Assembly (NCBI GenBank): GCA_017465825.1
Contig: JAFTVI010000007.1
Location: 1-50,011, forward strand
DNA from: Clostridia bacterium
GTDB taxonomy: Bacteria > Bacillota > Clostridia > Oscillospirales > Acutalibacteraceae
Length of the DNA: 50,011 bases
Direction of reading: 5' to 3'
A program made the translations under genes and the position numbers. The notes below the pieces were generated by a model. That model had not been told where the DNA came from. It did not search any database and saw nothing but the letters and a program-made list of their open reading frames with translations. Shown one piece after another: positions 1-50,011 of the stretch; the first letter of the stretch is position 1, and each line of letters opens with the position of its first letter.

Positions 1-140
1 AAACTCGTAAAGGTCTGTGGTCGGAGCCTTTCTGAAACCGTCGGGCGGTAGGAGGTGAAACCGATCCACAGTATCCATTACAGTATAGCATACAGTCCTT
101 GGAGAGGGACTCTAATAACTACTACTTTATTATACGAGGA

Positions 141-1018
141 ATGTTATAAAAGGAAAAAGGTTTTTACAAAAAGTTTATCAATATTTTTTAACTTTTGTTT
201 TTATGATTTCAATTTTTTCAATAAGTTCCTATGCGATAAATGTTGGAAAACTTGTTGCCGAAAAAATATAACAATCAACGAATGGGATGAATACAAAAAA
301 GTAGTTTCTAAGACAGATAAGGAACTTTTAGCTCTTGGCTGTACAAAAGAAGATATCATTAATATAAGAAATTTTGATTATGAAAAAGAAATTCGCAATC
401 GTGCTTCATTAGATGATCAAACGTTGAGAAATTACGGATATACAGATGATGAAATAGTAGAATTGCGTAAAGCTGCATCCATGGATGATATTCCAGAAAA
501 TGTCATTCAATCTATTTCTACAGCTACTATGACTTCAAAATTAAGTTATGTTAGTAATGGTTCTCGTACAGAAAATAATGCACCAATGTATTATGTAAAT
601 ATGAAATATCCCTGGTCATGGAGTAGAATTCCTTTCTTTAGAATTGTCGATATGGTTGCTGTCGTGTTTGCCTCGAACACATCAAATAGTTTTACATATT
701 GCGTACAGCCAAACAATAAAGTGCATACTAATCTAATTTCTGTTCATCCTTCATACTCAACCTATAGCCAGGTGGAACCTTGGGTATATTCGACTGAAAA
801 AAGCAAATAGTATTTCAGCTAAATTTGCTTTAGCATTAACCGATGCCGATGGTGTTATAACTCACTTTGCATATAGTGGATATGGCACTTTTCAGTTAAC
901 AAATCGCTCCAACGCAGCAATGTTATATGTGGATGCGGCTTATGGACACACAACAATTAACATTGTTCCAAATTATTCCTTGAGTGGTTCAGGAGTCTCC
1001 CTCGGGATAGATTTTTAG
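141..1018 (+). pseudogene. Frameshifted secreted protein of unknown function
   Basis: The longest open frame here (55-810) joins pieces of different frames. Restoring three 6-base homopolymers gives one coherent exported protein. Removing one T from 184-189 and adding one A at 261-266 yields a signal peptide (Lys/Arg-rich start, then LTFVFMISIFSISSYA) running into KNITINEWDEYKKV. Removing one A from 797-802 joins VEPWVYSTEK to ANSISAKFALALTDADG and carries the protein on to GIDF and a TAG at 1016-1018. A gagga RBS precedes an ATG at 141 that is itself out of frame with the Lys/Arg-rich start, so a further indel near 144-150 is possible. The mature part has a charged helical N-terminal third (SKTDKELLALGCTKEDI) and a Tyr/Ser/Asn-rich, probably beta C-terminal half. 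I do not recognise the family. Either it is a decaying gene or the homopolymers are miscalled. Confidence 0.55.
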
Positions 1019-1163
1019 GTTAGGTATGGATGAACAACACTGCACAGGTTATTTTTATGAGAACTTTACGATAGCCCAAAAATACATATACCATGGAACA
1101 GTATATGGAAAAAACAACACGGGAGGAACAGCCGCATAATTATATGGGCTATAATATAAAAAG

Positions 1164-1397
1164 ATGATTGCAATAATACTGTTAATAATTTTTCTTTTTG
1201 TTGGCTGGATAACACTTATGATACCGCTTTCAGATTCAAATTCAATCCAAATGATTTTAGCTATCGCTATGGGGTTGGTTGCAGTGAATATTGTTAGCTT
1301 TTCTATAATAATACATAAATTAGATTGTTTACAGAAAAATAGTAAAAACAATAAAATTGAAGAGAAGAAAACATCTGAAACAGATAGCATCTCATAA
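1164..1397 (+). CDS. Small two-helix membrane protein, unknown function
   Basis: A 77-residue protein with two strongly hydrophobic helices (about residues 2-20 and 29-50) and a charged Lys/Glu/Ser-rich C-terminal tail (LQKNSKNNKIEEKKTSETDS) likely in the cytoplasm. There is no clear Shine-Dalgarno sequence. The ATG overlaps (ATGA) the stop of a 24-codon frame starting at ATG 1093, so translation may be coupled to that short frame. It lies 146 bases after the broken secreted-protein gene and before a strong terminator, so the two may have formed one transcript. Base composition is AT-rich like the rest of the foreign segment. Function unknown. Confidence 0.5.
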   Translation: MIAIILLIIFLFVGWITLMIPLSDSNSIQMILAIAMGLVAVNIVSFSIIIHKLDCLQKNSKNNKIEEKKTSETDSIS

Positions 1398-1515
1398 GTG
1401 CGGTTTCTATTAACAATTTATAAATTCTCCCCGTATTACTACGGTCAAAAGTTAAAAACGCCAACTTAAAAAATAATATTATTCAAAGGAATGTTAATTG
1501 CTCATGAATCAAATT

Positions 1516-1563
1516 GCCCCGTTGAGATTGCGGTAAATTCTGCTTTCCCAACGGGGCGGTTTT
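1516..1563 (+). terminator. Intrinsic terminator after the small membrane protein
   Basis: A perfect 9-bp stem, GCCCCGTTG (1516-1524) with CAACGGGGC (1549-1557), is followed by GGTTTTGA. It ends the transcript of the 1164-1397 gene. The 24-base loop is long for a terminator. Confidence 0.7.
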
Positions 1564-1600
1564 GATATATAGATACTGCGTTATATTTTTTAAAAAAGCC

Positions 1601-1629
1601 TTGACAAAAGAACAAATGTTCTTTATAAT
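1601..1629 (+). promoter_or_regulatory. Sigma-A promoter with LexA-like operator in its spacer
   Basis: TTGACA (1601-1606) and TATAAT (1624-1629) are both consensus with an exact 17-base spacer. The spacer contains GAACAAATGTTC (1610-1621), which fits the Gram-positive SOS box GAAC-N4-GTTC and extends to a near-palindrome AAGAACAAATGTTCTT. A LexA dimer here would block RNA polymerase. The next plus-strand gene is the relaxase at 2204, so this is the likely promoter of the mobilization genes. LexA binding is inferred from the motif only. Confidence 0.7.
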
Positions 1630-1637
1630 ATATAATT

Positions 1638-1656
1638 GGTAAATAATGTATTTACC
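1638..1656 (+). promoter_or_regulatory. Perfect 8-bp hairpin just after the LexA-type promoter
   Basis: GGTAAATA (1638-1645) and TATTTACC (1649-1656) flank a 3-base loop that is itself ATG. It begins close to the expected transcription start. That ATG opens an 8-codon frame (MYLPYNLI) without a visible RBS. It could be an mRNA 5'-end stabilising hairpin or an operator; no function is demonstrated. Confidence 0.35.
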
Positions 1657-1789
1657 CTACAACTTAATATAAACTGAAACACATATTTTTACTTATTGGC
1701 TTTATGCCACGCATATTATCTGACCGAAGAAAGTATAGTCCGATACTCGGTTAGTAACATACGGACAATCAGAGCTTAAACTTTAAGCC

Positions 1790-1860
1790 GTTACATAGTT
1801 TCAGTACAAACTGTGCGAGAGGATGAAATGTCCTCCCGCTATTTGTGCTGTCTATGTAAC
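1790..1860 (+). other. 71-nt long hairpin in the mobilization leader
   Basis: Three consecutive stem segments pair in register: GTTACATAG (1790-1798) with CTATGTAAC (1852-1860); CAGTACAAA with TTTGTGCTG; GCGAGAGGA with TCCTCCCGC. The loop is TGAAATG. The few mismatches are G-U compatible, which favours an RNA structure. It lies in about 560 bases of leader between the 1601 promoter and the relaxase, with no convincing gene on either strand. It may be a regulatory leader, a small RNA or part of the transfer origin. Confidence 0.5.
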
Positions 1861-2100
1861 TGCTTTTTTGTTTGCTAAAAAACTTTTTCTGAAAATCAGG
1901 AACAATTTTATATGGCTTATTCCCATTACTTGTAGAGGCAATTTCTTTATATAATAACTGCCCCCACAAAAGCATCTTGGGATAAAGGATACTACAGCCA
2001 CCCATACATAGCGAAGCTCGTCTGCGGTATATGCCGCAACTAAAGTTTGTTGCCCCCTTGATAAGCGAAAAATTTTAGTTTAGAGCCTCGCAGAGCCCAC

Positions 2101-2135
2101 TGACATCTTTGCACGGTGAAGGCGTGAAAGTGTCA
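2101..2135 (+). other. Candidate oriT inverted repeat upstream of the relaxase
   Basis: TGACATCTTTGCACG (2101-2115) and CGTGAAAGTGTCA (2123-2135) form an imperfect inverted repeat about 70 bases before the MobV relaxase start. MobV-type transfer origins characteristically sit just upstream of the mob gene and contain such repeats. The nick site cannot be placed from sequence alone. Nothing else recognisable lies in 1861-2100 apart from a short GCGG/CCGC hairpin near 2034. Confidence 0.4.
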
Positions 2136-2203
2136 TAATGGGTTACGTACTTTGGAAAAGTGCGGAACAAATAAAGCAGTAATGCAGGAAGGAGGTTAAA
2201 CCT

Positions 2204-3403
2204 ATGTCAAAGAAAAATTACAGTGTAGCAAGAGTTGTTACTCACACACAAGGCTCAATCGGTAAATGTGAAAGGCATAACGAGAGAAAGAATGAAAGCT
2301 ATGCCAATATGAATGTTGATACGGCTCGGTGTGATATGAATGTGCATTTCAAAGGTTGCGGTGAACTGACCTATAACGAACAACTGAATAAACTCTTGAC
2401 CGAAAAGAAAGTGTGTATGCGAGGTCTTAAAGCTGATGCCAAAGTCTTTGATGAAGTCATATTCGATGTAAACACAGACTACTTCGAAACTCACGGCGGT
2501 TATGAGTATGCCAAGGATTTCTATGAAGAAGCCTACAGATTTGCAGTAGCCTTGTACGGTGAACAGAACATCATCTCTGCTGTAATGCATGCCGATGAAC
2601 TGAATGTAGCGCTAACGGAACAGTACGGAAAGCCTGTGTATCACTATCATATGCATCTTGTAGCTCTGCCCGTTGTTGAGAAACAAATCTTATGGACAAA
2701 GCGGTGCAAGGACAAATCACTTGTAGGAACTGTCAAAGAAACCGTCAATCAGATAAGCCATTCAAAGAAATGGAAGTCGCCTCAGGCAGTTGATGAAAAC
2801 GGCAATGTCATATTTACCGAAAAAGGTAAGCCTGTGCTGATTCCATCTTACAGTATTCTGCAGGATGATTTCTTCAACCATATGCAAAGATCCGGTTTCA
2901 ATGATTTCATCCGTGGTGAAAAAGGCAGTACGGCTGAGCATCTCTCTTGCCTGCAATATGAAATTCAGCAGGACAAGAAACGTCTTGAAGAAATCAAAAG
3001 TCAAGTTGAAAAGGAAGAAATCCGTTACGACGCTATTCAGACCGTGCATAAAACATTCAATGAGATTGACGGTATGGGTAAGAAAACGCTTACGGGAAAA
3101 GTAACAATTTCAAGTGAAGATTTCAATGACCTGAGCACAATGGCGAAACAATCCGTTGTAGCAAGGAGTAAGATTTATGACCTTGAGGGTGAAAATGAAA
3201 GACTCCGAAAAAGGAACTGGGAGTTGCAAAGCAGTATAAACAGACTAAGTAAAAGGCTTCATGAGCTTGAACAGGTCTGTGCACCGTATCTTGAGGCGTT
3301 GAGGCTGATGCCTGAAAAAGTAAAAGCATTTATATCGGATGTGCTGAAAACTGTCCGAAAAGAGAAAACCAACAAAAATATTGATATCAGAAAAGAGAGG
3401 TAA
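2204..3403 (+). CDS. MobV/Pre family mobilization relaxase
   Basis: A 399-residue plasmid-recombination/mobilization enzyme. It would nick the element at oriT, stay covalently attached to the 5' end and lead the strand through the conjugation pore of a helper element. Visible motifs: HNER (25-28) followed by YANMN (33-37), matching MobV motif I, and the metal-site motif HADE (129-132) with HYHMH (147-151). The usual HxDE-x2-PHxH spacing is stretched here by about a dozen residues. The C-terminal 170 residues are charged coiled coil (QDKKRLEEIKSQVEKEE, then LEGENERLRKRNWELQ). A strong GGAGG lies 8-12 bases before ATG 2204. It heads a tight run with the ParB-like and TnpW-like genes. No coupling ATPase or mating-pore genes are present, so it is mobilizable rather than self-transmissible. 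Confidence 0.9.
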   Translation: MSKKNYSVARVVTHTQGSIGKCERHNERKNESYANMNVDTARCDMNVHFKGCGELTYNEQLNKLLTEKKVCMRGLKADAKVFDEVIFDVNTDYFETHGGYEYAKDFYEEAYRFAVALYGEQNIISAVMHADELNVALTEQYGKPVYHYHMHLVALPVVEKQILWTKRCKDKSLVGTVKETVNQISHSKKWKSPQAVDENGNVIFTEKGKPVLIPSYSILQDDFFNHMQRSGFNDFIRGEKGSTAEHLSCLQYEIQQDKKRLEEIKSQVEKEEIRYDAIQTVHKTFNEIDGMGKKTLTGKVTISSEDFNDLSTMAKQSVVARSKIYDLEGENERLRKRNWELQSSINRLSKRLHELEQVCAPYLEALRLMPEKVKAFISDVLKTVRKEKTNKNIDIRKER

Positions 3404-3407
3404 TTAA

Positions 3408-4343
3408 ATGAATAAAGAAGATAATTTTATTAACACCCTGTTTGATAAAACAGAAGAAACCAAAGAAACAGAGGAGGTAAAGCCTCAGACCACAGAAATA
3501 TTGAAAATGCCAATGGAAAGCATTGTCCCGAATTTTAAGAATCCGTATAAGTGCCGTGAAGAGGATATGAAGCCGTTGGAAGACAGTATCCGAGAGAACG
3601 GTATTATTCAGCCTTTGATGGTGCGAAAGGATGATAAAGCTGATGTATATGAAATCATATCGGGACACAGAAGATACCTTGCAGCAACAAGACTTAAAAT
3701 GACAGAGGTTCCCGTTGTTGTATTGGACATAAGCAAAGAGGAAGCTGATATTATCCTTGTTGACAGTAATCTTCACCGTGAGCATATTCTGCCCTCGGAA
3801 AAAGCCTTTGCCTACAAGATGAAAATGGATGCACTTAAAAAGCAGGGAAAACGAACGGATTTAACTTCGGACCCAATGGGTCCAAAGTTGAGTTCTGCAG
3901 AAAAAATCTCACAAGATAGCGAAGACAGTGCAACCCAAATCAAAAGGTATATCCGCCTTACCAACCTTGAAAAATCGCTTCTTAATCTTGTGGATGAAGG
4001 CAGAATAGCAATGCGACCTGCGGTTGAAATCTCATATCTTACTCCCGAAGAACAGATGATGATTTTTGAAACCTATGAGAGTGATGAGGTCACTCCCTCA
4101 CTTGCTCAGGCACAGAAAATGCGAAAACTCTCGGAACAGAATCAGCTTAATGCTGATATGGCGTTATCAATTTTGACAGCACCTAAACCTAATCAGGCTG
4201 AGGCTATAAAGATACCTGAAGAACGTATAAACAAGTTCTTCGGTAAAAATTATACCAAACAGCAGAAAGAGGAGCATATCATAAAAGCTTTGGAATATTA
4301 TCACAAACACCTTCAGCGACAGAGAAACAGGGATGCGAGGTGA
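3408..4343 (+). CDS. ParB/Spo0J-like protein of the mobile element
   Basis: A 311-residue ParB-family protein. Its ParB N-terminal nuclease/CTP-binding fold shows NGIIQPLMVR (64-73), the arginine box SGHRRYLAA (85-93) and DSNLHREHILPSEKA around 118-132. A central DNA-binding part follows (GRIAMRPAVEISYLTPEEQ). The C-terminus is Lys/Gln-rich and helical. It starts 4 bases after the relaxase stop, so the two are co-translated. No ParA is present, which is usual for this gene in Tn4451/Tn1549-like mobile elements. A role in DNA binding, element maintenance or transcription control is more likely than classical segregation. Family assignment is strong; function in the element is inferred. Confidence 0.85.
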   Translation: MNKEDNFINTLFDKTEETKETEEVKPQTTEILKMPMESIVPNFKNPYKCREEDMKPLEDSIRENGIIQPLMVRKDDKADVYEIISGHRRYLAATRLKMTEVPVVVLDISKEEADIILVDSNLHREHILPSEKAFAYKMKMDALKKQGKRTDLTSDPMGPKLSSAEKISQDSEDSATQIKRYIRLTNLEKSLLNLVDEGRIAMRPAVEISYLTPEEQMMIFETYESDEVTPSLAQAQKMRKLSEQNQLNADMALSILTAPKPNQAEAIKIPEERINKFFGKNYTKQQKEEHIIKALEYYHKHLQRQRNRDAR

Positions 4344-4621
4344 GTAAATTGAAAAATATATTTCCCGATGACAAAACCATATTTGTTTTACCGCCTGAGC
4401 CTATTGATGAAAATGAGCTTACAAGCCTTTCTGATATTATGGTGTCCCGCAGTAATGAAACAGTTGTTGACCGAAGTAAAACACGTCGCTTCGGTGAAGA
4501 AACCTTCCAAATGAAAATCGGTGGTACAACCTATGAGGTTTCAACGCATTTCAACCCAAAAGGCAGACAGTGTATCTTTGAACAGTTCAAGGAACTGATT
4601 TTAACTGAAAAATTATTGTAA
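4340..4621 (+). CDS. TnpW-like small transposon protein
   Basis: A small protein resembling TnpW of Tn4451-type elements, especially in KIGGTTYEVSTHFNPKGRQ followed by a FEQFKELIL helix. The frame opens with GTG at 4340, overlapping the ParB-like stop by four bases. An alternative TTG at 4349 is well placed after the AGGTGAG sequence and would give an 90-residue product starting MKNIFPDDKTIFVLP. The molecular function of TnpW proteins is unknown to me. Its position between the ParB-like gene and the recombinase is typical for the element family. Confidence 0.7.
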   Translation: MSKLKNIFPDDKTIFVLPPEPIDENELTSLSDIMVSRSNETVVDRSKTRRFGEETFQMKIGGTTYEVSTHFNPKGRQCIFEQFKELILTEKLL

Positions 4622-4626
4622 TATCA

Positions 4627-4689
4627 CACATTTGAAAAAAGACAATCGGACATTGTAAAATGTGAATATCCTTGCGATGTCCGGTTGTC
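4627..4689 (+). promoter_or_regulatory. Two interleaved hairpins upstream of the recombinase
   Basis: CACATTT (4627-4633) can pair with AAATGTG (4658-4664), while GACAATCGGACATTG (4641-4655) can pair with CGATGTCCGGTTGTC (4675-4689) over 15 bp including G-U pairs. The arms alternate, so the two helices are mutually exclusive or form a pseudoknot. The second helix ends 1 base before the GGAAAGGAG ribosome site of the recombinase. This suggests a leader-level switch on recombinase expression; it could equally be a recombinase binding site. Confidence 0.5.
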
Positions 4690-4706
4690 GGAAAGGAGAA
4701 TATTTA

Positions 4707-6443
4707 ATGACAACTGCAACAAATATTTCAGGACAAACAATAAATGATGAATTAATTACGGCTCTTTACTGCCGTCTTTCAGTTGAAGACATAAAAGATG
4801 ATAAATCCAAAAAGAAGAACGGCAGAGAAGATGAGTCAAACAGTATATCCAATCAGAAACAGATTTTGCTAGACTATTGTAAAAAACACGGATACAAAAA
4901 TACAATGTTTTTCATTGATGACGGTATTTCGGGTACAAGTTTTGACAGAAGCGGATTTAACCAAATGCAACAAATGGTTGAAGAAGGCAAGATTTGCAGA
5001 ATCATAGTAAAAGACCTGTCACGTTTTGGTCGTGAGCAGGTCGAAGCAGGCAGATTAACGCAAATTGTATATCCGTCGCTTGGTGTAACCTTCATTTCTA
5101 TTCAGGAAAATGTAAACAGTTCCACGGGTGACGGTATGGAGATGTTACCATTTTATAACATTTTTAATGAATGGTATGCCGCACAAACCTCAAAGAAAAT
5201 CCGAGCAGTATGGCAATCAAAAGCCAACAACGGTAAGCGAGTATCATCTACTGTACCTTTTGGTTATGTAAAGGATTCATCCAATAAAGAGAAATGGCTT
5301 ATTGATGAACCTGCGGCAGAGGTTGTACGAAAAATATATGATTTGTGTCTTGCAGGGCGTGGTCCTCTGCAAATTGCTCGCATATTGGAATCAGAACAAA
5401 TATTACTTCCGTCAGCGTATTATGAATCTGTCGGCAGAAAACATTCAAATCCTGTTCCTGCTAATCCTTACAGATGGGACCAAAAGACAGTTGTTCACAT
5501 TCTTGAAAACAGACAGTACACAGGATGTGCAGTAAACTTTAAAAGTACGACTGTCAGTTACAAGGTTCATAAGGTGATTCATAATCCGAAAGAAGAATAT
5601 CAGATAATCCCTAATATGCAAGAACCGATTATCAGTGAAGAAAAATGGTTAAGGGTTCAGGAGCTCCGCGAAAACCGCAGAAGAAATACTGCAACGGGAA
5701 AATCGAGTTTATTTTCGGGATTGGTTTATTGCTATGATTGCGGTGCGAAATTACACTTCTGTGCAGCAAAAAGTCTGAATAAGAATCAGGAGTTTTTCAG
5801 ATGTGCAAACTACAAGGACGGCAGAGGCGGAGCCTGTAAAATCCATTATATCCGTAATATCGTGCTTGAGAAGATTGTACTTGAAGCTATACGAAACTTA
5901 GCAGAATTCATTCGTTACAATGAAAAGGTCTTTTTGTATATGATTGCAAAGCAGAATGATGCAATGAGAAAAGCAGAATACGAGAAGCTGAAAAAGACGG
6001 TTGCGGACGGTGAAATCCGTATGAAAGAATTAGATCGCCTTATTGAAAAGGTTTACGAAGACAATGCTCTTGGCAGGATAGATGATGACAGATACAGAAA
6101 GCTGATGTCAAAATATGAACGAGAGCAAAAAGAGCTTACCGTAACTGTTTCGGAGGGTCAGGAAACATTGAAATCTGCTGAGCAGAAATCTGTTGACTTA
6201 AGGTTGCTTCTTCGTACTTTCAGAGAAATGACGGATATACAGGAGCTTACACCGACACTTGTCAATTCACTTATCGAACGTATTGAGGTTCATAACAATG
6301 ACAAATCAAGCGGTCACTGTTTTGTAAAGGTGGACATTTATTTTACAGGTGTCGGAATGATTTGTATTCCGACAGAGGAAGAAATAATTGCTATGATGGA
6401 AGAAGCAAGAAAGAATCCGCAAGAATATCGCATTGTAGCTTAA
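4707..6443 (+). CDS. Large serine recombinase (TnpX/Tn1549 type)
   Basis: A 578-residue large serine recombinase that would excise and integrate the element. ATG 4707 is chosen because AAAGGAG lies just upstream; the open frame reaches back to 4662 without an RBS. The resolvase domain shows ALYCRLSVED with the likely catalytic Ser25, DDGISGTSFDRSGFNQM, and the arginine motif DLSRFGREQVEAGR. The recombinase domain includes VPFGYVKD and NPYRWDQKTVVHILENRQYTG. A zinc ribbon follows (YCYDCGAKL, then FRCANYKDGRGGACKIHYI), then a long coiled coil (about 420-520). It is the last gene of the element and ends just before a strong terminator. Attachment sites could not be located. Confidence 0.9.
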   Translation: MTTATNISGQTINDELITALYCRLSVEDIKDDKSKKKNGREDESNSISNQKQILLDYCKKHGYKNTMFFIDDGISGTSFDRSGFNQMQQMVEEGKICRIIVKDLSRFGREQVEAGRLTQIVYPSLGVTFISIQENVNSSTGDGMEMLPFYNIFNEWYAAQTSKKIRAVWQSKANNGKRVSSTVPFGYVKDSSNKEKWLIDEPAAEVVRKIYDLCLAGRGPLQIARILESEQILLPSAYYESVGRKHSNPVPANPYRWDQKTVVHILENRQYTGCAVNFKSTTVSYKVHKVIHNPKEEYQIIPNMQEPIISEEKWLRVQELRENRRRNTATGKSSLFSGLVYCYDCGAKLHFCAAKSLNKNQEFFRCANYKDGRGGACKIHYIRNIVLEKIVLEAIRNLAEFIRYNEKVFLYMIAKQNDAMRKAEYEKLKKTVADGEIRMKELDRLIEKVYEDNALGRIDDDRYRKLMSKYEREQKELTVTVSEGQETLKSAEQKSVDLRLLLRTFREMTDIQELTPTLVNSLIERIEVHNNDKSSGHCFVKVDIYFTGVGMICIPTEEEIIAMMEEARKNPQEYRIVA

Positions 6444-6448
6444 CAAAG

Positions 6449-6492
6449 AGAGATACGGTGCAACCCCAAACGGGGTTACACCGTATCTCTCA
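6449..6492 (+). terminator. Strong hairpin after the recombinase
   Basis: A 19-bp stem with one mismatch joins 6449-6467 (AGAGATACGGTGCAACCCC) to 6472-6490, with an AAAC loop. There is no U tract after the stem on the plus strand (CAAAAAAC follows), so it may act as a transcript-end or element-end structure rather than a textbook terminator. Confidence 0.55.
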
Positions 6493-6559
6493 AAAAACAT
6501 CCTTATGGGGCGTGCCCATTCGACAAGGTCTTTTTTTCTGGTGGGGGAAGGTGGTCATT

Positions 6560-6610
6560 GTACAGTGCGATAGTTTGATCTCGTCTGCGAGTTTCGGTAC
6601 AGTGCGATAG
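6560..6610. repeat. 14-bp direct repeat at the edge of the mobile segment
   Basis: GTACAGTGCGATAG occurs at 6560-6573 and again at 6597-6610, 37 bases apart. It lies between the recombinase terminator and tRNA-Arg. It may belong to a tRNA-flanking repeat, to attachment DNA or to a regulator site; nothing decides between these. Confidence 0.6.
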
Positions 6611-6632
6611 GGCGGTGCAATCCCACGGGCTA

Positions 6633-6655
6633 AAAACAGTCCACCGGACTGTTTT
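6633..6655. terminator. Symmetric terminator-like hairpin
   Basis: AAAACAGTCC (6633-6642) and GGACTGTTTT (6646-6655) form a perfect 10-bp stem with a 3-base loop. A/T runs on both sides make it able to terminate in both directions. On the minus strand it is the second hairpin after tRNA-Arg. Confidence 0.55.
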
Positions 6656-6690
6656 CTTAACGCCCTTTCGAATCCACCTTCCGTATAGAA

Positions 6691-6720
6691 AACAAAAAAC
6701 CGACCCTATTGGGTCGGTTT
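6691..6720 (-). terminator. Terminator of tRNA-Arg
   Basis: Stem AACCGACCC (6698-6706) with GGGTCGGTT (6711-6719) and loop TATT, followed on the minus strand by TTTTTGTTTT. It starts about a dozen bases downstream of the 3' end of the tRNA. Confidence 0.8.
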
Positions 6721-6731
6721 CCTGTTTTTGG

Positions 6732-6805
6732 CCCGCCCGAAGGGATTCGAACCCCCGCTCTTCAGAATCGGAATCTGCTGCGTTATCCAACTGCGCCACG
6801 GACGG
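6732..6805 (-). tRNA. tRNA-Arg (anticodon CCG)
   Basis: A 74-nt cloverleaf on the minus strand. The acceptor stem CCGTCCG pairs with CGGGCGG (one G-U), with discriminator G. The D arm is GCGC-AGTTGGATA-ACGC. The anticodon loop TTCCGAT places CCG at 6769-6771, reading codon CGG (Arg). The T arm is GGGGG-TTCGAAT-CCCTT. CCA is not encoded. The top pair of the anticodon stem is a G-A mismatch, which slightly weakens the fold. Its 3' end points towards the mobile element, but there is no visible duplication of the tRNA end, and serine recombinases of this type do not usually use tRNA sites. Confidence 0.9.
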
Positions 6806-6808
6806 AAG

Positions 6809-7000
6809 TAAACAATAATTTATCGGCTTTGCCGATAAAAATGAGTAAGTAGCAATTAGCAATGAGTAATGGTGGAAAGGGCGTTGCCCTTTGACCCATT
6901 TTATATAAATCAAGCCCGCAGGGCTTCCTCAATTGCTCATTTCTCACTGCTCATTGCTCATTACAATAATTTATAGGCTCACGCCTATAAATTATTGTTA
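6809..7000. repeat. Foldback element A (heptad arms, subtype AATGAGT)
   Basis: The ends are TAAACAATAATTTATCGG and an inverse copy running into TTGTTA. Each end is itself a small hairpin (TATCGG-ctttg-CCGATA and TATAGG-ctcac-GCCTATA). The arms are 7-mers (AATGAGT, AATTAGC) mirrored by TGCTCAT and TTCTCAC. The core is two hairpins, AAAGGGC-gtt-GCCCTTT and AAGCCC-gca-GGGCTT. The right end contains the TAA stop of ychF. Confidence 0.85.
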
Positions 7001-8092
7001 CACATTAAATCTGAACAGAACAATATCGCCGTCCTGCATAACGTATTCTTTACCTTCGGAGCGGACAAGACCTTTTTCTTTTGCGGCGGTCATTGTTCCG
7101 CAAGCCATAAGGTCGTCAAATGACACAACCTCTGCTCTGATAAATCCGCGTTCAAAGTCAGTATGGATTTTACCTGCCGCCTGTGGTGCTTTTGTACCTT
7201 TTTTGATCGTCCAGGCTCTTACCTCAGGCTGTCCTGCCGTAAGATATGACATAAGTCCCAACAAATCATAGCTCTTCTGAATAAGAAGGTCAAGACCTGC
7301 TTTCTCAATGCCCAATTCGGAAAGAAACATTTCCTTTTCTTCCTTGCCCAGCTCTGCAATCTGTGATTCAAGCTCTGCGCAGATGGGAAGAACCTCTGCA
7401 CCCTCTGTTGCCGCAAGAGCACAAACAGCCTTATAGCCTTCGTTTGACTCGATATCGGATGCAAAATCCTCCTCGCTCATATTGCAGGCATAGATAACAG
7501 GCTTTGCGGTAAGGAGCGCAACTGTATCGAGGAGAGCTTTTTCATCCTCGGTAACTTCAACTGCTCTTGCGCACTTACCCTCTTCAAATTCTGCCCTGAC
7601 ACGCTTGAAAAATTCAACATCCTTTGCAAAGGATTTGTCGCCTTTCATAGCCTTTGTGTCCTTGTCGATTCGTCTGTCGAGAATTTCCATATCGGAAAGA
7701 ATAAGCTCATAGTTGATTGTTTCGATATCCCTTACGGGGTCAATACTGCCGTCAACGTGAACGATATCGCCGTTTTCAAAGCATCTTACAACGTGAACGA
7801 TTGCATCAACCTCACGGATATGTGAAAGGAATTTATTGCCCAGACCTTCACCCTGAGATGCGCCCTTTACAAGACCGGCAATATCGACAAACTCAATAAC
7901 TGCGGGAGTAAATTTTTCGGGATTATACATCTCTGCAAGCTTGTCCAATCTGTAATCGGGGACGGCAACAACGCCTACGTTGGGCTCGATTGTACAGAAA
8001 GGATAGTTCGCAGACTGTGCACCTGCATTGGTAAGAGCATTGAAAAGAGTGCTCTTGCCTACGTTGGGAAGTCCTACTATACCTAATTTCAT
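6998..8092 (-). CDS. ychF: Obg-like ATPase/GTPase YchF
   Basis: A 364-residue YchF of full family length. The P-loop is GLPNVGKST near the N-terminus; the switch region is DIAGLVKGASQGEGLGNKFL; and NMSE (in VIYACNMSEED) replaces the usual NKxD, explaining the ATP preference known for the family. A helical coiled-coil insertion covers about 130-180 and a C-terminal TGS domain carries the IKKGTKAPQAAGKIHTDFERGFI signature. YchF proteins bind ribosomes and act in translation and stress responses. It is a single gene with its own promoter, and its stop codon lies inside repeat element A. Confidence 0.97.
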   Translation of the reverse strand: MKLGIVGLPNVGKSTLFNALTNAGAQSANYPFCTIEPNVGVVAVPDYRLDKLAEMYNPEKFTPAVIEFVDIAGLVKGASQGEGLGNKFLSHIREVDAIVHVVRCFENGDIVHVDGSIDPVRDIETINYELILSDMEILDRRIDKDTKAMKGDKSFAKDVEFFKRVRAEFEEGKCARAVEVTEDEKALLDTVALLTAKPVIYACNMSEEDFASDIESNEGYKAVCALAATEGAEVLPICAELESQIAELGKEEKEMFLSELGIEKAGLDLLIQKSYDLLGLMSYLTAGQPEVRAWTIKKGTKAPQAAGKIHTDFERGFIRAEVVSFDDLMACGTMTAAKEKGLVRSEGKEYVMQDGDIVLFRFNV

Positions 8093-8109
8093 TATTATTC
8101 ACCAATCCT

Positions 8110-8171
8110 TTGCAGTATAACTGCAATTTTAAAATTCATCATATTTTAACACATATTTTTTAAGATTGCAA
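8110..8171 (-). promoter_or_regulatory. Promoter and leader hairpin of ychF
   Basis: On the minus strand TTGCAA (8166-8171), a 17-base spacer and TAAAAT (8143-8148). The leader contains a perfect 7-bp hairpin, TTGCAGT-ATA-ACTGCAA (8110-8126), shortly before the start codon. A second 8-bp inverted repeat, AGTGATAC/GTATCACT, lies upstream at 8233-8256. Confidence 0.6.
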
Positions 8172-8284
8172 CATTTATATAATGCGGTTGCAAAACAGGT
8201 TATTCTGTGGGATTTTCATCCGCCCGAATCGCAGTGATACCGCTTGTTGTATCACTACATTATATGATTTTTTTGTTTGCGTGT

Positions 8285-8462
8285 TAAACAATAATTTATC
8301 AGTTAGTAGTTAGGAGTGAAAAGTGAGAAGTGAGGAGTGAAGGAAAAGGCTCCGCCTTTTGAACCATTTGAATCCATGCCGCTTTGCGGCTTCCTTAACT
8401 CCTAACTCATCACTCCTAACTCCTAACTACAACAATTTAGCGGTACGCTAAATTATTGGTTA
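8285..8462. repeat. Foldback element B (heptad arms, subtype AGTGAGA)
   Basis: TAAACAATAATTTATC starts the element and TAAATTATTGGTTA ends it. The left arm is a clean series of 7-mers (AGTTAGG, AGTGAAA, AGTGAGA, AGTGAGG, AGTGAAG). The right arm answers with TCCTAAC and TCATCAC units. The core hairpins are AAAGGCTCCGCCTTT and GCCGC-ttt-GCGGC. Element F at 22.2 kb is a nearly identical copy in the opposite orientation. The right end contains the TAA stop of the 8460-9737 gene. Confidence 0.85.
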
Positions 8463-9737
8463 TACAAGCTTTCTGTTCATCATTTCCTGTGCGGCGAGAA
8501 GGACACCGATTTTACCGCTGTGGAAGTTAAGACCGCCCTGCATCCATACAGCAAAAGGCTCACGGAGCGGAGCATCTGCCGACAGCTCAATTGACGAGCC
8601 TGATGTGAACGCGCCTGCGGACATAATTACCTGATTGTCATAACCGGGCATATCCCAGGGCTCGGGAGTTACATATGAGTCAACAGGGGCGCCTTTCTGC
8701 AGTCCCTGACAGAATGCAATAAGATTTTCCGAATTTTCAAGGCAGATTGCCTGAATAATATCGTGACGTTCCTCATCGGCTGTGGGAGTTACCTTAAAGC
8801 CTAATTCAGTAAAGACGGATGCCGCGAAAACGGCAGTTTTAAGAGCCTCGCCAACCACGTGCGGAGCGTGGAAAAGTCCCATAAAAAGGCTTCTGTTCTG
8901 ACCGAGCGTTGCACCCAGCTCCGTACCCAGACCGGGTGTTGTAAGTCGGTATCCGCAAAGCGTAACAAGGTCCTTACGACCTGCTATATATCCGCCGCTT
9001 GCCGCCATTCCGCCTCCTGCATTTTTAATGAGTGAACCTGCAATAAGATCTGCGCCAACTTCGGTAGGTTCGAGCTTTTCGGTAAATTCGCCGTAGCAAT
9101 TATCAACCATTACGATTGCACGTCCGTTTACTCTGTGAACGATATCACATACCTTTCTGATTTCCTCTATGGAAACCGTATGTCGGAGTGAGTAGCCGCG
9201 TGAACGCTGAATGTACACCATTTTTACAGCTTTATCTGCCGCACTTTTTTCAATAGCTTCATAGTCAAGCTCATCATTTTCAGTCATATCCACCTGTGCA
9301 TAATGCACGCCGAAATCAGAAAGCGTTCCGTCGCCTGCATTTTTGCCGTTCAGTCCGATTGTGGAGTGAAGTGTGTCGTAGGGAGTACCCGTAACACAAA
9401 GCATAACGTCGTCCGGTCTTAAAATTCCGTAAAGACAGACCGCAAGGGTATGCGTGCCGCTTGAAAGTGCACCCGAACGTATAATTGCACTTTCTGCGCC
9501 GAAAATATCAGCCGTGAGCTCGTCAAGCTTTTCTCTGCCCTTATCCGAATATCCGTAGCCTGTTGTTGTGTTGAAATCCGTTTCGTCAACACGGTTTCTG
9601 ATAAATGCAGAGAGTACCTTATGCTGATTGTACTCTGTTATTTCATCAATCCTTGCAAAGCTCGGTTTTGCGTTTTCAAGAGCTTTTTCGGAAATATCAA
9701 GCAATTTTTTATCAAAATTAAAGAATAGGTTTTCCAT
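8460..9737 (-). CDS. PLP-dependent methionine gamma-lyase-like (aluminum resistance) protein
   Basis: A 425-residue fold-type I PLP enzyme of the 'aluminum resistance'/methionine gamma-lyase-like family common in Firmicutes. The Schiff-base lysine is most likely K238 in GSLIKNAGGG, with the cofactor aspartate in VDNCYGE (D212). Other conserved stretches are RSGALSSGTHTL and TPGLGTELGAT. ATG 9737 is chosen because AAAGGAG lies eight bases upstream; the open frame continues to 9761 without an RBS. The substrate is not established for this branch; C-S lyase activity is the family inference. No distinct promoter is seen, so it may be read from the upstream PHP gene through repeat C. Confidence 0.9.
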   Translation of the reverse strand: MENLFFNFDKKLLDISEKALENAKPSFARIDEITEYNQHKVLSAFIRNRVDETDFNTTTGYGYSDKGREKLDELTADIFGAESAIIRSGALSSGTHTLAVCLYGILRPDDVMLCVTGTPYDTLHSTIGLNGKNAGDGTLSDFGVHYAQVDMTENDELDYEAIEKSAADKAVKMVYIQRSRGYSLRHTVSIEEIRKVCDIVHRVNGRAIVMVDNCYGEFTEKLEPTEVGADLIAGSLIKNAGGGMAASGGYIAGRKDLVTLCGYRLTTPGLGTELGATLGQNRSLFMGLFHAPHVVGEALKTAVFAASVFTELGFKVTPTADEERHDIIQAICLENSENLIAFCQGLQKGAPVDSYVTPEPWDMPGYDNQVIMSAGAFTSGSSIELSADAPLREPFAVWMQGGLNFHSGKIGVLLAAQEMMNRKLV

Positions 9738-9762
9738 ATTCTTACTCCTTTTACAGAACAAT

Positions 9763-9801
9763 CTCCCGATGCCAAAACCGACTTCGGGAGTTGATTTTTT
9801 T
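9763..9801. promoter_or_regulatory. Hairpin in the leader of the PLP-enzyme gene
   Basis: CTCCCGA (9763-9769) pairs with TCGGGAG (9784-9790). Read on the plus strand it is followed by TTGATTTTTTT like an intrinsic terminator, although no plus-strand gene is nearby. On the minus strand it lies in the 5' leader about 25 bases before the start codon. It may end antisense transcription or shape the leader. Confidence 0.4.
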
Positions 9802-9816
9802 AGTTTTTTTAAGAAA

Positions 9817-10087
9817 TAAACTATTGTTTACAATGAGCAAAGAGCAGTGAGAAATGAGCAATTGCGGAAGCCCTTCGGGCTTGATTTATACAAGAAAACG
9901 GATTTCGCCGTATTGCGGCGACCGTTTTCGGTTAGTCCATCTCCGAGCACGCGTAGCGGGCGTTCGGAGGGACATATAATCTTTTTACTTTATGGAAACG
10001 CAGTTTCCTGTAAAGTAAAAAAGGGTTAAAGGGCAACGCCCTTTCCACCATTACTCACTACTAATTTCTAATTACTCATTTATTGAA
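9817..10087. repeat. Foldback element C (largest core, extra hairpins)
   Basis: It starts with TAAACTATTGTTTA and continues in 7-mers (CAATGAG, CAAAGAG, CAGTGAG, AAATGAG). The far arm is ATTACTCACTACT-type units ending in CATTTATTG. The standard core (AAGCCC-ttc-GGGCTT and AAAGGGC-aac-GCCCTTT) is in reverse orientation. About 130 bases with three additional hairpins (around 9896-9930, 9942-9972 and 9983-10018) separate the two core stems. Confidence 0.75.
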
Positions 10088-10110
10088 TTGACGAGAAATA
10101 CATCTCTATA

Positions 10111-11379
10111 TTATTTATGAATAAAGGCTCTGTCAATGATAACGCCAAGGCGTGTATCAAAGAACTTCTTTTTCATAATTTCTGCCTTTGTTTCGGGCTT
10201 TTTGAGAGGTGTGGGGTCAATAAATCTTTCCATATTGCCGTCGTCGCAGATGAACGCCTGTGTCATACAGATACCGCCTCTGCCCTTGAGCTGTGCGCGC
10301 ACATAACAGCTGATTTTGTCGCTGTGGTCGCAGAGTTTTATGGTTGAAGTCAGTTCACCGTCATTTTCGCTTGTAACGGCATCAATAACCTCACCGTCGG
10401 CAATCCACTCGATAGCCTTACAATTGATACCGCTGACTGTGATCTCATCCTCGCCTACGCTGATAGCTTTGACAACGGGATAAGGACCTTCGCCTACAAA
10501 ATCCTCGCCCATTTCATTCTTTGCATATCTTGCAACGGGGAAGAAATGACCTTTTTCCATAGCATTACGGAGATTTTCAAGAGAATATTCGGGAAGAATG
10601 AAATCCATAAATGCGGTGTCGATCTCCCTTACCCTGTGAGCGTCGCTGTTGCCGAAGCCCCATACTGTACGCTCACCCTCGGGAATGAGCATCTTAAGAA
10701 GTCCGTCCCAGAGGATTCTGTCACTGCGGTTAGGGCCGTCGTACATATTGAGAACTTCAATACCCAGACAGGACTTATATCTTCTTAAAAGGTCTGCGAA
10801 AAATCTTACATTTTCAGGCTTTCTTGCATTGTCGGGATGCTTCCACGCCATAAGCCAGTCGGTAGGATGGTTGATGTGTGAAAGTCCGCCGCTCTTTTCG
10901 ATTTTAGCAATGGGAATTTCATAATCGTTTTCCTTGCCGCAGATACCCTCGCAGGCGTCATCGGTAAAATAGCCGTTGACGTGATTTTTAACAAGTGTGA
11001 ACATATTTGCCTCGATAGCATCGGGTACGCACATAAGACCTCTTTTCTTTGTGCGCTTACCTGCCTTTGTTTTGTAAGTGCCGTCGAGAATTGCGTGATA
11101 CTGCTCGGTTGTGGGATGCTCGCGCTTGCCGTGCCAGAGATTCTGGAACAGGAACAGCGGAATGATTGAAGGGTCCTGATCCCACTCCTTGCCGTGAATG
11201 CCGTGTTCAGCCATAGCAAGAATGTCAAAATCATTGTCGTAGAAGCCCTCAATGATCTCGGTCATTGTGTTGTTGGCATCGGAATATGTTGAATGAGTGT
11301 GCAGATTGGTTTTGTAATGCTTTTCGTCGTCCCCCATAAGAGAAACTACGTCTGCATAGGGATTTGTGATTTTATACAT
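10111..11379 (-). CDS. PHP-domain metal-dependent phosphoesterase-like protein
   Basis: A 422-residue PHP-domain protein. Metal-ligand motifs visible: NLHTHSTYSD (H27 and H29), AEHG (E58, H59), SHINHP in the middle and GNSDAH further on. This is the usual set for a trinuclear-metal PHP phosphoesterase. A beta-rich C-terminal part of about 130 residues (VSGINCKAIEWIADGEVID) follows. The start overlaps the end of the GPH transporter gene by 8 bases, so the two are co-translated and probably act on the same, unidentified, imported compound. The substrate cannot be told from sequence. Confidence 0.88.
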   Translation of the reverse strand: MYKITNPYADVVSLMGDDEKHYKTNLHTHSTYSDANNTMTEIIEGFYDNDFDILAMAEHGIHGKEWDQDPSIIPLFLFQNLWHGKREHPTTEQYHAILDGTYKTKAGKRTKKRGLMCVPDAIEANMFTLVKNHVNGYFTDDACEGICGKENDYEIPIAKIEKSGGLSHINHPTDWLMAWKHPDNARKPENVRFFADLLRRYKSCLGIEVLNMYDGPNRSDRILWDGLLKMLIPEGERTVWGFGNSDAHRVREIDTAFMDFILPEYSLENLRNAMEKGHFFPVARYAKNEMGEDFVGEGPYPVVKAISVGEDEITVSGINCKAIEWIADGEVIDAVTSENDGELTSTIKLCDHSDKISCYVRAQLKGRGGICMTQAFICDDGNMERFIDPTPLKKPETKAEIMKKKFFDTRLGVIIDRAFIHK

Positions 11380-12862
11380 TTGCGGCTACCCCGTTTCTTT
11401 TTGCTTCGAGTTCTTTTACGATTCTTTCCTTTTCCTTGCCGGAAATTGTATAGAAGAACATAGGAATTGAGCAAAGGAGCATACTTACGCCGGGAACAAT
11501 TGATACAAGTGAGAACATTGCAAAGTTCTGACCTCTTGTAAGGTCTGTTGCCGCAACGATAGCATCGGAGCTGAGCATCATAGAAGGATCAATGTCTATC
11601 AGCATATACACAAGGATGATACCGCAGGTTGCAATAGCACTGCCTAACTTGTTTATAAAGCCCTGACAGGCTGAACCTAGGCCGTTATCCCTGAAGCCTG
11701 TTTTCAGCTCAAGGTAGTCAAGACAGTCACCTATCATAGCGTTTGAAACGCTGTTGATAACACCGAGAGGAATACAGGAAACAAGAATAAAGGGAATACA
11801 GATGTAAAGGTTTGCTGTATACCAACCGATAAGCGTTGTGAAAATAGATGCAACAAAGCCTAAAAGACAGGTTGTGATAACAATTTTCTTGTAGTCAAAC
11901 TTTTTCATAAGTGCGGGCATAAAGAGCATTGCGCCGAACATACCTACGATAGCACAAACCTGGAAGATCGTTTTAACCGTTGAAATACTTGCGTCAATAG
12001 CAGCCGTTCTCTCTGCAAGAGTAAGACCTTCAAGGTCGGGACCTATGTAAAAACCGTATCTTGCGACGTGGATAGCAGCAGCCTGAACCATATATCTGCC
12101 GCTTGAAAGAATACCCATAGCAACTACGCACATAAGAGGCTTACAGGTGAATATTCTCTTAAGACTTGAAGGCTCACCGGGCTGACGCTTTTTGATGGGA
12201 GGAATAATTCTTTCCTTAACGTGGAAATACGAATTTGCATACATAACAGAACCGATTACAACAACAATGATTGCCATAATAAGGTATTTTGTTTTGTTGT
12301 AAGCAATAGCATCGGATGTATCAACGATTTTGGGAAGGATGAAACCTGCTACAAGGAAAAGAACCTCAGGCAGAGCAGAACCTACGCCGTTGAAATTCTT
12401 TGTGTAAGAGATAACATAGCCTCTTTCCTCGGCGTTGGGAGTCATAAGATTCGGCAATCCCCAGAAAGGAACGTCACCCATTGTATAAAGCATACCCCAT
12501 GCAACGTATACGATTGCAGAGTACACCATCAGTGAAGTCTGCGGAAGATCGGGACTTAAATACATAAGTACGGTGAGTATTGCAATAGGACCTACTGCAT
12601 AAATTACGTAAGGCTTCATTTTGCCGTGCTTGGTTGTTCTTCTGTCAGCAATCATACCCATCATAGGGTCGTTGATAGCGTCCCATACACGGGCAAGCAG
12701 CATAAGCATCATTACAAACATCAGCGGCAGCTGAAGAACGTTAACATAATAGTCGCTGATATAGCTTGACATCATCGCATAGATCATACCCTGACCCATT
12801 GAACCGATGGCATACATATTCAGCTCTTTTTTCGGTACAAGATAGTTACTTCTGTCTCTCAA
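11372..12862 (-). CDS. GPH-family sugar:cation symporter (MFS)
   Basis: A 496-residue, 12-helix transporter of the glycoside-pentoside-hexuronide family. The family loop DAINDPMMGMIADRRTTKHGKMKPYVIY lies after helix 2, and GPIAILTVLMYLSPD and KNFNGVGSALPEVLF follow. It would bring in a sugar or glycoside with H+ or Na+. The start is TTG at 12862, positioned after AAAGGGTGA. It is the first gene of an operon with the PHP gene and has its own promoter with a palindrome at 12894-12924. The substrate is unknown. Confidence 0.9.
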   Translation of the reverse strand: MRDRSNYLVPKKELNMYAIGSMGQGMIYAMMSSYISDYYVNVLQLPLMFVMMLMLLARVWDAINDPMMGMIADRRTTKHGKMKPYVIYAVGPIAILTVLMYLSPDLPQTSLMVYSAIVYVAWGMLYTMGDVPFWGLPNLMTPNAEERGYVISYTKNFNGVGSALPEVLFLVAGFILPKIVDTSDAIAYNKTKYLIMAIIVVVIGSVMYANSYFHVKERIIPPIKKRQPGEPSSLKRIFTCKPLMCVVAMGILSSGRYMVQAAAIHVARYGFYIGPDLEGLTLAERTAAIDASISTVKTIFQVCAIVGMFGAMLFMPALMKKFDYKKIVITTCLLGFVASIFTTLIGWYTANLYICIPFILVSCIPLGVINSVSNAMIGDCLDYLELKTGFRDNGLGSACQGFINKLGSAIATCGIILVYMLIDIDPSMMLSSDAIVAATDLTRGQNFAMFSLVSIVPGVSMLLCSIPMFFYTISGKEKERIVKELEAKRNGVAANV

Positions 12863-12893
12863 AATATGTCACCCTTTCGTGTTTATAAAAGCA

Positions 12894-12924
12894 ATTGTAG
12901 CACATATTTACATTTTAGTAAATA
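12894..12924 (-). promoter_or_regulatory. Promoter and palindromic operator of the GPH-PHP operon
   Basis: Minus-strand TTTACT (12917-12922), 17-base spacer, TACAAT (12894-12899). A 7-bp inverted repeat TATTTAC/GTAAATA (12905-12924) overlaps the -35 and the spacer, the typical place for a repressor. No candidate regulator gene is adjacent. Confidence 0.55.
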
Positions 12925-12950
12925 GGAATGGGAAATTTATTTTATAAAAT

Positions 12951-13066
12951 AATGAGCAATTAGCAGTGAGTAATGGCGGAAAGGGCGTTGTCCTTTAACC
13001 CGTTTTTATAAATCCAAGCCCGTAGGGCTTCCTCAATTGCTCATTCCTCACTGCTAATTACTCATT
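12951..13066. repeat. Foldback element D (heptad arms, no TAAACAATAATTTA ends)
   Basis: 7-mers AATGAGC, AATTAGC and AGTGAGT on the left, with TCCTCAA, TTGCTCA and TTACTCA on the right. The core hairpins AAAGGGC-gtt-GTCCTTT and AAGCCC-gta-GGGCTT match element A. Neither terminal hairpin is present, so this is a core-plus-arms copy. Confidence 0.8.
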
Positions 13067-13094
13067 AAAAAGAGCCGCTTTTCGCGACTCTTTT
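13067..13094 (-). terminator. Terminator of hpf
   Basis: AAAAAGAGCCGC (13067-13078) faces GCGACTCTTTT (13084-13094) with one G-U-type pair and a short T-rich loop. On the minus strand it is followed by TTTTTAATG. It starts 4 bases after the hpf stop and abuts element D. Confidence 0.8.
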
Positions 13095-13097
13095 GTA

Positions 13098-13622
13098 TTA
13101 TTCTTCATCCGGTTCAATCAAACCGTAGCCGCCGTCTTTTCTTTTATAAACAAGAGAGATTGCATCAGTTGCCGCATTACGGAACATATAAAATTCGTGT
13201 CCGAGCAGATTCATCTGTAAAATTGCCTCTTCAACGCTCTGCGGCTTTACCGCTACAGCTTTCGTTCTGACAACCTCAAAGGTATCCTCAGCAATATCTT
13301 CCTGTTCGGGGAATGAATCAAATGCATCGCTGCGAAGCCTTTTCTCAAGCCTTGTTTTGTTCTTGCGGATTCTGCGCACAAGGTTGTCAACGCATTTATC
13401 AAGAGCATCGTTGAGATTCTCAGCTCTTTCCTGTGCCCTGAAAACCATACCGTCGCTGTTTACGGTGATTTCCACAGTCTGATAGGATTTTTCAACCGTT
13501 GCAGTGATTTTTGCATCCGCTTCCGCTGCAAAGAATTTATCTACCTTTGCAAGCTTTTTTTCGGCTCTCTCCTTAAAAGATTCTCTCGGTGTGCATTTGC
13601 GTCCGATAATGGTAATGTTCAT
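13098..13622 (-). CDS. hpf: Ribosome hibernation promoting factor, long form
   Basis: A 174-residue long HPF/YfiA protein. The N-terminal S30AE domain (MNITIIGRKCTPRESFKERAEKKLAKV, then KCVDNLVRRIRKNKTRLEKR) binds the 30S subunit. The C-terminal domain EEAILQMNLLGHEFYMFRNAATDAISLVYKRKDGGYGLIEP mediates 100S ribosome dimerisation in Firmicutes. ATG 13622 follows AAAGGGGATG and gives the standard N-terminus; the open frame extends to 13694 without support. It is a single gene with its own promoter and terminator. Confidence 0.96.
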   Translation of the reverse strand: MNITIIGRKCTPRESFKERAEKKLAKVDKFFAAEADAKITATVEKSYQTVEITVNSDGMVFRAQERAENLNDALDKCVDNLVRRIRKNKTRLEKRLRSDAFDSFPEQEDIAEDTFEVVRTKAVAVKPQSVEEAILQMNLLGHEFYMFRNAATDAISLVYKRKDGGYGLIEPDEE

Positions 13623-13676
13623 AAATACATCCCCTTTACTTGAAATTCGGGATAAAAGATTATCCTTTACATTTTT

Positions 13677-13705
13677 AATATAACACATTTTCATATCAAA
13701 GTAAA
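13677..13705 (-). promoter_or_regulatory. Promoter of hpf
   Basis: Minus-strand TTTACT (13700-13705), 17-base spacer, TATATT (13677-13682), about 50 bases before the start codon. The -35 is weak by sigma-A standards; a stationary-phase sigma factor cannot be excluded. Confidence 0.5.
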
Positions 13706-13879
13706 TATCATTTTGGATATTTTTTATAAAATTTTAAATTCAATATGTTTATTTTTTACACAATATAACAAATGTACACATTTTGCAACAAAATATAAAA
13801 TTCGCAAATCTTTCAATATCTCTGCGATTGCAACGGATATTTTTGTATATTTATATAAATAAAATAAATGGAAAAATGC

Positions 13880-13909
13880 TTGACATAAGGGCGCAATATA
13901 GTATATAAT
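13880..13909 (+). promoter_or_regulatory. Promoter of rpmH-rnpA-yidD-yidC-jag
   Basis: TTGACA (13880-13885), 18-base spacer, TATAAT (13904-13909). It is followed by a leader of about 85 bases with a GGCACC-gttag-GGTGTC hairpin (13960-13976) before the rpmH ribosome site. The 13700-13880 stretch is very AT-rich with no gene. Confidence 0.75.
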
Positions 13910-14000
13910 GATAAATCGCAGGGGCATTACTATGCCCTGTCATCAAACTATTATATTTGGCACCGTTAGGGTGTCACCTATCGAATGGGGGTATACCGTA

Positions 14001-14135
14001 ATGAAGAGAACATATCAGCCCAAGAAAAGACACACACAGAAGGTTCACGGCTTCCGTGCAAGAATGTCAACAAGCAATGGCCGCAAGGTTCTTGCTCGCC
14101 GCAGAGCTAAGGGCAGAAAATCACTTGCTGTTTAA
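14001..14135 (+). CDS. rpmH: 50S ribosomal protein L34
   Basis: A 44-residue, highly basic protein [20 protein letters not shown]... ending KGRKSLAV, the canonical L34 sequence and length. ATG 14001 lies after GGGGGTATACC. The open frame extends upstream to 13908, but only the 14001 start gives an L34 N-terminus. First gene of the conserved rpmH-rnpA-yidD-yidC-jag cluster. Confidence 0.98.
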
Positions 14136-14159
14136 TCAATTTTAAACAAGGTGATTAAT

Positions 14160-14513
14160 TTGCAGCCTATCGGGACAATAAAAACTAACAGTGATTTCCG
14201 CAGAGCCTATATGCGCGGAAAGTCATACACAAATCCTGCACTGGTCGTTTATGTAATTAAAAACCGTGCGGGTATTTGTCGTATAGGGATAACCACAAGC
14301 AAAAAAATCGGCAACGCCGTACAGAGAAACAGAGCAAGACGTGTCATCCGTGAAGCCTTCAGACAAATCAATACGCCTTTCAAGGGTAATTACGACATTG
14401 TCTTTGTGGCAAGAACAAAAACCGTTTACAAAAAAAGCACAGACATTTATAATGTAATGCTCACTCTCCTTTCGCAGGCAGGGGTTATAGAAAATGAAAG
14501 ATCTGATTCTTAA
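14160..14513 (+). CDS. rnpA: Ribonuclease P protein component
   Basis: A 117-residue RnpA, the protein cofactor that helps RNase P RNA mature tRNA 5' ends. It shows [17 protein letters not shown] at the N-terminus and the basic RNP motif [19 protein letters not shown] 14160 is preferred as start because AAGGTGAT (14149-14156) is ideally placed; GTG 14151 would lie inside that ribosome site. It overlaps yidD by 20 bases. Confidence 0.93.
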
Positions 14514-14736
14514 AATCATCCGTTTTTACAGAAAACGGATTTCTCCCTTATTTCCTCCTACCTGCCGTTTTTATCCCACTTGCTCAACATACGCGGTTAT
14601 AGCTATTGAGCGGCACGGTCTGCTCAAGGGCGGTTTTCTCGCTGTTAAAAGACTGCTCAGGTGTAACATTCTTTTTCCGGGTGGTTATGATCCCGTTCCC
14701 GAGCTGAAAGAAAAGTACAGAAAAGAAAATAAATAA
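14494..14736 (+). CDS. yidD: Membrane protein insertion efficiency factor YidD
   Basis: An 80-residue YidD with the family signature [24 protein letters not shown] and [13 protein letters not shown]; the Cys residues are conserved in the family. An amphipathic N-terminal helix ([17 protein letters not shown]) probably attaches it to the membrane. It overlaps the end of rnpA and precedes yidC, its functional partner in membrane protein insertion. Confidence 0.95.
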
Positions 14737-14766
14737 CGGTTTATCCGTTTGTAAGGAATTGAAGCT

Positions 14767-15738
14767 ATGCAATCAATATACGACGCACTTGCAGTACCTT
14801 TCGGTTACATACTGCATTTTTTCTACGAATTTTCAGGCAACTATCTGTTTTCTCTGATTCTGCTTGTTTTTCTGGTAAAGCTTGTTCTTTTACCTTCATC
14901 AATCAAGCAGCAGAAAAACTCCGCAAAGCAGTTAAGACTTCAGCCTAAGCTCAACAGAATCAGGCAGAAGTATTCAAACGGCGGTCAGATGACAAGAGAA
15001 TTGCAAATGAGGATGCAGGAAGAAACTCAGGAGCTTTACAGAAAAGAAGGCTACAACCCCACAACGGGCGGTTGCTTACCCTTGCTTATACAGTTCCCTG
15101 TTATGATCGGTCTTTACGGTGTTGTTTACACTCCCCTTTCCAAGGTTCTGCAGATTTCACAATCTCTTATCACAGAGGCTGCAACCGTACTGGGCATTTC
15201 AACAACAGACGCAAACGCAACAAGACAGATTGAGATTTCCATACTCAACAAGCTTTCGGAAACAAATATGCCCGAATGTCTTGCTGGCTACAGCGAAGAA
15301 ATACTTAATCTGAAGAGTCAGTTTATGCTTTTCGGCAAAATTGACCTTACGCTCACTCCTTCCTTCAAGGATTTCAGCATTTTGTGGCTGATTCCGCTTG
15401 CATCACTGGTTATCGGTCTTATCACAAGCTTTATTATGTACGCAAGACAGAAAAAGACCAACCCCGAAATGGCAAGCAACCCCTCAATGGGATGTATGAC
15501 ATTTATGTCTCCTCTTATGACGGTAATATTCACATTTATGTTCCCCGCAGGCGTAGGTGTTTACTGGATTCTTTCCAGCCTGTTCTCACTTATTCAGACA
15601 GTTGTTCTCAACTACGCATACTCACCCGAGAAGGTTATTGCGGATTCTATGATTGACGAAACAGTAGAACGCCGTTCAAGAGAAAATTATGTTAAAAAGT
15701 TAAAAGAGTTTTCGGACAAGAATTCCGACAACAGATAA
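14767..15738 (+). CDS. yidC: Membrane protein insertase YidC/Oxa1 (SpoIIIJ type)
   Basis: A 323-residue insertase for membrane proteins, alone or with SecYEG. Five hydrophobic segments are visible. The first (YLFSLILLVFLVKLVLLP) is followed by a basic coiled-coil loop (QQKNSAKQLRLQPKLNRIRQKYSNGGQ), then GGCLPLLIQFPVMIGLYGVVY, and C-terminal helices with MTFMSPLMTVIFTFMFPAGVGVYWI. There is no lipoprotein Cys at the N-terminus, unlike Bacillus SpoIIIJ. A long insert of about 60 residues (LITEAATVLGISTTDANATRQ...) lies between helices 2 and 3. It is followed 21 bases later by jag. Confidence 0.95.
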   Translation: MQSIYDALAVPFGYILHFFYEFSGNYLFSLILLVFLVKLVLLPSSIKQQKNSAKQLRLQPKLNRIRQKYSNGGQMTRELQMRMQEETQELYRKEGYNPTTGGCLPLLIQFPVMIGLYGVVYTPLSKVLQISQSLITEAATVLGISTTDANATRQIEISILNKLSETNMPECLAGYSEEILNLKSQFMLFGKIDLTLTPSFKDFSILWLIPLASLVIGLITSFIMYARQKKTNPEMASNPSMGCMTFMSPLMTVIFTFMFPAGVGVYWILSSLFSLIQTVVLNYAYSPEKVIADSMIDETVERRSRENYVKKLKEFSDKNSDNR

Positions 15739-15759
15739 TATTCAAGCAGGTGAAAAATA

Positions 15760-16710
15760 ATGATTAAAGAAGCTATCGCATCTGCGGCTACACTTGATGA
15801 AGCTATTGCAAAGGCTAAAGCCGCATTGAATGCACCCGAAGAAGCTGAAGTAAAATTCGATATAATTCAGAACGCACAGAAAAAGGTTTTCGGTCTTTTC
15901 GGCGGTAAGGATGCAAAAGTAAGAGCATACTACGAAGCAAAAGACGAAGTTAAAAAGACAGCAAAGCCTCAGGCTGCAAAGGCTCCCGAGAAGAAGGCTG
16001 CTGCTCCCGTTAAAACAGAAAAGAAGGCTGAAAAGTCTGCAATGAGTGCAGAGGATGATGCCGCTGTTAAAAAATACATCGAAACAATCATCAAGGGTAT
16101 GGGCATTGAAGATGTTACCGTTACTTCCGTTGAAGAGGATGAAGAAACCGTTTACGAGCTTACAACAAGCGAAAATCACGGCGCAATCATCGGAAGACAC
16201 GGCGAAACACTTGATGCTGTTCAGTACCTTGTAAGACTTTTTGCAAACAAGAATACAAAGGGCAACAAAAAGGTTTCCATAAACATCGGTGATTACAGAG
16301 AAAAGAGAGCTGAAAGCCTCAGAGAGTTTGCAGCCCGTTCAGCGGCACAGGTTCTCAAGTACGGCAGAAATGCAAAGCTTGACCCTATGAATCCCTATGA
16401 AAGAAGAATCATCCACACCGCTATTCAGGAGATTGAGGGTGTTACATCCTTCTCCGTCGGTTCCGATTCCGAAAGACGCGTTATCATTTCTCTTGAGGAA
16501 GGCGTACAGCCCACTCACGCAGACAAGCGCAGAGGCGGCTACAACAAGGGCGGTCGCGGCAGAGGCGGCTACAACAAGGGCGGCAACCGTGGCGGCAGAA
16601 GCAATGCTTACAAGCCTGAGATTCCTGCAGACAGAGCTCCCAAGAGCGACTTTGCAGGCTCTAGATACGGCAAAATCGAAGTTAAAAAGGCTGACACATC
16701 AGCAGAATAA
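15760..16710 (+). CDS. jag: RNA-binding protein Jag/KhpB with Gly/Arg-rich tail
   Basis: A 316-residue Jag (SpoIIIJ-associated) protein. The Jag-N domain (KFDIIQNAQKKVFGLFGGKDAKVRAYYE) covers about 1-65. An Ala/Lys/Pro linker (about 65-95) follows, then a KH domain with the GxxG motif in IIGRHGETLDAVQYL, and an R3H domain (YREKRAESLREFAARSAAQVL... NPYERRIIHTAIQ). After the R3H domain comes an unusual Gly/Arg/Tyr-Asn-Lys stretch (RRGGYNKGGRGRGGYNKGG..RGGRSN), then a short mixed tail. KhpB binds RNA and influences cell wall growth and division in Firmicutes. It is the last gene of the rpmH cluster and is followed by a terminator. Confidence 0.95.
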   Translation: MIKEAIASAATLDEAIAKAKAALNAPEEAEVKFDIIQNAQKKVFGLFGGKDAKVRAYYEAKDEVKKTAKPQAAKAPEKKAAAPVKTEKKAEKSAMSAEDDAAVKKYIETIIKGMGIEDVTVTSVEEDEETVYELTTSENHGAIIGRHGETLDAVQYLVRLFANKNTKGNKKVSINIGDYREKRAESLREFAARSAAQVLKYGRNAKLDPMNPYERRIIHTAIQEIEGVTSFSVGSDSERRVIISLEEGVQPTHADKRRGGYNKGGRGRGGYNKGGNRGGRSNAYKPEIPADRAPKSDFAGSRYGKIEVKKADTSAE

Positions 16711-16720
16711 TGCAAATTTA

Positions 16721-16754
16721 AAGGGGCTGTAATTTTTTACAGCTCCTTTTTTCA
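16721..16754 (+). terminator. Terminator of the rpmH-jag cluster
   Basis: AAGGGGCTGTAA (16721-16732) pairs with TTACAGCTCCTT (16737-16748), loop TTTT, then a run of T to 16752. Confidence 0.9.
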
Positions 16755-16764
16755 GGGGATAGGA

Positions 16765-16910
16765 AAAAAAAGTGCAGACCGCATAAAACGATATAAAACA
16801 ATTTATTATTAATTTTGTTTGGCTTTTTTTATTTTAAGGAGTTCTTTCCGGAGTTCCGCAACTGTGTAAACCTCTTATTTTTCTTGTTTTATGCGGTCTG
16901 CACTTTTTTT
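16765..16910. repeat. 146-bp segment bounded by perfect 25-bp inverted repeats
   Basis: The left arm 16765-16789 (A7 then GTGCAGACCGCATAAAAC) is repeated exactly in inverse at 16886-16910. The 96-base interior is AT-rich, codes for nothing and carries a GGAGTTC repeat. This looks like a miniature inverted-repeat element or a large cruciform. No clear target duplication flanks it. It differs from elements A-K in ends and structure. Confidence 0.8.
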
Positions 16911-16925
16911 ACATCCACTTTTTTC

Positions 16926-16954
16926 TTTACAAATTCTTTATAATTTTTTATACT
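16926..16954 (+). promoter_or_regulatory. Promoter of the VanY-like gene
   Basis: TTTACA (16926-16931), 17-base spacer, TATACT (16949-16954), 47 bases before the start codon. Confidence 0.6.
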
Positions 16955-17000
16955 TATCTTAAATCAGATTGATTAAAATGTATTCACAAGGGGTGGAAAT

Positions 17001-17666
17001 ATGAAAAAGCTGATATCATTTTTAGTTATCATTGCCCTGTCTGTAGGTATTGTTATCGGCGCGCACAACATTTTTGACAACGATGTTGACGGACATTTTA
17101 CGGCAAGAAATGCAAAGCTGCCCGAAAATCTTATGCTTGTGAACGCGTGGAATGAAATAGACGAGGATTATGAGTTTGAAACCGTCACGCTGACTAACGG
17201 CGAAATAATAAACGAGCTGATTTACCCTGACTTGCAGAGTATGTTTAACGATGCGAGAAATTCAGGTATCGACCCTGTTGTAACATCAGGCTACAGGACT
17301 TTGGACAAGCAACAGCAATTATATGACGACAAGGTCAACGCTTATATTGACGAGGGATATTCACGGGATGAGGCTGAAGAAAAAGCCAACGAGTGGGTCG
17401 CTTTGCCGGGTTACAGCGAGCATCATACGGGACTTGCCGTTGACATCAACGCCCGTGAGGGGGCAAGTGAAGAAGTGTATAAGTGGCTTGAGAAAAATTG
17501 CCACAAATACGGCTTTATTCTCAGATACCCCGCAGACAAAACGGAAATTACAGGCATAAATTACGAGCCCTGGCATTTCAGGTACGTAGGCTATGAAGCC
17601 GCAGAATACATATATGAGCACGGTATTACACTTGAGGAATATCTTGAAAATGTGTATGAACAATAA
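17001..17666 (+). CDS. VanY/DacY-like D-Ala-D-Ala carboxypeptidase (M15B)
   Basis: A 221-residue zinc carboxypeptidase anchored by an N-terminal helix (LISFLVIIALSVGIVIGAH) and acting outside the cell on peptidoglycan stem peptides. M15B motifs are complete: SGYR (96-99), SEHHTGLAVD (139-148, with Zn ligands H141 and D148) and EPWHFRYVG (189-197, with the general base E189 and ligand H192). There is no vanA/vanH/vanX context, so this is a housekeeping cell-wall enzyme, not a vancomycin-resistance operon. GGGGTGG precedes the ATG. Its TAA stop lies in the end of repeat element E. Confidence 0.93.
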   Translation: MKKLISFLVIIALSVGIVIGAHNIFDNDVDGHFTARNAKLPENLMLVNAWNEIDEDYEFETVTLTNGEIINELIYPDLQSMFNDARNSGIDPVVTSGYRTLDKQQQLYDDKVNAYIDEGYSRDEAEEKANEWVALPGYSEHHTGLAVDINAREGASEEVYKWLEKNCHKYGFILRYPADKTEITGINYEPWHFRYVGYEAAEYIYEHGITLEEYLENVYEQ

Positions 17667-17796
17667 ATTTAATGTACAATTTACAATGTACAATGTACAA
17701 TTAACGGATAATATATAAATCGGGTTAAAGGGCGGAGCCCTTTCCACCATTGTACATTATACATTGTACATTATTAATTCGCTAAATTATTGTTTA
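17659..17796. repeat. Foldback element E (heptad arms, subtype TGTACAA)
   Basis: AACAATAAATTTA starts the element and TAAATTATTGTTTA ends it. The left arm is TGTACAA, TTTACAA, TGTACAA, TGTACAA; the right arm is TTGTACA, TTATACA, TTGTACA. A single core hairpin, AAAGGGC-gga-GCCCTTT, is in reverse orientation. Nearly identical to element I at 44.3 kb. Confidence 0.85.
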
Positions 17797-17812
17797 TAGG
17801 GGAGGATTTAAA

Positions 17813-19039
17813 ATGAACAAAACAATCAAAACCGTATTGATAGTTTTACTTGCAATTGCAGTTGTAATAGGCATTGCATCGGGAATCAGGACCTATTCGG
17901 TAAATGCGGACATCGGCGGCAAAATTTTTGCGCCGAGCAAATATTACGAGCAATACATTATCGGCACAGACAGAGCAGATAAGGAGCAGACGGACTTAAG
18001 ATACTACATTTCGGAAGATTTGCTTATGTCGCAATACAATGATGACGGAGTAAATTACACTGTCAGTCATCAATGTCAGCTTGAAGAAACCGATGATAAT
18101 GAACTGGTTAAGCTTATCACCGAGGTTCTGCCCGGTTATTACAGCCAGCTTTCCGTTGCAAAAATGTATACGGGCACATCAGTTTTTGATCTGACCGAAA
18201 GCAAAACTTTGTGGGCTTTTGTAAGATTTTCAAACGGCGCAACGATTTTTGCTTATCTCCCCTGTAACGGCGACGGCAATTATTACATTCACGAAGCCTG
18301 CAAGCTGAAAACAGTTGAGCGCAACGCAACGGCAGACAGCTTGCCGAGTAACCTTGCAATATCCGGAACAACAAGCTACACCCAGTTCGGCAACGTAAGC
18401 ATCAGGGTGATTGAGGCTGACTACAGCTCCGACACGCCTTATATAACGGCATTGATAAGCAACAGCGCCGAAAAAACAATGAATTACGGCTCCGAATACC
18501 GCGTATATCGGATTGAGGACGGCAAAAGAATTGAATGTGTTCCGCTTATTGACAATCTTACGTTCAACTCCGAGCTTTACACTGTAAACGGTAATTCATC
18601 AGTTACGCGTAAATTTAATCTGCAACATTTCGATTTATCAAAGCCTGCCACATACAGCATTGAATTTTATTTTGAATTTGAGGGCGGCACCTCTGAATAC
18701 AAGGCAGTTATTGATTTTGAGATAACTGATACTCCCGAAAATTATTCCCTTGAGCAGAACACATCCGAATTGCCCGACGAATTCACAACAAACTCAATTC
18801 AGACCTACAGTTTTAATGCGACAGTTCTCGTTATAAATGAAAACAACATTCTCGTTGAACCGATAAAGGATGAATCCGAATTGAATTCAGCCGACAGAAT
18901 ATATGTAAACACAACAGAGCTGACCGATTTACCGGAATTGGCTGCAGGAGATAAAATTACCGTCACATACGACGGACAGATTCAGGAAACCTATCCCGCA
19001 CAAATCACAACAGTCTATTCAGTTAAAATTACCGAATAA
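17813..19039 (+). CDS. Membrane-anchored extracellular beta-rich protein
   Basis: A 408-residue protein with an N-terminal hydrophobic anchor (TVLIVLLAIAVVIGIASGI) and a large extracellular part. About 195-300 resembles an immunoglobulin-like domain found in Firmicute surface and lipoproteins (ITALISNSAEKTMNYGSEYRVYRIEDGKRI... SSVTRKFNLQHFDLSKPATYSIEF). The last 80 residues (FNATVLVINENNILVEPIKDESE ... AGDKITVTYDGQIQETYPAQITTVYSVKI) look like a small OB-like/DUF3221-type beta domain. Domain names are by resemblance only. GGGGAGG precedes the ATG. It lies after repeat E and is terminated at 19045-19072. The binding partner is unknown. Confidence 0.75.
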   Translation: MNKTIKTVLIVLLAIAVVIGIASGIRTYSVNADIGGKIFAPSKYYEQYIIGTDRADKEQTDLRYYISEDLLMSQYNDDGVNYTVSHQCQLEETDDNELVKLITEVLPGYYSQLSVAKMYTGTSVFDLTESKTLWAFVRFSNGATIFAYLPCNGDGNYYIHEACKLKTVERNATADSLPSNLAISGTTSYTQFGNVSIRVIEADYSSDTPYITALISNSAEKTMNYGSEYRVYRIEDGKRIECVPLIDNLTFNSELYTVNGNSSVTRKFNLQHFDLSKPATYSIEFYFEFEGGTSEYKAVIDFEITDTPENYSLEQNTSELPDEFTTNSIQTYSFNATVLVINENNILVEPIKDESELNSADRIYVNTTELTDLPELAAGDKITVTYDGQIQETYPAQITTVYSVKITE

Positions 19040-19044
19040 CAGCA

Positions 19045-19072
19045 AAAGAGCCGCAGAAATGCGGCTCTTTGT
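19045..19072. terminator. Bidirectional terminator between convergent genes
   Basis: AAAGAGCCGCA (19045-19055), loop GAAA, TGCGGCTCTTT (19060-19070), then GTTTG. It ends the 17813-19039 gene and can also serve lacZ from the other side. Confidence 0.85.
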
Positions 19073-19101
19073 TTGATAAATTGGAATTTAGCGTTATATT
19101 A

Positions 19102-19133
19102 CGTAGGGCGCGACGAGGGCGTCGCTCCCTACG
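19102..19133. repeat. REP-like GC-rich palindrome
   Basis: CGTAGGG at 19102-19108 and CCCTACG at 19127-19133 enclose GCGACG-aggg-CGTCGC. Relatives occur at 29461-29486 and 29726-29747. Located in the lacZ 3' region. Confidence 0.75.
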
Positions 19134-19164
19134 ATGTATCATCAACATTCTGCTGAATCATTGC

Positions 19165-22335
<3,171 letters not shown>

Positions 22336-22336
22336 T

Positions 22337-22365
22337 ATTATAAAATAACAGCAGCATTAAGTCAA
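22337..22365 (-). promoter_or_regulatory. Promoter of lacZ
   Basis: Minus-strand TTGACT (22360-22365), 17-base spacer, TATAAT (22337-22342). The expected start near 22330 is inside repeat F, giving a leader of about 170 nt made almost wholly of that element. Divergent from the csoR promoter. Confidence 0.75.
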
Positions 22366-22384
22366 TCCAAAAATAAATCTTATC

Positions 22385-22414
22385 TTGACAATATACCCCC
22401 ATAGGGTATATAAT
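22385..22414 (+). promoter_or_regulatory. Copper-responsive promoter with CsoR operator
   Basis: TTGACA (22385-22390), 18-base spacer, TATAAT (22409-22414). TATACCC (22392-22398) and GGGTATA (22404-22410) form a perfect inverted repeat in the spacer. This is the G/C-tract palindrome known for CsoR-family repressors, which leave DNA when Cu(I) binds. Confidence 0.85.
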
Positions 22415-22429
22415 TTTATCGGTGATAAT

Positions 22430-22747
22430 ATGGATAAAGATATTTGCACTTGTGATAATAATTGTGTATGTTTCAAAGAAACGCCGCGCAGTGAGGAGAG
22501 CAAAAAGTCGCTGGACAATCGCATTAACAGAATAATCGGTCAGCTCGGCGGCATTAAAAAAATGATTGCCGAAGATCGCTACTGCGGCGATATTTTAACT
22601 CAGCTCTCTGCTGCTGAAAGCGCGCTGGAAAATCTCGGTTATGTCATTCTGCAGGAGCATATGGAAACCTGTGTAAGTGAAAAAATCCGCAGAAACGACG
22701 GGGAAATAATATCGGAAACAATGCGGCTGATAAAAAATTTAAGGTGA
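22430..22747 (+). CDS. csoR: CsoR-family copper-sensing repressor
   Basis: A 105-residue four-helix metal-sensing repressor. The ligand triad is at C52 (RYCGDIL), H77 and C81 (EHMETC), the C-H-C spacing of copper-type CsoR. Helix one carries KKSLDNRINRIIGQLGGIKKMI, as in the family. The N-terminus carries an additional Cys cluster (CTCDNNCVC) that is not needed for the canonical site. ATG 22430 follows GGTGATAAT. It is 4 bases from copA, with a copper-type operator in its own promoter, so it is autoregulated with the exporter. Confidence 0.93.
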   Translation: MDKDICTCDNNCVCFKETPRSEESKKSLDNRINRIIGQLGGIKKMIAEDRYCGDILTQLSAAESALENLGYVILQEHMETCVSEKIRRNDGEIISETMRLIKNLR

Positions 22748-22751
22748 TACA

Positions 22752-25250
22752 ATGAAACAAAGATTTAATATTACGGGAATGTCCTGCTCTGCCTGCAGTG
22801 CGGCGGTAGAACGGAGTGTAAACAGACTTGCCGGCATAAAAAGCTGTCAGGTCAGTCTGCTTACAAACTCAATGACGGCAGAATTTGACGAAAATATCAC
22901 GTCCTCTGCTGAAATAATTTCTGCTGTAAAAAGCGCAGGCTACGGCGCAGAAATTTACGGAGCAAAGCAGGAGAAAAAAGAAAGAAAAGACGATGATTTA
23001 AAGCAGATGCAGACAAGGCTGATCGTATCATTTGCCTGCCTTATTCCTCTGATGTATATTGCTATGGGGCATATGATTTCTCTGCCGCTCCCCTCCTTCC
23101 TCACAGGCGTGCAAAACGGCGTATCATTCTCATTCATTCAGTTTCTGCTCACTCTGCCCATAATGTACGTGAACAGAAAATATTATATCAACGGCTTTAA
23201 ATCTCTTTTTCACCGTTCGCCGAATATGGACACTCTTGTTGCAACAGGTTCACTTGCGGCAATTCTGTACGGCATTTACTCTGTTTTTGCAATCGGTAAC
23301 GCAATCGGAAAGGGCGATACTGCAACAGCGGCTGAGTATCTGCACAATCTTTACTTTGAATCGGGTGCGATGATACTTACTCTCATCACCCTGGGCAAAT
23401 ACTTTGAGGCTCGTTCAAAGAAAAAAACATCCGATGCAATATCAAAGCTCGTTGAGCTCACTCCCGATACCGCGACCGTTGAAAGAAACGGCAAGGAAAC
23501 TGAAATTTCAACCGATGAAATAAAAATCGGCGATATTGTTATTGTTAAAAACGGCAGGAGTGTTCCTGTTGACGGAACCGTTATCTCAGGCTTCGGCACG
23601 GTTGATGAATCGGCAATCACAGGTGAAAGCATACCTGTTGAAAAAAATTCAGGTGATTCCGTAACAGGCGGAACTGTCTGCAAAAGCGGATATTTCAAGT
23701 TCACAGCGAAGAAAATCGGCAACGACACGGCTCTTTCAAAGATTCTCCGTCTTGTGGAGGATGCCGCCGCATCAAAAGCTCCCATTGCAAAGCTTGCGGA
23801 CAAGGTCAGCGGCGTATTCGTGCCCGTTGTTATGGCAATTGCAGTTATCACCTTTATCCTGTGGATGATTGTAAAAAATGATTTCAATCTTGCCCTCGAC
23901 CTTTCAATTTCCGTGCTTGTTATCTCCTGCCCCTGCGCGTTGGGACTTGCAACGCCAACCGCCATTATGGTAGGTACAGGCAAAGGCGCATCAAACGGAA
24001 TTCTCATCCGCTCCGCTGAAAGCCTTGAAACCGCTCACAAAATAAACACCGTTGTGCTTGACAAAACAGGCACCGTAACTGAAGGTATGCCCTCGGTTAC
24101 AGACATTATCCCATCGGCGCAGAGCAATAAAAATGAGCTGTTACACTTTGCATATTCCGCAGAAAAGCTCTCGGAGCATCCGCTGTCAAAGGCTATTGTA
24201 AAAAAAGCAGAGAGCGAAAACATATCTGCTTTTGAATGTTCGGATTTTAAAAATATACAGGGCAGAGGTATCAGCGTAAAAGCAGATGACGCTCTTGTGC
24301 TTGCTGGAAATCCCGCAATGATGCATGAGAATAATATTGACATATCCGCCCTCAGCAGTCAATACGATTTACTGACTTCACAGGGAAAAACTCCCCTTTA
24401 CTTCGCTGAAAACGGCAGACTTCTCGGCATCATTGCCGTTGCAGATACCATTAAGGAAACGAGCGCATCCGCTGTTGCTGAATTGAGAAAAATGGGCATT
24501 GACGTTATTATGCTCACAGGTGACAACGAGAAAACAGCTAAACATATTGCCGAAAAAGCAGGCATCTCAAATGTTATTTCGGATGTACTTCCCGACGGAA
24601 AAGAGGAAGTTATTCGCAATATTCAGCAACAGAATAAGACCGTTGCAATGATTGGTGACGGAATCAATGATGCGCCGGCTTTAATGCGAGCCGATGTTGG
24701 AATTGCAATCGGCGCAGGTACGGATGTTGCCATTGAATCGGCAGATATCGTGCTTATGAAAAGCGATCTCAATGACGCGGTGGGTGCAATCAAGCTCAGC
24801 AAGGCTGTAATAAAAAACATCAAGCAGAATCTGTTCTGGGCATTTTTCTACAACGCGTTAGGCATTCCCCTTGCGGCAGGCGCACTGCTCATCCCCCTCG
24901 GCATTAAATTAAGTCCGATGATTGGCGCAGCGTGTATGAGCTTAAGCTCCGTCTGCGTTGTATCGAATGCCTTAAGGCTCAGATTTTTTAAATTAAAAAA
25001 AGAAGTCCCCGAAACGGGAACAAAAGAAAGGATTTTTAATATGAAAAAGACAATCTACATTGACGGAATGATGTGCAACCACTGCACCGGCAGAGTTGAC
25101 AAGGTGCTCAATGCCATTGACGGCATTGAGGCGACCGTAAGCCTTGAGGACAAATGCGCCTACGTAACCCTCACAAAGGACATCGCAGATGCAGACCTCA
25201 AAGCAATAATCGAGAATGAGGGATATACGGTGGTTGAGATTAAACAATAA
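22752..25250 (+). CDS. copA: Cu(I)-exporting P1B-ATPase CopA fused to a CopZ-like domain
   Basis: An 832-residue copper exporter. The N-terminal metal-binding domain has CSAC (12-15). The ATPase has TGES (290-293), the membrane CPC (393-395), the phosphorylated DKTGT (437-441), the HP pair in SEHPLSK and GDGINDAPAL. Helices 7 and 8 carry NALGIPLAAG and MSLSS, as in Cu+ pumps. The usual CopA ends near residue 748; here it runs through a short linker (KEVPETGTKERIFN) into a complete 69-residue heavy-metal-associated domain with CNHC (775-778), resembling the free chaperone CopZ. An internal RBS and ATG precede that domain. The stop codon is supplied by repeat G. Confidence 0.95.
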   Translation: MKQRFNITGMSCSACSAAVERSVNRLAGIKSCQVSLLTNSMTAEFDENITSSAEIISAVKSAGYGAEIYGAKQEKKERKDDDLKQMQTRLIVSFACLIPLMYIAMGHMISLPLPSFLTGVQNGVSFSFIQFLLTLPIMYVNRKYYINGFKSLFHRSPNMDTLVATGSLAAILYGIYSVFAIGNAIGKGDTATAAEYLHNLYFESGAMILTLITLGKYFEARSKKKTSDAISKLVELTPDTATVERNGKETEISTDEIKIGDIVIVKNGRSVPVDGTVISGFGTVDESAITGESIPVEKNSGDSVTGGTVCKSGYFKFTAKKIGNDTALSKILRLVEDAAASKAPIAKLADKVSGVFVPVVMAIAVITFILWMIVKNDFNLALDLSISVLVISCPCALGLATPTAIMVGTGKGASNGILIRSAESLETAHKINTVVLDKTGTVTEGMPSVTDIIPSAQSNKNELLHFAYSAEKLSEHPLSKAIVKKAESENISAFECSDFKNIQGRGISVKADDALVLAGNPAMMHENNIDISALSSQYDLLTSQGKTPLYFAENGRLLGIIAVADTIKETSASAVAELRKMGIDVIMLTGDNEKTAKHIAEKAGISNVISDVLPDGKEEVIRNIQQQNKTVAMIGDGINDAPALMRADVGIAIGAGTDVAIESADIVLMKSDLNDAVGAIKLSKAVIKNIKQNLFWAFFYNALGIPLAAGALLIPLGIKLSPMIGAACMSLSSVCVVSNALRLRFFKLKKEVPETGTKERIFNMKKTIYIDGMMCNHCTGRVDKVLNAIDGIEATVSLEDKCAYVTLTKDIADADLKAIIENEGYTVVEIKQ
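25041..25250 (+). CDS. Possible internally initiated CopZ-like copper chaperone
   Basis: In frame inside copA, AAAGGA (25027-25032) lies 8 bases before ATG 25041, as at an ordinary gene start. Initiation there would release a 69-residue protein with GMMCNHCTGRVDKVL and the compact fold expected of CopZ, delivering Cu(I) to CopA. Either an ancestral copA-copZ stop codon was lost and the RBS is a relic, or both the fusion and the free chaperone are made. Confidence 0.4.
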   Translation: MKKTIYIDGMMCNHCTGRVDKVLNAIDGIEATVSLEDKCAYVTLTKDIADADLKAIIENEGYTVVEIKQ

Positions 25251-25279
25251 TTTATCGCACAGCGATAAATTATTGTTTA
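25241..25279. repeat. Foldback element G: perfect 39-bp palindrome between convergent genes
   Basis: TAAACAATAATTTATCGC, 3-base loop ACA, then the exact inverse. It is an outer hairpin of the family without arms or core. It contains the TAA stops of both copA (25248-25250) and the minus-strand regulator (25277-25279). Confidence 0.9.
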
Positions 25280-25501
25280 CCTTTCAGGTTTCACAATTTC
25301 TTTATCTGTGATACCAATAATATAATCGGCAGACAACTGATAGAATTCACACAATCTGATTATATGGCTGACTTTCATTTCGTTTTCGCCCGATTCGTAT
25401 CTTCGGTACTGCTCACGCTTTATCCCCATTCCGTCAGCAACCTGTTGCTGTGTAAGGTCTTTATCTTCACGGATATTACGTATTCTTTGGGATGTTTCCA
25501 T
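25277..25501 (-). CDS. Xre-family HTH regulator
   Basis: A 74-residue protein that is essentially one helix-turn-helix domain: RIRNIREDKDLTQQQVADGMGIKREQYRRYESGENEMKVSHIIRLCEFYQLSADYIIGI. GGAGG lies 11 bases before the ATG. It would bind DNA as a dimer. The direct repeats at 25547-25575 upstream of it are a candidate autoregulatory site. It is convergent with copA and upstream of the nadE terminator; no target gene is evident beyond itself. Confidence 0.85.
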   Translation of the reverse strand: METSQRIRNIREDKDLTQQQVADGMGIKREQYRRYESGENEMKVSHIIRLCEFYQLSADYIIGITDKEIVKPER

Positions 25502-25546
25502 AAAACAAAACCTCCGTTTTTGTTCATTATGATGATTTTAACACAA

Positions 25547-25575
25547 ATGGAACAAAAGTATTGCAAAATGGAACA
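25547..25575 (-). promoter_or_regulatory. Candidate operator repeats of the 25277-25501 regulator
   Basis: ATGGAACA occurs at 25547-25554 and 25568-25575, 21 bases apart (two helical turns), upstream of the regulator start. A convincing -35/-10 pair could not be fixed because the best boxes are 20 bases apart. Confidence 0.4.
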
Positions 25576-25626
25576 CTTGTGTGGCATAATATACATACGC
25601 ACAACTCCGATGTTGCTACACAAGAA

Positions 25627-25664
25627 AACAACACAGTTACTGCACAAACAGTAGCTGTGTTGTT
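25627..25664 (-). terminator. Terminator of nadE
   Basis: AACAACACAGTTACTG (25627-25642) pairs with CAGTAGCTGTGTTGTT (25649-25664), a 16-bp stem with one G-U, followed on the minus strand by TTCTTG. It starts 3 bases after the nadE stop. Confidence 0.8.
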
Positions 25665-25667
25665 ATT

Positions 25668-27578
25668 TTATCCTATTTCATCAAGCTCTTTAAGCCAGAG
25701 TTTTGCTGATGCATCAGTAGGCATTCTCCAGCCGCCTCTGGGTGAAAGGTCTACACTGCCGATTTTAACGCCGTCGGGTATACAGCTGCGCTTGAACTGC
25801 TGGGCGAAAAATCTTCTGTAAAATGTTTTAAGCCATTTGAGCACGGTTTCACCGTCAAAATCATCCCTGAAAGCGTTGCAGGCAAGAGCATAGATTTTCT
25901 TGGGTGAAAATCCGTAGCGAAGCACATAATAAATAAAGAAATCGTGCAAAGCATAAGGACCTACAAGGCTCTCCGTCTGCTGAACGATATTGCCCTTTTC
26001 ATCGGGCGGCAGCAGCTCGGGGCTGATAGGCGTTGCAATAACGTCCGTAAGAACATCAGCACAACCTTTAAACACGTTATTATCAACAAGCGTTTCTATA
26101 ATCTTACCGATGAGCGTTTTGGGCACATCAGCATTCACGCCGTACATACTCATATGGTCGCCGTTGTAGGTGCACCAACCGAGAGCAAGCTCGCTCAGAT
26201 CTCCCGTGCCGATAACAAATCCGCCGACCTCACAGGCGATATCCATAAGAATCTGCGTGCGCTCTCTCGCCTGAACATTCTCAAAGGTAACATCAAGCTT
26301 GTTTATATCGTGACCGATATCGCGGCAATGCAAGGTGCAAGCCTCTCTGATATTGACCTCTCTCGCATCTACGCCGAGCAGTTGCATAAGCTGTAAAGCA
26401 TTGTTGTAGGTTCTGTCCGTTGTGCCGAAGCAAGGAAGAGTAACGGCAATAACGTCAGATGCATCTCTGCCAAGCTTTTTCATCGCATTGACGGTAACAA
26501 GGATTGCAAGTGTGGAGTCAAGACCGCCCGAGACACCGATAACAGCCTTTCCGCCTGTAATTTTAAGTCGTTTTGCCAGCGCGGCGGTCTGCATTTCAAA
26601 AATATTCATACAGCGCTTTGTACATTCGGCTTTATCGGTGGGAATGTACGGACTTTTTTCAACGTTTGCAAAGCTTCCGTCTGCATTCAGCTCGTCATTG
26701 TCAGTATGAATTTTAATGTTCTGCACATCAATTGCAAAACACTGACATTCACCGAATGTCTTATTCTTAAGTCTGTCTGCTCTGATTTTACCCATATCAA
26801 CATCAACACAAATGATGTAATCCGTATCGACGATTTTTGAATTTTCGGCAAGAATACTTCCGTTTTCCGCAACAACGGAGTGACCCGAAAAGATAACATC
26901 CTGTGTGGATTCACATTCGCCTGCAGAAGCATAAGCGTAAGCGCAGATATTTTTTGCGGATGCATTTTTCACGGTCTCGGCTACAAATTCACGCCTGCCC
27001 ACGATTTCGTTGCTCGCGGATGCATTTAAAATAAGCTCTGCGCCCGATAAAGCGAGCCTTGTGCCGACGGAAACGGGAGCAAATGCATCTTCGCCGATTT
27101 CCACACCGAATCTGACATTTTTATAATTAAAAACAATATTGTTACCAACGGGAATTTCGCAATCCGCGCAATCAAGCTCATCAGCGGAAGAAAACCATCT
27201 GCGCTCATAAAATTCATTGTAATTGGGGATGTGAGTTTTGGGCACGATTCCGCAAATCTTACCGCCGGCAACAACCGCCGCACAGTTGAAAAGCTTTGAA
27301 TCTATCTCCATCGGCAATCCAACAACGACAGCAAAATCATACTTTTTGCTCTCCTCAACAATGCGGTTAAGCTGATTTTTTGCGCCGTCAAGAAGTGTTT
27401 TCTGCAAAAACAGGTCCTGACAGGTTGCACCCGTTATGCACAGCTCGGGAAAAAGGGCAATGTCTGCGTTTTTTGCACCAAGCTCAGCCATTTTATCAAT
27501 AATTCTATCAGTATTATACTGCACATCTCCCACAGAAAGGTCGGGAACAGCAACAGCAACTCTTAAATAATCGTACAT
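25668..27578 (-). CDS. nadE: NAD+ synthase, two-domain type with altered glutaminase site
   Basis: A 636-residue enzyme for the last step of NAD+ synthesis (deamido-NAD to NAD). The N-terminal nitrilase-type glutaminase domain has E45 (FPELCITG) and K114 (PKTHIPNY) of the catalytic triad, but the nucleophile position in VEIGEDAFAP is Gly162 instead of Cys (codon GGC at 27093-27095). The C-terminal synthetase domain is intact: ATP loop GVSGGLDSTLA, IGTGDLSELALGW and FFAQQFKRSCIPDG. The enzyme may therefore depend on free ammonia. ATG 27578 follows GGGAGG; the frame extends upstream through the promoter. It is a single gene with its own promoter and terminator. Confidence 0.93.
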   Translation of the reverse strand: MYDYLRVAVAVPDLSVGDVQYNTDRIIDKMAELGAKNADIALFPELCITGATCQDLFLQKTLLDGAKNQLNRIVEESKKYDFAVVVGLPMEIDSKLFNCAAVVAGGKICGIVPKTHIPNYNEFYERRWFSSADELDCADCEIPVGNNIVFNYKNVRFGVEIGEDAFAPVSVGTRLALSGAELILNASASNEIVGRREFVAETVKNASAKNICAYAYASAGECESTQDVIFSGHSVVAENGSILAENSKIVDTDYIICVDVDMGKIRADRLKNKTFGECQCFAIDVQNIKIHTDNDELNADGSFANVEKSPYIPTDKAECTKRCMNIFEMQTAALAKRLKITGGKAVIGVSGGLDSTLAILVTVNAMKKLGRDASDVIAVTLPCFGTTDRTYNNALQLMQLLGVDAREVNIREACTLHCRDIGHDINKLDVTFENVQARERTQILMDIACEVGGFVIGTGDLSELALGWCTYNGDHMSMYGVNADVPKTLIGKIIETLVDNNVFKGCADVLTDVIATPISPELLPPDEKGNIVQQTESLVGPYALHDFFIYYVLRYGFSPKKIYALACNAFRDDFDGETVLKWLKTFYRRFFAQQFKRSCIPDGVKIGSVDLSPRGGWRMPTDASAKLWLKELDEIG

Positions 27579-27612
27579 TAAAAATTTCCTCCCATCGGAA
27601 ACAGATACATAT

Positions 27613-27641
27613 ATAATAATACTATTGGCGCGTTTTGTCAA
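27613..27641 (-). promoter_or_regulatory. Promoter of nadE
   Basis: Minus-strand TTGACA (27636-27641), 17-base spacer, TATTAT (27613-27618), giving a leader of about 30 nt. No NiaR or NrtR site is evident. Confidence 0.75.
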
Positions 27642-27696
27642 TAAAATTGCCCTTGAATTGGTGCGTACTGTTACTATTATAACCGAAGACGGAAGA

Positions 27697-27776
27697 TAAA
27701 TAATAATTTATCGGCAAATAGGTTGGCTAATCGTATGGGGTGACACGCCCTACAGAACACTGCTAAATTATTGTTA
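27697..27776. repeat. Foldback element H (short copy)
   Basis: TAAATAATAATTTATCGG at the left and GCTAAATTATTGTTA at the right, with 50 bases between that do not show heptad arms. A degenerate member that retains the ends. Confidence 0.6.
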
Positions 27777-27779
27777 AAA

Positions 27780-27806
27780 GGAGAACCTTTCGGCTCTCCT
27801 TTTTTT
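27780..27806. terminator. Terminator of the dockerin gene
   Basis: GGAGAACC (27780-27787), loop TTTC, GGCTCTCC (27792-27799) with T7 on the plus strand and TTTT on the minus. It is read on the minus strand just after the stop at 27815. Confidence 0.75.
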
Positions 27807-27814
27807 ACGTTTAA

Positions 27815-29050
27815 TTATTCAAGTCCTGCGGATTTACGGAGGATTTGTCTTGCATCTGCGGCGGTAATATCGCCGTCACCGTTGTAATTTGCGGCAATCG
27901 CATACACACCCTCGATTTTATCAAGGCTTGCGGATGCTCTGAGTGCAAGTCTGGCGTCAGCGGCAGTAATCGTCGCATCACCGTTAACATCGGCACTTAC
28001 AACCACATCATAGTTTGAAAGTACATTGCCCTCATTGTCAAGCACCTGTATCTTACCGCCTGTGCCCACAAGTTTATCATTTTCGATTGCTTTTCCGTCT
28101 TTGTCAAGAATCTGTACATTCTCATTTTCAACATTTGCAATAATATCTGCAACCGACATTTCGGGAGTGAGTGTTACACCGTTTTCCTCTACAGTAATGT
28201 TTTCGTTTTCTGTTGTCAAATTGGGGTTTATAAGCATAGGAATTTCAGTCTGTTCAACCAAAACAGTATTACATACAGAGCATTTTTTACCCTCTGTCAA
28301 GCCTGTTTCGGTATATGTTGCAGGAACTTCGGGGATAATTTCTTCTGTATGACCTGTTGCATCCACATAATCTGCAACATATACATCACCGCAAGTGCAA
28401 CAATATGTTGTGTAGCCTTGGTCTACACAGGTCGGAGCTGAGATTTCTGAAGAAATAAAATGAAAAGTTGCATTTTCAAGCCCCGTAGGAAATCCATTTT
28501 CAGCAGTCTGAATCAAGTTCCAATCATTTTCTGTTCCATAATAGTATACATTATCTGCAGCAGATCCAAATGCAAATTCACCTATATACTTAACGCCTCT
28601 GCCGATAGTAACAGATTTAAGGTTTGGGCAACAGAAAAATGCGTGCAATCTGATTTCTTCAACACTGTCGGAAATAACAATATTTTCAAGACTCATACAT
28701 GTATCAAACGCGTTAGCTCTGATTACCTTAACATTTTCACCGATTACCACACTTTTTATTATACCTGATTCTCCACATTCTTCACCTTCAGAAGGTCTGC
28801 CATCACAAAAAAAAGCGTGATAGGAAATTTCAGTCACCGGATAACCGTCAATGCTGTCCGGTATTAAAACGTCACTCGCTATATCTTTTGTATATCCAAC
28901 TATTGATATTTCATTATCAATTATTTCATAGACAAGGCCATCATAGATATACTCAGCGTCATCATCTGGTGTAGGGTCAGCAAATACTGTAGGGACAATT
29001 GTCAGCAACATTGCAAGCACAAGTAGAATACTTAAAATTTTCTTTGTCAT
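27815..29050 (-). CDS. Secreted leucine-rich-repeat protein with type I dockerin
   Basis: A 411-residue exported protein. The signal peptide (ILSILLVLAMLLTIVPTVFA) is followed by BspA/LRR_5-type repeats (VIGENVKVIRANAFDTCMSLENIVISDSVEEIRLHAFFCCPNLKSVTI...). Next are a Cys-rich module (TCVDQGYTTYCCTCGDVYVADYV... GKKCSVCNTVLVEQTEIP) and a small beta module (LVGTGGKIQVLDNEGNVLSNYDVVV). The C-terminus is a two-copy dockerin, DVNGDATITAADARLALRAS and NYNGDGDITAADARQILRKS, with the D-x-N-G-D calcium loops. It would be docked onto a cohesin scaffold at the cell surface; no cohesin gene is in this window. Its promoter overlaps operators shared with the divergent Xre gene. Confidence 0.92.
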   Translation of the reverse strand: MTKKILSILLVLAMLLTIVPTVFADPTPDDDAEYIYDGLVYEIIDNEISIVGYTKDIASDVLIPDSIDGYPVTEISYHAFFCDGRPSEGEECGESGIIKSVVIGENVKVIRANAFDTCMSLENIVISDSVEEIRLHAFFCCPNLKSVTIGRGVKYIGEFAFGSAADNVYYYGTENDWNLIQTAENGFPTGLENATFHFISSEISAPTCVDQGYTTYCCTCGDVYVADYVDATGHTEEIIPEVPATYTETGLTEGKKCSVCNTVLVEQTEIPMLINPNLTTENENITVEENGVTLTPEMSVADIIANVENENVQILDKDGKAIENDKLVGTGGKIQVLDNEGNVLSNYDVVVSADVNGDATITAADARLALRASASLDKIEGVYAIAANYNGDGDITAADARQILRKSAGLE

Positions 29051-29067
29051 AAAAATACCTCCGCATA

Positions 29068-29143
29068 AAACAAATTGTTTAGTGATATTGTATCAAACAT
29101 TTTGTTTAGTGTCAAGCAAAACAATAAACATTTTGTTTATAAT
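29068..29143. promoter_or_regulatory. Divergent control region with three identical-type operators
   Basis: AAACAAATTGTTTA (29068-29081) and AAACATTTTGTTTA twice (29095-29108, 29126-29139). The dockerin gene promoter on the minus strand is TTGACA (29110-29115), 17 bases, TACAAT (29087-29092), with operator 2 in the spacer and operator 1 just downstream. Operator 3 overlaps the plus-strand -10 TATAAT (29138-29143) of the Xre gene. A repressor bound here would control both genes. Confidence 0.8.
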
Positions 29144-29164
29144 ATTTTTATGGAGGAAGTAAAA

Positions 29165-29380
29165 ATGGAATATACAAAAAGACTTTATGACTTGCGAATT
29201 GACAACGATTTAAAGCAAGAGGATATTGCAAAAATATTACAGATTACACCGCAAGCCTATGGAATGTATGAAAATAAAAAAAGAGGGCTTCCTATAGAAA
29301 GCCTGATAACTCTTTGCAAGTTTTACAATGTATCTGCCGATTACATTTTAGGATTGAGTGACGATATAAATTTAAAGTAA
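29165..29380 (+). CDS. Xre-family HTH regulator divergent from the dockerin gene
   Basis: A 71-residue single helix-turn-helix protein, MEYTKRLYDLRIDNDLKQEDIAKILQITPQAYGMYENKKRGLPIESLITLCKFYNVSADYILGLSD. GGAGG lies 8 bases before ATG 29165; an earlier ATG at 29150 would place that sequence inside the gene. It is related in layout to the 25277-25501 regulator (both end in FYxxSADYIxGxxD). By position it is the likely repressor acting at the three AAACANNTTGTTTA-type sites upstream, controlling itself and the surface protein. Confidence 0.85.
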   Translation: MEYTKRLYDLRIDNDLKQEDIAKILQITPQAYGMYENKKRGLPIESLITLCKFYNVSADYILGLSDDINLK

Positions 29381-29460
29381 ACTACTGCTGATTGTGTCGG
29401 CGGTATTTTTTATTTTTCACATAAAATTTAGATATAAAATAAGTGATGCATTAGCGTACC

Positions 29461-29747
29461 GTAGGGCGCGTCGCCCCCGTCGCGCCGATTGATAAAAATG
29501 TACCATATTTATCAATAAAATACCTGCACAAAATCAACAAAAACACAGGGCTCCCTCAATGAGGGAGCTGGATTTTGCGAAGCAAAAGACTGAGGGAGTT
29601 AAAATTTGCAGTAATTTTACTCCATCCGTCGCCTTCGGCGCCACCTTCCTCAAAGAGGAAGGCTTGCTCTCTTTTTTTGATTTTGTTCGTTTATATGTAA
29701 TAATCCAAATAGATTTGGATTATTCGGAGCGACGAGGGCGTCGCTCC
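29461..29747. repeat. Cluster of palindromes in a 480-bp gene-free stretch
   Basis: 29381-29863 has no convincing gene. It holds a GC palindrome related to 19102-19133 at 29461-29486 (GGCGCG/CGCGCC). GGCTCCCTC-aat-GAGGGAGC lies near 29549-29569, TTTTGC-gaa-GCAAAA near 29573-29587, CTTCCTC-aaa-GAGGAAG near 29645-29661, AATAATCCAAAT/ATTTGGATTATT near 29699-29724, and GGAGCGACG-aggg-CGTCGCTCC at 29726-29747. The GGGAGC/GAGGAAG type is a familiar interspersed motif in gut Clostridia genomes. Confidence 0.6.
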
Positions 29748-29809
29748 CTACAATTTCCAATCAATTCTACATTAATTATTGATTAAGAATTAAAAACATT
29801 TTGCAACAA

Positions 29810-29835
29810 AAACGGGTGTCGGAAAACCGACACCC
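29810..29835 (-). terminator. Terminator of tuf
   Basis: GGGTGTCGG (29814-29822), loop AAAA, CCGACACCC (29827-29835); on the minus strand followed by GTTTTTG. It lies about 30 bases after the tuf stop. Confidence 0.9.
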
Positions 29836-29863
29836 TTAATTGAGTTATACTTACGAATTAAAA

Positions 29864-31060
29864 TTATTCGTTGATAGCTGTAACAACACCTGAACCAACT
29901 GTTCTGCCGCCTTCACGGATAGCGAAACGGAGACCTGCTTCGATAGCGATGGGAGTGATGAGCTCAACGTCCATAACAACGTTGTCGCCAGGCATACACA
30001 TTTCTGTGCCTTCGGGAAGGTTGATAACGCCTGTAACGTCAGTTGTTCTGAAGTAGAACTGAGGTCTGTAGTTGTTGAAGAAAGGAGTATGACGTCCGCC
30101 TTCTTCCTTAGTAAGAACGTAAACCTGACCGCTGAACTTTGTGTGGGGCTTGATTGAACCGGGCTTGCAGATAACCTGACCACGCTCGATTTCTGTTCTC
30201 TGAACACCACGAAGAAGAGCGCCTACGTTGTCGCCTGCTTCTGCGAAGTCAAGCATCTTTCTGAACATTTCAAGACCTGTACATACAGTCTTTCTGCTCT
30301 CTTCCTTGATACCAACGATTTCAACTTCTTCGTTAACGTTGATACGGCCTCTTTCAACTCTACCTGTAGCAACAGTACCACGACCTGTGATTGTGAAAAC
30401 GTCTTCAACAGGCATAAGGAAGGGCTGGTCAGCCTTACGGTCGGGAGTGGGGATGTATGTGTCAACAGCATTCATAAGCTCCCAGATGCAAGCGCAAGCG
30501 GGATCATCAGCTGAAGATGCTTCGAGAGCCTTAAGAGCAGAACCTCTGATGATGGGTGTATCATCGCCGGGGAATTCATACTCGCTGAGAGTCTCACGGA
30601 TTTCCATTTCAACGAGCTCAAGAAGCTCTTCGTCGTCAACCTGGTCAACCTTGTTCATAAATACGATGATGTAGGGAACGCCAACCTGACGAGCAAGAAG
30701 GAGATGCTCCTTTGTCTGAGCCATAGGGCCGTCTGTAGAAGCGATAACGAGGATAGCACCGTCCATCTGAGCAGCACCAGTGATCATGTTCTTGATGTAG
30801 TCAGCGTGACCGGGGCAGTCAACGTGTGCATAGTGACGAGTTTCTGTTTCATATTCAACGTGAGCTGTGTTGATTGTGATACCACGCTCTCTCTCTTCGG
30901 GAGCCTTATCGATGTTAGCATAATCAACGAAGTCTGCCTGACCCTTTGATGCAAGAGTCTTTGTGATAGCAGCTGTAAGAGTGGTCTTACCGTGGTCAAC
31001 GTGACCGATAGTACCAATGTTAACATGGGGTTTGGTTCTTTCAAATTTAGCCTTTGCCAT
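29864..31060 (-). CDS. tuf: Translation elongation factor EF-Tu
   Basis: A 398-residue EF-Tu, full length, carrying aminoacyl-tRNA to the ribosome. [10 protein letters not shown] (P-loop), the RGITI switch, [28 protein letters not shown] and the C-terminal barrel domains ([19 protein letters not shown]... [13 protein letters not shown]) are all intact. GGAGG lies before the ATG. It follows fusA but has its own promoter in the 86-base gap, in line with the very high EF-Tu demand. Confidence 0.99.
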
Positions 31061-31099
31061 TTGAAGTTTCCTCCTTTAGTAAATAAAGATTTCTATATT

Positions 31100-31127
31100 A
31101 TTGTAACACAAATATAATTAATTTCAA
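31100..31127 (-). promoter_or_regulatory. Internal promoter of tuf
   Basis: Minus-strand TTGAAA (31122-31127), 16-base spacer, TACAAT (31100-31105), in the fusA-tuf gap. Confidence 0.65.
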
Positions 31128-31146
31128 GTGTTTTTTTGAAAATTAA

Positions 31147-33249
31147 TTAGTTTTTAGCTCTGCTGCCGATAACAGCATCTGCAATTGACTTGGGAACCTG
31201 ATCGTATGAGCCGGGTTCCATTACATACTGACCACGACCCTGTGTCTTGGAACGAAGGTCAGTTGCGTAGCCGAACATTGATGCAAGAGGTACAGTAGCG
31301 TCTATCTGCTGAACGCCGCCGTTACGCTGCTCCATCTTTCTCATCATACCGCGACGGGCTGTGATATCGCCGAGAACATCGCCGATATACTCGTCGGGAG
31401 TAATAACGGAAATTTTCATAATAGGCTCCATAAGAACGGGAGCTGCTTTCTGCATAGCTTCCTTGAAAGCCATAGAGCCTACCATCTTGAAGGCCATTTC
31501 AGAGGAGTCAACCTCGTGATATGAACCGTCAAATACTACGCACTTAACGTCAACAACGTTGTAGCCTGCAAGAACACCGTTCTGCATAGCGCCTTTGACA
31601 CCGGCTTCGATTGCGGGGATGTATTCCTTGGGAATTGCACCGCCGACAACCTCGCTGACAAATTCAAAGCCTTTGCCGGGGTTGGGCTCGATACGCATTT
31701 TACAGTGACCGTACTGACCGTGACCGCCGGACTGCTTAGCGTACTTGGTATCAACGGAAGCTTCCTTAGTGATTGTCTCACGGTAAGCAACCTGAGGATT
31801 ACCAACGTTTGCTTCAACCTTGAATTCACGAAGAAGTCTGTCAACGATGATTTCAAGGTGGAGCTCACCCATACCTGCGATGATGGTCTGGCCTGTTTCC
31901 TGATCGGTGTAGAACTTGAATGTGGGATCTTCCTCTGCAAGCTTTGAGAGAGCAACACCCATCTTTTCCTGACCTGCACGAGTTTTGGGCTCGATAGCAA
32001 CACGGATAACGGGTTCGGGGAAGTTCATTGATTCAAGGATAATGGGATGGTTTTCATCACAGAGAGTGTCACCTGTTGTTGTATTCTTAACACCGACAAC
32101 GGCAGCGATGTCACCTGCGTAGCAAGTGTCGATCTCCTGTCTGTGGTTTGCGTGCATCTGAAGTATACGGCCTAAACGCTCATTCTTGCCTTTAGTTGAG
32201 TTGTATACTGTTGTGCCTGCAATAGCCATACCTGAATATACGCGGAAATAGCAAAGCTTTCCTACGAAGGGGTCTGTTGCAATTTTGAATGCAAGAGCTG
32301 AGAAGGGTTCATCGTCTGAAGAAAGACGAACTTCTTCCTGCTCTGTTTCGGGATTTATACCCTTAACGTCCTCAATATCTGTAGGAGCGGGCATATAGTC
32401 AATAACAGCGTCGAGAAGCTTCTGAACACCCTTGTTACGGTAAGATGTACCGCAGACAACGGGAACCATATCATTAGCGATAGTTGCTTTTCTGATGCAG
32501 GTCTTGATTTCCTCAATGGTAAGCTCTTCACCGTTGAAGTACTTTTCCATAAGTTCCTCGTCCTGCTCAGCAACGCTCTCGATCATTGCATCGTGATATT
32601 TCTGAGCGATCTCCTTCATATCGTCGGGGATCTCTTCGACTCTCATATCAAGACCCATATCGTCGTAATAAATATCAGCATTCATTTCGACAAGGTCAAT
32701 AATGCCTCTGAATTCTGATTCAGCACCGATAGGAAGCTGAATAGGCACAGCATTACACTTGAGTCTGTCCTTCATCATATCAAGAACATTATAGAAGTTT
32801 GCACCCATAATGTCCATCTTATTGACATATACCATTCTTGGAACCTTGTAGTCGTCAGCCTGACGCCATACTGTTTCAGACTGAGGTTCAACGCCACCCT
32901 TAGCACAGAGAACTGTAACTGAGCCGTCAAGAACTCTCAATGAACGCTGAACTTCAACAGTAAAGTCAACGTGACCGGGAGTGTCAATGATGTTGATTCT
33001 GTACTTATTCTGCTCGGGATCATCCTTCTTTGACCAGAAGCAAGTAGTAGCAGCGGAAGTAATTGTGATACCTCTCTCCTGCTCCTGTGCCATCCAGTCC
33101 ATTGTTGCAGAACCGTCGTGTGTTTCACCGATTTTACGGTTAACACCGGTGTAGTACAGGATACGCTCGGTTGTTGTAGTCTTACCGGCGTCAATGTGAG
33201 CCATAATGCCGATATTTCTTGTTAATTCAAGTGAAACCTGTCTTGGCAT
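31147..33249 (-). CDS. fusA: Translation elongation factor EF-G
   Basis: A 700-residue EF-G that drives ribosome translocation. [24 protein letters not shown] (P-loop), [17 protein letters not shown] and NKMDIMGA are intact, with domains IV-V ([26 protein letters not shown]). ATG 33249 is preferred over 33261 because GGAGGTT lies 5 bases before it and it gives the standard MPRQVSLE start. It lies between rpsG (39 bases upstream) and tuf, as in the standard str operon. Confidence 0.98.
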
Positions 33250-33288
33250 AATAACCTCCAAAAATGTAAATGCGGGTTAGTAAACAGA

Positions 33289-33759
33289 TTACCAACGGAA
33301 ATGGGAGAATGCCTTGTTTGCTTCTGCCATTCTGTGTGTATCTTCACGCTTCTTGAATGCTGAACCCTGTTCGTTTCTTGCATCCATAATTTCGCCTGCA
33401 AGTCTTTCCTTCATTGTCTTTTCGGAACGCTGACGAGCATAAAGTGTAATCCATCTCAGACCTAAAGTCTGTCTTCTTTCGGGACGAACATCCATAGGCA
33501 CCTGGTAAGTTGAGCCACCTACACGGCGAGCTTTAACTTCGAGCAAGGGCATAACATTCTCCATTGCTGCATCAAATACCTCAAGGGGTTCTTCTCCTGT
33601 TTTTTCTCTGATGATGTCAAAAGCACCGTAAACGATCTTCTGAGCAACACCTTTTTTACCGTCGTACATAACGCTGTTGATAAGGCGTGTTACGAGCTTT
33701 GAGTTGTAAAGCGGATCGGGCAAAACATCACGTTTTGCTACATTGCCTCTTCTTGGCAC
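33289..33759 (-). CDS. rpsG: 30S ribosomal protein S7
   Basis: A 156-residue S7, exactly the usual length, when started at GTG 33759, which follows AAGGAGG. The frame extends to 33777, but that start would include the ribosome site. [22 protein letters not shown] and the C-terminal [13 protein letters not shown] are typical. S7 organises the 30S head and in E. coli represses its operon by binding the rpsL-rpsG gap. Confidence 0.97.
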
Positions 33760-33803
33760 TTCGCTTCCCTCCTTCATAATAATGATATCATAGGTACTCG
33801 AGT

Positions 33804-33893
33804 GACAAATTCCCGTGGCGCCAATAACGAGGTTATATTATATATAAACTCGCATTGGTGAAAGGTTTACTTTCGCCTGCAAGAAGATTTGTC
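33804..33893 (-). promoter_or_regulatory. Structured rpsL-rpsG spacer, candidate S7 binding site
   Basis: The spacer is long (155 bases to the GTG). It contains nested inverted repeats: ATTTGTC (33887-33893) with GACAAAT (33804-33810), and inside it CTCGCATTGG (33849-33858) with CCAATAACGAG (33821-33831), allowing one bulge. In E. coli S7 binds the equivalent gap; that the same holds here is inference. Confidence 0.5.
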
Positions 33894-33913
33894 CTAAATA
33901 CTTTTTGCTAAGA

Positions 33914-34336
33914 TTACTTCTTAGCTGCTTTCGGAACTTTTGCTCCGTACTTGGAACGGCTCTGCATTCTGCCGTTAACGCCCTGTGTATCAAGAACGCC
34001 TCTGATGATGTGATAACGCACACCGGGAAGATCCTTAACACGGCCGCCACGGATAAGAACGACGCTGTGCTCCTGAAGATTGTGGCCGACACCGGGAATG
34101 TAAGCTGAAACTTCGATTCCGTTAGTCAGACGAACTCTGGCGAGCTTTCTAAGAGCAGAGTTGGGCTTTTTGGGTGTATCTGTTTTAACAACAGTACATA
34201 CGCCACGCTTCTGGGGAGAGTTATGATCTGTCATAACATTCTTCTTAGAGTTTAAGCCTTTGCCGAGAGCAGGTGACTTCGACTTCTTTTCTACAGTCTT
34301 TCTGCCGTTACGAACAAGCTGGTTAAACGTTGGCAA
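33914..34336 (-). CDS. rpsL: 30S ribosomal protein S12
   Basis: A 140-residue S12 ([33 protein letters not shown]...). The decoding-centre loop [10 protein letters not shown] and [26 protein letters not shown] are wild type, so no streptomycin-resistance substitution is seen at the well-known lysines. The start is TTG at 34336 after AGGAGGTG. It is the first gene of the str group and has its own promoter after rpoC. Confidence 0.97.
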
Positions 34337-34369
34337 GCTGCGACACCTCCTGTTTTATTTTTATGCTAA

Positions 34370-34499
34370 AGAGGCAAAATATACTAAATACAATGCCTCT
34401 GAAACAACAATTTTGAATAAAATAACAAAAGTGCTGACTTGGGTACGCAAAATATGCCGTACAAGTTAGTATTGTACTATATTTTGCGACTTATGTCAA
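34370..34499 (-). promoter_or_regulatory. Promoter and leader of rpsL-rpsG-fusA
   Basis: Minus-strand TTGACA (34494-34499), 17 bases, TACAAT (34471-34476). The leader is about 125 nt and holds a 7-bp hairpin, AGAGGCA (34370-34376) with TGCCTCT (34394-34400), shortly before the ribosome site of rpsL. Confidence 0.75.
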
Positions 34500-34544
34500 C
34501 ACTTTTTACAAAATTATCAAATAATTTTCGTTAATACTGCTACA

Positions 34545-37500
34545 TTACAGAGCGAATGAAACGGGGTCACAACCGTCTGTATCAATGTCAACATCACTGT
34601 AGCACTTCATACCTGTACCTGAGGGAAGAAGCTTACCGATGATAACATTTTCCTTAAGACCGTGAAGTGAATCCTTCTTGCCCTTGATAGCAGCTTCGGT
34701 AAGAACCTTGGCTGTTTCCTGGAAGGATGCAGCTGAAAGGAAGGACTCTGTTGCAAGAGATGCCTTTGTGATACCGAGAAGAACAGGTTCACCCTGAGCG
34801 AGTGCAAGCTCTTCTTCGCCTGCGGCGATTCTTGCCTTGATCTGCTCGTTTGCTGCGATAAATTCACCCTTTTCAACGGTAGAGCCAGTAAGGAGTGTTG
34901 TATCACCGGGATCAGCAACCTTGATCTTACGCATCATCTGGCGAACAATAACTTCGATATGCTTATCGTTGATTTCAACGGACTGTGAACGGTAAACGTT
35001 CTGAACTTCGTTGATAAGGTAATTATGAACTGCATTGGCATCAAGAACAGCAAGAATATCGTGGGGATTGATTGAACCTTCGGTAAAAGGCTCACCCTTC
35101 TTGATATTCTGACCTTCTCTTACACTGAGACGTGCATCGTAAGGAACAGTATATTTTCTCTGGTCGGAAACGTCCTCACTGTTGGTAACAACAACCGTAT
35201 TGATTACACTGTTGTTCTTTGTTGCGGTTTCGATTGAAACGACACCGTCAACTTCGGAAAGCATAGCAAGTGACTTGGGCTTTCTTGCTTCGAAAAGCTC
35301 TTCAACTCGGGGAAGACCCTGAGTGATATCGGATGCAGATGCAACACCGCCGTTATGGAAGTTTCTCATTGTAAGCTGTGTACCGGGCTCACCGATAGAC
35401 TGAGCGGCAATGATACCGACAGCTTCACCGATCTGAACAGTGTTACCTGTTGCAAGGTTTTTACCGTAGCACTTGATACATACGCCTTCCTTTGAGCAGC
35501 AGGTAAGGAGTGATCTGATTTTTACATTTGTTGCGCCTGCATCCGTGATAGCCTTAGCGTCAGCATCTGTCATCATATGGTCGTTATCTACGATAACCTC
35601 GCCTGTTGCGGGATCACAGAAGGGATCAAGAAGGAATCTGCCTTCAAGTCTTTCTTCAAGTGATTCAATTCCGCGGCCTGCGTTATCCACGATTTCGGAA
35701 ACCTCAAGACCTTCTTCACAGCCGCAATCGTACTCACGGATGATAACATCCTGTGAAACGTCAACAAGTCGTCTTGTAAGATAACCTGAGTCAGCAGTAC
35801 GGAGAGCAGTATCGGCAAGACCTTTACGTGCACCACGGGAAGCGATGAAGTATTCGAGGATATTAAGACCTTCGCGGTAGTTAGCTCTGATGGGGATTTC
35901 GATTGTTTTACCTGATGTACTGGAGATAAGACCACGCATACCTGCAAGCTGGTTAAGCTGACCCTTACTGCCTCGGGCACCGGACTCAACCATCATAAAG
36001 ATGGGGTTGGTAAGGTCATAGCCTGATGTGATTTCGCTGAAAATCTTATCAGTACAGATTCTCCAGGCATCGAGTGTGCTTCTCAGACGGTCCTGCTCAC
36101 CTGCAAAACCTCTGCGGTGAAGCTCTTTGATCTTATCAACCTGAGCTTCTGCCTCAGCAACATACTTTGCCTTGTTTTCGGGAATAAGAGCATCAAATAC
36201 GGAAACCGTAATACCGCTCTTTGTTGAATATTTGTAGCCCTGATCCTTGATTCTGTCAAGCATTTCGGACGCAACGTGAATACCCTTGACCTTGATTGCT
36301 TTGTCAATAATCTTACCGAGAGCTTTCTTCTCAACAAGATAGTCAACCTCAAGTGCAAAGAGATTGTCGGGATTGCTTCTGTCCACAATGCCCAGATCCT
36401 GAGGAATGGGATCGTTGAATATAATTCTGCCGAGTGTTGTTTCAATAAGCTTTGAAACCTTTTTGCCGTTGATCTCCTTGGTCATTCTGACCTTACACAT
36501 AGCGTGGAGATCAAGCTCATCCTCGTCGTAAGCCATAATAGCCTCGTTTACATCACGGAACACCTTGCCCTCACCCTTTGCACCGGGGATGGAAAGTGTA
36601 AGATAGTAAGAACCGAGAACCATATCCTGTGAGGGAACTGCAACAGGCTTACCGTCTGAGGGCTTGAGCAGGTTGTTTGAGGCGAGCATAAGGAATCTTG
36701 CTTCTGCCTGTGCCTCTGCTGAAAGAGGTACGTGAACAGCCATCTGGTCACCGTCGAAGTCGGCGTTGAACGCTGTACATACAAGGGGATGAAGCTTGAT
36801 AGCTCTGCCTTCAACAAGTACGGGCTCGAATGCCTGAATACCAAGTCTGTGAAGTGTGGGAGCACGGTTAAGCATAACGGGATGGTCCTTGATAACCTTT
36901 TCAAGAGCATCCCATACGGGACCTTCCGCACGGTCAACGATCTTTCTTGCGTTCTTGATATTCTTTGCAATATCTTTGTCAACAAGACGCTTCATTACGA
37001 AGGGCTTGAAGAGCTCAAGTGCCATTTCCTTGGGGAGACCGCACTGATACATCTTAAGCTCGGGACCTACAACGATAACCGAACGGCCTGAATAGTCAAC
37101 TCGCTTACCGAGAAGGTTCTGACGGAAACGTCCCTGCTTACCGCTGAGCATATTTGAAAGAGATCTGAGAGGACGGTTGTTTGCGCCTGTAACGGGTCTG
37201 CCGTGCTTACCGTTGTAGATAAGAGCGTCAACAGCCTCCTGAAGCATTCTCTTTTCATTTCTTATAACGATATCGGGTGAAGATATCTCAAGAAGATTCT
37301 TAAGACGGTTATTTCTGTTGATAACACGTCTGTAAAGCTCGTTAAGGTCACTTGTAGCGAATCTGCCGCCGTCAAGCTGAACCATAGGACGAAGATCGGG
37401 GGGAATAACGGGGATAACGTCAAGAATCATCCACTGAGGCTTATTCTCTGACTGCTTGAAGGACTCAACAACGTCAAGTCTTTTAAGCAGCTTAGCCTTT

Positions 37501-38156
37501 TTCTGACCCGTTGCATCAACAAGCTCTTCCTTGAGTGCGCTTGAAAGTGTATCAAGGTCTGTTTTTTCGAGAAGCTCTTTAACGGCCTCTGCACCCATAC
37601 CTACACGAAGGCAATCGTCGCTCTTTTCGCCGTTAACCTGAGCAAATTTCTGAGCCTCGTCAAGATATTCCTTTTCACTGATAACCTGACCGACTGTAAA
37701 ATCACAGCCTGAGGAGGGAACCTGAAGAACTACGTACTTTGTAAAATAGATGACCTGTTCAAGCTCTCTGGGAGAGATATCCAGAAGAAGAGCCATTCTT
37801 GAAGGAGTACCCTTAAGATACCAGATGTGAGAAACGGGACTTGCAAGCTTGATGTGTCCCATACGCTCACGTCTTACCTTGGACTTTGTGATTTCAACGC
37901 CGCAGCGCTCACAAACCTTACCTTTATAACGGATTCTCTTGAACTTGCCGCAATGACACTCCCAGTCCTTCTGAGGACCGAAAATAGCTTCACAGTAAAG
38001 ACCTTCCGGTTCGGGCTTCAGGGATCTGTAGTTTATGGTTTCAGCCTTTTTGACCTCACCCGATGACCATTTTTCGATAATGGTTTCGGGAGAAGCAAGA
38101 CCTATCTGTATGGATTCGAAGTTTAATTCATTATAATTATTTTCATTATAAGACAC
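34545..38156 (-). CDS. rpoC: RNA polymerase beta' subunit
   Basis: A 1203-residue RpoC. The N-terminal zinc finger (CHCGKF ... CERCG), the catalytic [12 protein letters not shown] (Mg-binding aspartates), the bridge and trigger regions ([24 protein letters not shown]) and the second zinc site (CGCEEG ... [13 protein letters not shown]) are complete. It lies 50 bases after rpoB with no terminator between, so they are co-transcribed. The C-terminus is standard without a large lineage-specific insertion. Confidence 0.99.
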
Positions 38157-38206
38157 AACAAATTCCTTCTTCCTTATTTATTTTTTTGTGATGACCGATA
38201 ATTCAA

Positions 38207-41200
38207 TTATTCGTCATCACCGAACATATCGCCGTAAAAGTCCGCATCCATAAGGGCATCGGAATCATCATCAGCGTCAGCACCGAAAAGATCCAGACCG
38301 CCGAAAAGATCGGAATCGGAATTTTCGTCAGGCTGATATTCAGCATCGGGATCGTCTGTTACGGAGAAGCCTACGCTGTTGGGCTCAACAGCTTCACTTG
38401 TTTCGGGAGCAACAGCCGCAAAATCGTCACCGAAATCCTGTTTGAGCTCGATTTCGTTGCCTTCATCGTCAAGAACCTTGACGTCAAGACAAAGTGACTG
38501 AAGCTCTTTGACAAGAACCTTGAAGGATTCGGGAATACCGGGCTTGGGTACGTTTTCGCCCTTGACGATTGATTCGTAAGCCTTGACTCTGCCCACAACA
38601 TCGTCGGACTTGATTGTAAGGATTTCCTGAAGCGTATAAGCTGCGCCGTAAGCTTCAAGTGCCCAGACTTCCATTTCACCGAAACGCTGACCGCCGAACT
38701 GTGCCTTACCGCCCAAGGGCTGCTGTGTAACCATTGAGTAAGGACCTGTGGAACGTGCGTGGATTTTATCGTCAACAAGATGATGAAGCTTAAGGTAATA
38801 CATAATACCTACGGTAACTCTGTTGTCAAACTTCTTACCTGTACGTCCGTCGTAAAGGTCTGTTTTACCGTCTTCATCAAGACCTGCCTCTCTGAGACAG
38901 TCAATAATATCTGATTCGTGTGCGCCGTCGAATACAGGAGTCATAATTTTCCAGCCGAGCTCTCTGCAGGCGCGTCCGAGTGTAACCTCAAGAACCTGTC
39001 CGATGTTCATTCGGGAAGGAACACCAAGGGGGTTAAGAACGATATCAAGAGGAGTACCGTCGGGAAGGAAGGGCATATCCTCCTGAGGAAGAATTCTGGA
39101 AACAACACCCTTGTTACCGTGACGACCCGCCATCTTGTCGCCTACGCTGATCTTTCTCTTCTGAGCGATGTAGCAACGTACGACCTTGTTAACACCGGGG
39201 CTGAGCTCGTCTGAATCCTCTCTTGTGAACACCTTTACGTCAACAACGATACCGTATTCACCGTGAGGTACTTTAAGAGATGTATCTCTTACTTCTCTTG
39301 CCTTTTCACCGAAGATAGCGCGGAGAAGGCGCTCTTCGCTTGTCTGCTCTGTTTCACCCTTGGGAGTGATTTTACCTACAAGGATGTCACCTGAATGAAC
39401 CTCTGCACCGATACGGATGATACCGTTTTCGTCAAGGTCTTTAAGGAGATCTTCACCTACGTTGGGAATATCTCTTGTGATTTCTTCGTCGCCGAGCTTT
39501 GTGTTTCTGGCTTCGATTTCATATTCTTCTATATGGATAGATGTATAAACATCATCACGTACAAGCTTTTCGTTAAGGAGAACGGCGTCCTCGTAGTTGT
39601 AGCCTTCCCAGGTCATAAAGCCGATAAGGGCATTCTTACCGAGGGAGATCTCACCGTCACAGGTTGCAGGACCGTCAGCAAGAACATCTCTTGCCTCGAT
39701 TCTCTGACCTACCTCAACGATAGGACGCTGGTTTACGCAAGTGCCCTGGTTGGAGCGCATAAACTTGATAAGCTCGTATACATCAGTTGTGCCGTCGTCA
39801 GCAGCAACCGTAATGGTATCTGCACTTACCTTTGTAACAGTACCTGCGCGCTTTGCAATAACTGCAACACCTGAGTCAACTGCCGCTTTGTATTCCATAC
39901 CTGTACCGACGATGGGAGCTTCTGTTTTGAGAAGCGGAACTGCCTGCTTCTGCATGTTTGAACCCATCAGCGCACGGTTAGCGTCGTCGTTTTCAAGGAA
40001 AGGAATCATAGCAGTTGCAACAGAAACAACCATTTTGGGAGAAACGTCCATAAAATCTGCTTCATTAGCAGGGATTTCAAGGAATTCGTCACGGTAACGT
40101 ACGGTAACCTTATCATTCATAAAGTGACCGTTTTCATCAAGAGGCTCGTTAGCCTGTGCTACCATATAATCGTCTTCCACGTCGGCTGTCATATATACAA
40201 CTTCATCAAGAACCTTGCCGTTTACTTTGTCTACACGGCGGAAAGGAGTTTCGATGAAACCGTACTTATTGATTCTTGCGAAGGTTGCAAGAGAGGAAAT
40301 AAGACCGATGTTGGGACCTTCAGGAGTTTCGATAGGACACATTCTGCCGTAGTGGGAGTAGTGAACGTCTCGGACTTCGAAGCCTGCACGGTCTCTTGAA
40401 AGACCGCCGGGGCCGAGGGCTGAAAGTCTTCTCTTATGTGTAAGCTCTGCAAGAGGGTTGTTCTGGTCCATAAACTGTGAAAGGGGTGATGAACCGAAGA
40501 ACTCCTTGATTGCCGCGCCTACGGGACGGATATTGATAAGTGCCTGAGGAGTGAGCTTATCAGCCTCCTGTGCCTGAAGTGACATTCTCTCTCTGATAAC
40601 TCTTTCCATACGGGCAAAGCCGATACGCACCTGATTCTGAAGAAGCTCGCCTACTGCACGGATTCTTCTGTTACCGAGATGGTCGATATCGTCAAGAGAG
40701 CCTACGTTGCTGTCAAGACAGTTAAGGTAGTTGATAGATGCAAGAATATCCTCAATTACTATATGCTTGGGAATAAGACGGTCTGCATTGCTCATAAGAG
40801 CGTCAAGCACAGCTTCTGCCGTGGTATCTGCATCAAAGCCGTCAATAATTGACATAAGTGCCTTATAGCTTACCTTTTCGTTGATGCCTACGCTTTCGAG
40901 CTGTTCCTCTGTAAAGTCACCGTAAGCTGAAATGTAAGGAAGGATGTCAACCATACCTGTTGCTACGATTTTAACAACCTTTTCGTCAACACGTACGTAT
41001 GCGGTGTCAACACCTGCCTGCTCGATTTCCAGTGCTTTTTCCTTGGAAACGGTTTCACCTGCAGATGCAAGAATTTCACCTGTATTGGGGTCAACAATAT
41101 CCTCAGCAAGGATGTTGTTTCTGAGTCTGTCGGCAACACCGAGCTTTTTATTATATTTGTATCTGCCTACTCTTGAGATGTCATAACGGCGCTCATCAAA

Positions 41201-42007
41201 GAAAAGGCCTGCAATATATGATTTTGCGGAATCAAATGTCTGAGGCTCACCGGGACGAAGTGTTTTATAAACCTGAAGAAGAGCGTCAACGGTATTCTGG
41301 CTGGAATCCTTGCTGAATGTAGCTTCGATTCTGTCGTCATTACCGAAGAAATCCCTGATCTGCTGGTTTGTGTCAAGAATATTATCCTCAAGGTATGCAC
41401 CGAGAGCTCTTACGAAAGTAGTGATGGGTATTTTCTTCGTTTTGTCGATTCTTACGTAGAAAATATCATTCTGATCAGTTTCGTACTCAAGCCAGGCGCC
41501 TCTGTTGGGTATAACGGTGGTTGTGAACAGCTTTTTGGCGTTCTTGTCCATCGTCATATTGAAATAAACACCGGGGGAACGGACGAGCTGTGAAATAATA
41601 ACACGCTCTGCACCGTTGATGATAAATGTACCGCTGTCTGTCATAACGGGGAAATCACACATAAAAATGTCGTTTCCGTCTTTGCCTTTGATTTCACCTG
41701 TCTGTTTGTCCAGAAGCTGAACCTTTACTCTGAGAGGTGCTGCATATGTTGTATCACGTTCTTTACACTGCTTGATGGAGCACTTGGGAGCATCCATATG
41801 GAAGGAAACAAACCTCAGCGCATAATTACCTAAATAATCGGTTATCTCGCCGATATCTCTGAATACCTCATCAAGTCCCTTATCGAGAAACCACTGATAA
41901 GACTCCTTCTGCACCTCAACGAGGTTGGGCATTTCCATAACCTCATTAATTTTTGCGAAGCTCTTTCTGGTAGTCTTTCCCTGTTTTACGGGTTTTGCAT
42001 TGACCAT
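38207..42007 (-). CDS. rpoB: RNA polymerase beta subunit with acidic C-terminal tail
   Basis: A 1266-residue RpoB. The rifampicin pocket reads [30 protein letters not shown], wild type. [14 protein letters not shown] and the C-terminal [26 protein letters not shown] are present. After the conserved end ([13 protein letters not shown]) the protein continues for about 75 residues that are strongly acidic ([41 protein letters not shown]). GGAGG lies upstream of ATG 42007. First gene of rpoBC. Confidence 0.98.
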
Positions 42008-42142
42008 GAATTATCCTCCGTTCGTCGTTTTATCCGTAGAATAATACCAAATTTTAGGGTATTGAAATCTGAGAATTTTGTGCTATAATTTTAGTGAAAA
42101 TCCTCGTCAATCGAACACCATTCCATTATGATACAGCTTACT

Positions 42143-42171
42143 ATTTTACACAAGTAAAGTCAATTTGTCAA
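42143..42171 (-). promoter_or_regulatory. Promoter of rpoB-rpoC
   Basis: Minus-strand TTGACA (42166-42171), 17 bases, TAAAAT (42143-42148). The leader is about 130 nt and contains AATACC/GGTATT around 42043-42063. The 42008-42344 gap holds only this and the divergent guaB promoter. Confidence 0.7.
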
Positions 42172-42276
42172 GAGTAAATTTCAAGTTTTTCAAAAATTTT
42201 TATCACATTTAATATATTTATTTTTAAAACATCTTTAATTTTGTAACTCAAAAACCGATAAATTTAAAAAAATGTG

Positions 42277-42305
42277 TTGAACAGTATTCAAATATGTTGT
42301 ATAAT
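42277..42305 (+). promoter_or_regulatory. Promoter of guaB
   Basis: TTGAAC (42277-42282), 17-base spacer, TATAAT (42300-42305), with a leader of about 30 nt, too short for a purine riboswitch. Confidence 0.75.
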
Positions 42306-42311
42306 AGCTGA

Positions 42312-43829
<1,518 letters not shown>

Positions 43830-43852
43830 TTGTAAATATAAAAGGTGATATT

Positions 43853-44188
43853 ATGAGTAAAAAATCATCGGCCGGCATCTCAGCATACGGTACACAGCTT
43901 GTAAATCCTGCAGGAAGAAGCAACCACCCCGTAAGAAGCAGATATATGGCGGCGGCTCTTGCAATACTCCTGGGCGTTGTGGGCGCGAACCACTTTTACC
44001 TGAGAAACGTGGTAAGAGGCATCCTTATGGTGCTTGTTACAGCGGTATGTATTGTCCTTGACGTGTTTGCCGTTTTCAGCTTTAAATTCATACTTATCCC
44101 CGTTATTCTTTCGGTTCTGACAGGTCTTTCCTATCTCATAACATCGGATAAGAAATTCAGCAAAAGAAACCATATAAGAATAGTTTAA
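43853..44188 (+). CDS. TM2-domain membrane protein
   Basis: A 111-residue protein with an N-terminal soluble stretch of about 30 residues and a TM2 domain: RYMAAALAILLGVVGANHFYLRNVVRGILMVLVTAVCIVLDVFAVFSFKFILIPV. The G-x-H-x-F-Y motif that defines the family (GANHFYL) is present. Function of bacterial TM2 proteins is not established. AAAGGTGAT precedes the ATG; it lies downstream of guaB and is closed by a terminator. Confidence 0.85.
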   Translation: MSKKSSAGISAYGTQLVNPAGRSNHPVRSRYMAAALAILLGVVGANHFYLRNVVRGILMVLVTAVCIVLDVFAVFSFKFILIPVILSVLTGLSYLITSDKKFSKRNHIRIV

Positions 44189-44198
44189 TAAAAATCTG

Positions 44199-44235
44199 AA
44201 TCCCGGGTTGCCGTAAGACAGCTTGGGATTTTTTA
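44199..44235 (+). terminator. Terminator of guaB-TM2
   Basis: AATCCCGGGTTG (44199-44210) pairs with CAGCTTGGGATT (44219-44230) over 12 bp with G-U pairs, then TTTTT. Confidence 0.85.
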
Positions 44236-44252
44236 TGTATTGATTTATGAGA

Positions 44253-44390
44253 TAAACAATTAATTTAATGTACAATTTACAATTTACAATGTACAATTAA
44301 CGGATAATATAAATCGGGTTAAAGGGCAGAGCCCTTTCCACCATTGTACATTATACATTGTACATTGTTAATTAGGTAAATTATTGTTTA
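44253..44390. repeat. Foldback element I (subtype TGTACAA)
   Basis: TAAACAATTAATTTA to TAAATTATTGTTTA. Arms TGTACAA, TTTACAA, TTTACAA, TGTACAA with TTGTACA, TTATACA, TTGTACA; single core hairpin AAAGGGC-aga-GCCCTTT. It is a near-copy of element E 26.6 kb away, and the core G-to-A change falls in the loop. Confidence 0.88.
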
Positions 44391-44412
44391 CTTTATTAAA
44401 ACTTTCATCAAA

Positions 44413-44452
44413 CAAAAAAAACCGGGACTATCTCACTCAACGAGGCAGTCCC
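44413..44452 (-). terminator. Terminator of the zinc operon
   Basis: GGGACT (44424-44429) with AGTCCC (44447-44452) plus an inner CTC/GAG pairing; on the minus strand followed by GGTTTTTTT. Lies 15 bases after the ZIP stop. Confidence 0.75.
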
Positions 44453-44467
44453 TTTAATCATATTCAA

Positions 44468-45223
44468 TTATCCCAGAAGCACGTCGGAAACGAGCATTAC
44501 GCAAAAACCGACAAGCAACGCATAGGTTGCACCTCTCTGCGCGCCGTGTGCGTGAGTTTCGGGTATCATTTCATCGCTTATGACATAGAGCATAGTACCG
44601 CCTGCGAATGCCAATGCAAACGGAAGAATGGCAGATGCAACACTTACCGCAAGATAGCCCAACAGCGTGCCCAATACCTCAATCAAGCCTGTTGCCGCCG
44701 CATAGATAAACGTCTTTTTAGGACTTATACCTGCCGCAAGCATAGGGCCGATAATAACCATTCCCTCGGGAATGTTCTGCAACGCGATACCGCCTGCAAT
44801 AAGGAGCGCTTCACTTGTATTTCCCGAGCCGAAGCCAACACCTGCGGCTATTCCTTCGGGAAGATTATGAATGGCTATTGCGGCAACAAACAAAAGCACC
44901 TTGTTAAGCTTTTCATTACCACTGTGCTCTTCATCCTCAGTGCCTGCAAGACGGTGAAGATGCGGCACGAGCTTATCAATAAGGTTAAGGCACACCGCAC
45001 CTGCAAAAATGCCGGCAACGGTAATGATTATACCGTATTTCCCGCCGTAATCAAGTGACGGAATGATAAGTCCGAGTACAGCGGCGGCAAGCATAACACC
45101 AGCGGCGAAGGACAGCACGATATCACTGAATTTATGGGAAATTTTCTTGAATGCAAAGCCCGTAACCGCTCCGATGAGTGTTGCTCCGCCAACACCCAAT
45201 GCAGTAAGAAGTACCATTTCCAT
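44468..45223 (-). CDS. ZIP-family divalent metal transporter
   Basis: A 251-residue, eight-helix ZIP transporter, probably importing zinc. The metal-site helices carry HNLPEG and QNIPEG, and SDEMIPETHAHG follows. A cytoplasmic loop with HLHRLAGTEDEEHSGNE lies between helices 3 and 4 and could bind metal. The gene follows the deoxyribosyltransferase gene with a 12-base gap and is the last of an apparent operon that includes two G3E GTPases. The context favours zinc over iron or manganese, but sequence alone does not decide it. Confidence 0.92.
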   Translation of the reverse strand: MEMVLLTALGVGGATLIGAVTGFAFKKISHKFSDIVLSFAAGVMLAAAVLGLIIPSLDYGGKYGIIITVAGIFAGAVCLNLIDKLVPHLHRLAGTEDEEHSGNEKLNKVLLFVAAIAIHNLPEGIAAGVGFGSGNTSEALLIAGGIALQNIPEGMVIIGPMLAAGISPKKTFIYAAATGLIEVLGTLLGYLAVSVASAILPFALAFAGGTMLYVISDEMIPETHAHGAQRGATYALLVGFCVMLVSDVLLG

Positions 45224-45235
45224 ACAATCACCTCA

Positions 45236-45667
45236 TCACAGCAGTTTTATGCAGTCCTCAAATCCGCCGTTCACAATCTGAGCAGATTGAGCAAGCATAA
45301 GATTCAGCGGATGCCCGAAATCCTCGGTCACTCTCCCCTGCTCGTCGGTTTTGCCGTATTTTTCAATAAGAGAATCGGTATTATCCATATAAATAAGGAT
45401 TCTTTTGCCTTTTGCGGCGGCATAGCCAACCTCAAAGGCTGTGCCCACGTCCATTTCACCGCGAAACGGATTCCCGTTGGCAATAACCGCATCTGCAATT
45501 TCTATAAGATTTACATTACCTTTATATATATCGTATGAAGAATCGCATTCATTATCAAGAGGATAAAGTCCCTCGTGACCGTAACGCACGCATACAGACT
45601 TATATTTTTTACCGATTTCAACCGCATCGGGTTCAAAAACATCAGGACCTGCAATATATATCTTCAT
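45236..45667 (-). CDS. Nucleoside 2-deoxyribosyltransferase-like protein
   Basis: A 143-residue protein of the nucleoside 2-deoxyribosyltransferase family: MKIYIAGPDVF at the N-terminus, LYPLDNECDSS, the active-site region ADAVIANGNPFRGEMDVGTAFEVGYAAAKGKRILIYMD with the family glutamate. Members move deoxyribose between bases or hydrolyse deoxynucleotides. It lies 1 base from the upstream GTPase gene and 12 from ZIP, so it belongs to the metal operon, though its role there is unclear. Confidence 0.88.
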   Translation of the reverse strand: MKIYIAGPDVFEPDAVEIGKKYKSVCVRYGHEGLYPLDNECDSSYDIYKGNVNLIEIADAVIANGNPFRGEMDVGTAFEVGYAAAKGKRILIYMDNTDSLIEKYGKTDEQGRVTEDFGHPLNLMLAQSAQIVNGGFEDCIKLL

Positions 45668-45668
45668 A

Positions 45669-46619
45669 TCAATAGAATGTTGCTACGGTTTCTTCGGGCG
45701 GATTTGTCTTTGCAACATCAATTGCAGTAAGAACGGGACCCTTTCTGCCGTAAATTTTGCTGAATTTAATATCGATTTTTGCTGTAAGCCATATCCAATC
45801 CGCATTGTTAACGGTGTCTGCGCCCTGCCAGTTTACAAGCATACCGCAGTAAGTGATATCATCCGCACAGCAGGTCATAATATGTCTGCCGCAAACGAAC
45901 GTATCTGCAGGAAATTTTTTGTTGACGGCGCAAATGCCCTTGAATTTAACGGTTTTGCCGTCGTACTGCTTCATATTCTCCATAATATCACGGTAGAGCA
46001 GAGCAAAATCCCTGTCCTCAACCTTTATAACATCCGCGTTCACGTCAAAGGGCAGAGGGTCTTCAATCTGGTCAAATTCCGAAGTGCCGTCATCAAAATC
46101 ATAAATGATGTCACATCTTCTTGAAATTCCTCTTACGATTTTGTGGTAAGGCATTCTGTCATCCGACTTGTTAAAGCGGTTGAAAGCCACCATTTCACAG
46201 TTGCTCAGCTTATCCACAACAAGACTTCTCATATTTGCATTGTACTGCAGAAAGGTTTTGCTGTCTGCAAGGAAAATGAGCTGATAAATCATCCAGCCGT
46301 CGGGCATAGCTTCAAAGAAATCGTTGACAAGCCACATTCCGTTGTACTCAACAAGTACACGCTCAGCTTTGATTTCACTTGCCCATTGTGCAAGGTTTTC
46401 GGTGGTCATTTCGGACTTATCTTCAATGACTTTTATATGCACGTTGTTTCCGATAAAAGAAGATGTGTTATACTCCTCCTCTCCCTCTTCACAAACAAGC
46501 AGAAGTGTTCTTTCGCCCGAATTGAAACGGTCATCCTCAAGGGTTTCCTGAATGAACGTGGTCTTTCCGCCCTCAAGAAAACCCGTGAACATATATACGG
46601 GCAGTTCTCTGGTTTTCAT
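45669..46619 (-). CDS. G3E (CobW-like) GTPase fused to a DUF1980/TIGR03943-type domain
   Basis: A 316-residue two-part protein. The N-terminal half is a G3E GTPase (Walker A GFLEGGKTTFIQ at about 13-24; VEYNGMW in the switch region), but it lacks the metal-binding CxCC motif of COG0523 proteins. The C-terminal part (about 225-316) shows YDGKTVKFKGICAVNKKFPADTFVCGRHIMTCCADDITYCGMLV ... WIWLTAKI, the TIGR03943/DUF1980 pattern usually seen as the soluble partner of a putative permease. ATG 46619 follows AAAGGAG; the frame upstream runs through repeat J and is not coding. Likely role in metal delivery; inference from family and neighbours. Confidence 0.82.
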   Translation of the reverse strand: MKTRELPVYMFTGFLEGGKTTFIQETLEDDRFNSGERTLLLVCEEGEEEYNTSSFIGNNVHIKVIEDKSEMTTENLAQWASEIKAERVLVEYNGMWLVNDFFEAMPDGWMIYQLIFLADSKTFLQYNANMRSLVVDKLSNCEMVAFNRFNKSDDRMPYHKIVRGISRRCDIIYDFDDGTSEFDQIEDPLPFDVNADVIKVEDRDFALLYRDIMENMKQYDGKTVKFKGICAVNKKFPADTFVCGRHIMTCCADDITYCGMLVNWQGADTVNNADWIWLTAKIDIKFSKIYGRKGPVLTAIDVAKTNPPEETVATFY

Positions 46620-46636
46620 ATTATAATCTCCTTTTG

Positions 46637-46856
46637 TAAACAATAATTTAGCGATATGTTGCTGACGCAACGCGATATGTTTACAACGCGATATATTTGT
46701 CGCTTTGCTCAAATGCGATATGATATAAATCCACGTGCCGACAGGCACATATCGTATACGAATGTATATATCGCACCGTCATGTATATCGCAAATCCGTT
46801 TACGGATTTATATCGCTACAATAATTTATCGGCAGATGCCGATAAACTATTGTTCA
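46637..46856. repeat. Foldback element J (GCGATAT heptamers alternating with mini-hairpins)
   Basis: TAAACAATAATTTA to TAAACTATTGTTCA. Four GCGATAT units (46651, 46672, 46688, 46715) are separated by small hairpins (GTTGC-tgac-GCAAC, GTT-tac-AAC, ATTTG/CAAAT). Four ATATCGY units mirror them (46749, 46768, 46785, 46810), with TATAC-gaat-GTATA and AAATCCG-ttta-CGGATTT between. The centre is GTGCC-gaca-GGCAC. The outer right end carries the TGA stop of the His-rich GTPase gene. Confidence 0.85.
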
Positions 46857-48002
46857 AACTCCAAATAATTCTTTCAACGCATCTTCGTTAATTTTTGAAC
46901 CGATAACGCAAAGTCTGCCGATGATTGATGCACTGCCGGAACGAACGTCTGACTCATCGGGAACATAGTCAAAATGAATCCACTTGCCGTCTGTGCCCTG
47001 AACGATACCCTTTGCTCTGAGAATCATACCGTATTTATGCATATCTTCAAGCGCATCAAGGCAATTTTTAATTTCATCCTCAGTGAATTTCTTTGTGGTT
47101 TCAACACCCCAGCTTGTAAAGACTTCATCTGCGTGGTGGTGATGATGTTCGTGCTCGTGGTCGTGACAACCGCAGTTGCAATGCTCGTCGTGTTCGTGAT
47201 GATGCTCGTGTTCGTGATGATGCTCGTGTTCGTGGTGATGCTCGTGTTCGTGGTGATGCTCGTGTTCGTGGTGATGCTCGTGTTCGTGGTGGTGCTCGTG
47301 TTCGTGGTGGTGCTCGTGGCATCCGCAATCACAATCTTCATCGTGTTCGTGGTGATGATGGTGATGATTATGTTCATCGAGAAGTTCATCAAGCTGAGCG
47401 GAAAGAGTGTCCTTTCTTTCTATAGCATACGCAATCTGCTTGCCGTCAAGCTCATCCCAGGGAGTGGTGATGATAACAGCCTTTTCATTGTGCTGTCTGA
47501 GCAATTCAACTGCAGTTTTCAGCTTTTCGTCGGAAACATCACCGGAACGGCTGAGAACAATAGTGCCTGCGTGCTCGATCTGGTCATTGAAAAACTCGCC
47601 GAAGTTCTTCATATACATTTTGCATTTACCGGCGTCAACAACTGCGGTAAAGCCGTCAAGCTCTATATCGTGTGACTCAATTTTAAGCACAGCCTTGATA
47701 ACATCGCTGAGCTTGCCTACGCCAGAGGGCTCAATAAGAATTCTGTCGGGAGCGTAATCCTCAAGCACCTTTTCAAGAGCCTTGCCGAAGTCGCCCACAA
47801 GTGAGCAACAGATGCACCCCGAATTCATTTCGGTGATTTCAACGCCTGCATCCTGTAAAAATCCGCCGTCAATGCCGATTTCGCCGAATTCGTTTTCAAT
47901 AAGCACAAGCTTTTCGCCTGCATATGCTTCCTTAATAAGTTTTTTAATAAGTGTGGTCTTGCCCGCGCCTAAAAAACCTGAAAAAATATCAATTTTAGTC
48001 AT
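46854..48002 (-). CDS. His-rich COG0523 G3E GTPase (zinc metallochaperone type)
   Basis: A 382-residue CobW-family GTPase. Walker A GFLGAGKTTLIKKL (9-22), the metal motif NSGCICCS and the G3E Glu in LIEPSGVG. A remarkable metal-binding insert covers about 212-300: DEHNHHHHHHEHDEDCDCGCH, then repeated HEHHHE units, then DEHCNCGCHDHEHEHHHHH. It is flanked on both sides by a CxCGCH motif. The C-terminal CobW_C domain (TEDEIKNCLDALEDMHKYGMILRAKGIV) follows. Such proteins hold zinc and hand it to client enzymes. With the ZIP gene downstream, zinc homeostasis is the likely job. No clear Zur box was found. Confidence 0.92.
   Translation of the reverse strand: MTKIDIFSGFLGAGKTTLIKKLIKEAYAGEKLVLIENEFGEIGIDGGFLQDAGVEITEMNSGCICCSLVGDFGKALEKVLEDYAPDRILIEPSGVGKLSDVIKAVLKIESHDIELDGFTAVVDAGKCKMYMKNFGEFFNDQIEHAGTIVLSRSGDVSDEKLKTAVELLRQHNEKAVIITTPWDELDGKQIAYAIERKDTLSAQLDELLDEHNHHHHHHEHDEDCDCGCHEHHHEHEHHHEHEHHHEHEHHHEHEHHHEHEHHHEHEHHHEHDEHCNCGCHDHEHEHHHHHADEVFTSWGVETTKKFTEDEIKNCLDALEDMHKYGMILRAKGIVQGTDGKWIHFDYVPDESDVRSGSASIIGRLCVIGSKINEDALKELFGV
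47203..47310 (-). repeat. 18-bp minisatellite coding for HEHHHE
   Basis: Six consecutive 18-bp units (tgctcgtgttcgtggtga type) differing at only one or two third positions, with a partial unit on each side (an expanded one at 47182-47202). Each unit adds six residues, so slippage changes the metal-binding capacity in frame. Confidence 0.9.
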
Positions 48003-48058
48003 TTCATTCGCCTTCCGTTTTTATGATGAATATATTATACCACCGTTGTCAAGAGGGA

Positions 48059-48380
48059 TAAACAATAATTTATCGCACAGCGATAAATTATTGCAGTGAT
48101 ATATTTTTCCTACGGAAAAATGTGATATATCCGCTGTTGCGGATGTGATATATTTGCTTTTCAAATGTGATATAATTTGCCTTCGGCAAATTGTTGAGGA
48201 AGCCGCAAAGCGGCTTAAATTTTAATGGGTAAGGGCGAAGCCTTTCCACAATATTTGCCATAGGGCAAATATATCATTTGACCGTAGGTCATATATCATT
48301 TTGCGTAGCAAACCATCATTTGCCGTAAGGCAACCATCATTACAATAATTTATATGCGTGAGCCTATAAATTATTGTTTT
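48059..48380. repeat. Foldback element K (GTGATAT heptamers alternating with mini-hairpins)
   Basis: TAAACAATAATTTATCGC, with a complete terminal hairpin, to TAAATTATTGTTTT. Left: four GTGATAT units (48096, 48122, 48145, 48167) with hairpins ATTTTTCC-tac-GGAAAAAT, ATCCGC-tgtt-GCGGAT, ATTTG/CAAAT and ATTTGCC-ttc-GGCAAAT between. Core: AAGCCGC-aaa-GCGGCTT and AAGGGCGAAGCCTTT. Right: ATATCAT or CCATCAT units (48271, 48293, 48313, 48334) with TGACC-gta-GGTCA, TTTGC-gta-GCAAA and TTGCC-gta-AGGCAA between. Confidence 0.88.
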
Positions 48381-48450
48381 GTTTGCAACTTCAAACAACT
48401 CACATATCAAATCTCAACAAAAATTTTATTGTAAGCCTGTCAATTTGGTA

Positions 48451-48479
48451 TTGACATCCACTTTTGGTTGCTGTATAAT
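48451..48479 (+). promoter_or_regulatory. Promoter of the 48525-49808 gene
   Basis: TTGACA (48451-48456), 17-base spacer, TATAAT (48474-48479), both consensus, with a leader of about 40 nt. A strong promoter. Confidence 0.85.
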
Positions 48480-48524
48480 AAATATGCATATTTATAGTTC
48501 CAAAAATTTAAGGAGGAAACTACT

Positions 48525-49808
48525 ATGAAAAAAACAATAGCTATATTGTTAGCTTGCCTTATGCTTCTTGCTTGTATGCCCGTTGTTTCTTTTGCTGAAG
48601 AAACAAAGATTACAGAAGACGGTACTCTTTCTGATGCACAGGTAATTGCAAGCGGTGATAAATGGACCATCAGCGCAGTATGGACACTCAACGCACCTCT
48701 TACCGTTCAGGAGGGTGCAACTCTTGAGGTTGCAGATCGCGGTTATGTTACTATTGCTACTGCAGGCCAGATCATTAACAACGGTACTATCATTGTTAAG
48801 AAAGACGGCGCTATTCTTTCCAAGGGTGCAGGCACCGGTGATAATAACGCATCATTCATAAACGGTGAAAAAGGTGTTGTTACTCTTAACCCAGGCAGTT
48901 ACTTCTGTATTGAAAGAGGCACATACGCTTACAACAAGGGTACTATCAACAATATTGACAGAATGACCATTAACGGCACTCTTAATCACTTTATCCAGTA
49001 TCCTCAGAATTTCAGTGTTACTTACACAAAAACTGAAATGTACAACAGAATGGATACAACTGTTGCATTTACAGTAGAGCATGTAAACGATGCTGACCTT
49101 GATACTGATACAGGCTACACCGTAGCATCCAATTACAAAGCAGTCCCTGCAAGCGGCGGCTGGTGTGAGCACGGTGTTAAAGAGTACATACTCATCACTC
49201 CCGAAGACGGCGCCGGTGACTGGGTTGACACAGGCAGAATGAAGCTTGTTGTTAACGGTACTGTTTTTGACACAACTGAAAGAATTGATAATGACCGCGG
49301 TGTATTCACAATTACTCCCGTTGGATCAATGAATATTGAAATTCTTTCAACAAACTACAAAGAAATCGTTAAGCTCTTTGAGATCAATCTTCCCCAGACT
49401 GAGGGTTACTATGTAAAGAGCAAGGACGGCGAAGTTGGCAAAGTTACTGTTGAATACGGCAAAACTTTCTCATTCTGCGTTGTTCTTAACGAGGACTATG
49501 ACAAGTCAGATTTCTACGCATATGTAAACGGCGTATCACTTGAGCCCGACGAATACGGCTACTTTGATATCACAGGTGAGATCAAAGACTACGAAATGGC
49601 TACAACCGGCGGTGTTAAGAACGATATCACCATAACCATTATGGGTGTAAGTTCAAATGAATCTTCCGAAAATATGTCCGGTATCGTAAACTTCATCAAG
49701 CAGATTTTTGAAACAATCCAGAGCATTTTCGGTTACTTCACAGACCTCTTCACAGGCATATTCAGCTTTGGCGGCACATCAACTGACGACACAGCAGCTA
49801 CTGTATAA
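48525..49808 (+). CDS. Secreted protein of unknown function, beta-rich with amphipathic C-terminus
   Basis: A 427-residue exported protein. Signal peptide KKTIAILLACLMLLACMPVVSFAEE, with cleavage likely after SFA; the internal LLAC could also be read as a lipobox. Residues about 30-145 show short repeating beta strands (LNAPLTVQEGATLEVADRGYVTIATAGQIINNGTIIVKKDGAILSKGAG), like a right-handed beta-helix. A second beta domain follows (about 145-370). The C-terminal 45 residues have amphipathic helices (IVNFIKQIFETIQSIFGYFTDLFTGIFSF). AGGAGG lies before the ATG. A consensus promoter and strong terminator suggest high expression. I do not recognise the family. Confidence 0.8.
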   Translation: MKKTIAILLACLMLLACMPVVSFAEETKITEDGTLSDAQVIASGDKWTISAVWTLNAPLTVQEGATLEVADRGYVTIATAGQIINNGTIIVKKDGAILSKGAGTGDNNASFINGEKGVVTLNPGSYFCIERGTYAYNKGTINNIDRMTINGTLNHFIQYPQNFSVTYTKTEMYNRMDTTVAFTVEHVNDADLDTDTGYTVASNYKAVPASGGWCEHGVKEYILITPEDGAGDWVDTGRMKLVVNGTVFDTTERIDNDRGVFTITPVGSMNIEILSTNYKEIVKLFEINLPQTEGYYVKSKDGEVGKVTVEYGKTFSFCVVLNEDYDKSDFYAYVNGVSLEPDEYGYFDITGEIKDYEMATTGGVKNDITITIMGVSSNESSENMSGIVNFIKQIFETIQSIFGYFTDLFTGIFSFGGTSTDDTAATV

Positions 49809-49822
49809 ATCAAAATAATTAT

Positions 49823-49851
49823 GACCGTCGGATAACCGGCGGTCTTTTTTT
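49823..49851 (+). terminator. Terminator of the 48525-49808 gene
   Basis: GACCGTCGG (49823-49831), loop ATAA, CCGGCGGTC (49836-49844) with one G-U, then T7. Confidence 0.92.
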
Positions 49852-49901
49852 GTTCTTTCAAATATATTAATGTAATTGTAGTACTTTGTTTCATTTAAAA
49901 C

Positions 49902-49944
49902 TTTACATTTAAAAATAAATGTGATATAATTTAGATATATCTAA
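49902..49944 (+). promoter_or_regulatory. Promoter with adjacent palindromic operator
   Basis: TTTACA (49902-49907), 17-base spacer, TATAAT (49925-49930). Immediately after it a perfect 14-bp palindrome, TTAGATATATCTAA (49931-49944), and a further half-site TATCTAA at 49955-49961 against the start codon. Likely autoregulation of the following gene. Confidence 0.6.
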
Positions 49945-49961
49945 AAAAGAGGTGTATCTAA

Positions 49962-50011
49962 ATGGCAATGCCGCCGGTATATTTAACAGAAGAAGATAGA
50001 AAGATAGTAGA
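49962..50011 (+). CDS. Start of a gene cut by the window end
   Basis: ATG 49962 after GAGGTG opens MAMPPVYLTEEDRKIV and runs to the end of the window. Seventeen residues are too few to name a family. The palindromic operator at its promoter suggests a regulator or regulated small gene. Confidence 0.5.
   Translation, partial: MAMPPVYLTEEDRKIV

Follow-up and report, generated by a model that had tools for sequence, protein, structure and literature searches.

The repeats scattered over the window, the whole stretch of 50,011 nucleotides of Clostridia DNA analysed here, are supported as members of a large family of MITE-like non-coding elements with near-identical inverted ends. Comparison with related genomes revealed the main point, which is invisible from the window alone: the ends of these elements stay at orthologous places and the interiors differ. 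Our results suggest that the family is new and that its interiors are, apparently, exchanged at fixed sites.

Copies in the window and in related genomes

All eleven stretches (copies A to K) listed in an earlier note on this DNA were located in the sequence, together with two copies of a non-heptad subtype that it had missed. The second of these is split in two parts and lies between 28 and 44 kb, an interval described as free of copies, which is therefore not element-free. The copies are as follows.

Copy A, 6809..7000: AATGAGC-type arms, two core hairpins and end hairpins; right end overlapping the stop codon of a gene we take to be ychF; tRNA-Arg 3 bases from the copy
Copy B, 8285..8462: GTTAGGA/GTGAGGA-type arms; right end overlapping the stop codon of a methionine gamma-lyase-like gene
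Copy C, 9817..10087: AATGAGC-type arms, additional core hairpins, altered ends
Copy D, 12951..13066: AATGAGC-type arms and core, without the 14-bp ends
Copy E, 17659..17796: TGTACAA-type; left end overlapping the stop codon of a VanY-like carboxypeptidase gene
Non-heptad copy, about 19107..19167: decayed
Copy F, 22184..22335: GTTAGGA-type, left palindrome and arms, inverse of B
Copy G, 25241..25279: solo 39-bp palindrome of the two ends, no heptads; contains the stop codon of a heavy-metal P-type ATPase gene
Copy H, 27697..27776: probable remnant of the GTAGGGCGCG... non-heptad subtype, which has the same ends
Non-heptad copy, 29451..29785: parts 29451-29522 and 29696-29785, interrupted by other sequence
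Copy I, 44253..44390: TGTACAA-type, near-copy of E
Copy J, 46637..46856: GCGATAT heptads with interleaved local hairpins; right end overlapping the stop codon of a CobW-like gene
Copy K, 48059..48380: GTGATAT heptads with interleaved local hairpins; a palindrome at each end

As for the common ends claimed for most copies, A, B, F, G, J and K have the outer end TAAACAATAATTTA on their left side, the ends of C, E, H and I are altered and D has none. Arms repeating at a lag of seven bases were found in A to F and I, but G is a solo palindrome and H is non-heptad-like, being probably, to judge from a 39-nt match, a remnant of the GTAGGGCGCG subtype. B and F are indeed near-identical in opposite orientation (89% identity over 124 nt), and E and I are near-copies in direct orientation (95%). 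Elements measure about 35-322 bp, many with inverted 13-14-bp ends on both sides and others with one or none, and no ORF of at least 80 aa lies wholly within any of copies A-K.

The 14-bp end TAAACAATAATTTA has 135 exact occurrences (65 + 70) in the 2.2-Mb G000 genome, where its reversed control has 0. Counts of the 13-mer end were 166 in G000, 128 in G151, 123 in G153, 31 in G152 and 7 in G150, and 0-2 in each of the other six genus members (reversed controls, 0-3); G000, G151 and G153 are rich in elements, G152 is poorer, and G150 has an altered end, AAACAGTAATTT-type ends being present in 16 of its 18 fetched loci. All genomes compared were drafts whose contigs frequently terminate in elements, and repeats of such a kind disrupt draft assemblies. 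The host bacterium is related to ruminant-gut species. Genome G108 appears to hold a true relative of the family, with solo palindromes and different arms; G021, in which the ends are oppositely oriented around a different interior, was therefore excluded from the counts.

Of 93 exact G000 ends, 90% have a T directly before AAAC, and T occupies position -1 in 71% of 42 exact ends from G151 and G153; the target shows no consensus other than TA and a weak A at -2. The first 10 nt of 33 of 110 G000 ends contain the stop codon of the neighbouring gene, which lies 3-30 bp before the end in 5 of the 110 (reading frames open for at least 80 codons, counts compared across distance classes only); stop codons are held by 6 of 21 ends in G151 and 11 of 29 in G153. 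Orthologous filled and empty sites fitting TA were found at L096:5912 (vs L095), L097:8966-9155 (vs L098), L089:18893 (vs L090) and L008:15976 (vs G151 and G152), few such pairs being clean on both sides. One site is filled in G150 and G153 and empty in G151, and the place after the P-type ATPase gene that holds copy G is without an element in G150, G151, G152 and G153. At the site of copy B, G151 and G153 have elements, G150 has an end and partial arm, and G152 possibly a remnant. Copies with shared ends throughout the genome, the TA preference and the filled and empty orthologous sites support the proposal of a non-autonomous transposable element. More copies exist, empty orthologous sites exist, and all copies of A-K but H fold better than shuffled sequence; each outcome the earlier note had named as telling against its reading was absent.

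No transposase with matching ends, as that note had envisaged, was found among the two transposase families and the listed end sites examined. IS630-type (DDE_3) transposases exceeded the cut-off in 0 of 11 draft genus genomes, G155 giving one weak match below it. No Y1 transposase (RAYT/IS200 type) was matched in G000 or G153; G150, G151 and G152 gave a single match apiece and G155 gave two, and the distribution of this transposase therefore does not follow the element. By eye, no autonomous element sharing the ends was seen among the G000 and G153 sites listed, and one end pair about 2 kb apart was seen to flank a transporter-like gene. No transposase with these ends having been found, we infer mobility from distribution.

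The elements are short, non-coding and many-copy, and have terminal inverted repeats and a TA target duplication, as bacterial MITEs do; an IS630/Tc1-mariner-derived MITE of the RUP type would call for a DDE_3 transposase in the host or its kin, which the genus genomes did not yield over the cut-off, although such an enzyme may have been lost or be too remote to match. Cyanobacterial STRRs are heptanucleotide repeats, mostly intergenic 7-bp units. Tandem 7-bp units are present here too (lag-7 identity 0.75), but they form arms inside bounded elements, and we have therefore not filed the family under STRR. REP/REPIN elements with RAYT are characterized, in the cited excerpt, as short palindromes tagged GTAG or CGTC (PMC3733652), whereas the present ends are TAAACAATAATTTA.

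Two further leads were followed. In G030, G040 and G043 the 14-mer lies in paired inverted sites of genes that, by eye, resemble type I restriction specificity (HsdS) genes, adjoining an integrase-like gene in G030 and G043. There it reads as the coding motif INNNLEQQA, and the lead was set aside, the 14-bp identity being treated as a probable coincidence. As to carriage by phages, three patterns gave 0 matches against viral contigs and copy A none against phage records, searches from which near records may be omitted.

Folding and pairing of the arms

When DNA folding energies were compared with those of 100 dinucleotide shuffles, 10 of the 11 window copies folded far better than the shuffles (z of -8.7 for A, -8.3 for B, -8.2 for C, -5.3 for D, -6.6 for E, -7.6 for F, -9.9 for G, -6.2 for I, -7.3 for J and -10.9 for K), the exception being H (-1.8); 31 control pieces from the window had a mean z of -0.74 and a minimum of -4.15. 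Self-identity was measured in 14 arms from A-F and I, of which 13 had the length needed for lags 7 and 14; it averaged 0.75 at the first of these lags and 0.73 at the second, and 0.21-0.32 at the remaining lags in the range 2-13. Complementary 7-mers had been noted in the opposite arm; they are present in J and K as well, but there the arms are not contiguous complements, the 7-mers being separated by local hairpins. Nor do the arms match strictly: by eye, 4 of 47 G000 elements were chimeric, with arms of two subtypes, although the arm-matching score alone fails to set these four apart from J/K-type or a few badly trimmed copies.

Selection on a folded form, which the conserved pairing had been taken to suggest, was not established: across 18 half-elements, 3 of 52 predicted pairs were compensated and the covariation term contributed -0.6 of -49.6 kcal/mol. 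One further compensated change distinguishes the ychF-site palindromes of G151 and G153. Template switching can also restore pairing in DNA palindromes. When palindromes were shuffled, 89 of 101 stem positions were paired in G000 (shuffled mean 81.8, maximum 89) and G151 and G150 showed no excess; G153, where an off-centre hairpin defeats the symmetric pairing rule, fell below the shuffled mean. We draw no support from this comparison. Searched with Rfam at the gathering threshold, the whole window matched no known structured RNA other than a tRNA.

Shared positions and differing interiors

The sister species G151 and G153, which are 87% identical in aligned DNA, had an end in common in 23 of 29 comparisons, against 14 of 26 for the other pairs within G150-G153, 12 of 41 for G000 vs G150-G153, and 0 of 5 for comparisons with G154, G157 and G080, a shared end being accepted up to about 20 bp past the aligned flank. 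Sharing was not smooth with divergence (2/8 for G150-G151, 7/8 for G150-G153), and since the stretches were picked around elements and draft contigs often end in elements, these fractions are not unbiased. Filtering dropped 66 of 325 ends as unsupported and then, as they were probably inner copies or arms, 87 of the remaining 259; in an earlier, less filtered comparison, 26 of 33 G151 ends were common to G153. About five sites occur in just one of these two genomes.

Interiors, in contrast, were kept between species in 0 of 48 scored cases, with scores of at most 27.5 of 100. Random G151-G153 interior pairs had a median of 10 and a 90th percentile of 17, 0.4% of them reaching 40, and two G151/G153 sites (four rows) with scores of 26-27.5 thus exceed that percentile and retain some likeness. 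Kept ends have similar copies within their own genome. The best paralogues of 22 scored G151/G153 ends scored 42-100, a result partly built in, an end having been retained only when it was palindromic or a paralogue of it reached a score of 35 (one listing of shared sites likewise covered the rows at or above that paralogue score); without the later filter, the best paralogue scored below 35 for 9 of 26 shared G151 ends.

One site has five different interiors in five species, with an unusual right end common to G150 and G152; this degenerate site was scored as absent for G153 vs G151, the G151 end being too changed. G151 and G153 agree in the outermost variant at two sites (GTGAACA and AAAAACA) and in part at a third (ACAAAC), and the outermost bases also differ at most shared sites. 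Synteny breaks occur near elements; as there is little synteny anywhere, and as contigs terminate in elements, we make no claim of rearrangement at elements.

Related systems and possible routes to interior replacement

The Galileo/Foldback elements of Drosophila, which are of kilobase size, are one of several systems that the family resembles in part. In the excerpts cited, they share internally repetitive foldback ends and ectopic recombination between copies (PMC2775673, PMC3573991), but are eukaryotic and placed with P elements by their transposase. RUP of Streptococcus pneumoniae (107 bp, 108 copies), a MITE attributed to IS630-Spn1, is described in the cited portions as having a TA target and ends matching IS630-Spn1 (PMC2229807, PMC3049150); inverted ends and TA target are as in the present family, but RUP is one repeat, whereas here there are many interior types that differ at shared sites, and no DDE_3 over the cut-off in the genus. 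ERIC/RU-1 of enterobacteria shares TA ends with duplication, stem-loops and some location at gene 3' ends; the excerpt cited describes no 7-mer arms, and RU-1 fuses with and lengthens genes (PMC2759123), whereas the present ends carry stops in two frames. Similarly, as far as the cited excerpts extend, BOX of streptococci is a composite modular repeat with variable unit number (boxA/boxB/boxC), but its size follows boxB number, not interior replacement (PMC3049150); BrickBuilt of Porphyromonas gingivalis is a MITE with a tandem-repeat array, but of 23-nt rather than 7-bp units (PMC4596501); and the TAACTGA heptanucleotide repeats of Beggiatoaceae are 7-bp, mostly intergenic units, but form 169 direct sets and one inverted, with no bounding mobile ends described (PMC4679880).

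We lean, if only slightly, towards a reading in which TA sites are inherited and interiors, often with the ends, are replaced by copies from the same genome through non-reciprocal exchange. The ends sit at TA, often holding the gene's stop codon, and their sites would be inherited long-term; the interior (arms and core hairpins), often with the ends, would be overwritten repeatedly by another same-genome copy, and each species would thus refill shared sites with the subtypes that prevail in it. Replacement may proceed by gene conversion, or else by template switching, at the end and core hairpins, rather than by excision and re-insertion at the same TA. Solo palindromes may be deletions between inner and outer end copies, and the original insertions may have been made by an unseen or lost transposase; replication slippage and hairpin-templated correction could have yielded the growth of the 7-mer arms and the near-perfect pairing as by-products, with no selected RNA. 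That inherited gene-border ends act as docking sites for interchangeable hairpin cassettes, with boundary-precise exchange and types sweeping across sites, is plausible, if somewhat short of an even chance.

Two points count against exchange: at 13 bp the end offers little length for RecA-type recombination, and in G150 the ends themselves have been replaced. Some room is therefore left for whole-element re-insertion at the same TA. Such independent re-insertion, in which precise excision would be followed by entry of different copies into the same few permissive TA sites, at stop codons and in short spacers, and shared positions would reflect a preference for targets instead of inheritance of the ends, is in keeping with the replaced G150 ends, the stop-codon preference and the site empty in G151 but filled in G150 and G153; we nonetheless regard it as rather unlikely, for pooled sharing drops with divergence (23/29, 14/26, 12/41, 0/5), the target consensus amounts to TA and a weak A at -2, non-consensus end bases are in common at two to three sites, and G150 and G152 have the same odd right end. 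Improbable, too, is stacking, whereby a new element would insert beside or inside the old one at TA and deletion between matching ends would remove the old interior, leaving the outer borders as they were: few tandem intermediates were noticed in passing, and an active transposase would still be required, although many elements contain extra end copies, solo palindromes stand where a sister species has palindrome and arms, and two elements are neighbours at L011:11050-11734. Selection of the pairing itself, as in a terminator, attenuator or protein-binding site, accords with the significant folds of 10/11 copies, the 3/52 compensated pairs and the placement at gene ends, but appears very improbable given that same-site interiors differ across species, that solo palindromes and chimeras exist and that the Rfam match was limited to a tRNA.

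The usual view of short bacterial repeats is that they insert, spread in this way and afterwards decay where they are. Here, positions persist and contents turn over fast, no G151/G153 interior being kept at the sites compared. Were exchange the cause, frequent non-reciprocal transfer between dispersed loci would be driven by homology of very short length or by hairpins, and compensatory changes in such repeats need not imply a selected RNA.

Copies in the window and forms of the element

All eleven intergenic foldback copies (A-K) claimed in the earlier note were present in the window, and in ten of them folding was far more stable than in dinucleotide shuffles, with z from -5.3 to -10.9, the sole exception being copy H (z -1.8); 31 control pieces of the window gave a mean z of -0.74 and a minimum of -4.15. 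The proposed 7-base register was borne out in arms cut from A-F and I, with a self-identity of 0.75 at lag 7, 0.73 at lag 14 and 0.21-0.32 at other lags. The description of every copy as built on 7-bp units (heptads) held for the arms of A-F and I but not for G, a solo palindrome in which two ends (13-14-bp inverted terminal sequences) are joined without arms; copy H seems to be the remains of an element of a non-heptad subtype. Complementary 7-mers were indeed found in the opposite arms of J and K, but these arms are not contiguous complements because local hairpins part the 7-mers. Two further non-heptad copies had been left unlisted, one of them within the 28-44 kb interval said to hold no element:

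Window 19107-19167: non-heptad copy
Window 29451-29785: non-heptad copy, interrupted by other sequence

An 18-bp tandem repeat at 47131-47399, within a CobW-like gene (46854-48002), probably corresponds to a predicted histidine-rich stretch.

In 196,817 fetched bases of the window's own genome (G000), picked around matches, 63 end clusters, a few of which look like chance, revealed a single set of ends over many interiors (arms plus core hairpins):

Arm subtypes: TGTACAA, AATGAGC, GTTAGGA/GTGAGGA, GCGATAT, GTGATAT, AAGTAATAG and AATTCATAATTCAC
Further forms: non-heptad type with GTAGGG...CCCTACG hairpins; solo palindromes

Same-subtype copies varied by whole 7-mers, in either arm, and 4 of 47 elements combined, by eye, arms of two subtypes (L005:13358, L008:9850, L009:13304 and L011:11564, L-numbers denoting fetched stretches); their arm scores were low (0.20-0.24), but J/K-type copies, and a few that had been trimmed poorly, scored low as well.

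Occurrence of the ends in related genomes

The 14-mer TAAACAATAATTTA occurred 65+70 times in the 2.2-Mb G000 draft (reversed control, 0). It was matched in 19 of the 150 family genomes searched, G000 included, with more than four matches outside G000 only in G021 (13) and G108 (MAG SUG254; 11); single matches are near chance, since the reversed control matched 1-2 times in 11 of the 150. Among 11 genomes of the genus, a 13-mer was counted 166 times in G000, 128 in G151 (MAG RGIG6514, sheep rectum), 123 in G153 (MAG RGIG9408, yak cecum), 31 in G152 and 7 in G150; in G154-G158 and G080 it turned up 0-2 times, and control counts were 0-3. G150 also carries many copies, with AAACAGTAATTT-type ends at 16 of 18 fetched loci, over different interior types, 14 of these loci having been chosen for resemblance to one GTGATAT-type copy. 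The gut MAG RGIG4537 (roe deer; L186) displayed heptad arms and an end palindrome of the same family.

In G021 (L025-L032) the 14-mer belongs to a different repeat and is turned the other way, with TAAATTATTGTTTA outermost, and several contigs of this genome begin close to that repeat. In G030, G043 and G040 (L021, L022, L023, L024), the 14-mer forms paired inverted copies, arranged as in phase-variable systems, in genes resembling, by eye, type I restriction specificity genes. This is probably a coincidence arising from what we take to be the coding motif INNNLEQQA.

Insertion, mobility and the fold

T preceded AAAC at 90% of 93 exact ends in G000 and 71% of 42 in G151 and G153. Filled and empty orthologous sites, few of them clean on both sides, were consistent with insertion at TA (L096:5912 vs L095; L097:8966-9155 vs L098; L089:18893 vs L090; L008:15976 vs G151 and G152). 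The end stops two reading frames inside ten bases, and at 33 of 110 G000 ends a frame that had run open for 80 codons or more terminated within the first ten bases (17 at base 0, 16 at base 7); the upstream stop was 3-30 bp away at 5 ends, 31-100 at 23 and 101-300 at 32, with none at 17. In the window, ends of A, B, E, G and J overlap a gene's stop codon.

The suggested non-autonomous transposable element was supported insofar as the copies are MITE-like in sequence, although no partner for them emerged from the two transposase families searched and the end sites listed. No IS630-type DDE_3 match exceeded the cut-off in the 11 draft genus genomes (G155 gave a weak one), Y1_Tnp matches numbered 0 in G000 and G153, 1 each in G150, G151 and G152 and 2 in G155, and no gene-bearing element with the family's ends was seen by eye among the end sites listed for G000 and G153.

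Selection on a folded form, also proposed earlier, did not follow from the pairing. Among 52 predicted pairs in 18 half-elements, 3 were compensated, with a covariation term of -0.6, and the ychF-site palindromes of G151 and G153 differ by a compensatory pair. Such pairs are no proof of selection, because template switching restores palindromes and unmatched arms are tolerated among elements.

Shared sites and differing interiors

At the ychF site, element ends fall at the identical base in G000, G151 and G153; G150 retains an end and a portion of one arm, and what may be a remnant is present in G152. We compared ends with orthologous outside flanks, after removal of 66 of 325 ends as unsupported and 87 of 259 as probable inner copies; one site may count more than once, because comparisons go in both directions.

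End present in both species, by genome pair
G151/G153 (86.9% identical): 23 of 29 comparisons
Other pairs among G150-G153 (81-82%): 14 of 26
G000 vs G150-G153 (75-76%): 12 of 41
Versus G154, G157 and G080: 0 of 5

By our reading, the G151/G153 rows reduce to about ten different sites common to both species, plus about five occupied in one species only. The interior was kept in none of 48 scored pairs (top score, 27.5 of 100). G151/G153 scores were 6-13, save at two sites whose four rows reached 26-27.5, compared to a median of 10 and a 90th percentile of 17 for random pairs. The best same-genome paralogues of 22 scored G151/G153 ends reached 42-100, values partly built in because an end was admitted only if it was palindromic or had a paralogue scoring 35 or more. 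The clearest case, L008:4781-4910, presents five interiors in five species, with both flanks common to all:

G000: TGTACAA arms
G150: GTGATAT; flanks on two contigs, each breaking within the element
G151: AATTCG-type, degenerate left end
G152: GTTAGGA
G153: non-heptad type

Here G150 and G152 have in common an odd right end, AA[AG]TCAGAATTTATCGGGATA, and diverge beyond it. The outermost variants of G151 and G153 were identical at two sites, agreed in part at one more, and differed at most other shared sites. A literature search, with subscription papers mostly outside its reach, found among the entries it listed no description of this family nor any case of interior replacement at fixed sites.

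Two possible rearrangements were also seen in these drafts. The flanks of one G151 element map to two G153 elements, as if swapped through elements (L089:8675-8909, L170:1724-1894, L193:142, L090:142). A segment lying between two elements in G000 (L008:9989-11420) matches a different contig in G152, where its flanking genes are ~1.1 kb apart.

All genomes are drafts, at least G151, G153 and G108 being MAGs, and stretches were picked around matches; some chimeras and joins could be assembly artefacts. Assembly error can hardly account for the differing interiors, which diverge directly beside unique flanks. Whole elements may have been re-inserted at old sites: sharing does not drop smoothly across individual species pairs, one site that holds an element in G150 and G153 is empty in G151, and in G150 the ends too were replaced. 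Target preference alone would nevertheless not suffice, since pooled end sharing falls with divergence and decayed end bases are common to species. The G150 end change is compensated in the palindrome (11 GC, 7 AU and 0 broken at that pair) and might stem from one element type spreading over old sites. Solo palindromes occur where a sister species has palindrome and arms, and may result from deletion between the inner and outer copies of an end. Judging from the sequences compared, the simplest account is that ends would be inherited and interiors replaced.
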